NCBI GenBank assembly: GCA_017506865.1 | Contig: JAFCMP010000445.1 | Span: 744,001 to 808,000, forward strand | Direction: 5' to 3' | From: Tribonema minus | Lineage: Eukaryota; Sar; Xanthophyceae; Tribonematales; Tribonemataceae | DNA: 64,000 nucleotides | In this document: positions 1 to 64,000 of the stretch, piece after piece | Position numbering within the stretch: the stretch's first letter is position 1 | Layout of the letters: each line of letters opens with the position of its first letter | Notes under the pieces: model-generated | What the model was told of the DNA's origin: nothing | Seen by the model: the letters and a program-made list of their open reading frames with translations, nothing else | The model's database searches: none | Made by a program: the position numbers and the translations under genes

Positions 1-3000
1 CGCTGAAATCTTTTGGTAATAAAGCAAAGATGCACGCGATGGGTGCAGATTGCTTTTCCCATACACTGAGATGCAGCCAAGATCCTCACGTACTGCATAC
101 TGTCAATAAGCTTACATGGCACTGCTGCATGAGGTATCCCTTCTTTTGAGCTGAGCCAGCAGCAGCGGTGTCCGCGCCATCGCCACCTCCGCGGAGCAGA
201 TCCGCTGGTGGAGTGGTCCATGTGTGCCGCCGCCGCCTCCACGCGCTAGACATGTGCTTCTGCATGTGTGCTGCGTCTGAGAAGTCTGACCTAGGTATAG
301 TCGTCGGCAATTATTTTCCTGCCTTTTCTGCCCGGGCCCGCCCAGCACGAGCGGCAGTCCTGCGATTTCAGGACCTGCCTCAATTCATAGAGCACCCAAA
401 CAACCAACACCAAGTTTAACACACTTCCTCACAGTTGTGCGAGCTTTCGCCAAAAAAGAAAGAAAGTTCAAGTCAGAAGGAATCAAGTTGAAGTTTATGT
501 ATAATAATTTTGACGTTGGACAGACACACCTCTTTCTGCGGGGGAGGCGCCTTGTGAAAGGCAGGCGTTCAACAAGCGTAATCAATGCTGCTTTCGTTCA
601 TGTTGCTCTTGCGTCACTGCTCCCGCCGCGTGGCGGCCCATGCTGTGCGCAGGTCAGTGTGAAGGCAAGGTGCACTGCGGCAGCTGCGAGAGCTATCCAC
701 GTCAACAGTGGTCATCGCCAGGCGCCGCAGCTCTCGCAGTCCTGCGTCGTCGCAGGTGAACAGTGGCGCTGCGCGGCCCACCTGTTTGGTCCAGGAGGAT
801 CGATGTCGACTGCACGCCGTTGGAGCACCAACCCCGCCTGTAGCGATTGGATCCACCGCTGCGTTGCCGAGCCCGCTGCCCACCGTGCGGCGTGTGACGG
901 CGGGCACCCGCCGCAGCGGTGACAATCCGCGCCAAAACCAAATGTATACGGTGCATACCGTCCTGCTATCGCATGCGCTAACACATGGGCGGGGCCGCAG
1001 TATGCGACAGCACACAAATTTGTTTTGTGAGTGCTAGGCAGTCCGCCTCGCTGCGAGTCTGCGTCGCAATTTAGCGCCTACCCCTGCTGCGAGGCTGGAT
1101 CGGATTTCGGTGCCCTGTCCTGATCCACACCGCTAAAGCATCAGCGCGATCGCCAGCCAGTAGTGAATGAGCTGACAGTAATATTATAAGGCTACCAGGC
1201 ATCCGCACAACTGATGGGTGGCGGCCTGAAGCCCTGCTGTGCCATATAGGAGACATAAACTGTGACTCATGCGCCAAGCAAGCTAAAGGCCCACAGAGCA
1301 CAAAGCGCCCCCATATGGCATACGTAGCCAAGCATAGCTGCTTCTCAAATGGGGCGCTGTTTGCAAAAGATGGTACTGCATAGCGAGGAGAGCGCGCCCC
1401 CCCCATCATGTGGAGCCCCACCAGGGTCTTGGTATAGCAGCCATGGATATAGATGGCTTAATATAGTATACACTTCAAGTACTACCTACGCGCCTGCAGT
1501 ACCAGAGAATCCTGCATGCAAAGTTGACACAAACAGAAACGACTGGGATAGCACTGGCCTCTAACGATGCTGCAGTGCAACAAGCAGGTCGTGCAGTATC
1601 TGACTTGCCGCTTTGTCAGAGGCATGGCAGCGTCGCTGGTTGCATCAGACTTCGTTCCAGACAGCGCACCAGGCGAGCATAAACTTTGTCCATCACTGAT
1701 TGATTCTGGGGCTCAAGTGCAGGATTAAGCGGTAATCCCGCTGGCAGCACACACTTCGTTCGTAGTTGCTGCAGCGGGCCTACAGGGAGGGTTCATTGTA
1801 TACTTCAGTATGAATAAGCTGATAATCCGATGTACCTACATACTTCCATATATATTGCAACAGCATGCTTAGTGGGTACACATGAATGGCAGGTATACCC
1901 ACACATCAATGCACCACGCTTCAAACGGCAGCTTACAGGCCCCATTTGGTCCCACTCTCTATATGCATTGCGGCTTCTGGCAGGTCGGTTCCAGCTTCGT
2001 GCGGTACAGTAATGTGTGAGAATCAAGTCCGCGCGGCAGCGGCGTGCCCCATGAGGCGATCATGCATGCATACGCAAGACTTGAAAGTGACTGCAACAGG
2101 GCACCTTGCGAGTGGCAGGCAGGTGCTTCATTGCCATACATTGCACGGGGGCAGAGTGACAGCAGAAAAGGCACTTTGCAAATGGCAGACAGGCATATCA
2201 TTGTCACAGCACAGGGGCAAGCACGGGGGCAAGAGACTGCAGAACGGGCACCTGCCTGCTGGCAGACAGGCATTGCCACAGCAAAAGACTGCAGAAAGGG
2301 CACCTTGCAAATGGCAGACAGGCTCTTCATTGCCATAGCACGGGGCCAACTTTACGCGTCGCCGAAACGTCGCGGCCAAGGTACCTGAGCAAACTGACGC
2401 AAAGTCGAAAGACCCTACCCCCCGACCCCCCCTCGCGCGCCCCGCCGTATAATACACATATCGCCTGTGCAGAGGGGCAAACGGCGCGCAAGGCGACCAC
2501 AACGGCACAACAGCGGCGGCGCGGCGGCCGCGATTCGCGCACCGCCCGCTGCCGTCGCCACCAACTACAGAGCAGAAATCACACGGGAAACTCAAAGCAC
2601 GCGCGCACGCGCAAGGCGACGAGATAGGCTCCGACGACGCGGCACCAGCGCTTCACACACACCTTGCTGAGCATTGCTGGTGCACTTGTGGCGGCGGCAG
2701 GGCAGCCTCGGCCATGCCCCCCCCATGGTGACAGCGGCGGCGGCGAGGGTGTGAGGGGGGGGGTACATTCTCAGCCAGCGGTGCATGAGGCTACAGCCGG
2801 TGTGTGACAGAGACTGTCATCGTGGGGGGAAACCAATGGCACAGCTAGCGGTGGCGGCGGTGGCGCCGCAAACGGGCGGTTGCTGAGCAGTGCTGCAGTG
2901 GTGACAGCGCAGCGCGCCAGTCTATATAGGTACTCTTTTGCCCCTTTCCCCCCTGGGCAGTCGAGTTACACCGCAACAGAGCGAAGCCCGCGGGCGGCCT

Positions 3001-3566
3001 TGGAGGCCCCGAGCAGCTTCCTGCTGAACACTGCCCATGGCATGAAGCAGCGATTGTTGACTTCTCGTCAAGCACGCGTGCGTGTGCGCATGCGCTAGCA
3101 GCGCGGACCGCGGACGCGGCCGCATGCCGGACGGCGCAGGGGGCAGTACTGCAGCGGTTGAGCAGCGCGGCCTGGTGCAGGCGCGCAGAGGCAGCGCGCA
3201 GCAGCGCTCCGGCCACAGAGCGGCACTCAGCACTTGAAGCAAGCAGCAGCGCTCAGGTAGGCCTCGCGACAGCGCTCCGGCAAAGCAGCAGCAGTGCTGC
3301 CGCACACGTGCGCCTCTCCGAGAGCAGCGCTCGCCTCAGGGTCCCCACAGCGCGCCGGCAAGAGGGCACCGCGAGTCGAACGGACCTCGAAGAAGAACGC
3401 TAGCAGCCCGTCGCGCGCGCTGGGCACGCAGCGCACGGCCGCCGCCCCTGCGGCGCGTGAGGGCGTTGAAGGACTCTACCGCCGCCAGCGCTCAGCAGAG
3501 GCCGTTGTCACAGCGCTCCGCAGTGCAGCGGCGACCTCGACGAGAGCGCGCAGCGGGGCTCGCGCG
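1..3566. other. 5' flank without a supported gene
   Basis: I find no exon chain with conserved peptides here. The stretch has several weak direct repeats. Near 2090-2340 a CAAATGGCAGACAGGC-type word recurs about every 60-100 bases beside 'GCAGAAAGGGCACC'-like words. From about 3100 to 3530 the DNA is GC-rich with many GCAGCGCTC-type words. Open frames here are short, overlapping and low in complexity on both strands, as expected from GC-rich non-coding DNA. The region lies downstream of the ST1 stop codon, so it should hold the ST1 3' UTR and polyadenylation site, but I see no decisive signal. Confidence 0.5.
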
Positions 3567-6500
3567 TCAGGCCTCAAAGTACTCTGCGGCGGCGTCGAGC
3601 TTGGAGTGCGGGTACATGAACTTGAAGACGTCCGCGCAGCCCTCCTCCACCGCGCGCACCTCCTGCTTGGTCAGCGCCTTGCGCCACTTGTTCATCTGCG
3701 CGGCAAAGTCGCGCGGCCGCGTGTCGTACTGGCCTTCCTCTGCTCACGTGAGCGCGGGAGCGAGCAAGCGAGCAGGGAAGGCGACACATGCGTGTGAGGC
3801 GAGCGTCTGGTCTCGCGATGATGCAATACTATTTCACCACGACGCTGGTCATTTCGGCGTGTGCGAACGCGGCGCCCGGCCGCCAGCTGTAGTATAGGAT
3901 GATTGTTCTGCAACGCGTGAGCCTTGAGAGCATCAGGCCGTGAAAGTGTATTTGACACGAGCTCACTGTGTGACAGTAAATGCGACCAGCCGTGTTTCCA
4001 TCTGCAGCGAGAGAGAGTGATGATGTCTGCTGAGCACTGCTGTTTGATTGCAGCACCCTCTGCTTACTTCAGAACAGTTGGTGTCATACTTGACAAGGTA
4101 TCGCGTGCTCTTGCGAGCACTCACGGAGTCGGTGTTCTTGTTCACGGCCTCGCGGTCCGAGGCAAATAGCAGCAGCAGCGCTACATGTCAACACTTTGAA
4201 GTATACACTCTCGAGTAATAGTATGTATTCACTCGCGGTAGTTGTCACATACTGCATCTACATGGGCCCTAAAGTACTAGATTGACTCACGGAAGTCATC
4301 GTTCTTGTTCATGGCCTCGCGGTCTGCGGCACATAGCAATGCTACAGATACCTAAATCATAAACTCTCAAGCAGTAGTACGAAGTGTTTGTATTCACTCA
4401 CGAAATGTGTCACATAGAAGTACTGTACAAACTCACGGAAGTCGTCGTACTTATTCATGGCCTCGCGGTCCGCGGCGCACTGCGCACGCTCCTGAGCGCT
4501 GCTGTTGACGCAGCCATCTTGTTGACAGCGTCTACGTCATGAAACTCATAGAAGTATCATACACCTCAAGGTATTTGACAACACTATTTGTGTGCTCTTG
4601 CGAGAACATGATGCGAGAACTCACGAAAGTCGTTGATCTTGTTCATGGCCTCGCGGTCCGCGGCGCACCGCACGCGCTCCTGAGCGCTGCCGTTGGACGC
4701 AGCCAATTCATCCACAGCCTCTACGCATGTCAAAACATGTTATATCACACTCCACAAGGTACTTGTATGCCCTTGCGAGACCTCCATGTCAGAACAGTTA
4801 AAATTATGTACTCTTGTGAGAACTTACGGAAGTCGTCGTTCTTGTTCATGGCCTCGCGGTCCGCGGCGCACTGCGCGCGCTCCTGAGCGCTGCCGCTCGC
4901 GCAGCCGTCGTACACGCGCGCCTCGCGCAGCACCGCGTCCGGCACGGGCGCGCCGATGCGCGCGTAGACCATGGTCGCGCGCTCCACCGCATCGCCTGCA
5001 GAGAAGAAGGGGTAACATGTGTGCAGACTTCGAACCTGAATCAAATGCAACACGCGGGGAGTGTAGTTCAAGTTGACGCTCTTCGATGCGCGGCTCATGC
5101 GTAGACCGTGGTCACGCGCTCCTCCGCGTCGCCTGCGGAACAGGGTGGTGTGTGGGGGTGTGTGCAGACAAACTTCAGGTGGTTGCCACACATGCAGGGT
5201 TGCAGGTGAAACTGATGCATAGGTGGAGCGGTGAAGCGCGCGCAGACCGTGGTCGCGCGCTCCTCCGCGTCGCCTGCAGAAAAACAGGGGATGTACAGAC
5301 CGCAAATTAGAAATTGATGCCACACGAGGCAGTGTGGTGAAAAATTGATGCATTTGTGGAGCGGTGGTGCGCGCGTTGACCATGGTCGCGCGCTCCGCCA
5401 CGTCGCCTGCAGCGCTTGCGGGCGGGAGAGGGGTGCTTTCGCGCGCAGCCACTGCATTTCAACCAATTTTTAACAAGTACACGCGGGTGCACACTTTCAA
5501 GTACACATACCCGCCAGGTCCTTGCAGCGCAGCGGCAGGTACTCGCTGCGCCCCCCGCGCCTTACGCCATGCCGACATATATGTAATGCATACACTTCAA
5601 GTACTCACTCAAAAGTATACAGTAGGTATGACAAGTACGCTGCCACAGTACACACCCGCCAGGTCCTCGTAGCGCAGCAGCCGATACTCGCTGCACGCCC
5701 CGCGCCCGCACACGCATCCGTTATCATGCTGTCGCACATACGCTACTTTGTGCTTCGACGATACTTATGCACGAAAGGTGCACTTCCAAGTACTCAAAGC
5801 ATACAGTAGACCAATAATGCCAAGGTATATGTACCCGCCAGGTCCTCGTAGCGCAGCAGCAGGTACTCGCTGCAGTAAGTACCTTCAAAAGGCATACATA
5901 CATGGAAACGAATAAACAAATTGTAGAGCTCTAGGTGACCAGGTGTGGTTAGCCATCAAATCAAATGCCTTCTACCAATACATACCCGCTAGGTCCTCGT
6001 AGCGCAGCAGCAGGTACTCGCTGCGCCCCGCGCCCGCGGATGCGTCGATCATCATGTCGTCGCACATGGTCTTGGCCCACGGCAGCGTCGCCTCATACGA
6101 GTGCGTCATCGGGTGCAGCCAGCCGACGCTGCGGGCGGGCGGGGCGCAGCACGGCAGCAGCGCGCTCTGTGCGTCAGCGCTCAGCATCTGTTCACATGTG
6201 AAGGCGCTGCTAGGAACAGTGGCAGAGTCGCCTCGTACGAGTGCGTCATGGGGTGCAGCCAGCCGACGCTGCGGGGGGGGACAGGGGGGCGGGCAGGCGC
6301 AGCGCGCACAGAATTGCTCAGCAACTGCTTATAAACAGGCACCGCTCCAAGAGCAGCTTGGGGGTCAAATGCCACATGAAAGTCGCTGGCGCGCGGCGGG
6401 GAGGTGCCATGGGGGGGGGGGGGGGGGGACAGCTACTGAACTCTGCGCGGATGACTCACCCAGGTTCCATGTGGGCATGTCAGGCTAATAAGTGAATGCT

Positions 6501-9500
6501 GTTGATTGTGACCTGAAGCGGTGCGTCAGCGCTCAGCACCTGTACATGTTAGGGCGCTGCTCCACATCAGGGTGCTGCCGCCGCCGCCGCAGCAGCAGCA
6601 GCAAGAGGGTCACTGGCCGCGTGGAAGTGGTTCGCTTACGGCAGCAGTGTGTTGCGGGTGGGCGCCGTTGGATATTCTTAAAAGCAGGCCTGCACCGCGT
6701 TGCTCCGCCATGCGTGTTCTGATTCTGTGCAGTACCGTCGCGCGGCGATGCGGCGCCAGTCAGCGCATGCGTGTCTGGCACCGCCTGCCGCGTCAGCAGC
6801 GCTGCCCACATTTCGATGCAGCAGCCCGTAATTTCGGCACACTAATTCTGACCCTAGCCCAATGCGTTGTCGCTGCCTGACAGGCGTTCTCGCGCGGGTC
6901 ATCAGGGCGCTGCCGCCTTGCGCCGCCGCCTGCAGGCGCACTAAAGTCTCACCTACTTCGATTGGTTTTCATTCAATATGCAGCATCAACCAATAAGGTT
7001 GCCCGCTGCAGTGTCAGCCTCCGCAGCAGCAGCAGCGCACACAGAAAACATTCAGATACCCGAGCAGTAGCAATGCGTACACATGCGGTGCGGGGCCAGC
7101 AAAGGCGTCAAGGCAGCAGCGCTCATTGCTGATGTGCGCCGCGACGCCAGCGCCGCGCGCGGGTCACTCACGCAAGAGGCGGATCACTTGTTGAGCCGTG
7201 CACACACCCGCATCTTATTAACACATAAATGAAGACACAGTCGCTGAGCAGCGCTCACCTCCACCGCGACGCCAGCACCGCGCGCGGGTCGCGCACAAGG
7301 TGAATCACGAGATCCAGCTTGACGCCGAGCGCGTCCGATACCTCAAACAGCTCGCCCAGGCGCCCCGTCATGCGTATCTGCAGCGCCGTGGCGGGGTCAA
7401 CGTTAAAGGTGTTCTCGTTGTGTGCACGGGAATAGAGTATGTTGCAAAGTAGTTAACTCGCAAAGTAGTGAACGCGCTGTGTTCCCGTTGTGTGCATGGG
7501 ACTATGGTTTGTTGCGAAGCAGTGAATGCGTTGCCGCACGAAGGGGGCAAGAGCATTCACTTGTGCGGCAAACAGAGGGCGTCGTTGTGGCATTGTTCAA
7601 TTGGTTTTGTGGTTTGGATGCGACGAAGATAAAAACGCTGTTGTATGAGTAGAATGTAGGTGCTCGCACGGGAAACAATGGCGCAGTTGCGACATGCCAC
7701 AACGACTTGCAGTTGTCATATGCATGCGTCTATCAAGTAATGCAAGGAAGCAGCGGATTCAAGCGCTGAATGGCCAGCGAAGGTGTTCGGTCCGGTAAAC
7801 TGGCAATAGCCGACCAGAAACAGGAAGTCGATTTCGGTTCGCTAGGGCCACCAGTGTTGAACTGCAGTTCGTAGACTACGGTGCGGCGTTACCGCACCAA
7901 ACTCACACCGGATAGTAACAGATGCTTCTGTTTATAGGAGCCACTAAAAGTGGGGAATCGCCTTCCTCCCACCGACCGGTCCCTGCTCCCCAAGCAACTT
8001 TGTGTACGTGCTCTTAACCTTGACTCATAATTTATTTTTTGCTCTTTGTCCGGAAGCATGAAGGAACCATAGGCACTTGCAGGCCCGCACAAAGAGGTTC
8101 AATGGCATAAGGGAAAAAGTGAGTTCTCTCAAGTGAGTTCGCTTAAAGGAGCATCACACCTCCTCGCATTCGCTGCCGCATGCAGCGCGCCTCAGCTGCC
8201 TACATTGCATTCTGATCTGCATGCTACAAGTTCGTTCATTGCAACTTAACGCAAGCGCAATGGATTGCATGCTCAACTCAATTCAGCGACCTCAAGCCCA
8301 ACGGATTTGAATCTCATTGTAGGGGCCCATGTTGGCACCATCACCCGCCACTGCCCCATGGCAAGGTGCACACTGGGCCCGCTCTCTGCGCTCACAACAT
8401 CCTGCTGCTGGTACTGCGTCAATGCTACACTACTGCTACAAGGCTGTGGTTTGCGCTTCACATGCTATGAGCTCTGTACAGTAAACCAGCTTGAAGTGCC
8501 GAAGCAGGTCATCAACTGGAGCTACAAAGAGAGCTTTTGCAGTCATTCTTGCGTGTTCTGAAGCGAATACTCCAGCAGGACAGCTGCCGCACCACCAGCA
8601 CTTCAACCATTGTCAGCTTGAGAGATATGAGCTGCGCCCCAGGTTGTAGTGTGCTTCTGCAACTGGGGCTGAACTCAAAGTTCAAGTTGAACTGTTCTTG
8701 AGAAGTAGCTGCCTCCGCACCCTTCCAGGCACTTCAACAAAGCGTGTGTGTGCTTCAACTTTGAAGACAAAATGTCACCAAGACATACACTCGCCTCTTC
8801 GCGGCCACCCCCATTTTCCCCCCGCACTCCTTCAGGTGCGCCGCGAGCTCCAGCGCTCGGCACTTCAACAAGTGCGTGTACTTCAAGTGTAAAGAATTTC
8901 CCCCCGCACTCCTTCAGGTGCGTCGCGAGCTCCAGCGCTCGGCACTTCAATAAGTGTGTGTACTTCAAGTTTGAAGAAGCAGATACATGCTCACCCCTTT
9001 CGCCGTGAAGACACATCTCACCAATCTTGTATACATATATGCTCACCTCTTTCGCGGCCACCCCCACCTTCCCCCCGCACTCCTTCAGGTGCGTCGCGAG
9101 CTCGAGCGCGAGCGGCCGGCTCTGGTCGTCCTTGCTCGCCTTGCGCGGCAGCTTGGTCCAGTCCGCGCCCGCATCGAACAGCCCCGACGCCTTGGCGAAC
9201 GCCGCCGCGCCCGTAGTGAACGAGCTCCGCAGGCGCGTCCCTATCCACGGCAGCTTCTCGTGGGGCTCCGGCGCAACCGCCTCCGCCTCGCGCAGCAGCA
9301 GCTCCAGGGGGCGCTGCGTGTGCTTGCAGTCGACGACCTGCGCGCGCGGGGGTAGGTTATATGGAGGCACGCGGGGTAGGTATGCTGGCACGTGGGGTAT
9401 GTATGGAGGTATGTGGGGTATGTGTACTGTTGCGGCGCCACGGCTTCCGCCTCGCGCAGCAGCAGCTCCAGCGGGCGCTGCGTGTGCTTGCAGTCGACGA

Positions 9501-12500
9501 CCTGCGCGCGCGGGGGTAGGTTATATGGAGGCACGTAGGGTATGAATGGAGGCACACAGGGTAGGTATGGGGCACGAGGAGTACGTATGGAGGCACGTGG
9601 GGTATGTACCAACGGCCTCCACCTCGCGCAGCAGCAGCTGCAGCGGGCGCTGCGTGTGCTTGCAGTCGACGACCTGCGCGCGGGGGGGTAGGTATGGAGG
9701 CACACGGGGTAGGTATGGAGGCACGCGGGGCACGCATGGAGGCACGCGGGGGACGCATGTAAGCAGCGCGGCCGCGGTTGGAGTCCGTGACTTCACCGCC
9801 CGGCGTTGGCGCCGGCGCTGCAGCGTGTGCATGCGCGCGCGTCGCTCAGCAGTAGGGTACGGGTGGACGCAGCTCCAGCAGTGCCGCCGCGTTTCGCCGC
9901 GGATCACGGGAGCGGGCAGTGCGCGCAGCAGCAAACGGGCAGCCCAAACTGTCCCCTACGCATATGCATGCAAACACCAGCCTACAAAGCTCAAGTGCGT
10001 GGAAGTGTGCATGCCCTGTGTACGGTGAGCACACATCTACTTCAAGGTTGAAGCATGCAGAAAAACACGCTAGAGTCGAGAACGCTCTCACCTCCAGCAG
10101 CCCCGCCGCATTTGAAGCACACATACGATTGAACACCGGGTCTACTTCAGCGTAGCGGTGCATAAACACACGTCTGACCTGAAAGTTGAAGTATGCGGAA
10201 GTTCTGCACGTCACAACAGCGCGCGCGCCCTCACCTCCAGCAGCGCCGCCGCGTTCGCCGCGGAGCACATGTGAACTTAAATCTACTTCAAAGTTGAAGT
10301 ATACAGAAGTTGACATGCCATGACCGCGCGCGCGCCCTCACCTCCAGCAGCGCCTGCCGCATGTAAAGCCGCAAATGTGAATACACTGGTCACACCGGTC
10401 TACCTCAAAGTTGAAGTATGTGGAAGTTCTGCATGCCATGACCGAGCGCGCCCTCACCTCCAGCAGCGCCGCCGCGTTTGCCGCGGAGCACATGAACGGG
10501 TAGTGCGCGGAGCAGCGCACGGGCAGATTCGGGTGGTCGCCATACGTCTCCACCTCGTGCCTCTTGCCGTCCTCTAGCGGCGGCCACGTGAACCGCAGCG
10601 GCCTGCGCGTGTGTACAACAGAAGGGTGTGGGTATCACACAGAGCGCACGTTCACTGTGTGGCACTGCAGCACCGTCCTTTACCAGCGGGCGGCCTTGTG
10701 AAGCGCAGCGGCCTGCGCGTGTGTACATACGGTATGCGGCATCAGAAGGTAGGTATGGGTATGAGTATGCATACGCCATACGTCTCCACCTCATGCTTCT
10801 TGCCGTCCCCCAGCGGCGGCCACGTAAACCGCAGCGGCCTGCTTGTACATGGGAACGAATTCAACAGATCGTAGGGCTCCAGGTGACAAGGTGTGGTTAG
10901 CCACAAGTGCCTCCACCGGTACGGGGCATGAGAAGGGTATGGGTATTGCACAAGTCATACATACAGAATGTGGCAGCGCTTCTTGCCGTCCTCCAGCGGC
11001 GGCCACGTAAACCGCAGCGGCCTGCGCCTATGTACATACGGTATGGGGCATACGAAGGGTAGGTATGGGTATTGCACATGTTATACATACAGTATGTGGC
11101 AGCGCTTCTTGCCATCCTCCAGCGGCGTAAGCGCAGCGCCCTGCGCGCATGTACTACATTCGGTACGGGGCATCAGAAGGTTGGATGTGTACACGGATGT
11201 GGCATAGCAGGCGTCCTTTTTGCCGGTCTCCTGCGGCGCCGCGTGAACCGCAGCGGCCTGCGCGTACATGCGGTACGCGGCATCAGGAGGCAGGTTGGGC
11301 ATCACACAATGCATACGGTGTTGTGGCATTCGTAGGCGTACTTCAAGTATGGGACTGTGCACGGCAGGCACTCCTGCTCCTGCAGCAGAGGCTGCCATGC
11401 CATTGTGCGACACCGTGCGACGAGTGATCAATGAGAGCATCATCCAGTGCGCAGCGGCAGATGAAAGACTCGAGCGCAGGAGCTCCGTCAGCACTGCAGA
11501 GCACTGCCGCGGCGCAGGCACATGTACACACCGCCACCGCCACTCCATTGTAACAAGAATCTTGCTCCACTGCCTCGACGAGCGCACTGCGGAGCACTGC
11601 TGCCGCACATTATCACACACAAACACATACCGCCACTCCACTCACTCGCAAGAGTACGCCCACTCCGGCGCCTCTAATAGCGTCCCCACCAGCGTGAGAG
11701 ACGCTGAGCGAACTGCGGAGCACTGCCGCAGTGCGTGCATACATACATACGCTGCCGCTCACTCATAGCAGTACGCCCACTCCAGCTTTTGAATAGTGTC
11801 CCCACCAGCGTGAGAGCCTCTGAGCGAACTGCGGAGCACTGTTGCTGTGCGTGCATACATACATACGCTGCTACTCACTCGTAGAAGTACGCCCACTCCA
11901 ACGCCCCCAAACAGTGTCATCGTGAGACTCTGACATCAGTGCGGAGCATGCATGCATACATGCATACTCACCACTCACTCGTGAAATTACTGCGGAGCAC
12001 TGCCGCAGCATGCATACATACATACTCACTCGTAAAAGCATGCCCACGCCTCAAACAGCGTCGTCGTGAGACTCTGACATCAGTGCGGAGCTCTGCCGCT
12101 GTGAATGCACACCTACATGTATACATACACAAGCCTGCCACTCACTCATAGAAGTACGCCCACTCCGGCGCCTTGAACAGCGTCCCCACCAGCGTGCTGC
12201 CGCTGCGCCCCTCGCCCGAGATGATGACGTGCTTAAGCGCTGCCGAGCCGCCGCCCGCAGCAGTGCTCGGCGCCGCGCCCGTCGCATTGCTCAATGGCCC
12301 CGCGGCATGAGGCGCTGCGCGTGTGCATTTACACAAAGCACACACGCAAAAGTCTAACAGAGGTGAGTGGCGTGAGGGTGCAATTTATGTTTGTGAGTGA
12401 ATCGCTGAAGCGTGCTTGGTGGTGCGTCCGTCGTGGTCCCTGATGGCCCACGGGCGCGAGGCGCTGCGCACATACTTCGGAATGTATGCGGCGATGCACG

Positions 12501-13651
12501 CGCGTCTTCACAGAGGTGACTTTCAGCGGCTTGAGTCCAAATTGTCATGCTCAGTAAGTGAATTCATGAAGCGTGCTCGGCGCTGCGCCGGTCGCATTGC
12601 CGCAGCGGCCCCGCGGCGTGAGGCGCTGCGCGTACACGTGAACACACACACACACTCAAAAATGAATTTCAGTGGCTTGAGCGTGTCAATTCATGTTCGT
12701 GCGTGAACTCGCAAGGGCGGCCAGGCTGAGCACTGTGACACATGCTGCTGAGCGGCACACACCAGCCCCATCGAAATATATTTTTCAGTTCGCGACCTGA
12801 GTCGGCAAGTGGCAGCTGGAGCGATTCTGCATTCTGCAGAGTCCATCGTCATTGAGCGCCGTGCTTGCTGCTGTATACCGAACACGGGCCTAGGGCTGCG
12901 CACAGTATTGGCACCAGGATGGAGTGCTTTAGTAAGAAACACAAAACTATGTCGGCATGCAGCGCAGACCACTGCCACGGTCTCGTGGACAAGGTGTAAT
13001 TTCCGTCAAATGGGCATGGTCTTGACACCCTGCTGTAATGCAGAGCAGCGGCAGCGCAACCAAAATTGTGAAATAGATCTGCAGATGTTGTTTCTTGCAG
13101 CAAACTGCTGAAGAGGACAGTACGAGCTCACAGAAAACTGATACATGAGTATACATTCATCCTCAATCAGGTAGGGACAGCAATCTCGGGATGCCTCAAT
13201 GGTTCATGCTGAAAAAGCTCATCATGTGCTTCAAAGCTTTTTGAGTCAAGACAGGATGCCACCTCATGCACGATTCGAGATCAAAGCTTGTCGTCAAGCT
13301 CAAAATTGACTATAGACCAACAGCACGTGAAGTTACTCTCAACGCCCATGGGCTAATGCGCTTCAGCGGCGGGTGCCACAGCATCCACTCACCATACCCA
13401 GGTGCCACGCTGTGACACGACACCGCCTCCTCCGCCAGAGTGAACGCGTTGCTCTGCATGGAGTGCACCAGATAGCCCAGGGTGAACGCCAACAGCGACA
13501 GCGCCACATGCGTCCACCGAGGCCTACTTGATCTCTCGCGCGTTGCATGACTGCTGCCGCTGGAGACTAGCCTGCCCGCTTCACCATTCTCGCAGCTGCT
13601 GCCCACTTCAGCGGCAGCCGCCGCCGTGGCGCCCGCATTACGAGGCGGCAT
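3567..13651 (-). CDS. Carbohydrate sulfotransferase, type II membrane (ST1), 8 exons
   Basis: Exons in transcript order are 13651-13393, 12314-12146, 10602-10458, 9337-9047, 7377-7259, 6128-5986, 4995-4828 and 3739-3567. They total 1467 nt (488 aa), and all phases agree (1,2,0,0,2,1,1). The N-terminus is a short cytosolic tail, then one hydrophobic signal-anchor (THVALSLLAFTLGYLVHSM). Exon 2 carries the 5'-phosphosulfate-binding P-loop GEGRSGSTLVGTLF. Exon 3 opens with the EPLRFTWPP block that follows it. Exon 5 has the 3'-phosphate-binding motif HLVRDPRAVLASR. Exon 6 ends in LLLRYEDLAG. This order is that of Golgi carbohydrate (CHST-like) sulfotransferases, which move sulfate from PAPS to a sugar hydroxyl. 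The acceptor sugar cannot be read from sequence. The ATG chosen is the first before the anchor. The introns carry exon-edge copies, annotated separately. ST2 is a tandem paralogue in the same orientation. Confidence 0.9.
4104..4720 (-). repeat. Echo array: four copies of the ST1 exon 7 3' end
   Basis: Within the last ST1 intron, the 3' end of exon 7 and its donor recur at about 4104-4165, 4284-4335, 4432-4520 and 4619-4710, before the real exon end at 4828. Every copy reads minus-strand C|GTGAGT followed upstream by the MNKNDDFR-coding region. The two copies nearest the exon are about 90 bases long and extend into the AADREAM and cysteine region; the distal two are about 50-60 bases. Spacing is 150-190 bases, filled with AT-richer DNA containing ACTCTC and TTGAAGT-type words. 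Confidence 0.85.
5085..5415 (-). repeat. Echo array: three copies of the ST1 exon 7 5' end
   Basis: Upstream of ST1 exon 7 (real acceptor at 4996-4998), the acceptor CTGCAG|GCGA and the following GDAVERATMVYA-coding segment recur at about 5090-5135, 5235-5285 and 5362-5412. Each keeps a TGCAG or CGCAG acceptor. Spacing is about 125-150 bases. These copies lie only on the acceptor side of the exon, complementing the donor copies on its other side. Confidence 0.85.
5505..6280 (-). repeat. Echo copies flanking ST1 exon 6
   Basis: Donor-side copies of exon 6 (LLLRYEDLAG plus the GTATGT-type donor) lie at about 5508-5562, 5645-5705 and 5825-5876; the real donor-side end is at 5986. One acceptor-side copy (CGCAG|CGTCGGCTGG-like plus WLHPMTHSYEA coding) lies at about 6222-6280; the real acceptor-side start is at 6128. 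The exon is therefore bracketed by copies of its own nearest edge on each side. Confidence 0.85.
5904..5957 (-). repeat. Dispersed intronic element, partial copy E
   Basis: Partial reverse-orientation copy of a dispersed sequence also at 22141, 26954, 56856 and 10851. It shares the core AGAGCTCTAGGTGACCAGG / GTGTGGTTAGCC and the flanking GAACGAAT. It lies in an ST1 intron between echo copies. Confidence 0.65.
7134..7200 (-). repeat. Echo copy of the ST1 exon 5 3' end
   Basis: One donor-side copy of the RDPRAVLASR-coding end of exon 5 lies about 60 bases downstream (in transcript sense) of the real exon end at 7259. The copy is diverged and its donor position is disrupted. The rest of this intron up to the exon 6 region shows poly-CAG-like and TGAGCGCTG words only. 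Confidence 0.6.
7400..8780. other. Non-repetitive part of ST1 intron 4
   Basis: This 1.4 kb piece of the intron between ST1 exons 4 and 5 is lower in GC than its surroundings and holds no echo copies except at its far end. A near-direct repeat (GTTGTGTGCAYGGGA with flanks) occurs at about 7415-7450 and 7480-7520. I see no exon or RNA gene in it. Confidence 0.4.
8785..9765 (-). repeat. Echo copies and a minisatellite around ST1 exon 4
   Basis: Two donor-side copies of the ALELATHLKECGGK-coding end of exon 4 lie at about 8788-8850 and 8893-8946; the real end is at 9047. Two acceptor-side copies (CGCAG|GTCGTCGACTGC plus the HTQRPLELLLREAEAV segment) lie at about 9430-9515 and 9600-9690; the real start is at 9337. 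Between the acceptor copies runs a minisatellite built from GGAGGCACGYGGGG and GGTAGGTAT words (about 9352-9430, 9518-9608, 9688-9765). The acceptor copies are nearly identical to the exon, which suggests recent origin. Confidence 0.85.
9868..10375 (-). repeat. Echo array: four copies of the ST1 exon 3 3' end
   Basis: The exon 3 3' end (CSAANAAALLE|GTGAGG) recurs at about 9868-9945, 10085-10125, 10222-10275 and 10336-10375 before the real exon end at 10458. Three of the four keep GGAGGTGAG at the donor. Each copy is followed by a CTTCAA/GTTGAAGTATGC-type spacer. The furthest copy (9868) also extends into the PVRCSAHYP-coding part but has lost its donor. Confidence 0.85.
10685..11275 (-). repeat. 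Echo array: five copies of the ST1 exon 3 5' end
   Basis: Acceptor-side copies (CGCAG|GCCGCTGCGGTT plus FTWPPLEDGKKHEVETY coding) lie at about 10688-10718, 10783-10845, 10980-11032, 11103-11140 and 11215-11268; the real start is at 10602. Several retain a CAGG acceptor. The spacers share GTATGGGGCATCAGAAGG and GTAGGTATGGGTAT-like words, so each repeat unit includes intron as well as exon sequence. Confidence 0.85.
10851..10920 (-). repeat. Dispersed intronic element, partial copy D
   Basis: Reverse-orientation partial copy of the dispersed element (GATCGTAGGGCTCCAGGTG, then ACAAGGTGTGGTTAGCCACA and AGTGCCTCCACCGG). It is inserted between exon 3 echo copies in an ST1 intron. Confidence 0.7.
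11630..12090 (-). repeat. Echo array: ST1 exon 2 3' end copies
   Basis: The donor edge of the P-loop exon (LVGTLFKAPEWAYFYE|GTGAGT) recurs in about five copies at roughly 11640-11705, 11757-11820, 11873-11905, 11970-12000 and 12025-12070; the real end is at 12146. Most keep GA|GTGAGTG. Copies are separated by CATACATACATAC and GCGGAGCACTGCCGC-type words. Confidence 0.8.
12400..12650 (-). repeat. Echo copies of the ST1 exon 2 5' end
   Basis: Two acceptor-side copies of exon 2 (GCGCAG|CGCCTC plus the AAPHAAGPLSNATGAAPST-coding segment) lie at about 12405-12470 and 12565-12640; the real start is at 12314. The rest of the intron towards exon 1 (12650-13392) shows no further copies or genes. Confidence 0.75.
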
Positions 13652-15628
13652 CGCCGGCCACGGCAGAGCTATGTGCGATGTTGGATGGGGGGATGGAGTA
13701 ACAGCCTCGGGTGAATTCGGTCAAACCCCAAGGATTCTGCGCTCGTCCTCCCATGGGCGAGTTGCGAGTCATTTCAGCATTGAAGCTGTTCACAAGTAGG
13801 GTGGCAGTGCAAGCATACAGGTAATGCGCATTGCTGCCTACATTCTAATCTTGAAAAACAGGTGACTTGTTGACATATGCAGCCTCCAATCCATGCCAGG
13901 TGCAATGGCGCCACCACTGAGCACTCAACTCGTGGTGGCGCTGCCTGCATACATGTACAGCAGATGTGTCGGACGGTTTTTGTCAAAGCGTCACAACGGC
14001 AACGGCAGGACAACCGCGCGCATGCGCAAACATATCCTCATTGGCTTGAGTCAAGACATACATTACATCATGTTTAGGACACTCTGAACACATCGCAACT
14101 CTGACATGTTACGACACCGTCAACAGAGAGCACCCCTCGTAGACCGACACTAAGGGCCACACTGCTGCCGCTCCGACACTCCTGCAGCTGTCAACGAGAA
14201 GGACTATCGGATGTGTACGCGACGACTGCGGCACACGGGAATAAAAGCGAGCAGGTGAAATTGATGCCAGGCCAGACACAGCCAAGGCTGCACATGCCGA
14301 GACACAACTTCATATTCTACATGCACACGGCGCCGCGGGAACGGCGCCGGCGCAGCGGCCTGGCAGCACCTGACCACAGCGGTGGCCGAGGAGGGCAAGC
14401 CAGGCAGGACAAAGGCAATGCCGCGTCGTGTTGTCGAGTGCCGGTATGCCGCTTGAGATGGAAGTGGCCAGGCGGAGAGCAGCAGCGCGTAAGCAGGTCA
14501 TTGCCCCCCACCCCCGCCGCCCCCCCCCCCTACCCGCTGGTGGCTCATGCAGTGCATGAGCCATCGCCGCCGCTGCTAGGTGCCGCGTCAGGCAAGATGT
14601 TCTTCAGCGGCTTCCACGGCCCAGTGCAGTGGGGGACTGTCACCGCTGTGCAGCCGCGCTCAACAGTGCTGTTGGCACTGTAATGCTCTCGACAGCAGCA
14701 ACAGTACCTGCGCCGACGATGCCCGCTCAGCGCAGCTTGTTGCTCCGCCGAGCATCGTCTTGCTCTGCTTCGCCTGCTGTCTCGGGTGCCGCACTGGACA
14801 CGGCAGCAGAGGCGGCGGCGGCGGCAACCCCTCTGCAACCGTACCGCATGCGCCAGCTGCAGCACGAGCCAGTGCTCCGGGATGTCACGGCGATGCCCAC
14901 GCCCCTTGGTACTGAAAACACATTGCGGCATGCCCTCTCCAGCGCATGCCGCGAGCTTGAGCGTCAGCACCGCAGCAGCTACCGTCACCGACGCCGCCGC
15001 CGCTGCCAGCGCCGCCGCTGCTGCCACGCCGGTGCACATGCTCGGCGACGCCACACACGGCGACGCGGCAGGACGCTGCTGCAGAAAAGTTTAAACAGCC
15101 TCTTCAGTCTCCTGTGACTGGCGCAGTCACGCCTGTGCAGCTGCTGCAGTGCGGATCTATCGCCGCCCGATCCGGCACCTGGTCCTGTCAATTGGTCTTG
15201 CAGCAGCCCCTGTCCCCCAGCTCTGCGTGTAGTGGCGAGTGCCAGTCGCAGCCGCTGTCGCTGCGGCGACGCCAGCGCCAGCAGTGACAATATCCAGCAG
15301 CTGTGGTCTCTTGCAGGGCAGAGCTGCGGCGCATGAGCGCGCTGCCGCCATCGCCACCGCCGCTGCTGCCAGTGTCATCGCTGCCGCCGCCGCCGGTGCT
15401 GCCGCTGCTGCCGCCGCCGCCGCTGCCAGCAATGCTGCCGTCGCCACTGCCGCTGCCGCCGGCTGCAGCTGCAGCAGTGCTGCCGCCGCCACCGCCGCTG
15501 CCGCCGGCTGCAGCTGCAGCTGTGCTGCCGCCGCCACCTCCGCTGCTGCGGCCAACGCTGCTACCGCCGCCGCTGCTGCCAGCAGTGCTGCTGCCGCCGC
15601 CGCGGCCGCGCGCGGCGAGAGAGCGTCG
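13652..15628. other. Spacer between ST1 and ST2 with trinucleotide tracts
   Basis: This holds the ST1 5' flank and the ST2 3' flank. From about 14900 to 15620 it is dominated by GCC/GCT/CTG trinucleotides that open long alanine-, leucine- or proline-coding frames on both strands with no conserved peptide. I treat these as repeat-derived. The core promoter of ST1 should lie just right of 13651, but I see no TATA-like motif I would defend. Confidence 0.5.
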
Positions 15629-18600
15629 TCAGCGCTGCGTCGCGGCGTGGTACAGGCGCGCGTCGAGATAGATGGAGTTGAAGACGTCGACGCACGCGTC
15701 CTCCACCGCGCGCACCTCCTCCTCCGCGAGGCTCTTCTTCCACTTGTCCTTGGCCTCTGCAAAGTCGCGCGGCCGCGTGTTGTAGCCCACGTCGACTGCG
15801 CGCGGCAACGGGCGGTGTGGAGTACAAGGTAAGCAGTGGAGGATCGAGTGAGTGAATGATCGGTCCGCTCACGAGGTCTGACGCTGGTGCATGAACGCGC
15901 AGGCATCTCGCAACTGACCGTCACAACTGGACAGATGAGTCTATTTTCAAACTTGTCCTTGGCCTCGGCAAAGTCGCGCGGCCGCGTGTTGTAGCCGACG
16001 TCGAGTGCGCGCGTAGCGGCGGCAACGAGCGGCGGCGTGGAGCACGACATGAGATGTCCGCAATGTGACATAGCTTGCGCGAGTCTGATGCTGCTGTGTG
16101 AACGCAAAGGCATCTCGCAACGCTCATGACTGGATGGTTGAGCTTGTCCTTGCTCCGCAAAGTCAAGCGGCAGCGTGTAGTAGCCCACATCGACTGCGCG
16201 CGGCGGCGGCGGCGTGGAGCACGGGGCGCGGGCACTTTGGGCTCCAGCAGTGGGAGATTGAGTGAGGGAATGACCGGTGCGCCCGCGCCAGTCTGACGCT
16301 GGTGCATGAACGTGCAGGCATCTCGCAACTGCCCGGTCACGACATATGAGTTTATCTTCCAACTTGTCCTTGACCTCCGCAGAGTGGCGCAGGGTCAGAC
16401 GCTCCCTGAGCTGCACGCACTCCTCCGTCTGCGCAGCACCCTCTGCTGTGCGTCAAACCAGCAGCAACGGCGCGCCATGCGTGCATGGCGCTGTGAACAT
16501 TCAGCAGCAGCAGCACCAGCAGCAGCGCCGACCACCACGTACTCGCAGCGCCTGCGTGCATGGCGCTCTGCGAACTTGGCACTCTGCGAACTCAGCAGCC
16601 GCCGCCGTTGCCGCCGCCGCCGCCGCAGCAGCAGCAGCGCTCCACAATGCTCTACAACACACAATCACAGCCGTCGTCCTCCTTCGCCATGCGCTCCACG
16701 CACAGCTGCGACAGCAGCAGCGCCCTCTGCGCGCCTGCGTGCACGGCGCTCTGAGCATTTGGCAGCAGCAGCGGCAGCGCTCAACAACATGCGAGTACTC
16801 ACAGCCGTCGTCCTCCTTGGCCATGCGCTCCCTGTCCTGCACGCACAGCTGGCGCTCCCACTCCGACCCGCTGCCGCAGCCGTCGTACACGCGCGCCGCG
16901 CGCAGCACCGCCTCCGGCACCGGCGACCCGATGCGCTGGTACACGACGCGCGCGCGCGCCTCCGCGCCACCTGTTTGAAGGTGATGCAGAAGTGTTGAAG
17001 TTAGGATGAGTAAGGGTGAACGAGAATGGACACACGCGCGCCGCGCGCAGCACCGCCTCTGGCACCGGCGAGCCGATGCGCTGGTACACGCCGCGCGCAC
17101 GCGCCACCGCGCCGCCTGTTTTGAAGTTGAGATAGAGGTGGTGATTAGTGAGCAACAAGTCCTAACATGAGGATGAGTGGGAATGTGCCTCCGGCTGGTA
17201 CACGACGCGCGCGCGCGCCTCTGCGCCACATGCTTTGAAGTTGAAGAGAAGCTTTGAAGTTAGGACTTGCACGGTCGCGTGCAACATGGCCTCTGGTCTT
17301 GGCGAACCGTTGCGCTGGTACACGATGCGCGCACGCGCCTCCGCGCCGCCTGGTTGAAGTTGAATTACAATGTTGAGTGGGAAAGTACATGCGCGCCACG
17401 TGCAGCGCCGCCTGTGTTTGAAGTTGAATAGAAGCGTTGAAGTTACGACATGCACGTCTCGCGCAGCACCGCCTCCAGGAGCGGCGACCCGATGCGCTGG
17501 TACACGATGCGTGCGCGCGCCTCCGCGCCGCCTGTTTTTCAAGTTGAAGAGGAGCGTTGAAGTCAGGACATGCACGTCGCGCGCAGCACCGCCTCTGGCA
17601 TCGGCGGAGACCCTGTTGCATACGCACGCACGCACGCACCTCTATATATATACTGCTGCTGCATACCGTCTCCGCCAGGTCCTTCCAGTGTACCAAAGCA
17701 CCCAGCAGTATCCATACATACTTACAAGACCATCCCACTGTACCTACATACCCTTTGGTGTGCGCAATACGTACCTGCCAGGTCCTCGCAGCGAATCCTC
17801 GCGCAAGGCACATACATGTGCACCCGTGTGCTTTGAGCTGCAGGGGGGGCTCGCAGCGCGCCTACAAGCGCACCCTCCGTTGTGTATACAATACATACCT
17901 GCCAGGTCCTCGTAGCGCAGCGGCATGTACTCGAGGTGCGACGCGAGCGCTGGCGCGTCGTCCATCACGTCCGAGCATACCTACATACCCACCGATGTGT
18001 ATGCAATACATACCTGCCAGGTCCTCGTAGCGCAGCGGCATGTACTCCGGACGCTATGCGACTGCCAGTGCGTCATCCATCACGTCCGAGCATACCTACA
18101 TACCATCCACCAGCAGCGCGTCATCTATCATATCCGATACCTATATACCATCCAAATGTGTACACAATACACACCTGCCAGGTTCTCGTTGCCCAGCATG
18201 TACTCCGGGCGCGACGCGAACCGCCAGCGCGTCGTCCATCATGTCCGCGCATACCTACATACCATCCACCAGTGCGCAATGCAAAAAAAATACATACCTG
18301 CCAGGTCCTCGTAGCGCAGCAGCATGTACTCCGGGCGCGATGCCACTGCCAGCGCGTCGTCCATCATGCCCGTGCACAGGCTCTGCGCCCACTTGAACGT
18401 GTCCTCGTACGTGTGCAACACCGGGTGCAGCCAGCCGACGCTGCGCGCGCGCACGAGCATATGCACAGAGTCAAATGTATGCCAAGGTACTATATGTGAT
18501 GCCAAAAGCCAGAGGGGGTAATTATGTTAATTGCGTACGTGTGCATGACCGGGTGCAGCCAGCCGACGCTGCGCGGGGCGCGCGGACGAGCAAACGCACA

Positions 18601-21600
18601 GAGTCAAATGCATGCCCAGTACTATACTTCAAGTCCTTGAAGTATGTGATGCTATGGGTGTGGTCTGCTGATTAGTGTACGTGTGCAACACCGGGTGCAG
18701 CCAGCCGACGCTGCGCGGGGCACGAGCGTACGCGCAAAGTCAAATGTTTGCCAAGCAGTATTTGGCAAATACTGTATGCGATGACAAAGCCAAAGGGGGT
18801 AACTGTGTTGATTTGCGTGCGTGCGCATGACCGGGCGCAGCCAGCCGGCGCTGCGCGGGCGCGCGCGCGCGCACACACGAACATGCATACGCACATAGTC
18901 AAATGTATGCCAAGTACAATATGAGATGCCAAGGGTGTATGTAGATGGGTATGTTGATTTGCGCACAAAGTCAAATGCGTGCCAAGTACAATATGTGATG
19001 CCAAGGGCGTATGCAGATAGGTATGCTGATTTGCGCACGTGTGCACGACAGGTTGCAGCCAGTCAAATCTGCATGGCATGCACCCGCATCTAATGTGAGC
19101 ACAAGACATGAAGACAGAATTGTTTGAGCCGTGCCCACCTGAAGCGCGATGCCTGCACCGCGCGCGGGTCATGCACGAGGCGGATCATGACAGCAGTATT
19201 GAGCCGTGCAGACATCTGCTGTTTTATTGAAATTTGCATAAGAAATGAAGACAGACTTGTTGAGCCGTGCCGCCAGTACCGCACGCGGGCCGCGCGTGAG
19301 GTGGATCACTGTTGAGCCGTTGATGCACCTGTGTCTACTTAGCACAAAGAAGTGAAGACGGACTTGTTGGGCCGTGCGCACCTGTAGCGCGACGCCAGCA
19401 CCGCGCGCGGGTCGCGCACGAGGTGTATCACGAGGTCCATCTTTACGCGCAGCGCGTCTGCGACGTCAAACAGCTCGCCCAGGCGCCCCGTCATGCGTAT
19501 GACCTTGGCCGCCACCCCCTTCTTCCCCTTGCAGTCCTTGAGCTGCTCCTCCACCTGGGGGAGGGAGCGCAGCGGCGGCGCGGTGCGCGCGGTGGTGAGC
19601 TGACGCGCCAAAGTATATCATGGATTGAGATGCAAACACGCGACCTTGGGCGCTCCTGCGCAGGCGTGAGCCTGTCCGCTTTGATGAGCGCTGCTGCCCC
19701 ATCGCTCACTTGGTCAAAGTGTACCCTCTCCTCCTATGTATACTTCAAATACATACCTTCAACTACTCGCCTCCTACATACCTGTGCCGGCGTGAGCCTG
19801 TCCGCCTCCGCTTCGAGCTTCGGCAGCGCCGCGGCGTCCGCGCCGAACGCGCCCGCGGCCTTGATGAGCGCCGCCGACCCCATTAATCACTTGGCAAAGT
19901 GTACCCTTTTCCCCCGTCTACACTTGAACTTCATGCCCCAAAGTACCTACATACATGCCTGCGCCGGCATGAGCCTGTCCGCCTTGACGAATGCTGCTGA
20001 CCTCATTGCTCACTTGCGCCGCACAGTTCCCCTCTGCGTACTTCAACTACATACTTCAACTCCTCGCCTCCTACACACCTGCGCCGGCGTGAGCCTGTCC
20101 GCCTCCGCAGCGAGCTTTGGCAGCGCCGCGGCGTCCGCGCCGTACACCCCCGCCGCCCTGATGAGCGCTGCTGACCCGACCGTCGCCGCCTCGTGGTTGC
20201 GCGTGCCGATCCACGGGACGGGCTGCGCGGGCTGCTTAGCCGTCTCCGCCGCCTCGCGCAGCAGCAGCTCCAGCGGGCGGTTGGTGCGCTCGCACGAGAT
20301 GACCTGGGCGCACGTTGAGATAAATGTATGTGTGTGTCAGCGTTGTGTTGCCAGCGAAGCAGGCAGCATGTTGTCAAGTCGCCGCTGCCTCGCGCAGCAG
20401 CAGCTCCAGCGGGCGGTTGGTGTGCTCGCACGAGATGATTGGCGCGCGGAGAGAGGGGTAGGCATGCATGCATGTATCAGGGGGATACGCTGCCAGCGAG
20501 ATGCGCATACTGAAAACACACGTGCGCGCGTGATCGGCGTGGCATCCCGTGCGGTGTTGCTGAAGGAGTCCGGCACACAGATGAGCGACAGGATGTGCAC
20601 ACAATCCAGGTCTCCGCAGCCTGCACAGCGGCACCTCAGAGTACACGTGTGAATGCACGCTTGTGAACTTCAATGCTGAAGTGCAAGGAAGTTGACGTGC
20701 CACGAGTGCGCGCGCGCGCCCTCACCTCCAGCAGCGCCACAGCGTTCGCGGCGGTGCACTGGCGCGGGTAGTGCACGTAGCAGCGCAGTGGCGGCTCAAA
20801 GCACGCATGTGACTGCACACTGGTCAACTTCAATGTTGAAGTGCATGGAAGGTGACGTGCCGTGACTGCACGCACGTTCTCACCTCCAGCAGCGCCGCGG
20901 CGTTCGCGGCGGTGCACTGGCGCGGGTAGTGCACGGAGCAGCGCAGTGGCGGCGGCCACCCCACCGCCTTCACCTCCTCCTCTTTGGCCTTCTCAAACGC
21001 CGGCCATGAAAAGCGCAACGGCCTGCCGGGGAGGGGAGAAAGGGGGTACGTGTGTGTGTGGGGGGGGGGTCGTTCACATCGGGCATATTCTGCTTGTGTT
21101 GTGAGCGAAGTTGAGCACTTGAAGTTGGGCCTTGGTGTGGGTAGCGCCGCTGAAGCGCGCAATCTCTTGCAACAGCTTCCTGCGCTTTCTGTGACCTCCA
21201 CCGCATGGCGTGCCTGCGACGCGCCTCTGACCCACAGAAATGACGCTGTGAAGTCTGCGTGGAGTCGAGGGTTAGGGTTAGGGTTAAGTCACGGCCCTGC
21301 CCTGTCCAGGGATATCATTGCAGCACGCGGCGCTGTGTAGGTGCTGACCACTTGGAGTGCAGCACACGTGCGAAGAACTTCTCCTAACCCTAACCCCGAG
21401 TGCCACAGCATCGGGCTCGTTCAACGGAGTTCGTCCCGCACCCATGCGCACGTCCGCGCCGTTGCGTCAATCGATTGTTACACCATCAGACCAGTGGAAG
21501 AAGCAAAAACTCGAACGACGACATTCGAATGATGGGATCGCATGATCGCAAATGTGCTTGCTAGGACGGACTGCACTTTTTTGTGCTGGGTTCTGTGCTC

Positions 21601-22989
21601 CTGATGGCGGACGTTGTTAGTGTAGTTTGGACACCACGCCACTTCCTTGCCTGTCACAGAAGTGCAGGTTCTTCGTGAAGGAAACTATATAGATGGCGCA
21701 CAATGGCAGCACTTTCATACACACACCGCCACCAACTCGTAGTACTATGTCCACTCAGTCCTGCGTTTTGAAAAAAGAGTCGCCATCAGCGTGAGACTCT
21801 TGACGGCACTGTGGAGCGCTGCTGCAGCTTACTCATATACACACGCATACGCGCAGCAGTGCGAGGGCACCGCCGCAGTGCATACATATACACGTACACA
21901 CGTACACACATCGACAGCGATATACTCATCGTAGTTCATCCACTCCTGCGCCTTGAACACGGTCCCCACCAGTGTGAGACTCTGAATCAACTGCGGCATG
22001 CTGCGATGCATGCATGCATACACACACCGCCACTCACTCATAGTAATACTTCCACTCCTGCGCCTTGAACACGGTCCCCACCAGCTCGAGACTCTGCATA
22101 GACTGCGGAGCACTGCCGCTGTGCACATTGTGGCACTGTTCGACTCGTGGCCAATTGCCGCAGCAGTGGCGACCACGGTCAGTAGTGAAAGGCGTTCAAT
22201 TTGACGGCCAACCACACCTTGTCACCTAGAGCTCTACAATCCATTGATTCGTGTCGATGTATACTCATAAATTATTTATAATAAATACATGAAGTATATA
22301 AATATACTTGCCACTCACTCATAGTAGTACGTCCACTCCTGCGCCTTGAACAGGGTTCCCACCAGCGTGCTGCCGCTGCGCCCCTCGCCCGCTATCACCA
22401 CCTTCTTGTGCGCCACCTGAGAAATGGCTGTGAATCATTGGGGCAGCGAGTGGGAACGCAAATGTCGGCCAGCCAGCAGCACTTCAACAGCAGCGCGACG
22501 GAGCGCCAGAACACAGCGTTGGCAGGAGCGTGCCATGCAGTGAAAGCCACAGCTTTGAAAGGCAATAAAATGGCAAGTCAGCACAATTGCAGAATAGATG
22601 CAATACCAGGGGGTGGTCGAACAGCAGCTTAGGGGGAGATCCGACGGTAACAGGCAAACAGGCCTCCAGCGTGCTGATGCCCAACTGTACTCCTCACCTG
22701 ATGTTAGCAGTTTGCGCGCGTGTGGCTCCCGTTCTTCTTGATGTGTTGCTGCAGACGCAGCGCTCGGCCTTTGACGCCTCTGAGAAATAACAGCTAAAGC
22801 AGCTAGAGCAGTAAAGGAGAGCAGCAGCAGCACCAGTCGAGAAACCCTCAACGGGCGTCCAGTGCCCGCAGCAATCGGTGCTTCTCCTGCGGTGAGCGTG
22901 GTTGCTGCCCCGTGCTCCTCGTCCTGTGTTGCACGTGAGGCACTTGCACACGCCGAACATCTCCCTGTCGGAGACATCAGGGATGCCAT
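15629..22989 (-). CDS. Carbohydrate sulfotransferase, type II membrane (ST2), 8 exons
   Basis: Exons are 22989-22698, 22427-22319, 21022-20884, 20303-20079, 19599-19382, 18440-18298, 16970-16803 and 15795-15629. They total 1461 nt (486 aa) in one consistent frame. The N-terminal tail precedes a signal anchor (VSRLVLLLLSFTALAALAVI). Exon 2 has the P-loop GEGRSGSTLVGTLFKAQEW. Exon 3 starts EPLRFSWP. Exon 5 has HLVRDPRAVLASRY, and exon 6 has SVGWLHPV and MLLRYEDLAG. Exons 6 and 7 have exactly the ST1 lengths (143 and 168 nt), so the two arose by tandem duplication. The exon 4/5 boundary differs: ST2 has KVIRMTGRLGEL inside one exon, where ST1 splits at this point. The ATG chosen at 22989 is the first in frame before the anchor. 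Predicted role: PAPS-dependent sulfation of a glycan in the Golgi. Confidence 0.9.
15940..16415 (-). repeat. Echo array: three copies of the ST2 exon 8 5' end
   Basis: Acceptor-side copies (CGCGCAG|TCGACGTGGGC plus YNTRPRDFAEAKDK coding) lie at about 15945-16022, 16143-16207 and 16358-16412; the real start is at 15795. Each sits in a unit of about 200 bases that also repeats intron words (GTGAGTGAATGACCGG, CATCTCGCAACTGACCG). The nearest copy is close to identical to the exon and the farthest is the most degraded. Confidence 0.85.
16420..17615 (-). repeat. Echo copies flanking ST2 exon 7
   Basis: On the donor side, one or two copies of the AKEDDG|GTGAGT edge lie at about 16665-16715 (and weakly near 16545-16600) within CAG-rich DNA. 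On the acceptor side six copies of CAG|GTGGCGCGG plus ARARVVYQRIGSPVPEAVLR coding lie at about 17036-17125, 17195-17240, 17280-17352, 17395-17425, 17455-17540 and 17575-17615. The real exon is 16970-16803. Several acceptor copies keep frame and CAG acceptor, and some run 70-85 bases into exon sequence. Confidence 0.85.
17655..18250 (-). repeat. Echo array: ST2 exon 6 3' end copies
   Basis: The edge YMLLRYEDLAG|GTATGT recurs at about 17668-17690 (degenerate), 17770-17800, 17895-17975, 18008-18090 and 18172-18245; the real end is at 18298. The three nearest copies extend 40-50 bases into the DDALAVASRPE-coding part and keep GCAGGTATGTAT exactly at the donor. The unit is about 110-165 bases with a CCTACATACCATCCA-type spacer. 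Confidence 0.9.
18530..19080 (-). repeat. Echo array: ST2 exon 6 5' end copies
   Basis: Acceptor-side copies (GCGCAG|CGTCGGCTGGCTGC plus HPV coding) lie at about 18540-18580, 18682-18722, 18825-18862 and 19048-19062; the real start is at 18440. The ~150-base spacers are themselves similar (CAAAGTCAAATGYATGCC, TATGTGATGCCAA), so whole exon-edge-plus-intron units were duplicated. Confidence 0.85.
19125..20010 (-). repeat. Echo copies downstream of ST2 exons 5 and 4
   Basis: Exon 5 donor edges (DPRAVLASRYR) recur at about 19135-19195 and 19255-19325; the real end is at 19382. Exon 4 donor edges (ADRLTPAQ|GT plus GSALIRAAGVYGADAAALPK) recur at about 19663-19700, 19783-19885 and 19963-20010; the real end is at 20079. 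The 19783 copy is about 100 bases and nearly exon-like. The pieces end on TTGATGAGCGC and CTTCAACTAC words. Confidence 0.8.
20380..20880 (-). repeat. Echo copies between ST2 exons 4 and 3
   Basis: One acceptor-side copy of exon 4 (ATCTCGTGCGAGC plus TNRPLELLLRE coding) lies at about 20380-20452. One donor-side copy of exon 3 (VHYPRQCTAANAVALLE|GTGAGG) lies at about 20712-20800. This intron shows both kinds in the expected order. Confidence 0.85.
21730..22100 (-). repeat. Echo array: ST2 exon 2 3' end copies
   Basis: The P-loop exon donor edge (LVGTVFKAQEW..YY|GTGAGT) recurs at about 21735-21800, 21925-21985 and 22032-22095; the real end is at 22319. The two copies nearest the exon are the best preserved, and the 22032 copy retains GAGTGAGTGG. 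Confidence 0.8.
22141..22270 (+). repeat. Dispersed intronic element, copy A
   Basis: About 120 bases beginning CGACTCGTGGCCAATTGCCG, running through GTGGCGACCACGGTCAG and CACACCTTGTCACCTAGAGC, and ending ATTGATTCGTGTCG. It is alignable by eye to copies B and C along its length, and to D and E in part. It lies in ST2 intron 2. I see no open frame, and no terminal inverted repeats are obvious. Confidence 0.8.
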
Positions 22990-25900
22990 CCACCGCACAG
23001 CGGGTGTGTGGACGAAGTACGTGGTAGGGTGCTCCCTGCGGCTCTCCTGGAGCAGTGGCTGTCCTGAGGTTCAAGACCTTGCAGGTGTCGGCGAATGGAA
23101 ACAGCGCGCGCAGGCAGCGACCAGTGTGCTGCTGTTTTCGTCCGGCGTAATCGTAGGTTGCCGCAGCAGCATCAATTGCCGGCGGAATCTAGGGTTGGGG
23201 TTAGACATGTAACGCCTCGTTGTCTTCGAGGGTTGACAATTGGGCGTCATGCAGTGTGTCATGAGGTTCTGGTAATTGCAACTGCGTAGCGCCAGGTATT
23301 CCAACAGACAGCACTGGCAGACAGTGTCCAGCCTATGTAGAGCGCGTGACATGTATGCAGGATTCTGTACAGTATGATGCGTGAATGCCAAGCAATCCTG
23401 CACCTATGTACTTTTATTGATTTCGCTCCGCAAGGGGCGCGAAAAAGCCCTCTCTTTGGATGTGCACTCAATGCAACATTCCTTCTCCGAAGAGAGACTC
23501 AACCGCAAACAGGCTTCCCCCTCTTCACACTACCACCAACACCCCACAACCAAACCCTACTTAGGGTTGCCCAGCCGTGAGGCACACTTGTCCCGTCTTG
23601 AAATAGATTTATGCAGGCCTGGGTCGCCTTTGACAGCGCCCAGAACTGAGGACCATGCTGACACGTCTGAAACACGCCTCTAGGCGAAATGATCACTGGG
23701 CACCAGGCACTGGTGCTAAGGGTATCAATGCTGTTGCTACGAAGAGTCCAACCCAACCCCAACAAACCCCACCCAAACCCCGATCGGTCCCCACTATCAT
23801 GCTGCTCCGAAGTGCCTAAGCTACTGCCTCTACACGACCAGACCCACTTTGAGGCCTCCCGTGTCTCTGCCAAAATGGTCCTAACCGTGAACAGCTTTGT
23901 GCAGGCCTGGGCTACTGGTAGCAGCGCCCAGAACTGAGGACAATGGTCATGGATCACTAAGTGCCAGGCACTGGTGCTGCAAAGGCTGATGCTGTCACTC
24001 CAGCAAGCATATCTACTAAAACCCGCCCTTCTATTTGCTAGTGTTACCCCCCCCGGTGTCCCCGGCCGCACACTGGAACCCCTGCTGCGAACTCCTTCCT
24101 CCTGCTGCTCCTGCTCCTCCGCGCCGCTCCCGCCAAGCAGCTGCCGCCGCCTGCCCCGTCGCCGCGCACAGGCGCCGCTCTCTAACCACATGCCTTGGAC
24201 AACACTCCGCAGAGTTGTATGACTAACAATCAAGGGTGCCGCGAGGCCCCAAGATAGTGTCCTTGTGTCGGTTGTGGGTTGAAGGCGTGCGCCATCGCCG
24301 GCGGCAGGGACGGCGGCGGATAGGCTCCGGTCTTCGACGGTGTGGTTGCAGGTGTTGGTGTTCGCGTTGATGATCTTGCCGCAGCAGGCAGCAGGCTTGA
24401 CACTCGGTCGCTGCGTCGGCGTAGGCCACCAAGCAGGCGAAGCCGCCACCTGCCTGCGCCGTCGCCGCATCGCTGACCCTCCCCACGGAAAAGACTCTGA
24501 AAGAGTGTGTGTAACAACAAGCAAGGGTACCGCTAGGTCCCAAGATAGTGTCCAGATGTGAGGTGCTGGGGCAGCAAATGCGGTGTACGGCGGCAAGTGC
24601 TGGTGGAGGCAGCGCAGGTCCGATGTCCACAGTCGCCGATGCAGCAGTCGGGGCCAGAGGTGCCAGCAGAAGCTGCGGTTTGCCGCCACACGAACAACAC
24701 TCCATAGGAGTAGGGTCAACAATCCAGGGTGCCGTGAAGCCCCGGGATAGTGTCCTTGGTGGCGAACTTCAAGCGCAGGTTGGTCGGCACATGGCGGAAA
24801 GGCACGAGCCCTGGCGACGGCCGAGCAGGCGTAGTCTGCAGCAGCTGCGCACAGCTGCATGAGCCCCACTCCTTCTGCTTCAGCCACGGATCAGCTCGAA
24901 GAGCAATTGGTATGACAATCAACGGTGCCAAAAGGCCCGAAGATAGTATCCTTGGGTGGCGTGAGGGGAGGGAAGTAGCTGCTCGTGCTGCTTGAGAGGC
25001 GAACTGCAAAGCTTTCCATGTCCCTGCCGATGCCGCGAGCTCGAACGTAATGCTCCTCTGGCCTGCTGGTGCTGTGTGATAAGGGGCTCCAAATGTGCGG
25101 CTGAAATGTGGCAGGTGCTGCTGCGGCGCGCCAGATGCACCATGGCTGGTGAAACATGCTAGGCGCGCCAGACAAGCAGCCCCCACCCTCCACTTCATGG
25201 CGCTGCCACACCTTTCGATGTTGGCGAGCTGGCCCCCGGGTGGGCAAAACGTATGTACTTATGATCTTGTATTTATAGCAGCCCCAAGGTGGGCTTGATG
25301 CGTTGGATAAGAATGCAAAAAACTAAAATCGGACGGGCCCTTAGAGCCCTGCGTTGCAGGCTTGTACTAGACTCATGGGGGGCAGACACAGCGGCACCCA
25401 GTCTGAGCCACACCTATCGTAGCCGATGTCTCCATCTCTTGAGCGAAAACGCCGGAGGACCGCGGTTATGCCTCTAGTATACATTTGGGCCAGAGGCGCC
25501 CGGTCCTCGATTCCTTGCCTAAGCACGCCGCTGACGTGCCTGGCCGAGGTTCTCTTTCTTGCGTGTTCAAGCAAACGATCTACAGTGTGCCCTGATGCTA
25601 TCCGTATCCCCATGTTCCAATATCCCCTGCTGCTGCCCAAAGCCGTATCCTCACCACACGCGACTCCGCAGCTCCTGCTCACAGCCAGCATCTCCCATCC
25701 CCTTGCTGCCTGATGCACCCTCGCCACCATCAGCGCCACCGCGAGTGCTGTACTCTCAGGGCGCGAAAAAGCCCAGATGATTGGCATCTAGCTGTAAGGA
25801 ATCTACACCTATGTACACTCCACAAAAATGCAATGGACACACAGAACGAGATTGCGGCATCAAAGTGCATAGCGGCCACATGTATGGGGCACATATGACC

Positions 25901-26630
25901 AGGTTTCAGCAAAGACACTTGAGTGCGTGTGCCGGCCGCGGCATTGATGTTGGCACAACTCTTTCGTGACACAGGCGCACAGCAGCGCTCAACAGCAATT
26001 GCCCCCCCCCCGGGGGCCCCCACCATACACGCCATCGTACGTCCTGCCTGATGACTATGCGCGCCCCCTGACACAATCAGCGCAGCCAATAATGCCCTCT
26101 GTCTGTCTCACACACATTCTCCCGAGGCGTTGCCTGCCACGAGAACGCCACTCACCCTGCCCCCCCCCCCCCCCCTGCCCCTCCCAGCATTTCCGCTCCG
26201 GCGACTGCTCCTCATCGGTTTCCCCAATCGCTCGTGCAGCCGAAACCTGTTGATACACGGCAATGCCCCCCCCCCCCCCTACTCTGCTGTGCTCTGATGG
26301 CACCTCTGCCCCGCAGCGGCAACTGCACCACCCCACACACTGTCAGCACGCGGCGGTAAATAACACCCCTCTGTAGCCCATACTGAATGTCCAGTTGCGG
26401 GTCAACCTGTGGTGGCGGACAAAGGCGCCCCCTTCAGCACTCAGTCGCAACGCCCCCCCCCCCCCCCCCCCCCCCCCCCCGTCGCCCCCACACGCCCCCC
26501 TCCCCGCCAACCCGCCTCGCGGCAAAACGCGCAGCCCCCGCACGCGCGCTCGCCCGGCAGTTGGCCAGCTGCTGCGCATCAGCAGCAGCAGCAGCAGCAG
26601 CGCCCGCCCCCCCTTCGGCGGCCTCCGCGC
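22990..26630. other. Repeat-rich spacer, no convincing gene
   Basis: A pair of ~100-base near-repeats lies at 23610-23735 and 23890-24000 (GCAGGCCTGGG, CAGCGCCCAGAACTGAGGA, then CACCAGGCACTGGTGC). From about 24228 a ~37-base module (ACAATCAAGGGTGCCGCGAG, then GATAGTGTCCTTG) recurs at 24228, 24523, 24720 and 24915, so three of the intervals are ~295, ~197 and ~195. A 462-codon minus-strand open frame spans 24887-23499, but it is assembled from these repeats and shows no domain I recognise. Poly-C tracts occur at 26157-26173, 26264-26279 and 26453-26480; the last lies in the downstream flank of the ankyrin-type gene. Confidence 0.5.
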
Positions 26631-27602
26631 CTACTCCTCGTCCGAGCCATCTTCGCCTCCCGAGCCGTCGCCTTCGTCTTCGTCCTCCTCCTCTTCTTCG
26701 TCTTCGCTGTCGCCGGCGGCGGCGGCGGCGGGCGCGCCCTGCTCGCAGTTGCACGGGCACCCGCTGGCGTGCCCCCAGAGGAACATCTGGGTCACGAGCA
26801 GGTCAAGCAATCCATCCACAGGAGCATCTGGGTCACAAGCGGTTAGGGTCAGGGTTCGGGGTAGGAAGTTGAAGTTACACACCTCCGCGGCGTCACATGG
26901 CATGCATGGCACGCATGGCATATGACACTGTGTGGCATCATGGCATGCATACTATTGCTGCAGCAGCGGTGACCACGGTTATTGGTGGAAGGCACTTGCG
27001 GCTGACCATCCCTTGTCAACCAGAGCTCAACGATCTTTTGATTCGTTTTCATTAGTATGCAATACTATTATCAGGAAGTTGAAGTTGCACACACCTCCGC
27101 GGCGTCGCGCCCGTGCTCCGGGCAGTTGATATGGCCCGACAGCGCGCGGCAGTCCCACGCGCCCCACGGCAGGCCATGCTTCACCGCCCAGTCCACGGCG
27201 TCGACTGGCAGCAGCTGCAGGCGAACAGGGGGGGGGGGGGGGGGGGAATTCGTCAGGGGGGGGGCAGGGGGTTTTCGCCGTATTACAATATAAAAGCATA
27301 TTTTTTTCCGGCGGGGAGTTGCAACTGTGCCAGCAGTTCGCCGATGTGAGTCTGCAGGCCGTGCTTCACCGCCCAGTCCACGGCGTTCACCGGCAGGAGC
27401 TGCAGGCAAGCAGGGGGGGGGGGAGGGGAATGCGTCAGGGGGGGGGGGGGGGAACTCGCCGTGTGACAGTATAAAAAGTGTATTTTTATCCGCGGGGAGT
27501 TATTGTGCCAGCAGTTTGCCGATGTGAGTCTGCAGGCCGTGCTTCACCGCCCAGTCCATGGCGTCGACCGGCGGCAGCTGCGTACGCGCATGCATGGCGT
27601 GT

Positions 27603-27633
<31 letters not shown>

Positions 27634-29412
27634 GGGATGACACTAAAACCATCGGTTTGCGAGGCTGCAAAGGCGAACTTCACGTGCGCATTCCGCTGCT
27701 GCAACTGCTCACAAGCGCACCGATTCGGGACGTGGCGTCAGCGACACAACGATGTGCACACTGACCACTCAACAGGATCAGCCGTGCTGCAGCGGCGGCA
27801 GCGGGAAACTTGTGTGCACGTACCAGCCTTGTACACGTAGGTTTCCGCCTTCAAGCAGAAGTAGAAGTAAATACATTACACAGGCTCATGTCGCGAGACA
27901 CGCACTCGTTCACAAGTAGCAAATACCGTAGGATTAGTAGGATTACGATTTCACATCTCGAAGTAGACTCGATCAATGCATTTCGCACCCCCAGAATCCG
28001 TTCGAGTCCACTCTGCCTTGCCCGCCACCGTGTCGGGTAATCGCATGAACGAGCGAGCGAGCAAGTGAATATGCACATTGAGTGGCGCCGGCAGCTGCGC
28101 GCCGCGGCTGCAGCGGCGGCGCGCTCGTGCGCGCGTACCAGCCTTGTACACAGGTCCACATTGTGGAAATGTACATGCTCACGGGAAGCAAAGGCTGGAG
28201 GACATTACAGCTTGAGACGACGACGACGAAGGTGACTCGTGATCGCTGGAGCGCTTTTCCGCACCCCAGGATGCGTTCGAGTGCACTCGACCCTGCCCGC
28301 CGGCGCTTCGAGCAAGCGCGCCAACGAATGAACGAGCGAGCAAGCGCATAGGTATACTGGAGTCGCACCTGCGGCTGTGCGCCGTGCTCCGCGCAGTCGT
28401 CCAGGTCCGCGGCGCCCTGCGCGACGGCGGCGCCGCCCGGCCACGCCGTGCCGCGCGCCAGCAGCAGCCGCGCCAGGTCCCCGCGCCCGCGCCGCACGCA
28501 CAGCCACATGAGCCCGTCCGCGACGCCGCTCCCCTCGCCCTCCTCCTCCCCCTCCTGCTCACCACCATCATCGTCATTGTCGCCGCCGCCGCGCCCCCCG
28601 CCGGGAAACACGTCGCGCCACGCGTGCCGCAGGAGCCAGGCGAAGGTGGCGCGGCTGGCGGCGCGCGCGCGGCGCGACGGGCCGCCGCCGCCGCCGCCGC
28701 CGCGCGCGGCCGCCGCCGCGCACTCCGCCTCGAGCCACGCCGCGCCGTACTCGCCGGCGGCGACGGCGCGCTGCAGCGACGCGAGTATGGGGGGCTCGGG
28801 GGGGGCCACCGCGGCCTCATCGTCGCCCTCCTGCACGGGGGCGTCGCCGCCGTTGCCATCCTCGTCTTCGTCGTTGTCACTGTTATCGCCAGCGTCGTCC
28901 GCCGCGGCGGCTGCGGGGTTGTTGGGATCCGGCACCCACGGGATAGGGGCGCCGAGCACTGACTGCGCTTCCGCCAGGACGCGCAAGTCGCAGGCCTTGG
29001 CGATGCGGATGGCGGGAATACTGCCGCCGCCGCCGTCGCCGCCGCTGCCGCCGTCGCCGCCCTCCACGCCGGCGTCGGTGAACGCGAGGCCGCAGCGCTC
29101 GTGTGCGTAGCGTAGGCGCGACGCGGAGGCGAGGGCGCCGCTGACGTTGGTCGCGTGCGCGTGCGTGCCGTGCTGCTCCAGGAAGCTCGCGCGCCAGAGC
29201 TTGCAGACGGGGGCGAGGAAGACCCACTCGTAGGGGCCCAGGCACGTCAGGACCTCGCGCAGCACGAAGCCCTCCAGGCGCCCAGGCGGGGGGGGGGGCG
29301 CTGGCTGCGCGGCGGCGGCGGCAGCCGCTGCAGCTGCGGCAGCAGGGGCCGCGTTTGCGCCGGGCTTCTTGGCGCCTTTGCGGACGGCTGTTTTCGCCTT
29401 CTTGCGGGCCAT
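26631..29412 (-). CDS. F-box-like / ankyrin-type protein, 3 exons
   Basis: Exons are 29412-28369, 27214-27095 and 26786-26631, totalling 1320 nt (439 aa), all junctions phase 0. A basic N-terminus and an Ala/Pro run (about residues 1-43) precede an F-box-like segment (LREVLTCLGPYEWVFLAPVC, then KLWRASF). An acidic low-complexity linker follows. Then come ankyrin-like helices: GLMWLCVRRGRGDLARLLLA at the end of exon 1, and VDWAVKHGLPWGAWDCRALS in exon 2. The last exon starts MFLWGHASGCPC and ends in an acidic tail. The architecture resembles the large algal and protist family of ankyrin proteins with an N-terminal F-box-like region, probably protein-interaction or ubiquitin-ligase adaptors; that role is inferred. 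Weak repeats mean the ankyrin count is uncertain. Confidence 0.8.
26790..26840 (-). repeat. Echo copy of the F-box/ankyrin gene exon 3 5' end
   Basis: GTGACCCAG|ATG, the acceptor of exon 3, is duplicated about 35-40 bases upstream as GTGACCCAGATGCTCCTGTGG. It is the shortest-range echo in the window. Confidence 0.6.
26954..27062 (+). repeat. Dispersed intronic element, copy B
   Basis: Same orientation as copy A: TTGCTGCAGCAGCGGTGACC, then TTATTGGTGGAAGGCACTTG, then AGAGCTCAACGATCTTTTGA. It occupies a third of the second intron of the F-box/ankyrin gene. Confidence 0.8.
27305..27590 (-). repeat. Echo array: F-box/ankyrin gene exon 2 5' end
   Basis: Two acceptor-side copies of exon 2 (GCAG|CTGCTGCCAGTCGACGC plus VDWAVKHGL coding) lie at about 27335-27410 and 27520-27585; the real start is at 27214. 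Each unit of ~190 bases also carries a poly-G tract (27231-27246, 27412-27425, 27437-27452, 27617-27636) and a TATAAAA word. On the coding strand each poly-G tract is a poly-C tract placed just before the CAG. Confidence 0.85.
27770..28345 (-). repeat. Long intronic repeat in the F-box/ankyrin gene
   Basis: A unit of about 280 bases is present about twice (27860-28130 and 28150-28350) with an earlier partial copy at 27780-27845. Shared words are GTACCAGCCTTGTACAC, CAGGATGCGTTCGAGTCCAC-like, and CGAACGAGCGAGCAAG. A degraded copy of the exon 1 3' edge (CTGCGCGCCGCGGCTGCAGC) is inside it, so it probably began as an exon-edge unit. Confidence 0.65.
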
Positions 29413-30805
29413 GGTTTATTATGCAGGCGTGGTGCGCTTGTCAGACCCTCGACGACCTGAGGGAACGAAGCGAGAAATGTGACCAAAGAAAGATTTAGGT
29501 GCAGTTCGCGCGGTGCTGAGGGCTGGCATCACTCGGCAAACCAGCACCAAACACTGGCGGCAATGAACACAGCTTGAAATCATGCAGCTCTGCAGGGCAG
29601 CTTTGAAAGAGAACTGCAATCAAAGTACAGATGTAGCAAAGATGGCGCCAGGACTGAGCCGCGACATGACCTGAAAATACAAGCCTGAACAGGACCTTGG
29701 AAGCAGCACAAACGCAAAATGATCTGTCAATGTAACATGCACCAGTCACCTTGTTCACGCCACGCTGGGCTTGCACGGCTTGGTGATGTGACACGATCTG
29801 AATTCATAAACTTCTGAACCTCAACAAAAACTTCAAACCTAACTTCAAATTCGTTGACCTGAATTGTGCATCTATGAGCACCACAGGTGTTTCAGTATGC
29901 AGATGAGTTTTACCATCATGCGCTTGCATCGCAAGGTTAGGTGTGTCATACTGTGGCGCCAAAACGTCACTGCCAATGATACCTCCAATGATATCGATGA
30001 TACCAAATCAGCCTGACAGCCATTTTGTTACACCGCCCATTCCTCACATCAAATTTGCAAACATTTCTAGAAGCCGATCATATGCCCCCGTAGATGGCAA
30101 CTATGGCGTCGTATAAGATGGACGGCAAGAATGAGAATTGGCCATGATATATTACCTTATAGTGAGTGTTAAGTTGGTGCCGGTGGAGCAGCATGCCCTG
30201 TGTCAGCGACTGTTTGTAATCAACAGGCGCCGTGAGCCCATACATTTGGTGCATACTGGGGGGACACTCTTATGGATGCTCAAGAAATCAGCTTCAGAAG
30301 AGAGCAGCCGATGCATAGTCTGCGGCCCTGTGCTATGGCTGCGGCAATAATAGCCAGCGCTGTGATGCTCCACTTTATATAGCTGACGGCACAGCTCGCC
30401 AACTATTTTCAACATTGGATAGTGCAGAGTGCGTGGCCAGCAAGCAAGGCAAGTCAAGACGGATGACAGAGAGATACAATACATGGTCAATCATTCACTG
30501 TCGGGGGGCGATTCCACGGGAGCGGGCATTGCCACGATCGTATGTACAGTCACAGGCGACCGCCCTCACACACCGCGCCGCATCGTGCGGGGTCGCAACT
30601 AGGGTTAGGGCTATCTCCTGCTTCAACCGCAAACCCCTTTTACGCCCCTCGCCCCCCCTCAACGCGGCCGGGCAGCACACGCGTGCTGTGCGAGGTGACT
30701 GATCAGCAATTCTGGTGGTGCAGGGAGGGGTGACCAGGCAAGCGAAAAGATCACAACTAGGTACTTCAACTTGAAGTACGCGACTCGTGCGCGCGTGCTC
30801 AGCGC
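29413..30805. other. AT-richer spacer
   Basis: This is the 5' flank of the F-box/ankyrin gene and the 3' flank of the 187-aa gene. GC is visibly lower than in the rest of the window. I see no repeats of the echo type, no conserved peptide and no RNA gene. One telomere-like CTAGGGTTAGGGCT word lies at about 30600. Confidence 0.5.
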
Positions 30806-33162
30806 TCAGAAGTACATGCCGCTCTTGACCATCTCCGCGGCGAACTTGGTCTCCTCGCAGCTCTTTTTGCTGTGCGCGCCCGCGGCGGCGCCCTCGCCCG
30901 GCGGGCGCTGCAGTGCGCGCGAGCGGAGCGGAACAGAGTGCGGAGGCGGCAGCGCAGCGGCGGTTGCGTGCTGAGCATCGCTGGCATCATGAGGCGTATG
31001 TGTGCGAGCTGACGCCGTTGGCGCCGCACGTTTGAGCAGCTGTGGACGGCGCTGCTTGCACGCTGTGCAAAATGTCGAAACGGTCTCCGAGGAACCTGCA
31101 GAGGAAGCGCACCAGGCTCATACCCCTTGGAAATACGCACAGGCTGTGCAGAGAGGAGACAAAGGTAGACCTGCCGCAGGCAGCCCGCAGGCCCCAGCGT
31201 AGGCGCCGCGTCAGACCAGAACAACGAACAGTAGTATTTACTAAAATCAAGAGAAGTGTAACCGAAATGTAACGGCCATTCTCAACAGGTAGTCGCAAGT
31301 ACGTCATCACGCAACGTGCAAGTGATGAGTGCTGATGCTGAATCAGACACTAGAATATGAGCGAGGTCCATGGTCCAACAGCTTTCATGTAATCTCGAGC
31401 ATTCATCTCATATATGGGTACATACACACATACCTGCTGCCACCCGAGGTCTTGCGCGGCCTTCAGGGGCACGGCGTACTGCTCCTGCGGCGCCAGGTGC
31501 AGACCGCAGTGCCGCCGCACCCTGTTCCGGTACTCCTCGTTGGACGTAGTGCCGCTGCGAGAGGGGGGGGACGGGGGGGATGGGGGCATTGAATCTTCAT
31601 GGCCATGCGGATGGCGGTCTCATCGCGTCTATCGATCCAAGTGGCTAGCCCTAACCTTAGCCCTAATGCTAAGCCTACGCTCAGACTTGTGCTGCTGTTT
31701 GTCTTAGGGTGTTGTTGAGCACAGAGCGTGACTGCAGGGCAAGCTGTCATCCAAAGTACGGGTGCGGGGTCTTTGAAGCCGAGGCAGTTGAAGTTGTGAA
31801 ATCGTCGCGCACATCGCGCAGCCGACATAATCATCACCGGCCGCAGCGGCGTGACGCAACAACCAGCGCTTTCTGTGCAGTGCTGCCGCGCGTCGCTCAC
31901 TGACACTCAACGCCGGACTCAGAGCGCCCGGACTCAGAGCGCTCACAGCGACGCGCGCGCGCGCCAGGCCCGCCGGCCTGCAGCTGCGCCATGTCTGCAA
32001 TAAAAAAGACCGCGCCTCGATGATGACTCGAACTATGCGCATGCAACCCCCCCACACCACCCCCACCCACCCCCCCCCCCTCTTCATGCGGCGCCGCCGC
32101 GCGCCGCTCGCCGACACAACCTGTGTAATTCTAAAAAGTGCTTGTTAAGTGTGAGTCAGCGCTCACCACGACGCGCGCGCGCGCGCCAGGCCTCATCCGC
32201 CTCCAGCTGCGCCATGTCCGCAATCGAAAGGATCCCGCCTCGATGATGACTTACACTTTGCGCATGCAAACCCCTCTTGCCCCCCCCCCCCCCGCCGCTA
32301 GGAGCTGCCGACGCACACATTTCAATCTTCTTGAAGGCGTCAATTAAGCGTGAGTCAGCGCTCACCACGACGCGCGCGCGCGCCAGGCCTCGTCCGCCTG
32401 CAGCTGCGCCATGTCGGCGCGCAACTGCTGCACGGCGCGCAGAATCTGCGCGCACGCCAGCGCGTCCCAGCCGCTGCCGAGCGCTGCCTCCGCAGCTTTT
32501 GCGAAGCGCGCCGCGTCGTCAACGGGTGCTGGCCCCCTGTAGAGCGCCTCGAGCAGGGCCGTCACGTCGTCCCTGCGCAGTGCGCCTAACTCGCGGGGAT
32601 GACAGTTGGAAGGCGGTGATGGGCGCGCATATGTGGTTTTCATCACGGGTTATGTATGAACTGCATGGGGTATATTTGTTAGCCTCCCCCGCAGTTGTTG
32701 GTCTCAACCCTGCCGCATCTATTAGATGCACACCTTGTGCTGTGCTGAACTACTTGGAGTTACTGTGGCTGCTGTGCCAGCCACCAACAGGCAGCCACTT
32801 GTGTCTGATGATCACTTTTCGGTCTCTGACGACAGCTAATGCACACTGGTTTGTACTGCATCAGTTGGCACCCGAATCTTCAATTGTGAGCGAGGTGACA
32901 CATCCAGTTCTTGAGCACCATCGCCTTGACAGGCTGCCGATGTGGATACAGCACAGTATTTATACAAAACGCCCCATCTAGCGCAGCAAGACTAGCAGTA
33001 TGTTAGCTCATAGTACAACATGTCACACCCACCTTCGACTGCCACAGCCTCAAATGCTAATCGCCAGTCCTCGTCGCTGAATATTTGCAGGTCACTGGCA
33101 CCTTTGAGAGAGCACGCGAAGGTGTTCTGAGGACCAAGAGCTGTCAGCCCAAAGAAAGCCAT
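30806..33162 (-). CDS. Small conserved protein of unknown function, 4 exons, 187 aa
   Basis: Exons are 33162-33029, 32572-32366, 31554-31434 and 30907-30806, totalling 564 nt (187 aa), phases 2, 2, 0. The protein starts MAFFGLTALGPQNTF. It has an acidic/aromatic stretch (LQIFSDEDWRLAFEAVAVEG), an alanine-rich helical middle (DDVTALLEALYRG; RAVQQLRADMAQLQADEAW), then NEEYRNRVRRHC and PLKAAQDLGWQ. It ends KKSCEETKFAAEMVKSGMYF. The compact conserved N- and C-terminal tags resemble small axonemal/ciliary proteins of flagellates, but I cannot name the family, so this is only a guess. Exon 1 uses donor GTGTGA, the weakest junction in the model; the nearby GTGGGT would break the frame. The gene is divergent with the plus-strand membrane protein gene. 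Confidence 0.75.
31935..32230 (-). repeat. Echo array: exon 2 3' end of the 187-aa gene
   Basis: Two donor-side copies of QLQADEAWRARA..|GTGAGC lie at about 31938-32000 and 32158-32228; the real end is at 32366. The ~210-base unit also repeats intron words (AATCATCGAGGCG, GCGCATGCAA) and a poly-G tract. The nearer copy is the closer match. Confidence 0.85.
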
Positions 33163-33455
33163 TCCTTCGTGTGTGTGTGGGTTCGGTTCAATTTTCCAAT
33201 TTTACAGTTTCATTTTTGGGGAGAACTTCAAGCGGGCCTGCCGTTCCTGCAGCGAGCCAGTGTCCAGCTGGAGCCAGCTGCCCAGAAAGCCAGGTCCAGG
33301 ATTCACGTCCCTTGAAGCATCTACGGAGCATCACTGGTCTCTTGAAGTTTGCATGAAGAGAGCTGGGACGCGCTGCAGCAGCTGCATGATGATGGCCTCC
33401 GTGTGCTACCGGGAGCTGGAGATCTCCTTAGGTGCAAGCTGCAGCTGACACTGCC
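33163..33455. promoter_or_regulatory. Divergent intergenic region
   Basis: Only 293 bases separate the start codons of the 187-aa gene (minus) and the membrane-protein gene (plus). A shared bidirectional promoter is therefore likely. I see no TATA box or clear repeat that would mark binding sites. Confidence 0.5.
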
Positions 33456-34602
33456 ATGACTGCGCTGGTCGCAGCGGTGACCGTGGTGTTCTTTTGGGTC
33501 ATCCTGACAGGCACCACCATCACACAGAAGGCTGTGCTCCTGGAGGAGGTGAGCTTTGCTGCTGCTCAGACAACACATGCATATAGTTTGGTCAAATTTA
33601 GCCAGAGCATTGCAATTTCGCCTAGTGCAAACACGAGCCCCATTCATGGAGAAGTTGCATTTTAGAGCTCCTAGGGCCTGCGTGCACCTGTCTATGACAA
33701 GTCCATGCCTTGCATTGTTAGCGCAGGGTATGAAGTATGAGCACTCTGATTAAACTACAATGACCAATCAAACAATTTAAGGCTCGTTCAAGTGTCATCA
33801 CCGAAGTCCATATGGCCTAGGCAATACCCAGCAGTCACAGGATCAACACACATTGCGCCCGCGGGGTGCAGCTATGCATGACGCCGTGCATGCAGTTAGT
33901 TGCCTACAGACACACCGCTGCTCACGAGTGCCATGCACATTAGTGCCACCAGGAGGCTATTTCTCTTCAAGCCTTGGCGTTTTGGGTTCAGGTCAGTATT
34001 AGCAGAAGGCTCACGAACGCCACACACATGTGCGTTCGCAGGAGGCGCTCTCTCACTCTTCCAAGGAGTCTGTTGTCCTAGTCACAACGTGGATCCAGTG
34101 CATCGGCTGCTGGCTGGGACTGGTGCTGGTGGATGCTGCCAGGGCCCTCGTCAAGTGGGTGGGGGCCCGAATCGGCCCCGAGAAGAGCCCTCTGTGGCGT
34201 TTAGGCGGAAACGCCTGGGAGGCAGCCGGGGGGGCGGATGAGCCAAGGGAGGGGAGGGGGGGGGGGCTGATCGGGGTGCTGGAAATGGGCGTTGTGAGCC
34301 TTTTGTTTGGCGCGGCGCTGCTGCTGGACAATCTGTGCCTGCAGGTGAGCTGAAATTCTTTTTGTTTTGCGGGGCAACATTCACAGTGTACCTCAGGGAA
34401 AAAGAGGGATACGCTGCGGGTACCAGTGGCCCACACAGGAGCATGTGTACATGAAGTCATACTTCAAGTACACTGCGATCACATCCAAAGTGGATACTTG
34501 CTTGATGGGTGCACTCTGAAGTATCAGCCAGTGGTTTAAACGCTGAGTGTAGAGCTCTCATGCACACTGGCTCGAGAGCTCTGACGGCGTAGCGCCGCTG
34601 CC

Positions 34603-34650
<48 letters not shown>

Positions 34651-37600
34651 GCCGCTGCTGCTGCCGCCGCCGCTGCCGCCGCCGCTGCTGCCGTCGCTGC
34701 TGCCTCCGTGTGCCCCAGCGCTTCGTCTCCATGCGCCGCCGCGCTCCGACAAGTGCCGAACATACATACCCTACTTTTGACTCAATCCTCCACGCGCCAT
34801 CGCAGATAACGGTTATGATCATATGAGTTATGACAGCCCGACTGTGCCCCCGCGGGCGAGGGGGGGTGCACGCCACGCGGCCGGCTGCCCCTGGCCCGAA
34901 AGCAAGATGCGCGCCTTGTTGGTACGCTCTGACATGCCTCAGCCTTGATAGCGCACTTCTGTCACGTCGGCCACCAAGATTAGTGTGCAGTGCGCGCACC
35001 TTGCCGGTACATGCACTGTGAGGCGCCTAAGCCTTTATAGCACACTTCTGACACGCCGGCCACCGCGCCGCCGCCCCCGCTGACACATTGGCTGCCACGC
35101 TGCCGCCGCTGCAGGCGGTCAACGTGACGCTCCTGCTGGTGGCGCGCACGCTGACGCTGCCGTTTGCGGAGTTTATTTCGTGCAGTGCGCGCACCTTTTC
35201 GATTTCACTCTGACGCACCTCAACGCGCTGCCGCTGCCGGTTTCACTCTGACGCACCTCAGCGCGCTGCCGCCGCCGCAGGCGGTCAACGTGACGTTCCT
35301 GCTGGTGGCGCGCACGCTGACGCTGCCGTTTGCGGTGGCGGCTGGCGGCGCGCTGGGAGCGCGCGCGCCCGCGCTCGGGACGCTGCTGCGCTGCTGCCTG
35401 TGCTGCGCGGCGTTTGCATCGGGTGAGGTGACCCGACCGATCTGAGATGTGCACCTGTCACGGTGACGTGATGGTGAAGATGGTAGCCGTAACCTCAACT
35501 TCATTTGTTCAAATGGTGCAGCTGGGGGGGGGCGCGCGCTCGGAACGCCGCTGCTTCGCCGCTGCCTGTGCTGCGCAACGTTCGCGCCAGGTGAGGCATT
35601 TCGACCGATTTGTGACACGCGCCTCTCGTGGTAACCGATGGCGAAGAAGTAAGACACGCACGTCTTGTGGTGACGATGATGATGGAAGTAGCCGCAACTT
35701 CAGTTTCCAATGCAGCAGTAGGCAAGGCCGCGCTCGGGACGCTGCTGCGCTGCTGCCTGTGCTGCGCGGCGTTCGCGTCGGGTGAGGCGATGTGTTCGGT
35801 TTGCGACGCGCACGCCTCTCGTGGTGACGTGATGGCGCAACCGGCCAGAAGGGCTGCGGCGCTGCGCACTTCTGAAAGTGTGCACCATCTGTGCACTTCG
35901 AAGTTGTACTTCAATAGCATTTGCACGGACGGCGGCCTTCCTCGTCTTGCCATCCCTATCACGCGCCGCAGGGACCGTGGCACAGCTGGCCGGCACGCGC
36001 ATCGGCGCCGCGCACAAATCGTACTTTGCAGTGTACTTGAAAAGTACTATAAAAACCAGCGATGTGCCGCCCGTGCCGCCCCCCCTCTCGCCCCTCTTGC
36101 CGCATTGTGCTGCTGATGCTGCCATGCCTCGCGGGACCCTGGTGCAGCCGGCCGGAACGCGCATCGGCGCCGCGCACTTCCTAAAGCGCGCTGATCAACC
36201 GTCTACTTCAGAGTGCACTTCAAGTACCGGCGACGCTCCTGCAGCCCCCTTACCCTGTCATGCCTGGCTGTGATGCGCTGCAGGGACCCTGGCGCAGCCG
36301 GCCGGAACACGCGTCGGCGCCGCGTACGGCGCCGGCTCCAGCCTGTGCTTCGCGCTGGCGGCGGTGCTGGTGGGGCGGCAGCGGCGGCGGCACGAGCGGG
36401 TGCGCATCAACAGAAAGAGTAGCTTGCGCAAAGTCGTCAACTCGTTCTTCCTCTGTTCTTTTGAATAAGACCTGCGGTTCGACTCCGCGCGTTTCACTGC
36501 TGAAGGCGCACCATCTGTTTCGCGATGCCCACACCTGAAAGCCCCTCAGCCAACACACATACACGAGACTGACACTCACGTCTTCTTTTCCTCGCGTGCG
36601 CGCGCCCCTCCCCCCCCCCCCCCCAGCGCGGCGCGTGGCGGCTCATGGCAGCGCTCAACAGCCTAACCCTAAGCGCTGCTGAGACTTCTTTAGGGTTGAT
36701 GGTTAGGGTTAGGGTTACGGTTAGGCTGCAGGGGTTAGGGCTAGGGTAATCGAATGAGGCGCCTCCGCGCACGCAGACGCGCAGTGCGGCGCGTGGCGGC
36801 TCATGGCAGCGCTCATCGGCGGCGCGGCCAAATGAAAAATTCTTGCAAAATTGGCAATGCTTCCTGCCTCCGCTCTTCAGAGCAAGACTCGCGGTTCCAC
36901 TCCAAAGGCGCACTACCCCTTGCGGGACGTCCACCACAACCAAGCGCCTCCTAAGCTTTCACAGATCAACACTCGTGTTTGCGTTTCCTCACATGCGCGC
37001 GCCTTGCGCTCTCAGTGCGCCGCGTGGCGGCTCATGGCAGCGCTCAACGGCGGCGCGGCGCTGTGCACCACTCCGCTGCGCAATGCCCCACAACCCTACC
37101 TCAAAACGCGCCCGTTTCCACACACACGCGAGGATGGCACACTCACACATTATTTTCCTCTTTTGTCCACGCGCTCGTGCGCAGCGCGGCGCGTGGCGCC
37201 TCATGGCAGCGCTCAACGGCGGCGCGGCGCTGTGGCTAACGGCGCCTGTGCTCGACTTCGAAGCCGAGCACCGCCTGTTTGCACCATCCACACCCACGCG
37301 TGGCGCCCGAGCTTTCAGAAAGTGAAGCCAGTGTTTTCTTTTCCCCGTGTGCGCCCCCCCCCCCCCCCCCTCAGCGCGGTGCGTGGCGGCTCATGGCAGC
37401 GCTCAACGGCGGCGCGGCGCTGCGCACCACTCCGTTGCGCAACGCCCCACAACCTTACCTCAAAGCCCCTCAGCTCTCATGAACTCATGAGATGCACACT
37501 CACGTTTTCTTTTCCCCGTGTGCGCGCGCGCGTGCGCCCAATGCCCGTCAACTCCCATAGACACAAGATTGACACACTCGTGGCTTTCATTTCCTCCCCC

Positions 37601-39486
37601 AGCGCGGCGCGTGGCGGCTAATGGCAGCGCTGAACGGCGGCGCGGCACTGTGGCTCGCGGCGCCCGTGCTGGCGCGCGACTGCCGCGCCGCCGCGCCCGG
37701 CGGCTGCGCGGCGGCGCTGGCGGCGGCGGCGGCGGCTACGCGCGGCGCGGCGGCAGCGCAGGCGGCGGGCGCGGCGGCGGCGCTGCTGACGGGCTGCACG
37801 GCGCTGCTGCACGCGCAGCACGTGCCGCGAGATGTGAGTCAGAGTCATTGAGTCCTCGTGCTGCATGCAATTTTGGCTTACGCCGCGCGACGCAAGTCGG
37901 AGTCGCTGCGTTCCCCTGAGTTAGATGATTGCGAAGTCACAAATCTGTATGTTGCACTGCGGCATGGGGGCGGCAGCCTCTGCTCTGCGCGCTTGAGAAG
38001 ACGTCAGTGCGGGAGAGGGGTAGGGTTAGGTAGGGGGTAAGGTTAGGGTTAGCCTGACCCTAACCCTAACCCCAGTGCGCAGACAGGCACTTCGAGGCTG
38101 CTCATCATCGGTGTGCAAACCCTACTTAGGGTTAGGGTTAGGTCCTTAACCCCAGCGGCGGCAGTGCGCGGGTGGCGCCGTTGCATGCACGGCTTTGAAC
38201 TTTGCATAGACTCAACTCTGAAGTACTGGGCGGCAGGCGTGGCAGCGCCACTGTTGACTGGCTGAGCGGCGCTGCAGCAGCGCATGCGTCTTGCTTTGAG
38301 CGACGTAGACAACTGCCGCGCTGCTGCGCACCGGAGCCTTTGCTCGCAACGATGCTAGCTACTGTCCTTTGCATTGAAGAGGCAGTCGGCAACACTGTGT
38401 GTGCATATGAAACCGAGTGATGCCAGTCCGATTGGGTTAAGTTTAGCTTTAGGGTTAGGGCATTGGTGCACGCTGAGCTGCGACACTTTTCACTCGGCAT
38501 GCGGTGACGGCGGCGGCAGCAGCGGCGGCGTCGTGTCTGCGCGCTGCGGTGGCGGGGTGAGGCTTGCATGCGCAGGCTGCCGCGTTGCGCCTGCTGCTCT
38601 GCCGCAATAAAGGCGACAGTGTTTTTCATCACTGCGGTGGTACGCTTTGAAAACCCAGCTACTCTGCGCAACCGGCGGCAGCGGCGGCAGCGCCAGCAGC
38701 GCCAGCACCCTGTGCACCCGCCGCTGCTGCCGCCGAGGTGGCACCGCTCCTCACCCATCACCGGCCATCCCGTTCAGGAACCCAACCACTACGTATGGCC
38801 GAGCGACGGTGGCAACGCCGCTTGCTCGAGCCCCGACTCACGCATGCCGTTCTCCCGCCCCCCCCCCCCCCCCCCCCCCCGACAGGCGGCGGCGGCGTCG
38901 GCGTGCCTGCGCGCCGCCGCGCAGCGCTACGTCGCCTTTGCCGTCTACCGCAACGCGCCGTCGCTGCACGGCGAGGCAGCAGCGCTCGTCGCATTGGTGG
39001 CGCAATTCTGGCACGCCCGCGCGCGCGGCGCGCCGCTGCCGCACACGTGCCACGCGCTAGTGCCCGCACAGGCGCTAGCATTGGTGGCAGCGGCGCCGCC
39101 GCGCCGCGGGCGGGGGCGGCGGCAGCGGCGGCGGCGGCAGCGGCGGCGGCAACGGCAGCGGCGGCGGCAACGGCAGCGGCAGCAGCAGCGGCGGCGGCGG
39201 CGGCGGCAGAGAGAGCTCCCCGTCGCCACGCAGCAGCGAGATTGCGCTGTCGCCGCGCGCCGCGTCAGCGACCGCCAGCCCTCGTTCAACGCGAAACCTC
39301 AAGAGCTCGCCGCTGCCTGCGAGCGCCGCGACTTCGGACAGCAGCGGCGGTCGTGCGGCAGCGCCGGCGGCAGCGGCGGCGGCGGATGCGGCCATGCTGG
39401 AGCTTGGGGTGCCGCTGCTGTCGGAGACGGAGCGGGCGCTGTCGCCGCGGAAGCGGCGGTGGCAGGCTCCTGTTGCAAAGAGTTGA
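33456..39486 (+). CDS. Multi-pass membrane protein, unknown family, 6 or 7 exons
   Basis: Exons are 33456-33548, 34042-34344, 35281-35422, 36284-36399, 37603-37833, then 38886 to about 39070, with a C-terminal part ending at the stop 39484-39486. The first five junctions agree in phase (0,0,1,0,0). Hydrophobic segments: TALVAAVTVVFFWVILTG; VVLVTTWIQCIGCWLGLVLV; LIGVLEMGVVSLLFGAALLL; VNVTFLLVARTLTLPFAVAA with LLRCCLCCAAF; SSLCFALAAVLVG; and WRLMAALNGGAALWLAAPVL with LLTGCTALLHA. I count about seven. The tail is Gly/Ser-rich with several SP sites and ends RKRRWQAPVAKS, probably cytosolic. The frame changes once between exon 6 and the tail inside a GGC repeat (39076-39180). Either a short unrecognised intron or an indel explains it. 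I do not recognise the family; receptor-like topology is only a possibility. Confidence 0.7.
34603..34690. repeat. CTG trinucleotide repeat in intron
   Basis: A run of about 14 CTG units, then mixed CCG/CTG, in the second intron of the membrane-protein gene. It translates as poly-Ala, poly-Ser or poly-Gln in shadow frames on the minus strand; there is no evidence that it is coding. Confidence 0.8.
35050..35800 (+). repeat. Echo copies flanking membrane-protein exon 3
   Basis: One acceptor-side copy (GCTGCAG|GCGGTCAACGTGACG plus LLVARTLTLPFA coding) lies at about 35098-35172, before the real exon at 35281. A ~38-base local duplication (TTTCACTCTGACGCACCTCA) lies between them. Two donor-side copies (LLRCCLCCAAFAS|GTGAG) lie at about 35545-35600 and 35730-35790, after the real end at 35422. 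This gene is on the plus strand, so the side rule (5' edge upstream, 3' edge downstream) follows transcription, not the reference strand. Confidence 0.85.
35955..36190 (+). repeat. Echo array: membrane-protein exon 4 5' end
   Basis: Two acceptor-side copies of GGACCCTGGCGCAGCCGGCC plus TRIGAAH coding lie at about 35968-36020 and 36125-36180; the real start is at 36284. The first keeps a GCAG|GG acceptor; the second has lost it. The spacing is about 155 bases. Confidence 0.85.
36600..37440 (+). repeat. Echo array: five copies of membrane-protein exon 5 5' end
   Basis: The edge AG|CGCGGCGCGTGGCGGCTMAT plus MAALNGGAALW coding recurs at about 36622-36662, 36782-36830, 37012-37072, 37178-37262 and 37372-37430; the real start is at 37603. 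Two of the five have a long poly-C tract before the acceptor (36608-36624 and 37357-37370). The 37178 copy reaches 85 bases into exon sequence. The spacers share TTTTCCTCRCGTGYGCGCG and CTCACACAC-type words. This is the clearest array on the plus strand. Confidence 0.9.
36695..36750 (+). repeat. Interstitial telomere-like repeat
   Basis: GGTTAGGGTTAGGGTTACGG and related TTAGGG units sit inside an intron between two exon 5 echo copies. Confidence 0.75.
38010..38150. repeat. Interstitial telomere-like repeats, head to head
   Basis: Forward TTAGGG-type units (about 38015-38052) meet reverse CCCTAA-type units (38057-38072) with a 4-5 base junction, followed by another forward block at about 38127-38142. 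They lie in the membrane-protein intron after exon 5. Confidence 0.8.
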
Positions 39487-42214
39487 TCGTGGCCGGAATG
39501 CCTTGGCGGGGGGCTGGGGTCATCAGCGTCCACTTTGAGGGGGTCAAACAGTCATGGGGGGCAACGAGGAGGCTGATGGAGCGCAAACGGGCACGCCCCC
39601 CCCCCCCCCTCCCCCTCGCGCAGTGCCCTGCGTGTTTCGTGCTCGTCCACGTGTACACGAGTGCCGTGCGCACAAACACGCACCGGCGCTGCTGAATGCG
39701 CGAAGCGCGTCACCTGCAGCGGAGCCCTGACGCTGTGCTCTACGCGCGGTTGAGGCCCCGCCTCCCCCCCCCGATGGCGCGCGGCGGCACGCTGCACGCG
39801 GGGGCGGGATCAGCGCTTCTTGCCGCTTGCTCATGTTGGCGGCAGCGACCTGCAAGCACTGGCGCGTGCGAGGTGCACTGGGGGGCAGCGGTGACGCCGT
39901 CAACTGAGGCGTGCCAAGGGGGTTGGGGGTGGGGCAAATGCGCTGCTGGGACACGCTCGATCAACGCCATTGCTGAGCACCTCCGCCCCTTGCCCCCCCC
40001 CCCCCCCCATACCACCGGAGTCAGAGGACTCAAAACGTGAGCTCACGGCAGAAGCTATTTGCGGCGCGATTGTTGCAGGATTGCAGAATGGAGGTCAGGG
40101 CTAGGCGCCCCATCGAGCACTCCACGGGGCGCTAGCCCTGACCTGAGCCGGGCCGTGACCACCCTGCCTTATCTAGGGTCAGGTCTAGGGTTGCGCTGCT
40201 GGCGTGCCTTGGAGGGGCGCATGTGTGGAGCGCTGCCACCTTGCGCCTGAGCGTTGCCACCTTTTTGTGCCATTGGGCACATCTGCAGAGCACTGCTGCA
40301 CTACCGAGGGCACGCATGTCCGCGCATGTGCTGCGGCCATAGCATGTTGCAGTAAAACGGTGAGGAGGGCGGATTGTGCCATCGGTTCTGGCGCGCTTAA
40401 CCCTGACCCTAACCTCAATGCTAAGGGCACATCGCTGCGGCGTTCGAGTGTCATATGCATGATCATCGTGGCGCGTGCCACCGGTTTTGAGAGCTCGTCC
40501 GCAGTGCGCTCGTTGTGCGCCACTGAGTGCTTCAGAGGCAGCACACCCCATCCAGTTTATCATCGTTAGGAACCAACCTGTAGTGTGTGCAAGTTGTTGA
40601 GAGCAGCGCATACACAAGCGAGGCAGTGCACACTGAGTGTGCCAGCTAGTTGTAGGCCCAGTTTGCCGCAGATTTATGGCGCCTGTTGCCGTAGCAGATC
40701 TCACTGTAGTGAGCAGTGCGATCCCTTGTGCGATCATCTCGTGTCTCAATGTCAGAGGTTTGTAGGTAGGTATCAATAAGTGAACATGCGCATCGTGCGC
40801 AGTCCTGTACGTAAAAATATGCACAGAGACGGCCAGTTCAAATGCCTTGAGCTGCAGGGTTGCCTGCCTGTGTGCCTGCCACAAACGTATTGCTGCACTG
40901 ACCGCATGGCGTCACTTGAGTATGTCTCCCCGTCACATTGGGGGCGGATTGATGGGCTGGCGGCTGAATATGTCTGCAGTTGCCTGCACGCACGCCCTGC
41001 GCTCTGCATGCTCTACACAAAGTCAGTCAGCATTGCGGCTGAACATGTCTGCAGTTGCCTGCAAGCACGCCTTGCGCTCTGCATGCTCCACACATAGTCA
41101 GTCAGCATTGCAGGCAGAGGACACAGGATTGTGATAGCCCAATCATATATACACACAGGCCATCAAGTGGCGTTCAAGGGGAGCAATGACACGCTCAAGT
41201 GCTTTGCAATCAAAAGCCTGTTCTGAGCAGCAGCATGCGTCCGATTCACGGCAAAACGGCGTTTGTAACAGCGGCACCACGCTCACTGTGCAAAGAAGTG
41301 TTTGTTTTGTGCAATCCCAAAGTGCCTGTTTACCGGCTTGCATACCCCTCACACCACGCTCCAATTAGTGCAGATGAGACTAAAGAGGCACCCATTGCAG
41401 CCCGTTGCCAAAGCAGGCGAATTTTGCAAACGATACAAGGTGCTGCCGCCGCCCCCCCCCCCCGCCCTCCCCCCCCCTCCGCCCCCCCCAACCCCCCCCC
41501 CCCCCGCTGACGCACTTTCACCACATCTACATCTCCTCCGTCGTCACCACAGCTGCAAGCAAGACCCAGAAACCGACCAAACGCACCACCACTGCACATG
41601 CACAGCCTGAGGCCACACACTCCCACCCCGGACCCTGGCGCCTGCCGGCACCACCGCCGCCGCTGCTGTTGCTGCTGCTGCACGCCGCACCCCGGCAGCA
41701 GCACGCACAGCCGTTGACGCGTCAACGGTACAGCTGCAGCACACAAACACTGAGCGCTGCTGCAGCCGCCTGCTGCTGCCGAGTGTTGCGGCTCCTGATG
41801 AAAGCTGCAGCTCCACGGGGGGGGGGGGTGAGCACTAGCGGCAGCACCGCTGCGGAGCACTGACTCAGCTCAAAGAAACGTGCGAAACGGGGCCTCGAAC
41901 ATGATAGAATGCGATGTGGGACCTTTACATACACACGGTGGGCACTGTGGGAGCTGCTGCAGCGGCGGCGGCAGCGGCGGCGACATGCCAGCGACACAGG
42001 CTCTGGACGTAGACCTAAGGGCAGCTGTGCCGGGCAGGGGTTGCCTGCCGCTGCCTTCAGCCACCGCTGCCGAAGCCGCCGCGGCCGCTGCCGCCGCCGC
42101 GCGCCGCCGCTGCCACCGCCGCCGCCACTCCCCAGCTCTATAGCGTTGTGAGAGCGCTAGCGCGGTGAGGCGTCGCTAGCGTTGCCGCGCCCCGGGCTGG
42201 TACGCTGAGCGCTG
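39487..42214. other. Spacer between convergent genes
   Basis: This is the 3' flank of the plus-strand membrane gene and of the minus-strand Gly-rich gene. Telomere-like words occur at about 40130-40195 and 40398-40412. A ~73-base tandem pair (GAATATGTCTGCAGTTGCCT, then CTCTGCATGCTC) lies at 40965-41015 and 41040-41090. Poly-C runs and CTG/CCG runs fill 41450-41510 and 41650-42130. I see no conserved peptide. Confidence 0.5.
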
Positions 42215-43079
42215 TCACGCTCCGTGGTGGCGCATGAGCGCAAAGTGGCGGTTCAGCTCTGGCGCGCCGGCATCGTAGCCGCCACCGACGGAGCCGTTTG
42301 CTGCAGGGGGTACGCCAGGCGGGGGGGGTGGGGGACAGGGGGGGGGGGGGGATTAGGGGGCTCGACGCCCTGTCAAGAATCCATTTTTGTTGACATGCGC
42401 GGCATGCTTTGGCATGTTGTTAGTATCGCTAGCGGATGGTGTGCTGAAACGCCGCTGCTGCTTTTCGGCTATGGAGATGACAGAGCACTGCTGCTTCATG
42501 CACGGAACTGCTGTGACGGCGTCGACGCCACGTCATCGGAGAGCGCGCTTTGTTGATACTTCTATTGTGAACCTATGCGCACATGTATGCGCGATGCACA
42601 CACAGATGCGTTGTACGCGCGCGTGCGTTTGCAAAGGCAAATTTATATGAGCAGGCGGCGGCTGTAGTGTTGCAGGCATGTCTACTGCGTCGTGGCCTTT
42701 TCTGCCAGGAATGCACAACCATGCAACAGGCACACACAGTCTTGTGTGCTCGGGTCAATGGCACGCACCCTCTGCACACCAGAGAGGTATTTACTCATCA
42801 GACACACAGCACCGGCTGCGGACACCGCATGCGTGTGAAACGCACTTGCGCGCTCACTCGCTGACTGTGACTCACTCAATCACTCACTGACTCACGTTCG
42901 AGATCGCAGTCGTAGTCGCCGCCGCCGCCGGCCGCGCCGAAAGCGCCGCCGCCGCCGCCATCGTACAGGGAGTCGCGGGCCATGCCCCCACGCGCGCCGC
43001 CTCCGCTGCTGCCGCCGCTGCCGCTGCCGCCGCTGTGGGCCTCTTGGCCCCAGCCTCTGGAGATCAGGCATGTGTTGAC
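42215..43079 (-). CDS. Gly-rich protein, two 3' exons (5' end not found)
   Basis: Two minus-strand exons join in frame. 43079-42896 starts VNTCLISRGWGQEAHSGG, continues through a Gly/Ser linker to ARDSLYDGG and GGDYDCDLE, and ends at donor C|GTGAGT in phase 1. 42300-42215 follows a CTGCAG acceptor with a C tract upstream, reads NGSVGGGYDAGAPELNRHF, and stops after ALMRHHGA. The lengths (184 and 86 nt) and the phase are consistent, and the last exon looks conserved rather than random. A diverged acceptor copy of the first exon lies at about 43203-43235. Upstream exons are not identified; the neighbouring SANT gene stops at 43903, leaving about 800 bases for them. Function unknown. Confidence 0.55.
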
Positions 43080-43529
43080 CTGCAGTTCACAAACATGCCT
43101 CTGATTAGTTATTTGTTGAAGTCCCTGTTTTCTGGCCCGCGAGGCTCACGATAAGGGGTAGGTGTGGGGTTGGGTACTTTAGGTTTAGGGGTAGGGTTTG
43201 GGTTACGCATGTGTTCACCTGCAGTTCACGAACATGCATTGGGTTGGGACTGTGTTGAAGTTCTTGTCCCAATCGGATCTTTCATCGCCAGGCTCAGGGT
43301 AAGGGATTAGGGGTAGGGTTATGTAGGTGCTTTGCTCGCAGCTGTGTGTTGAGCTCTGGCAGCATCGAACAGTGCATTCGCGCGGGACGGTGCCATGTGG
43401 CATGCCGCCGCCGCACACGTCTGACTCTGCATTCGCAGCGCGTAACGGCGTCACGAAAAAATAGCCCCAACTGCCAGGACAGGCAAGAGGATTCAGTGCA
43501 CTGGCCGCTGTGTACCCTGAGGATACGGT

Positions 43530-43805
43530 AGTTACAGTAAGGGTTGAAGTTAACACAAGGAGGATATCCACTGCGTGATTTTTCAAGGGAAGAGCATGCG
43601 GCTAGCTCGACCGAATGCTAGCAGCTGCAACGACGGGCTGCGGAGCCTCGAGATAGGGTTAGGGGGTACAGCAAGGGTTGAAGTTAGAACATGACCTTTC
43701 CCCTGCGCGATTCTTCGGGGATAGAGCATGTGCCTACGGTAGCTTGGTCGTACGCTAGCAGCTGCGATGGCGGGCTGCAACGCCTGGAGATCACAGTAGC
43801 GCGCG
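43530..43805. repeat. Tandem duplication, ~140-base unit, two copies
   Basis: The unit (TAAGGGTTGAAGTTARMAC..., GCGTGATTTTTCAAGGG-like, GCTAGCAGCTGCRAYGRCGG) is present at about 43536-43660 and 43668-43800. It lies just downstream of the SANT-gene stop codon. The copies are roughly 75-80% alike by eye. Confidence 0.7.
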
Positions 43806-43902
43806 CCAATGGGTGTCCTTCTACTTGAAATTGAAGTACTAACATCAGCCACAAAGGGAACAGTTGCAACAGGGATAAACCGGCATCTTTCGAGGCATAT
43901 CA

Positions 43903-46412
43903 TCAAGTGTGTCGCACTCTGTGTTTCTTTCGCTCAATAAGGGCAAGGTCGCTGTGGATCGTTCTGATAATCGTTATCACCTCTTCTGGAAGGGGCAGCG
44001 ACTGGGGCACAATGGTCGACATCATGTTGCCAATGAGATCCACGTTGGACTTGAACTGCGCGCAGGAGACGAGCAGCGAGTTGAGATAACAGAAGTAGCA
44101 CAAGTAGTCAGTGTCAGTTGGATCCACAGTGGCAAGTACCGCAATAGACTCAAGTGGAAGCCGAAGAGACGACCTCGGTGACGGTGTTGCTCATGCCACG
44201 GGGCTGCATCGGCGGGTGCAGATGACGCGCACACAAACCATATTTGACTACCCAATACACGGCATGCACAGAGCAGGACATTCAAGGATTGAGGTCAATC
44301 ATGCGCGCAGGCACCTCGCGCATGCAGCCCGCATGTCCGCCATGCGCCCCACGCGGACTGTGCATCAGCCCGTTCATCACACACATGCATGGTGCGAATT
44401 CATTCACGCGCGCACGCACCTTGGACATGCAGCCCGCGTTGTCCGCTCTGTGCATAAGCCCTTTCGTCCGCTGATCAACACGCACATTCATGGAGTGAAT
44501 TCACTCATGCGCGCACGCGCACCTTGCGCATGCAGCCTCTGCTCCGCGCCCCACGAGGACTGTGCGTCAGCCAATTCATCCACTCATCAGAAGAAACATT
44601 CATCAATTTGAATTCCTTCACGCGCGCACGCACCTTGCGCATGCAGCCCGCGTTGTCCGCCATGCACCTCACCAGAACTGTGCATGAGCCCACTAATCTA
44701 CTAATCAACACGCATTCATGGAGTGATTTAATTCACGAGCGCAATCAACTCACACGCGCTCGCACCTTGCGCATGCAGCCCGCGTTGTCCGCCATGCGCC
44801 CCGCCAGCAGGTTAGCGCGCATTGTCCCACTCATTAACACACATTCATGGAATGAAATCATTCACACGCGCACGCACCTTGCGCATAGTCTGCCATGCGC
44901 ACCCTGAGGGCTGTGCGTCAGCCCACTCATCCACTAAAAAAGGTTCATGAACTTGAATTCATTCACGCGCGCTCGCACCTTGCGCATGCCGCCCGCATTG
45001 TCCGCCATGCGCCCCGCGAGCAGGTCGGCGCGCATCGTCCCATTCACTGATCACGTTCATGAATTTGAATTCATGAATTAAAAAAATGGTCATGAATTTG
45101 AATTGGTTCACGCGCGCACGCACCTTGCGCATGCAGCCCGCGTTTTCCGCCATGCGCCCCGCCAGCAGGTTAGCGCGCATTGTCCCACTCATTAACACAC
45201 ATTCATGGAATGAATTCATTCACACGCGCACTCACCTTGCGCATAGTCTGCCATGCGCACCCTGAGGGCTGTGCGTCAGCCCACTCATCCACTAAAAAAG
45301 GTTTATGAACTTGAATACATTCACGTGCGCACGCACCTTGCGCATGCAGCCTGCGTTGTCCGCCATGCGCCCCGCGAGCAGGTTGGCGCGCATCGTCCCG
45401 ATCAGCGACACGTTCTGCTGCAGCATCTGCGTGAGCACGCGTGCGGGTAGAGGCGGGCGGCAAAGGGGCAGACGTTTTCGCGTCAGGACGTGAGATTGTG
45501 TGGTGTCGCAGAGTTCACTTGAGGTTCACCAGTGATCAACCAACAACGGCAGGCAGACGTTTTTGCGTCAGGGCGTGAGGTTGCGAGTGTCGCGGAGAGC
45601 ACTTGAAGGTTACCAGGGTTCTCAACCAACAACAACAACAAGAAGAGGCAGGCGACAAAGGGAAAGACACGACCGCATCAGCACACAGGGGGTCGGCGGG
45701 GAGGCAAACTTCACTTGAAGTTTGTCAACAAGTGAAGTTTGCCAGGGCTGTCATGTGCAGCGCGCAGCTCGCACGTTGCGAGGCGCTTTGACCAAGCGAC
45801 TGGTAGCGAGCCATGAGGTGTTGCGTGATGTCGTGAATATAGTGCTGTTCCTCACAGGCTGAGCCACAGCTGCTTCTTGGAAGCATGCACTTTATGAACC
45901 TCACTTGACGTATAATGATATTATGTGCATTTATCAAATGAATACATACCGGTGCCCACAGGTACGTCACTTGAAGTATGTATGTACATGGAACCTGAAG
46001 TTTATACCGAGTGCATTTCCCGACTCACGTGCTCGACGTGCGCCTCCAGCCTGACTTGCGCCACCCACCGAAGTACGCTCAAGTGCTTGACGTTAAGTTG
46101 CTGCATACTCGGCAGTCTAGTGGACACACACTTACGAGGTGTGTACCCGCACTTGAAGTATATACACACCACCTGCACCTGAAGTATATACATGGAGTAT
46201 TCCTGACTCACGAGCTCCACGTGCGCAAATATGTTACATAGCTTAAGTTTAAACAGGTGCATTCCTGACTCACGTGCTCGACGTGCGCCTCCAGCGCAGG
46301 GTCCACGGACGGCGGCGCACGCACGCGGCGCAGCATCTCGCCGCCAAACCGCTGCGCACACTCGCGCTCCTGCGCCGCCGCCGCCGCCGCCGCCGCGTCG
46401 TCGCGCTGCCGC

Positions 46413-46444
<32 letters not shown>

Positions 46445-48349
46445 GAGCTGCTGCAGCTGCTGATCGCGCGTCTGCTGCTGCTGCTGCTGGGCGGCGCGGC
46501 GAAGGTACGCGTCGTATGCGTCGCCGTCACCGTTGTCGTCATTGTACGTGCCCGCGCCGCCGGCGGCGTCGGGGAAGGCGGCCGCGTGGTGCTGCTGCTG
46601 CAGCGGCGGCGGCGGTGGCGGCGCGGGAGCGGCGGCGGTGTCAGCAGCGGGAATGCTAGGCGGGCACTGCTGATTGGTCTCAGTGTCCATGTACAAATTC
46701 AGAGGCCCACTGGAGGGGTCAGACAGAGTGTTGAATTCGGGACTGGCAATACAACAAGCGCCAGAATGGGCTTGTTCAACAGCGCTGTTGCCCTCGGCCA
46801 TGTCACCTGCGGCGGGCACTGCGCTCGAGTCGGCGAGCGCAACTAACGACAGGCGTCACCGGTTTGCAACGCGGCGTCCGTTGCAGTACGGGCGTCTGCG
46901 GCGTCCGCTTCAGTGCGGTTTCGAGGTGCCGCGGCGCCGCCGCACTCGCGCACGCGCGCGCGGCAGCGGCTTGCACGCACCTGCTGAGCGCTGTGCTCCT
47001 GCTGCAACAACCGCGGCCGCACCGCGTACACCCAGTCTGAGTCATCCTCCATCGCGTCCGGGGCGCACTCCCTCTCCCCGTGCTGCTGCTGCTGCTGCTG
47101 CTGCGCGTCCCACCGCGGCATCGGGCCGCCGCCGCCGCCGCCGCTGCCGTTGGCCCACGGCAGTGGTCCACGCGGCGGACTGCCTCTGTACTGCGTGTGA
47201 ACTCCGGACGCGCCGAGGCCGTGCGGCTGCGACGGCGGCCGTGCCGCGCCGCCCCTGCGCGGCGCGTGAAGCTCCGGCGCACCATTGACGTACTGCTGCG
47301 ACACCGCCGCCGTCGTCGCGCCGCCGCCGCTGCCGCCGCCGTCGCCGCTGTACAGCGGCAGCGGCGGCGCACCCGGTGAACCGCTGGTGTACCGCGCCTG
47401 TACTGCCACCGCGGCGCTCGGCGCTTGGCGCTGCTGCCGCGGTGGCGCGGGGGGGCTGCCTCCGCTGTGCTCCGAAGGCGGCGCCAAGGAGGCGCTGCTG
47501 CGCGGCTGCTGCGGATCCGCCGCATCGCTGCCGCCGTCGCTGCTGCCGCCGTCCGCTGCCTTGCCTCCCCGCGGCACGCGCGCGCGCGCCGCAGCGGCAC
47601 CGGCGGCGCTTCCCGGCCGTGGCAGAGCGCCGCCTGCGTGCTGCTGCCGCCGCTGCTTCTGCTGCGGCGGCGAAGACGATATGGTTGCAGCTGACGTATC
47701 ATCATCGTTATTGGCAGGGCCGGCGGAGCGCTGCTGTGGCTCCGCGCCGTCCTCGCCAGTGTACCCTGCGCCTTGAGCGTGCTGCTGCGCCGGGGACTGC
47801 GCAAGCGCCGGCGACTCCGCGCGCTGCGCCTCTGGCTCACCCACGCCGCCACTGCTGCTGCCGCCGCCGCCGCCGCGCTGCGCGCCCTCCTCGTCAGCGC
47901 GCGGACTGCCCGCCGCAGCTGCGTCCGCGGCTGCTGCCTCCGCTGTGGCCTGCGTTGGCGCCGGCGGCTGCGGCGCGGCGGCGGCGGCGCTCGAGAGCGC
48001 CCGCCGCGCCTGCTGCGTCTCCCACACCGCCGCCGCGACGTCGCGCACCTGCGGCGGCGGCAGCAGCAGCAGCAGCACAGTGGTGATGCGCACTGAGCGT
48101 TGCTGCGCGTGTGGCCTGCCCGAGCACAAGCACACTGCTAAATGTGCGCACGTGCATGTCACCCCCCTCCCCCTTTCCCCCTGCCTGAGGGGGGCACACA
48201 AACATGTGACCGATGCCAGTGCGCATGTGGGGAGCCCCCCATAAGCTTGAGTCAGGGTGTGTGGCTCAAGCAGTTTGATCACCGTGACAGCAGCAGCTGC
48301 GGCAGCGGCACCAATAGCGGCAACAGCAGCAGCCGCCGCCGCCGCCGCC

Positions 48350-48392
<43 letters not shown>

Positions 48393-50227
48393 CGGCGGCG
48401 GCAGCAGCAGCGGCAGCTGTAACAGCGGCAGCAGGAGCAGAGTGGCAACAGCAATAGCAGCAGCAGCACCGGCAGCAGTGGCAGCAATAGCACCAGCAGC
48501 AGCACCAGCAACAGTGGCAGCAGCAGCTGCAGCACCAGCAGCACCATCACCACCACCAGCAGCAGCACCACCACAGCAGCAGCAGCACCACCACCACCAG
48601 CAGCAGCAGCGGCAGCAGCAGCAGCAGCAGCAGCAGCGGCCGCGCTCACCGTCTTCTTGGGCAGCATGGCCGCGACCTTGACGTAGAGCGTCATGTTGGA
48701 GTGGCGCGCGGGTGAGTAGCGCTCGAGGCCGCGCTGCAGCGTCGCGCGCTCATCCGCGTCCCACGCCGCCGCGCCGCTCGTGTAGCGCATTGCCGCGCCT
48801 GTGGGGCGGCGGGGGGGCGATTTGAAAGTGTGAACACTCGTGTTTGCCTCTAGTGCATGACAAAAAAATATATACTCCAAAGTACTTCAAAATACTACGT
48901 CTTGAAGTGGTACTTCTTGAAGTAGAATGTTTCGGAGTCCGCCAGTTCAAAGCTGATGAAAGCAGAGCATTGCGCGGCCACATGAGGCTGTTTCTCTGAA
49001 GCTCTTGCAGAGCTCCTTTCACCGGTATTGTAGCTTCCAAGCACTTTCGGAGTGTTTCTGAAGGTCTTGCAATGCTCTTTGTTACACAGCAACTTTCAAG
49101 TGCTCTGAAGTGTGCGTGCGTGAGACGCGCGCGACTGGCGCGCTGCTCCCTCCGCCGCGCGACGACCTACGCCATGGGGCCAGCCCCCGCGCCATCTCAC
49201 TGACACCACACAGTGCTGTCCGCGCTGCCGCCTGCGCGCGCGCCCCGTTTTGATGGCGGCGCCGCTGTTGCCGCCGCCGCCGCCGCCGCCGCCGCCGCCC
49301 TCTCGAGTCGCCGCAGCGCGCGCGCTGCCGCCGCCACTCACGCGCCCGACCCGGTGTGTCGCAGTCAGCAGCACACGTGCTACTGAGCATCCCTGCATAG
49401 CGCTGTAAGGGACCTCCGCTCGTGGCGCAAAATGTTGCCTCAAGGTGCATCAGCACTGGGACGTGTGCCCCCTTTGCCCCCCCCCCCTCCCCCCCCCTGC
49501 ACCTATGGCTCACCGAGCGGCATGCGCTGCCAGCCTGTCCGCTCGGCACCGCATCTGTGTCCAGAAAAAAAACACCTATTAAACCGACACAGGGGACAGT
49601 CTGAAGCTGCCCTCGGGCAAGACAAAAAAAGACGTGTGCGCTCCTCACCGCGCCCGCCGCCGCCGCCGCGCGCCGCCGAGCCCTCCGCACGCGCGCGCGC
49701 GCCGCCGCCGCGCACCCCCGCCGCCGCCGCCGCCGCCTTCTTCGTCCTGACCTTTGCGCCCGGCTGCGGCGCCGCGGCAGGCGCCTGCCGCTTGCGCTGC
49801 TGCTGCTGCGGCTGCCGTGGCTGCCGCGGCTGCCGCGGCTCCCGCTTCCGCTTCTGCTGCGGCGGCGGCTGCTGCAGCGGCGCCGCCGGCTGCTGCTGCT
49901 GCCGCTGGCGCGCAGGCGGCGGCTGCTGCAGCAGCGGCGGCGGCGACGGCGACGGCAGCGGCGTCGGCGGCTGGACTGAGGGGAACGCGCTCATGGGGGG
50001 GAGCGTGAACTGGCCTAAGCTGAAGGAGCCCGCAGCGCCGCCGCCGCCGCCGTAGCCGTTCTGCTGCTGCTGCTGCGGCGGGGGCGCTGCTGCACGCGCG
50101 CGCCGCGGTGCACGTGGCCGCTGCCGAAGCGCAGGAGCGGCTGCTGCGGGTCGCCGAGGTGCGCGTGGAGCTCCTGCTGCAGGCAGTGCTCCTCGTACGC
50201 GCGGTCGTACGCCGGCATCCACGGCGC
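43903..50227 (-). CDS. SANT (MYB-like) + DUF3755-like nuclear protein
   Basis: Supported exons are 50227-49649 (Gln/Pro-rich with a basic KKRKRE-like patch), 48798-48650, 48048-46981 (low-complexity Ser/Gly/Ala/Gln), 46801-46274 (poly-Gln and poly-Ala, possibly starting a little further upstream), 45426-45337 and 44055-43903 (stop). The SANT helix-turn-helix is split: AWDADERATLQRGLERYSPA and YVKVAAMLPKKT in one exon, then VRDVAAAVWETQQ in the next, phase 0. This matches plant SANT proteins with the LPxKTVRDVA motif. The C-terminal exons read DPALEAHVEH, MLQQNVSLIGTMRANLLAG and FKSNVDLIGNMMSTIVPQSL, which fits the helical DUF3755 region known to follow such SANT domains. Predicted role: nuclear chromatin or transcription protein. 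Two joints are unsure: the frame near 50080-50130 and the splice between 46981 and 46801. The N-terminus is missing. Confidence 0.7.
44310..45285 (-). repeat. Echo array: nine copies of a SANT-gene exon 3' end, with a 359-base higher-order unit
   Basis: The edge GRMADNAGCMRK|GTGCGTGCG recurs at about 44312-44350, 44412-44455, 44510-44545, 44622-44675, 44755-44822, 44870-44905, 44972-45035, 45110-45175 and 45225-45262; the real exon is 45426-45337. Most keep AAG|GTGCGTGCG exactly. Blocks around 44755-44960 and 45110-45320 are nearly identical at an offset of about 359 bases, so the array also grew by copying several units together. The spacers share ATTCATGGARTGAATTCA and GTTCATGAATTTGAATT words. 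Confidence 0.9.
46010..46235 (-). repeat. Echo copies of the SANT-gene exon ending at 46274
   Basis: The edge LEAHVEH|GTGAGT recurs at about 46018-46065 and, degraded, at 46203-46225. Both keep a CAC or CTC followed by GTGAGTC. CACTTGAAGTATATACAC-type words repeat in the spacer. Confidence 0.75.
48295..48640. repeat. CAG/CTG-rich low-complexity intron inside the SANT domain
   Basis: About 350 bases of imperfect CAG/GCA/CCA triplets, including an uninterrupted AGC run at 48352-48388. It fills most of the ~600-base intron that splits the SANT domain. Flanking donor (48649) and acceptor (48049-48051) fit the SANT reading frame, so the tract is intronic even though it is open in all frames. Confidence 0.8.
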
Positions 50228-52766
50228 CTGCGTGCGTGCGCGGGGGCCGGGCGGAACGAGACACAAACATGCGCGGGTTGTCGTGTGCTGGTGTTCGGAG
50301 CGCCGCGTGAGCTGAATTAGGGGGCGCAAGCAGACGCTGCACAGGAGATACTGGCAGGACGCAGAGTGATAACAGGCTGAGGAGTTGCGACATGCCGGCA
50401 CTCTCTGCGCTGCTGTGTCCCGTGTGGGGGTCAAGATTCCACGCACAGCAGCCAGCCCGACAGATGGTGACAATGCGATGCACCGGTCAAAGTCGAGGGC
50501 ACAAGCAGCGGAGTAGGCTGAGGAGATGTGCCCAGCAGCTCGCAGTATCGCCACAGCACCAGTTACGACAGGTAAGAACGGAACTCAGTGGCAGGAAATC
50601 ATTGCAATCCACACCTTGAACCTGACACCAGTCGCTCCCGGAAGCATTGGAAGTGCGTCCAGATCTACCGTGGAAACTGGAGCTGACATGTCGCCGTCCT
50701 GCATGCTGGCGTCTGCCACAGCAGCTGCCCACATCGTGCCTTCGGATTTCTCTGTCGATCGCAAGCTTGCTGCTTGAAGTCAGCTACAGCGGCTTCCCTC
50801 GCACAGGCAGCACCCAATCCGAGTCCGCAAGCTGCACTGCCTACCACAAATCTGGCATAAGTAGTTGATGGTGGCAGTGTGATGCAGCTGTCTTACGACT
50901 ATGCCTAGAAAACAGGATTCAGCCGCACACACCCGCCGTCCTGTGCTGCCAGTGGCACCAGCACTGTGACCTGCCTGGCGTAGGCTGAAGCAGCGAGCAT
51001 TTACCACCGCCTCTGTTTCCTGAATCACACTCGACACCACAGCACAGCGCCTCCGTTGGTGCTGATGAACTCTCACCTTGGTTGGCTCGGGACAAGGCAG
51101 CCGTTATTCTTGCTGATCATCATCGTACGAATGTGATCAAGGCGAGGGCACATGCATATGGAACCACAAAGTGCGCTTTGCTCAAACGAGTCAAATACTT
51201 GACGGCAAAGTTAACCACATGAGCAGATCACCACTGTCATGGGCCGCTACCGCTGTCAAGTAACCGGACGTTGAATAGCACGCGATGCGTGTACGAATGT
51301 ATACAAAAAACGTGCACGTGTCACTGCATGGTGGCACACTGATCAGGATGGCTTCCTTTTTTTCACAGGAAGTCACAAGGAAAAAGCTCTTCCAGAGTCA
51401 GTGTATGTGCAGCGCTACATGGGGGATGGCACGTGGGGTGGACAAGCACGCTGTGTCACGTATGTCGCGTGCAGAGTGCGAATGCCGGGCTGCATCGCAG
51501 CACCAGCGTCCAAGCTGCTGCATAGGCCTCCCTCGAGGCCCTCATAAATGCAGCACATGAGTAATGGATGGCGCGCACACATTGTGCATGCACCCGACGC
51601 GCACAGAACCTGACGCACACGACGCAACTTCAGGCACACGCAACTGGGGCATGCAGTGCAGCACAAGCACACAGAAAACAAAGTGTTCGGGGTGTTGCAG
51701 TTATGAAAGCAGTTCCATAAATGTAGAAGATGCCATCGGATCGGCGGTTGATGTTGATTTTCAAGCCCTCCCCCCCCCCCCCCTCCCCCCCATCCTTGCC
51801 CCTGCGCATCCCCCTCCCAGGCCCCGGGGTCCCCACTAGCCGGCAAAAACTCCCACCACAATATGCAAACGGAGATTACCGAGTAGAACATGGCAACTAG
51901 CATACACGTATAGCACTCAGTCAGTGTTTGTGGAACCACATATTGGGACAGCCTCCCAGCTGACCAAATCTCACGGGCTCAGTTTGTGTGCCAACCCCCT
52001 TCCCCTCCCCCAAACCCCCAACCCACCCCCTTCGAATCCCAACAATCCTCTCACCGAAAGACCCCTTGTTTCCACCCCACAAGTTGCCCGGTATCTGACC
52101 ACCCATCCAGCAAATGCCTGGGGGCAGTCTGGGGGCTCAGATACACTTCAAAGTGTGGAGCCTCTGATCAGGTTGCACCCCCCTCCCCCCCCCCCAACAA
52201 CTCCACTCAATATATTGAGACTTCCAACACGACCGAGCAGCAGGAGAGCACACGGAAATGAACAGCAAACAGCTCATGGGCCTCCGAGCTCCTTCCCCGC
52301 CATGCCCTCCCCCAAAGACCCTGGCCCGACTGGTGGGGCTGAACAGGTCTCCCCCAGCCGGGGAATGACACGACCGTTCTGCGCCCCCTGCCCCCCTAGA
52401 TCTGCCCCCCCCCCCCCCCCCCCCCCCCCCTCTCCCCCTATAAGTCAACACGAAAACAGGCGCGCATAACGCGCCGCCGTCGCTGCCAGCGCTCGCACGT
52501 AGCGCAAGCATCCACTGAGCGGAACCTGCCGCAGAAGGGGTCGCAGCGGCGGCGCCGTGCTGCCGCAGCCGCAGCCGCAGCCGCCGCAGCCGCCGCCGCC
52601 GCTGCCGCCGCCGCGCGCCGCCGCCGTCACTTGAAACGCCACCACAAGAACGAGTGTGTGATGATAGAGCCCACGCTGCCCTGACTGCGCGCGGGCAGCC
52701 GAGGCAGGCGGTGGAGCCGCTGTTTTGGGGCTGCTGCGGAGCGCTGCCACGCCGCAGCGGCAGCGC
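50228..52766. other. Spacer between the SANT and CELF-like genes
   Basis: This should hold the 5' part of the SANT gene and the 3' flank of the CELF-like gene. I could not identify an initiating exon. Long C runs lie at 51771-51790 and 52404-52432. No echo-type repeats are visible. Confidence 0.45.
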
Positions 52767-55700
52767 TCAACTGCTGTACATGGCGCCCCCCCGCATGTGC
52801 TGCATGTATTGCTGGTGGTGCGCCGCCGCCGCTGCCGCTGCCGCCTGCTCGCGTGCGTGCGGTGCGTGGGGGGGGGGGGGGCAGGGGGCGGGGTGGCGGC
52901 GTCGGTGGGTTTACAAGCGCAGTTGGTGCAGCGCCGCGGCGTTTACATCGACGGGGTCAGCGTAGTGGTGGCGCGTCGCATATGGCACCTGCCATCAGGG
53001 AGTGGGGAGGAGGGGCGGGGGGGCGGGAGGCTGTGAGCGGTGGCAAGGCCCCGTGGATTGCAACCTATGCTTCTAGAGGCTATGAAGTACTCATACTTGG
53101 AGGATACGATGCGCTGGTATGTGGTATACTGCTGATAGCACAATCTCAGAGACAGGGGGCGGCGCGCTCCGGAACAGCAGCGTGGGTAGGTAGGTCAGAA
53201 CGCATGCAGAAGTATCCGTCCATCGAAGGCAACGCCAGTCGACCTCGATCGAGCATATCTGGCCTGTGACGGACAACGTCACTGGCGTGCAACACGAGAT
53301 GGACTGTACCGCCTCGGCACTGTACGGCGCAGAGTAGGGCTTCGGTGCAGACGCACACGCGTGCGCCGCGCACCGACGACACTACCCACAGCATGCCACG
53401 GTCGCCGCCGCTGGCGCTGTCAGCACAGACGCTTAAGGCCGCTCTTAAAATGCATTTTGTAAACAATGCCAGTTATCGGTGAAGACACAGCAGTCAACAA
53501 CGCAGCGCACGCACCTGCTGCGGCATGTGCGGCATGCCGCCGCCGCCGCCGGCGGCGTGGCGCATGTGCTGCTGCGCCGCCATCGCCGCCGCCGAGACGG
53601 GCATCTGCTGCGGTGACGATATCGCGTGCCCCCCTAACCCCCCGCCGCCGCCCACGGGTGGCGGCAGGTGTATGACCATGGGGTCCGGGTGGTCACCGCC
53701 AGAGGTGCCGCCGAACTGGTTCGCCTCGCGCTTGTGTTGAACCTGGGCGCAGCGTCACGCGTTGAAGTACAATGGAGTACAATCGCAGAGCGTGAGCATG
53801 TGGCATCACGCGCCGCTGCTGGCGCGCGGCAGCGGCGGGCCGGGACGCTGTGAACGTGCAGGGCTCGTTACAAAGGGGGACTCAGAATCTGACTCAGGGA
53901 GTCTGAGTGCTGCCGCGGGCAGGAGCGCGGACCCGCACCTCGCAGCGTGAAAAAGCCATCCTGGCTGCTTGTGATTCGAGAGGCAGGCAGCAAAGCATCC
54001 ACAGTGCCGCGTGTCTGCGGCACACCTGGCCGTGCGCGACGCATGCTCCCCGCAGCAGGATGTTGCAGTAGTATGTTGGTATGTGGCGCGTCCGTGATCA
54101 TCACAGGGGCATGTTGGCATGAGGCACAGGTGCCATCCATGCGCGTGCCACGAGCAACGGCGCACGCGCACAAAAGCAATGCAAAACGGCGCCTCCGCGG
54201 CCGCAGGGGCGCGCGGCAGCAGCGTGATTGCGGCAGCGCGGCACCAGCGCACTCGCCTCGCGGGCCGCGTACGAATGAACATGAGGAGCATAAACACAAC
54301 GCGTCAGTTGTCAGTTGCTGAGCGCTGCCGTTTCAAGCCCCCTGCGGACCCCTCCCCTCCTCACCTTGAGCCGTTTTGTGCCTATCTGGAAGCCGTTCAT
54401 GTGCACGATCGCCGCCGCGGCCGCCTCCGGGTTGTCGTAGCTGACAAAGCCAAAGCCCTTGCTCTCGTTCGTCACCCTGTCTACGTAGACCTGTGCCAAC
54501 GAGGGGGGGGGGGAAGGGGGGGGGGGGGGCGCCAGGCGTGAGCATCAAGCATCATCGCGTTCGCCTGCGTCACTCTTTTTGCCACCTGTGTTCTCCTGCA
54601 CGTGGCAATTGGCATGCCTTTGCCTCTGCTGAGTGCAGCGGTGTGCCTCTGCTCAGCACAGCCGGTCGAGCAACTCAGAGAGGGCAGCGTCGCTCAGGTA
54701 TGAAAAATCAACGATGGGGGGTGAGGGTGGATGTGAGGCTGGCGCTGGGCAGGGGTAGGCATGTATCGCGCCTGCGCGCATCTCCGCGCTGCTCGCGTTT
54801 CCTGATGACGCATGCTGTCACCAGGTCTGCGTTATTGTAACATGTGGCAATGCTACGCTAGGGCTAGGGCTAAGGCCAGGGCTAGGGCTGGGGTAGGCAT
54901 GTATGGCGCACGTATGAACGCACTTCGGTGCTGATGACGTTGCCGAACGACGCAAACGCCGTCGCGAGGTCCGCGTCCGTTAATTAGGGCTAGGGCTAAG
55001 GTTGAGACAGGGGTGGTCATCTCTAGGGCTACGGCTGGCGGTGGGGGCAGGGCAGGTCTGAAACTGGCACACGTATCAAGCGTGCGCGCGCACGCACCTT
55101 GGCGCTGATGACATCGCTGAACGACGCGAACACTTTCACCATGTTTGTGTGTATTGGACAACGAGGTGTCAGCTACGACCACAGCTGAGGCTAGGGAAAA
55201 CGCAAAGGCCAGGATGTGGGGGACGCGCGCACGCACCTTGGCGCTGATGACGTTGCCGAACGACGCGAACGCCGTCGCGAGGTCCGCGTCCGTCAGGTCG
55301 TGCGGCAGGTGGTAGATGAACAGGTTGCTCTTGGCGGGCCCCTCCTGCGGCCGTGCAGGTGTCAGCTCCTCCACCAGCGCCGACGGCCCACCTCCCTGCG
55401 GCACGCCGCCGCCGCCGCCGCTGCCATACTGCGCGGCGGCAGCGGCGGCGGCGGCGGCGGCGGCGCTCGGGCCTGCTGGCGGCACCGGCGGGTACCCCAT
55501 TTGCTGCTGCGGGGACGGCGGCGGCAGAGGGGAGGGGCGGGGAGAGCGGCGGTTGAGGATATCGCAGCGGTGCACGCGGGGGAGCGTTGTGCAGCAGCGA
55601 AGAGAGCGCTGCGGAGCGCTGCTGCATACGTCAGCGCTCAGCTGCAGCGGGAGGCGCGATATTGCCGAGGCGCGGCACGAGGCACTACTGGTGCCGCAGC

Positions 55701-58700
55701 ATCGCGGGCGCACGACGGCGGACGCAATACTTGCGAAATACTTGCGGATCTGAGCAGCGGCAGCCTGCATGCATTTCCACTCTCCGAGCCGCCCTACAAC
55801 CGGTGCACTTGACAGTTCATTCACCATATATGGATGATGCGTTTGTACATCAACCAGGGTATGAATCAAGTGCGAAAAGCATCATGTCAGAGCAGAAGTA
55901 CCCCTGAGTACACACATGTAGCTGTCAGGGTTCAGAACAGATGCGCACCGCGTTTGGCACCCTGCGCTGGGTGAGCTCACCCCGCAGACACACGCAAACA
56001 GCACATTTTGCGCACCAGAGTGCGCTCCATTTGTCCGACAGCACTCACCCCTGATGACCCATAACCGCCCATGTAACCGCCGCCGTAGGGGGGGTACTCG
56101 GGGGGGTTGGCGTAGGGGGAGGCGCCGCCGTACCCCCCGCCGTACGAGTACATTGGCGCGCCCTGCTGTGAGCCTGCAACAGCGAAAACATGCGTATGTG
56201 CAGAGAATCTCAGGATGTGTTGCTCGGTCGGCTGCAGTGGCGATGCCTTTGAAGCAGGCGGCGCTCGTGCCTTGCCTTTAGATGCGACTGTCAGACAGGC
56301 AGGCGAGCAAGGACGGCATACAGCTTTGACGCCTGTCGGTGACGCTTCGCGTGACAGTTTCGGCAGTTACGGACGCAGTGCTCAGCCTGTTGAGCGTCAA
56401 TGACGTGAGGCGTCGCGTCTCACGGCTGAAGCAGGCGCATCGAGGCAAGCGCAGTCACCGCGTGTGATGCGCACGAGTCTTTCAAGCACGTGACATGCCT
56501 GGTGAATGAGTGCTTCTTCTGAGGAATGCGCGCTGCAAACATGAACCTCAAATGCCTCTGGGCGCCAGCACAGCGGCACATATACGGTGGTAAAGCTTTC
56601 AACCCCAAGATCAGACACACAGTGGCGCGGTTTGCGCGCGGCGTGGGGAGCTCTACAGCGACATAGTGGTCGGCCACAACCAGCAGTATGTAGCAGAGGC
56701 AAAAAAAAACCCTAACCCTGACCCTAACCCTAACCCTGCTGGCACTCCTATGCTCTGCACATAGCGTTGAGCTACAGCGAGCAGAAAGGCTTGCCGCACC
56801 ACGGCCGATGATGTCAGGGCGTGATGGACGATGCTCGAAGCACATTCTTGAAGTAAGATGAAAAATAATCAAAAGATCGTAGCGCTCTCTGTAGGTGACA
56901 AGCAATGTATAGCCGCAAGTGCCTTCCGCCAATAACTGAGGTCGCCGCTGCTGCAGCAATTGACCACGAGTCAAACAGTACCACCATATCCACAGTAGTA
57001 AGAAAGACTTTGTGTGCAAGCTTTAAGCGTTTGAGGCACGGGTGTTCAGCATGGAAAGGTCTCACTCATATGCTGGCGCGGTTGCTGCGGCAGAACCCCC
57101 CACCTGTGGCTCGACGAGAGGCGTTCACACAGGGGCGTGGTAGCCACCGCACAGAAGCAACGCCTTGCTGCCTGCCAGGGCAAAGTTTGGCATCTGATGA
57201 ACGACGTGAGAGGTACGGTGGCCTTCTGAGGATGAACTCACCGCCTGCCAGGGCGAGATTCCCTAGCGCGCCGCCGGGCGGGGACCAGTAGGGGGACGAG
57301 TCCGTTCCCCCTGGTATGGGGCCGGTCTGCAGGGGGGCGGCAGGTGCGAGCGGGCAGCCAGCAGCACTCCGTCAGCTATGGCGTGCGCAGAACGGTGGGG
57401 CACTTATGCGGACCGCCCTGTGGTGTTGTCGCTTTGGCGCCGCGCATTGCGCTTGCGCAAGGTGTAGATAGAGAGTAGGCTGAGAGCATGCCAGAGCACC
57501 GTGCTGCATCGTGCCTGACTGCTGTCCCAGGCGTGAGATTTTTACCGTGTTTGGAGTGGGTTGACCGCCGCGCTTTGTTGTTTGGTTCGTGAGGCAAATT
57601 TGCATGCGGCCCATGCCGTAAATGGAAGCCGTGCGTTGCTTCAACTTCAACTTCACTTCTAGTACTGTTATAAATAAGTCATCCAACCTGCTGCGGTCAC
57701 AGCACCTGCATGCTACCGCGAAGGAGAAAAGCCAGACAGGGGATGCGCGCGACGGATGAGGTTGACAGTTGAAGTTCACTGAAGTGTGCAGTTAAAGTTG
57801 TGATCGCAGCGCATCCACTCACCAGCATCTGTGCGGTGGCGCCAAGAGACAGCAGCGGCGCAGTGAGGGATCCCAAGAGAAGCGTCACATAGCGCGTGAG
57901 AGGGCGACATGCCAAGGCGCGACAGGAAGCGGGGAGGAGGGGGAGGCAGCAGAGCGAGCGGGGGGGGGGGGGGGGGGGGGGGGGGAGGGGATCAGCGTGG
58001 ACTAGAGATTGCCGAGATACAGTAGGTGATGACAGATGATGTGTGAGAATGGAGAGAAGGCCGTGCTGTATCGGCGCCTCGGCCTGATGAGCATGTATTT
58101 CTTAGCAATCACTGAGGTGAGCCGCAGCGCCCCACAAGGGCGGCGCTCCTGATCTTGCAGCTGCACTGTGTGGGGGGGGGGCGTGTGCCGGGATGCCCTC
58201 GCGCCGGCGCACCCGATCTTGAAAATCCTCGGGTGCACTCTTGCGAAGCGGCGGTGAGCGCGCAACGCCCGATGGGCTGCGGGCAATCGAGTGGCCTGTG
58301 CGCGTAGGAACGGCATGGCGCTCTGCGCGCGCCTCGCTTGTACTTCAACCCACGTACTTCAAGCGTACATGTATGCGCGCACCGCAGGCGGACGCGCCCA
58401 CTTGCGGGCTATCCAGATAGGAAAGGCGCAATGCTCTTCGCAGCAAAGAGCACCCTTCTGACCCGGACAAAGGTGTGCCGTCGCGCGTCGACGCGCGCGT
58501 CTCACTCCGGACCACGACGCCACAGGACTTCCTGATTACTTCAACTGATACGCTGGACGCGCGACCATGCAGGCTCAGGCTCGCAGCGGCGCGCGGTCGC
58601 CGCCGTGACGCTGCCTCCGGATGGCCTGCTGCTGAGCGCTGCTGCTGCCGCTCAGTTGCCCTGCGCACAGCGTGGCTGAGCCCGCCCGCGTCGGCGCGCC

Positions 58701-61700
58701 CGGCCATACTTCAGGAGGCTGTCGCGCGCGAGCAAGCCTGTCCTGCATACCACTCGAAAGCGGCGAACAACACTACCAAGCAACATGTATATATGCATAC
58801 CTACCCCTGCTGCCGATGGGGCACGACAGCACGCGCTCAGCGCGGTGCGGCGCGGTGCGGCACTCACCCTCGGCACGACGTTGCGCTTGTTGTTGTCCGC
58901 AAACTTGACGACGAGCGGCCGCGGCGCGCCCTCGAGCGTGTAGCGCTCGTGCAGCGCGTCGATCGCCTGCACGGCGCACTCCCTGCGCAAGAGGGAGTCA
59001 CAGTCAACGTCAGAGTCAGACTTGAAAGTCGTTGTGGCACTGGAGGAGGGGGTGCTTCAGGTCGGATTCAATGAGTCGTTGTGCCGCGCTGACGCGTGTG
59101 TGGCGCTCGTGCAGCGCGTCGATGGCCTGCACGGCGCACTCCTTGCGCGCAGGCCAGGCGAAAAGGGGATCAGAGTCAGAGTCAAAGTCGCCGCGGCGCG
59201 CGGGACGGGGGCGTCGGATGAATCAGAGTTGACAAGTGAGATTGGTGCGGCGCGCTCTCGGGCGTGCGCGGCGCACTCCCTGCGCGCGTCAGAGTCACAC
59301 TCAAAGTCAGCAGTCCTGACGGCGTGCTGAAAGGGAGAGTCAGCGACACAATTGAAGTCGTTGTGGCGCGATGTCGTACGCGTGTACTGTAGCGCATGTG
59401 CTGCGCGTCGATGGCCTGCAAGGTGCGCTCCCTGCCTATGGGCATCAGGGCGAGCCGCATACACACCTCAGAGTCAGACTCAGAGTCATCGCCGTGAGTG
59501 CACGTCCTGCTCTGCGCAGCGCGCAGCGCACAATGTAGCGAGCGTGCAGCCCCGGCAGGACGGCCGTGGAAGCTTGCCAAAATGCAATCGCCCATTTGCC
59601 AACTGCGCCATGAGGGTAGCGGCGACAACTGCGCTGATACAGATGAAAAAATGCAGGAGGCCACGTGATGCAATGCGAGTAGCAGCCACAAGTGCCTTAA
59701 TTACACAGGCGGGCGGGCCGCGCGCGCTCACCTCTCCATGAACTTGACGAATGCGCACCCCTTGTTGGACCCGTCGCTGTTCCGGATGATGTGCACTTCC
59801 CGCAATTCGCCGAAAGAGCTGAGAACAAGGGGGGGGGGGGGGGGGGGGGGGGGGGGGTGCAGCAGTGCTCAGCAAGAAGACGCGCTCGCAGTGATCATAG
59901 CAGCAGAGCTTTGGCGGGAGGGGGCAGCGATGCTCAGGAAAGCTGAACCAAACTTTACTTTCAGAATCTTGCTTCAACGCAACAACGAGGCAGCGCGTTC
60001 AGCGGGAGAAGCAGCAGCGCTCAGCAAGCGTGATGCGGCGGCGCTCGGCGGCCGGGGGAGGGGGGGGGGGGGATGCAATGCGACATAACTTTGGGGGAGC
60101 AACGAGGGGCAGCGCGCAGCAGTCCAAGGGAGCGCACCACAGCATCGCTCTGAGAAGCGATGCGGCAGCGCGCAGGGTTGGGCGACGAGGACAGTGCTCA
60201 GCAAGCCCGGTGGTCGACGCGCCGCATGCCGTTTGGCGTCGTCTCAGCGACGGCAGGCACTGCATGACTGCTGCAGAGTTGCCGACGGGCAAACATGGCG
60301 GTGGCGGCAGCGCGAAGCGCGGCGGTTGCAACTGTCCCAATCAGCGTACGCGGGGCGACGCGTGAGCGGAAACGCCGCGCCTCGCGACACGCACACAGAC
60401 GAGGCATGCATGCGGTATGCGTGCTGTGAAGAATGCGCATGCACGCATTCATGTGTGTGTGTGTGTGTGTGTGTCTGTGTGTGTGTGTGCGTGTGTATAT
60501 TGCCCAGTGGCTGAGCGCCGCTGACGCGCACAACGCACCTGAACACCTTGCGCAGCTCCTGCTCGTTGGCAGCCTTGGGGACCATGCCCACAAACAGCTT
60601 GTTGTCGCGCTCGTTGTGGCCTTCCGCTGGCCGCACCTGAGCACAAGGGGGGGGGGGGGGGGGGGGCAGGGGCACAAGCACGTCACCATCTCAGCAATCG
60701 CATACTTCAACTTCTTGCACCTTGAACTGCATAAAAGTGTGAAGCGCTTGTTGTGGGCGTCTGTCCGCTGCACCCGAGCAACGGCAGGGCGCTCAGCGCA
60801 GGCACGTCAGCATCTCAGCGATGATAACTTCAACTGTGGTGCACCGATGTCTGCGCACCAGCGACATCCCTGTCTGTCCTTCTATTTTGAGCCGCAAGCA
60901 GAACTGATGGAGGTATGTAAGCATGCAGGCACCGACGCGGCCAACACCAAGCGCCCAACGCGCTTTAACCTTGAGGGGGCAGTGACGCTCAGCGGAGCCT
61001 TTGCGCATGGCCTTCACTGCCAGACATGCAGGCACCGCGCGCCTGGGCGGGTGTACCGGCACAAGGCACGCCGGCATCCCTCAACTTGAAGTTCAACCTT
61101 GTGCACTCCAAAAATGCGCTCAGTGCTCAGCGGCAAGCAAGCGCGCACTGCGGCATCGCGCTCGTGCAACAGATGCTACGCCTACCCCCAACCTTGCACT
61201 GACCGTTCATGCCACATCAACTCGGTGCACATGGCACCTGCGCGCGCAGCACCGATGACGCCGGCAACAGACCCTAACCCTAACCCTGGCGACAGCGCCG
61301 GCCTCGTGTGAGCACCATGCCAGCACGACATAACCCGTTTACGAAAACACGGCACACCGATATGGCAGCGCGCTGTTGGTGCACGGTCACCAATCAGGTA
61401 TGAGCACCCGCAGCGCTAATGCGTGTGCGTCTGTGATCTGCAGCGTCTGGTGACGCGCGAGAGGTGGCGCGCGTGACAGGCGTAACCGCCCTACGGGTGC
61501 TGAGCAATGGCTGCAATCAGTCCTAGGGCGCGCGTAGCTCCGGCGAAAGTATGCATGAGCGCAGCACGGCACGCTCATGCGGCCGCGTTTGCCCGAAAAT
61601 GCGCAGTCTCAACAAGGTGCTTAGATCAAGCACTCGTATGGGCGCGCTCAAACTGTTGAAGTTTATGGGGCAAGGCTTCACTACATAGAGAACAGCAATC

Positions 61701-63540
61701 AGGAAAAAAATGTTGGTGGTGAGCGGGCGCGTGGGCGCACGCGCAATGCTCAAACGCCCTATCCCCCACGCTCTCTTGGCCCTCACAGACCAGAAAGGTG
61801 ACCAATGGTTGGCTACACTTTGCCGCTGGAAAAGCAAATGCTTTAGCATTGGAAAAGCATTCCGAGGTGCTAAAGAAGCATTTGGGGCCACGGTCCAACC
61901 GCGACTTGCAATGACGCAACTCTACTGCCGTTGACTTGCTCTGTTGACCTTGCAAATTCAGTCTGAGAGAATCCATGTCCTAGAGTTGAAGTTGCCCCTT
62001 GCACTATCACATCGTGCAGTTTCACCTGGGACACTGGCGGAAATGTCTGCTCACACAGAACCAGCACACTCCAGCGGGATGTGCCGCGCTAGGGACTGAC
62101 ACAGCGGGAGCCAGCAGCGAGGCGCCCCCATTGAGCAGGCACACATAGCCGAGAGCACGTGCACGTCACTTGAACCTGCAGCTGTGGTCACAAATGCAAG
62201 GACGAACACCCCTACAAGCATCACCTTTCGGCGGACTGCCTGGTAAAATGGTGCTGCTCCTGCGGACCAGCCACAGGCGCGACTGCAATCGCAGTGCGCC
62301 TGCAGGCTGCTGCGCACAAACAAGGCTGTCGTGCGCGAGCGGCGACCAGACTGTCAACGCAGTGACATCACCTCTCTGTGGCTAGCCTGTGTTCTGACGA
62401 CTGCAACTGTGCGGACTGTGCAGTAATGTGTGCAGGCTCCTCAATGGAGAGTGGAGGGCCCGCATGAACCGCGGAAGCATATCTGGCCTCCAGCTTTGAC
62501 TTCACCGGTAAGTGTACACGAATGGGTGCTTAATTACAGCTGCTGTGCACAGCCTGCGTTGCAGCCATCTGCGACAGCTATTTACCATAGACATGCGCTG
62601 GCGGCTCTGCCACTGCTACGGAAGAAGCTGCCTGAGCGGCTGGAGCACTCTGCAAGCTCCTCCCCCAAATTAAACAAGCTGAGACAGCTCACCTGCAGCG
62701 CATTCTGTGACCCCACAAGCTTTCTGTTTCCGTGCAGCGCCGCCGTCGCCGCCTCCGCCGCTGCCCGTGTGCAGTATGTGAGAAATGCACAGCCTGCGCA
62801 GCGAATGAGTCATTACACATTGTGTGTCATATAAATAGACTGGAGGGGGCGACTGAAGGCCCCTGGAGGCTCAACATGGTGAAATCAGCCAACAGCTGCG
62901 ATGACATGAAGTGTGGCAGCGAAGCACTCCAGTATTACAACTGCACACAGTTGAAGAGACAGCTGGTCAACATCTTCGAATGAAGCAAGCAAATGAGTAT
63001 GCAAGCTGCATGAGACCAAGCCCGTGACTGAGATGCTCCGGCCCACGAGGTTGGTCCCAGTTGAAAGCTGCGGCTGAAGCCACTTGATTCTGACGGTCGA
63101 AAGACTATGAGCACGACGCCAAGAAAGGCTTGATGCGTGCGAAAGGCGAGCAGACGCATAGGGAGACGTGGAGCCGAGAAACGGTGTCCAACAGCTGACG
63201 GGATCGCAACGTGGCATTGTTGGTGCCATGTGCGCGTGAGTTGAAGCAGGGGAACACCTCGTGTTCGGAGTACCAAGGCTTCTGCGGCGTGCACGCTGCT
63301 CTGCCAACACGAGCACGATCGAGCGAACTCACCTCTATGCATGCCCGTCTGCTTATCCCGGATGATCGCCAGATCGAAGACCTCGCCGAACTCGGAGAAC
63401 AGAGGGAGCAAGGCATCCGCTTCCATGGTCTTGGGCACCTGCCCTATGAACAGCTTTATGGCATCTGGATCCTTCCGAAGCAATCCGATCGTTGCATCCC
63501 TGCTACTGGCGGCGGCGATCTCGCCTGAGTTGCCCTGCAT
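52767..63540 (-). CDS. CELF/Bruno-family RNA-binding protein, three RRMs, 11 exons
   Basis: Exons are 63540-63333, 62793-62693, 60636-60539, 59818-59732, 58982-58868, 57326-57242, 56173-56049, 55506-55237, 54490-54365, 53742-53515 and 52844-52767, totalling 1521 nt (506 aa). All phases agree (1,0,2,2,0,1,0,0,0,0). RRM1 has [20 protein letters not shown] and [14 protein letters not shown]2 begins [18 protein letters not shown], then [10 protein letters not shown] and [14 protein letters not shown] Gly/Tyr-rich and Ala/Gln linker follows. RRM3 has [28 protein letters not shown] and [15 protein letters not shown]. The C-terminus is Met/Gln-rich, ending MYSS. Domain order, the divergent linker and the length are those of CELF/Bruno proteins, which bind GU-rich RNA and act in splicing, translation and decay. 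RRM1 and RRM2 residues typical of RNA contact are present. The start is the first ATG before RRM1. Confidence 0.92.
54905..55145 (-). repeat. Echo copies of the CELF-like exon 8 3' end
   Basis: The RRM3 edge [20 protein letters not shown] recurs at about 54915-54982 (extending to [10 protein letters not shown] coding, donor lost) and 55090-55135 (donor intact); the real end is at 55237. Here the farther copy is the longer one, an exception to the usual gradient. The spacers contain GGGCTAGGGCTA and GGCTAGGG-type degenerate telomere-like words. Confidence 0.85.
56700..56745. repeat. Interstitial telomere-like repeat
   Basis: AACCCTAACCCTGACCCTAA and following CCCTAA units lie in a CELF-like intron, right next to a run of nine A. 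Confidence 0.8.
56856..56973 (-). repeat. Dispersed intronic element, copy C
   Basis: Reverse orientation relative to A and B, nearly full length: its plus-strand order is AATAATCAAAAGATCGTAGC, then GGTGACAAG, then GCCGCAAGTGCCTTCCGCCA, then CAATTGACCACGAGTC. It lies in a CELF-like intron. Confidence 0.8.
59080..59460 (-). repeat. Echo array: CELF-like exon 5 5' end
   Basis: Acceptor-side copies (GCGCAG|GGAGTGCGCCGTGCAG plus AIDALHERY coding) lie at about 59095-59155, 59262-59288 and 59385-59445; the real start is at 58982. The first keeps a GCGCAAGG near-acceptor and the third reads GGCAGGGAG. The spacers share GGAGTCAGAGTCAGACTC-like words. Confidence 0.85.
59829..59857. repeat. Poly-G (coding-strand poly-C) tract before a CELF-like acceptor
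   Basis: 29 uninterrupted G on the plus strand. On the transcribed sense this is C29, ending 11 bases before exon 4 at 59818 (C29-TTGTTCTCAG). It sits where a polypyrimidine tract is expected. Confidence 0.85.
60452..60498. repeat. TG/AC dinucleotide microsatellite
   Basis: About 23 TG units with two interruptions, just downstream (in transcript sense) of CELF-like exon 3. As AC repeats in the pre-mRNA they lie about 40-90 bases from the donor. Confidence 0.9.
61265..61290. repeat. Interstitial telomere-like repeat
   Basis: AGACCCTAACCCTAACCCTG in CELF-like intron 2. Confidence 0.7.
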
Positions 63541-64000
63541 CGCTGTCCGGGCCCACCCCGCTTTTTCGCACTGAGTGAAACCACAAAGTTTGGTTCAGCA
63601 CAACGGGTGAGTGTTACTGTGTTGCACTCGTGCTGGTGGTGGCGGCACCCCCGCGCAGACAGAGCTCCCCTGTGATCTTTTTTCTAGCTCGCCCTCGCCA
63701 GCGGTTTCTGATTGGGCTCACTGCAACCAGGAAGCTGTGGATTGATGACACAGGCGAGGCGGTGATGCTCGAACAAACAGCAAAAGTTGAAGTTCTCTCA
63801 GGTTTGTGCGTGTTGCAAGGCTCGTTAAGCATGAATATTCACAGAGCTGTGCGAGCTGTGGAGCGCTGTCGATCCTGCTGCTGTGGCAGCCCTGCAGCAA
63901 AGTCCTTCTCCACAAGAGCGCTGCATCGGCACAGAACAGCGTTGGTGCAGGCGCGCTGGTGGCCGGAGTGCTCTGCATCAAGGTAATGCCGTTATCGTTG
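63541..64000 (+). other. Right flank with one possible plus-strand exon
   Basis: This is the upstream flank of the CELF-like gene. A candidate plus-strand exon runs from about 63898 (CCTGCAG acceptor) to 63982 (AAG|GTAATG). It reads KVLLHKSAASAQNSVGAGAL, then VAGVLCIK, which looks like a membrane or signal segment, but there is no second exon inside the window to confirm it. I do not recognise it. Confidence 0.3.

What the first reader, a model, noticed from the sequence alone, without database searches (positions are those of the whole stretch)
3567..63540. Introns built from spaced, decaying copies of the neighbouring exon edge ('exon-edge echoes')
Seen directly: in six of the eight genes most large introns contain several copies of 30-100 bases that match the adjacent exon edge together with its splice site, separated by about 100-210 bases of intron sequence. 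I count more than 60 copies in at least 25 arrays. The copied segment always crosses the exon/intron boundary. Neither whole-exon duplication, transposon insertion nor ordinary minisatellites explain this. Inference: a recurrent process duplicates segments anchored at exon boundaries, and the outer copies then decay. It may be a source of intron growth and of alternative splice sites. I do not know this as a described system.
Basis: partly seen in the sequence, partly recalled or inferred. Interest (0 to 1): 0.95.

Follow-up and report, generated by a model that had tools for sequence, protein, structure and literature searches.

The report
Exon-edge tandem arrays inside algal introns
In this yellow-green alga many introns have grown by repeated tandem duplication of the exon edge next to them, and the exon-derived pieces stay close to the exon while the DNA between them decays, which points to a way introns can lengthen and can mislead automatic gene annotation.

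Summary
Real. In 35 curated introns I count 77 exon-edge copies at 30 of 70 edges. Exon-edge 60-mers have a local copy in 46% of cases, exon interiors in 6%, DNA outside curated genes in 4%. Copies form tandem units (exon edge + intron, median period 151) straddling the splice site; the basic event, boundary-crossing tandem duplication, is known singly (potato RdRp). Geometry predicts a third of arrays at an edge; 28 of 40 were. Unusual: exon-derived parts stay close to the exon while homologous spacers decay (probe ratio 0.26; simulation 0.80-0.99), most clearly in a third paralog; and arrays recur at the same edges in three sulfotransferase paralogs, always like their own exon. Echoes look neutral; two transcript-derived proteins lack them. 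Best reading: the exon edge is a master copy that keeps re-homogenising its array. Against generality: in other loci only 10 of 115 edges have echoes, and local repeats are as common between genes.

The parts
15629..22416 (-). SULT2, sulfotransferase-like gene, 7 curated exons: 22416-22319, 21022-20884, 20303-20079, 19554-19382, 18440-18298, 16970-16803, 15795-15629
   Evidence: PF13469 and PF00685 above cut-off
3567..12239 (-). SULT1, tandem paralog of SULT2 (59% aa identity), 7 curated exons: 12239-12146, 10602-10458, 9337-9047, 7377-7259, 6128-5986, 4995-4828, 3740-3567 (first base of the last exon uncertain by a base or so)
   Evidence: transcript protein P0005 is 100% identical over exon e
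21924..22085 (-). 2 donor-edge echoes of the exon ending at 22319
20721..20785 (-). 1 donor-edge echo of the exon ending at 20884
20382..20445 (-). 1 acceptor-edge echo of the exon starting at 20303
19655..19984 (-). 3 donor-edge echoes of the exon ending at 20079
19129..19309 (-). 2 donor-edge echoes of the exon ending at 19382
   Evidence: unit junction shared with SULT1
18534..18860 (-). 3 acceptor-edge echoes of the exon starting at 18440
17766..18232 (-). 4 donor-edge echoes of the exon ending at 18298
17056..17537 (-). 4 acceptor-edge echoes of the exon starting at 16970
16665..16708 (-). 1 donor-edge echo of the exon ending at 16803
15951..16390 (-). 3 acceptor-edge echoes of the exon starting at 15795
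11638..11905 (-). 3 donor-edge echoes of the exon ending at 12146
   Evidence: unit junction shared with SULT2
10673..11265 (-). 4 acceptor-edge echoes of the exon starting at 10602
9870..10360 (-). 4 donor-edge echoes of the exon ending at 10458
9443..9682 (-). 2 acceptor-edge echoes of the exon starting at 9337
8790..8935 (-). 2 donor-edge echoes of the exon ending at 9047
8995..9046 (-). 52-nt unit at the donor edge of the exon ending at 9047, apparently absent from the allele behind transcript protein P0132
   Evidence: one unit removed gives 20 of 22 residues and the same stop as P0132
7139..7171 (-). 1 donor-edge echo of the exon ending at 7259
   Evidence: unit junction shared with SULT2
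6221..6278 (-). 1 acceptor-edge echo of the exon starting at 6128
5505..5873 (-). 3 donor-edge echoes of the exon ending at 5986
5099..5412 (-). 3 acceptor-edge echoes of the exon starting at 4995
4115..4684 (-). 4 donor-edge echoes of the exon ending at 4828
27354..27581 (-). 2 acceptor-edge echoes of the predicted exon starting at 27214
31938..32221 (-). 2 donor-edge echoes of the predicted exon ending at 32366
35105..35169 (+). 1 acceptor-edge echo of the predicted exon starting at 35281; 97% identical to it although the spacers are strongly diverged
35532..35790 (+). 2 donor-edge echoes of the predicted exon ending at 35422
35963..36177 (+). 2 acceptor-edge echoes of the predicted exon starting at 36284
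36617..37422 (+). 5 acceptor-edge echoes of the predicted exon starting at 37603
46019..46050 (-). 1 donor-edge echo of the predicted exon ending at 46274
44305..45183 (-). 7 donor-edge echoes of the predicted exon ending at 45337, with a young 358-bp higher-order duplication
59085..59435 (-). 2 acceptor-edge echoes of the exon starting at 58982 of an RRM (CELF-like) gene
   Evidence: RRM domains
54918..55131 (-). 2 donor-edge echoes of the exon ending at 55237 of the same RRM gene

Best explanation
Each array began as an ordinary tandem duplication of roughly 100-250 bases that happened to straddle a splice site (shown: units are head-to-tail and spacers homologous). Such duplications are tolerated because splicing at the original edge removes every extra copy (two transcript-derived proteins without echoes; tolerance itself inferred). 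Units are then gained and lost by exchange or slippage between copies (suggested by one unit present in the genome and absent from a transcript). The exon edge is held by selection, so it acts as a permanent master copy: conversion or unequal exchange keeps rewriting the exon-derived part of the copies, up to the splice site, from the exon, whereas the spacer has no master and drifts until it no longer pairs (inferred from the rate mismatch). Edge arrays therefore persist and accumulate, intron-only arrays fade, and introns grow. The copies have no splicing or coding function of their own (inferred from their neutral pattern).
For: Copies at 30 of 70 edges, with controls. Spacers homologous: 33 of 47 pairs above the best of 20 shuffles (by eye). 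Exons masked: 28 edge-linked arrays of 40, against 0.33 expected from geometry for a 151-base unit and collapsed introns (P=1.5e-6), 0.53 for a 250-base unit (P=0.023). Rate mismatch: intron-flank probes found 18 copies, exon probes 68 (ratio 0.26 at score 44; 33 and 75, 0.44, at score 36; 11 and 51, 0.22, at score 60), while a simulation of uniform decay gives 0.80-0.99 at score 44. Third paralog, donor edge d: exon against echo 1 differs at 1 of 59 bases, against echo 2 at 1 of 60 (counted by eye; identity 0.98), beside spacers at 0.64 and 0.52 identity (0.51 and 0.44 shuffled). In a young 358-bp unit the first spacer shows 5 differences in about 144 columns by my eye count, so it is not hypermutable there. 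Echo neutrality: differences by codon position 0.070/0.075/0.134; GT kept in 25 of 29, AG in 20 of 24; 17 of 70 frameshifted. 41 of 41 window sulfotransferase echoes and 10 of 10 in the third paralog score higher with their own exon. At edges a and d the unit junction is shared by both window paralogs (2 of 200 and 0 of 200 shuffles as good) although the echoes are own-like (20:3 and 6:0 diagnostic sites). One 52-nt unit absent from a transcript allele. No rank gradient, as a master-copy model expects.
Against: Conversion was not observed directly. Finding echoes through the exon is a selection bias that my simulation only partly removes; copies selected through the spacer (29) showed no better exon part than spacer (with register problems). 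Unit comparisons are mixed: substitutions in echo against spacer were 4 of 76 and 17 of 82, 5 of 50 and 16 of 127, 5 of 50 and 41 of 118, 10 of 74 and 7 of 31, but in one SULT1 pair the spacer was the better kept, 12 of 67 and 3 of 41. At the two shared-junction edges few diagnostic sites exist, and new units born from the exon by unequal exchange would also look own-like. At six of eight edges testable between the window paralogs the junction is not detectably shared, so many arrays may simply be young and independent. In the spacer comparison between paralogs one non-matching intron pair (SULT1 d/e with SULT2 f/g, score 55) scored higher than the matching pairs (46, 48, 38). In 18 other loci only 10 of 115 predicted edges have echoes, while 195 of 1553 predicted intergenic 60-mers have a local copy, so the duplication process is not specific to exon edges genome-wide; some of that intergenic DNA may be unpredicted genes.
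Confidence: 0.57

Rival explanations
1. Plain neutral tandem duplication with uniform decay, seen at exon edges only because one copy there is frozen by selection and because short introns force many duplications to cross an edge.
For: Geometry alone gives 19-53% edge crossing for units of 100-250 bases in collapsed introns; local repeats cover predicted intergenic and intronic DNA equally in 18 other loci; echo differences fit neutral decay; in one unit pair the spacer is kept better than the echo.
Against: Excess of edge arrays even with exons masked; far fewer spacer copies than exon copies detected than uniform decay predicts; SULT3 edge d.
Confidence: 0.21
2. A dedicated copying process picks up exon edges with their splice site (for example RNA-templated or template-switch repair at splice sites) and inserts them into the intron.
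For: Similarity falls off about 10-20 nt inside the intron and copies vanish about 100 nt inside the exon; arrays occur at the same edges of three paralogs, six of eight edges tested between two of them without a detectably shared junction.
Against: Spacers between copies are homologous and young arrays duplicate whole units including spacer.
Confidence: 0.13
3. Echoes are kept by selection as decoy, alternative or regulatory splice sites.
For: Most echoes keep GT or AG; echo-echo identity is higher than spacer identity; only one ungapped echo has an in-frame stop.
Against: GT/AG retention (25 of 29; 20 of 24) is what about 7% per-base divergence gives by chance; codon positions 1 and 2 alike; 17 of 70 frameshifted; two transcript-derived proteins lack echoes.
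Confidence: 0.06
4. Assembly artefact from long reads.
For: Tandem repeats are hard to assemble; I had no reads.
Against: Copies differ from the exon by about 9% on average in aligned exon columns and have different spacers, which mis-assembly does not create.
Confidence: 0.01

Closest known systems
Boundary-crossing tandem duplication in the potato RdRp gene (Ma, Lan and Niu 2016, PMC4974935; abstract and passages seen)
   Same: A tandem duplication spans the 3' part of an intron and the 5' part of the next exon, as in the acceptor-side units here.
   Different: One event that created one new intron; here arrays of up to seven copies, on donor and acceptor sides, at 30 of 70 edges, lengthening existing introns.
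Internal gene duplication / tandem genomic duplication model of intron gain (Rogers 1989; Gao and Lynch 2009; Hellsten 2011; seen only as cited in passages of PMC3443670 and PMC4974935)
   Same: Tandem duplication inside genes supplies splice sites and intron sequence.
   Different: The classical model duplicates exonic AGGT to make a new intron; here the original splice site stays in use (tested on one transcript-derived protein) and copies remain inside the old intron.
Concerted evolution of tandem repeats by gene conversion or unequal exchange (recalled)
   Same: Copies within one gene resemble their own exon more than the paralog's.
   Different: Homogenisation here seems to stop at the splice site, and the exon serves as a selected master copy.
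Introners (PMC9860276, search listing with start of abstract only)
   Same: Large contribution to intron sequence.
   Different: No common element: each array derives from its own local exon edge.

Membership tests
Tandem duplication crossing an exon-intron boundary | Copies head-to-tail with homologous spacers | tested here: met
   33 of 47 adjacent spacer pairs above the best of 20 shuffles, 14 not; similarity along the spacers by eye
Tandem duplication crossing an exon-intron boundary | Unit contains exon and intron sequence with the splice site inside | tested here: met
Intron gain by tandem duplication of AGGT | A new intron arises, bounded by the duplicated AGGT | tested here: not met
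   Transcript-derived P0005 joins SULT1 exons e, f and g at the original edges; only that gene part tested, and P0005 may be a chimera
Concerted evolution | Copies closer within a gene than between paralogs although the array predates the paralogs | tested here: inconclusive
   51 of 51 echoes own-like (41, 10); shared unit junction only at edges a and d of eight tested
Concerted evolution | Direct evidence of conversion tracts or unit turnover | tested here: inconclusive
   One 52-nt unit present/absent between genome and a transcript-derived protein; no tracts mapped
Introner or transposon insertion | The same element at many unrelated sites, with target-site duplication | tested here: not met
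   946 mismatched edge/intron pairs of other genes score at shuffled level; target-site duplications not looked for
Functional alternative or decoy splice sites | Splice sites or frame of copies conserved beyond neutral expectation, or used in mRNA | tested here: not met
   P0005 and P0132 carry no echo; depth of transcript evidence is small

The most novel reading that the evidence does not exclude
Exon edges can seed and indefinitely maintain satellite-like arrays in the neighbouring intron: because the exon is under selection it is a permanent template, so its copies are rejuvenated up to the splice site while everything between them decays. This 'exon as master copy' would be a general mode of intron growth in this lineage, and the unit borders would mark recombination at exon edges.
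Probability: 0.35. Interest if true: 0.8.

Novelty: new variant of a known kind. Interest (0 to 1): 0.6.

Why it matters
How introns lengthen other than by transposon insertion is poorly known. Here 38% of the bases of the 34 longer curated introns lie in exon-edge array spans, and three paralogs bear arrays at the same edges, so birth, turnover and decay can be followed at homologous sites. It also has a practical side: two automatic Tribonema sulfotransferase models contain seven and six near-repeats that the transcript-derived proteins lack, while three other Tribonema models checked contain none, so some predicted proteins of this species hold false internal repeats.

Tried and rejected
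Whole-exon duplication: rejected, copies reach a median of 66 (donor side) and 51.5 (acceptor side) bases into the exon. Echoes as hidden cassette exons with their own far splice site: looked at the sequence beyond each copy and saw no consistent AG or GT; not tested statistically. Reading frame of units: periods are not multiples of three (28, 22 and 27 by remainder). First spacer comparison between paralogs (second part) was spoiled because N matched N; redone with different mask letters. Self-blastp for internal repeats returned nothing for any protein, which I take for a technical failure; redone by Smith-Waterman. Spacer-anchored identity profile ('intron' rows) loses register and was given little weight. 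Recalled claim that Chlorella variabilis has similar exon repeats in its introns: the paper is not held; the three passages of the Coccomyxa paper with the words intron, exon or tandem do not mention it. Ten literature searches, four of which returned no paper, listed no description of the phenomenon; most subscription papers are not held. Dropped before counts: introns under 200 bases (one of 35), introns under 150 bases, exon edges under 40 bases and low-complexity probes, arrays with one echo in the rank test. With a slightly different probe the first ten loci gave 8 of 62 edges.
Full report
IDENTITY. The window lies on contig C445 (1,973,627 bases) of a 158-Mb assembly in 554 contigs. A protein search with the joined exons of one window gene returned Tribonema minus models, one from a contig of exactly 1,973,627 bases, and transcript-derived proteins whose species the listing does not name. 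The organism is therefore Tribonema minus, a xanthophyte (inferred). A simple hidden-Markov gene finder written here gave two tandem sulfotransferase genes (SULT1, SULT2), an RRM gene of CELF type, and four less certain genes. Sulfotransferase exons were fixed with P0001 (a transcript protein, 60% identical) and P0005 (95-100% identical over the matching exons).

OBSERVATION. Searching each intron with the adjacent 60 exon + 10 intron bases gave 77 copies at 30 of 70 edges in 21 of 35 introns. The 99th percentile of 700 shuffled donor probes and of 946 mismatched pairs was 32, against the threshold of 44. With plain 60-mers, 46% of 67 exon-edge probes have a local copy, 6% of 31 exon-interior probes, 23% of 257 probes more than 400 nt from both ends of introns (which includes long arrays), and 4% of 295 probes outside the curated genes. 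The profile across the boundary is sharp: 0-0.08 copies per probe beyond 100 nt into the exon, about one at the edge, 0.26-0.41 just inside the intron.

WHAT THE ARRAYS ARE. Neighbouring spacers are related in 33 of 47 pairs, and similarity along the spacers can be read directly in several arrays. A 358-bp unit in gene G6 and other arrays found by TRF show whole-unit tandem duplication. So these are head-to-tail tandem repeats whose unit contains a splice site, not isolated insertions. Periods have a median of 151 (81-289) and ignore the reading frame.

IS THE EDGE SPECIAL? If units of 151 bases fell at random in introns collapsed to their single-copy length, 33% would cross an edge; with exons masked, 28 of 40 arrays were edge-linked. 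Six of the 12 others overlap the span of an edge-linked array, six lie apart. The excess shrinks with assumed unit length and is weak at 250 bases (0.53 expected, P=0.023). In 18 other loci (180 kb, chosen by position), 10 of 115 predicted edges, 0 of 115 shuffled edges and 0 of 242 exon-interior probes had copies, but so did 195 of 1553 predicted intergenic 60-mers; repeat coverage was 0.119 intergenic, 0.126 intronic and 0.063 exonic. Of the 50 arrays there, by my reading of the list, 15 touch a predicted exon, 4 are intron-only and 31 lie in predicted intergenic DNA, some of which may be unpredicted genes. The window's sulfotransferase genes are thus extreme, and tandem duplication is common in this genome's noncoding DNA generally.

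TWO RATES. Between exon and copy the differences per codon position are 0.070, 0.075 and 0.134 over 70 echoes, which is what a neutral copy and an exon free mainly at third positions would give. GT is kept in 25 of 29 and AG in 20 of 24, as expected from about 7% divergence; 17 of 70 are frameshifted and one ungapped echo has an in-frame stop. Uniform neutral decay at that age predicts that 60-base intron-flank probes should find 0.80-0.99 as many copies as exon probes (simulation); the observed ratio is 18/68 = 0.26, or 33/75 = 0.44 at score 36 and 11/51 = 0.22 at score 60. In the third paralog (SULT3, contig C85) the exon edge d and its first two echoes differ at 1 of 59 and 1 of 60 bases, third codon positions included, beside spacers at 0.64 and 0.52 global identity (shuffled 0.51 and 0.44). 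Single unit comparisons mostly go the same way, but one SULT1 pair has the better-kept spacer (3 of 41 against 12 of 67). Detection through the exon biases echoes upward, though not by this much in the simulation. I read the mismatch as renewal of the exon-derived part from the exon (conversion or unequal exchange), with the exon as master copy. This step is inferred.

PARALOGS. SULT1 and SULT2 are 59% identical in protein, with 45 of 132 four-fold sites differing. All 41 window echoes tested and all 10 SULT3 echoes score higher with their own exon. Over 44 echoes, diagnostic sites were own 412, paralog 46, other 36. Non-echo sequence of introns a/b, b/c and d/e is shared by SULT1 and SULT2 (scores 46, 48, 38; shuffled maxima 27, 30, 26), though one non-matching pair scored 55. 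At edges a and d the sequence bordering the units is shared, so those founding duplications look older than the paralogs although the echoes are own-like; at the six other testable edges it is not detectably shared. SULT3 has echoes at 5 of 8 edges. Recurrence at the same edges is therefore partly inherited and perhaps partly independent.

TRANSCRIPTS AND TURNOVER. The transcript-derived proteins P0005 and P0132 carry no echo; the automatic models P0002 and P0003 carry seven and six near-repeats (0 in five shuffles each), while P0001, P0004, P0006 and P0012 carry none. P0132 runs into the intron after exon c; removing one 52-nt unit from the genome sequence yields its reading frame and stop (20 of 22 residues), whereas the intact genome does not. 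So that allele seems to have one unit fewer. P0005 joins a SULT2 5' part to a SULT1 3' part and may be an assembly chimera, which limits its weight.

VERDICT. A real and striking feature; the basic event is known (tandem duplication across a boundary, PMC4974935; tandem genomic duplication, PMC3443670), but its scale, its recurrence in paralogs and the difference between exon-derived parts and spacers are a new variant as far as the listings show.

Noticed in passing
L004 (contig C1:20001-30000): Gene-dense stretch with a ribonucleotide reductase small chain (PF00268) and an ATPase-like reading frame; by recall it resembles an endogenous giant-virus insertion. Described only.
   Followed up: no
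window 5898-5971, 10846-10903, 22189-22262 (inverted); 26954-27052 and 56858-56960 (inverted): Short dispersed repeats, in both orientations, unlike the local exon-edge arrays.
   Followed up: no
window 36690-36747, 54857-54897, 56708-56737: TTAGGG-, GCTAGG- or AACCCT-type hexamer tracts; similar CCCTAA runs occur in some spacers.
   Followed up: no
window 3567-22416: Transcript-derived P0005 combines a SULT2 5' part with a SULT1 3' part, and the automatic model P0002 also seems to run across both genes; chimera or read-through cannot be told apart.
   Followed up: partly
   Followed up: no
window 48288-48637: Long CAG-type triplet tract in a predicted gene.
   Followed up: no
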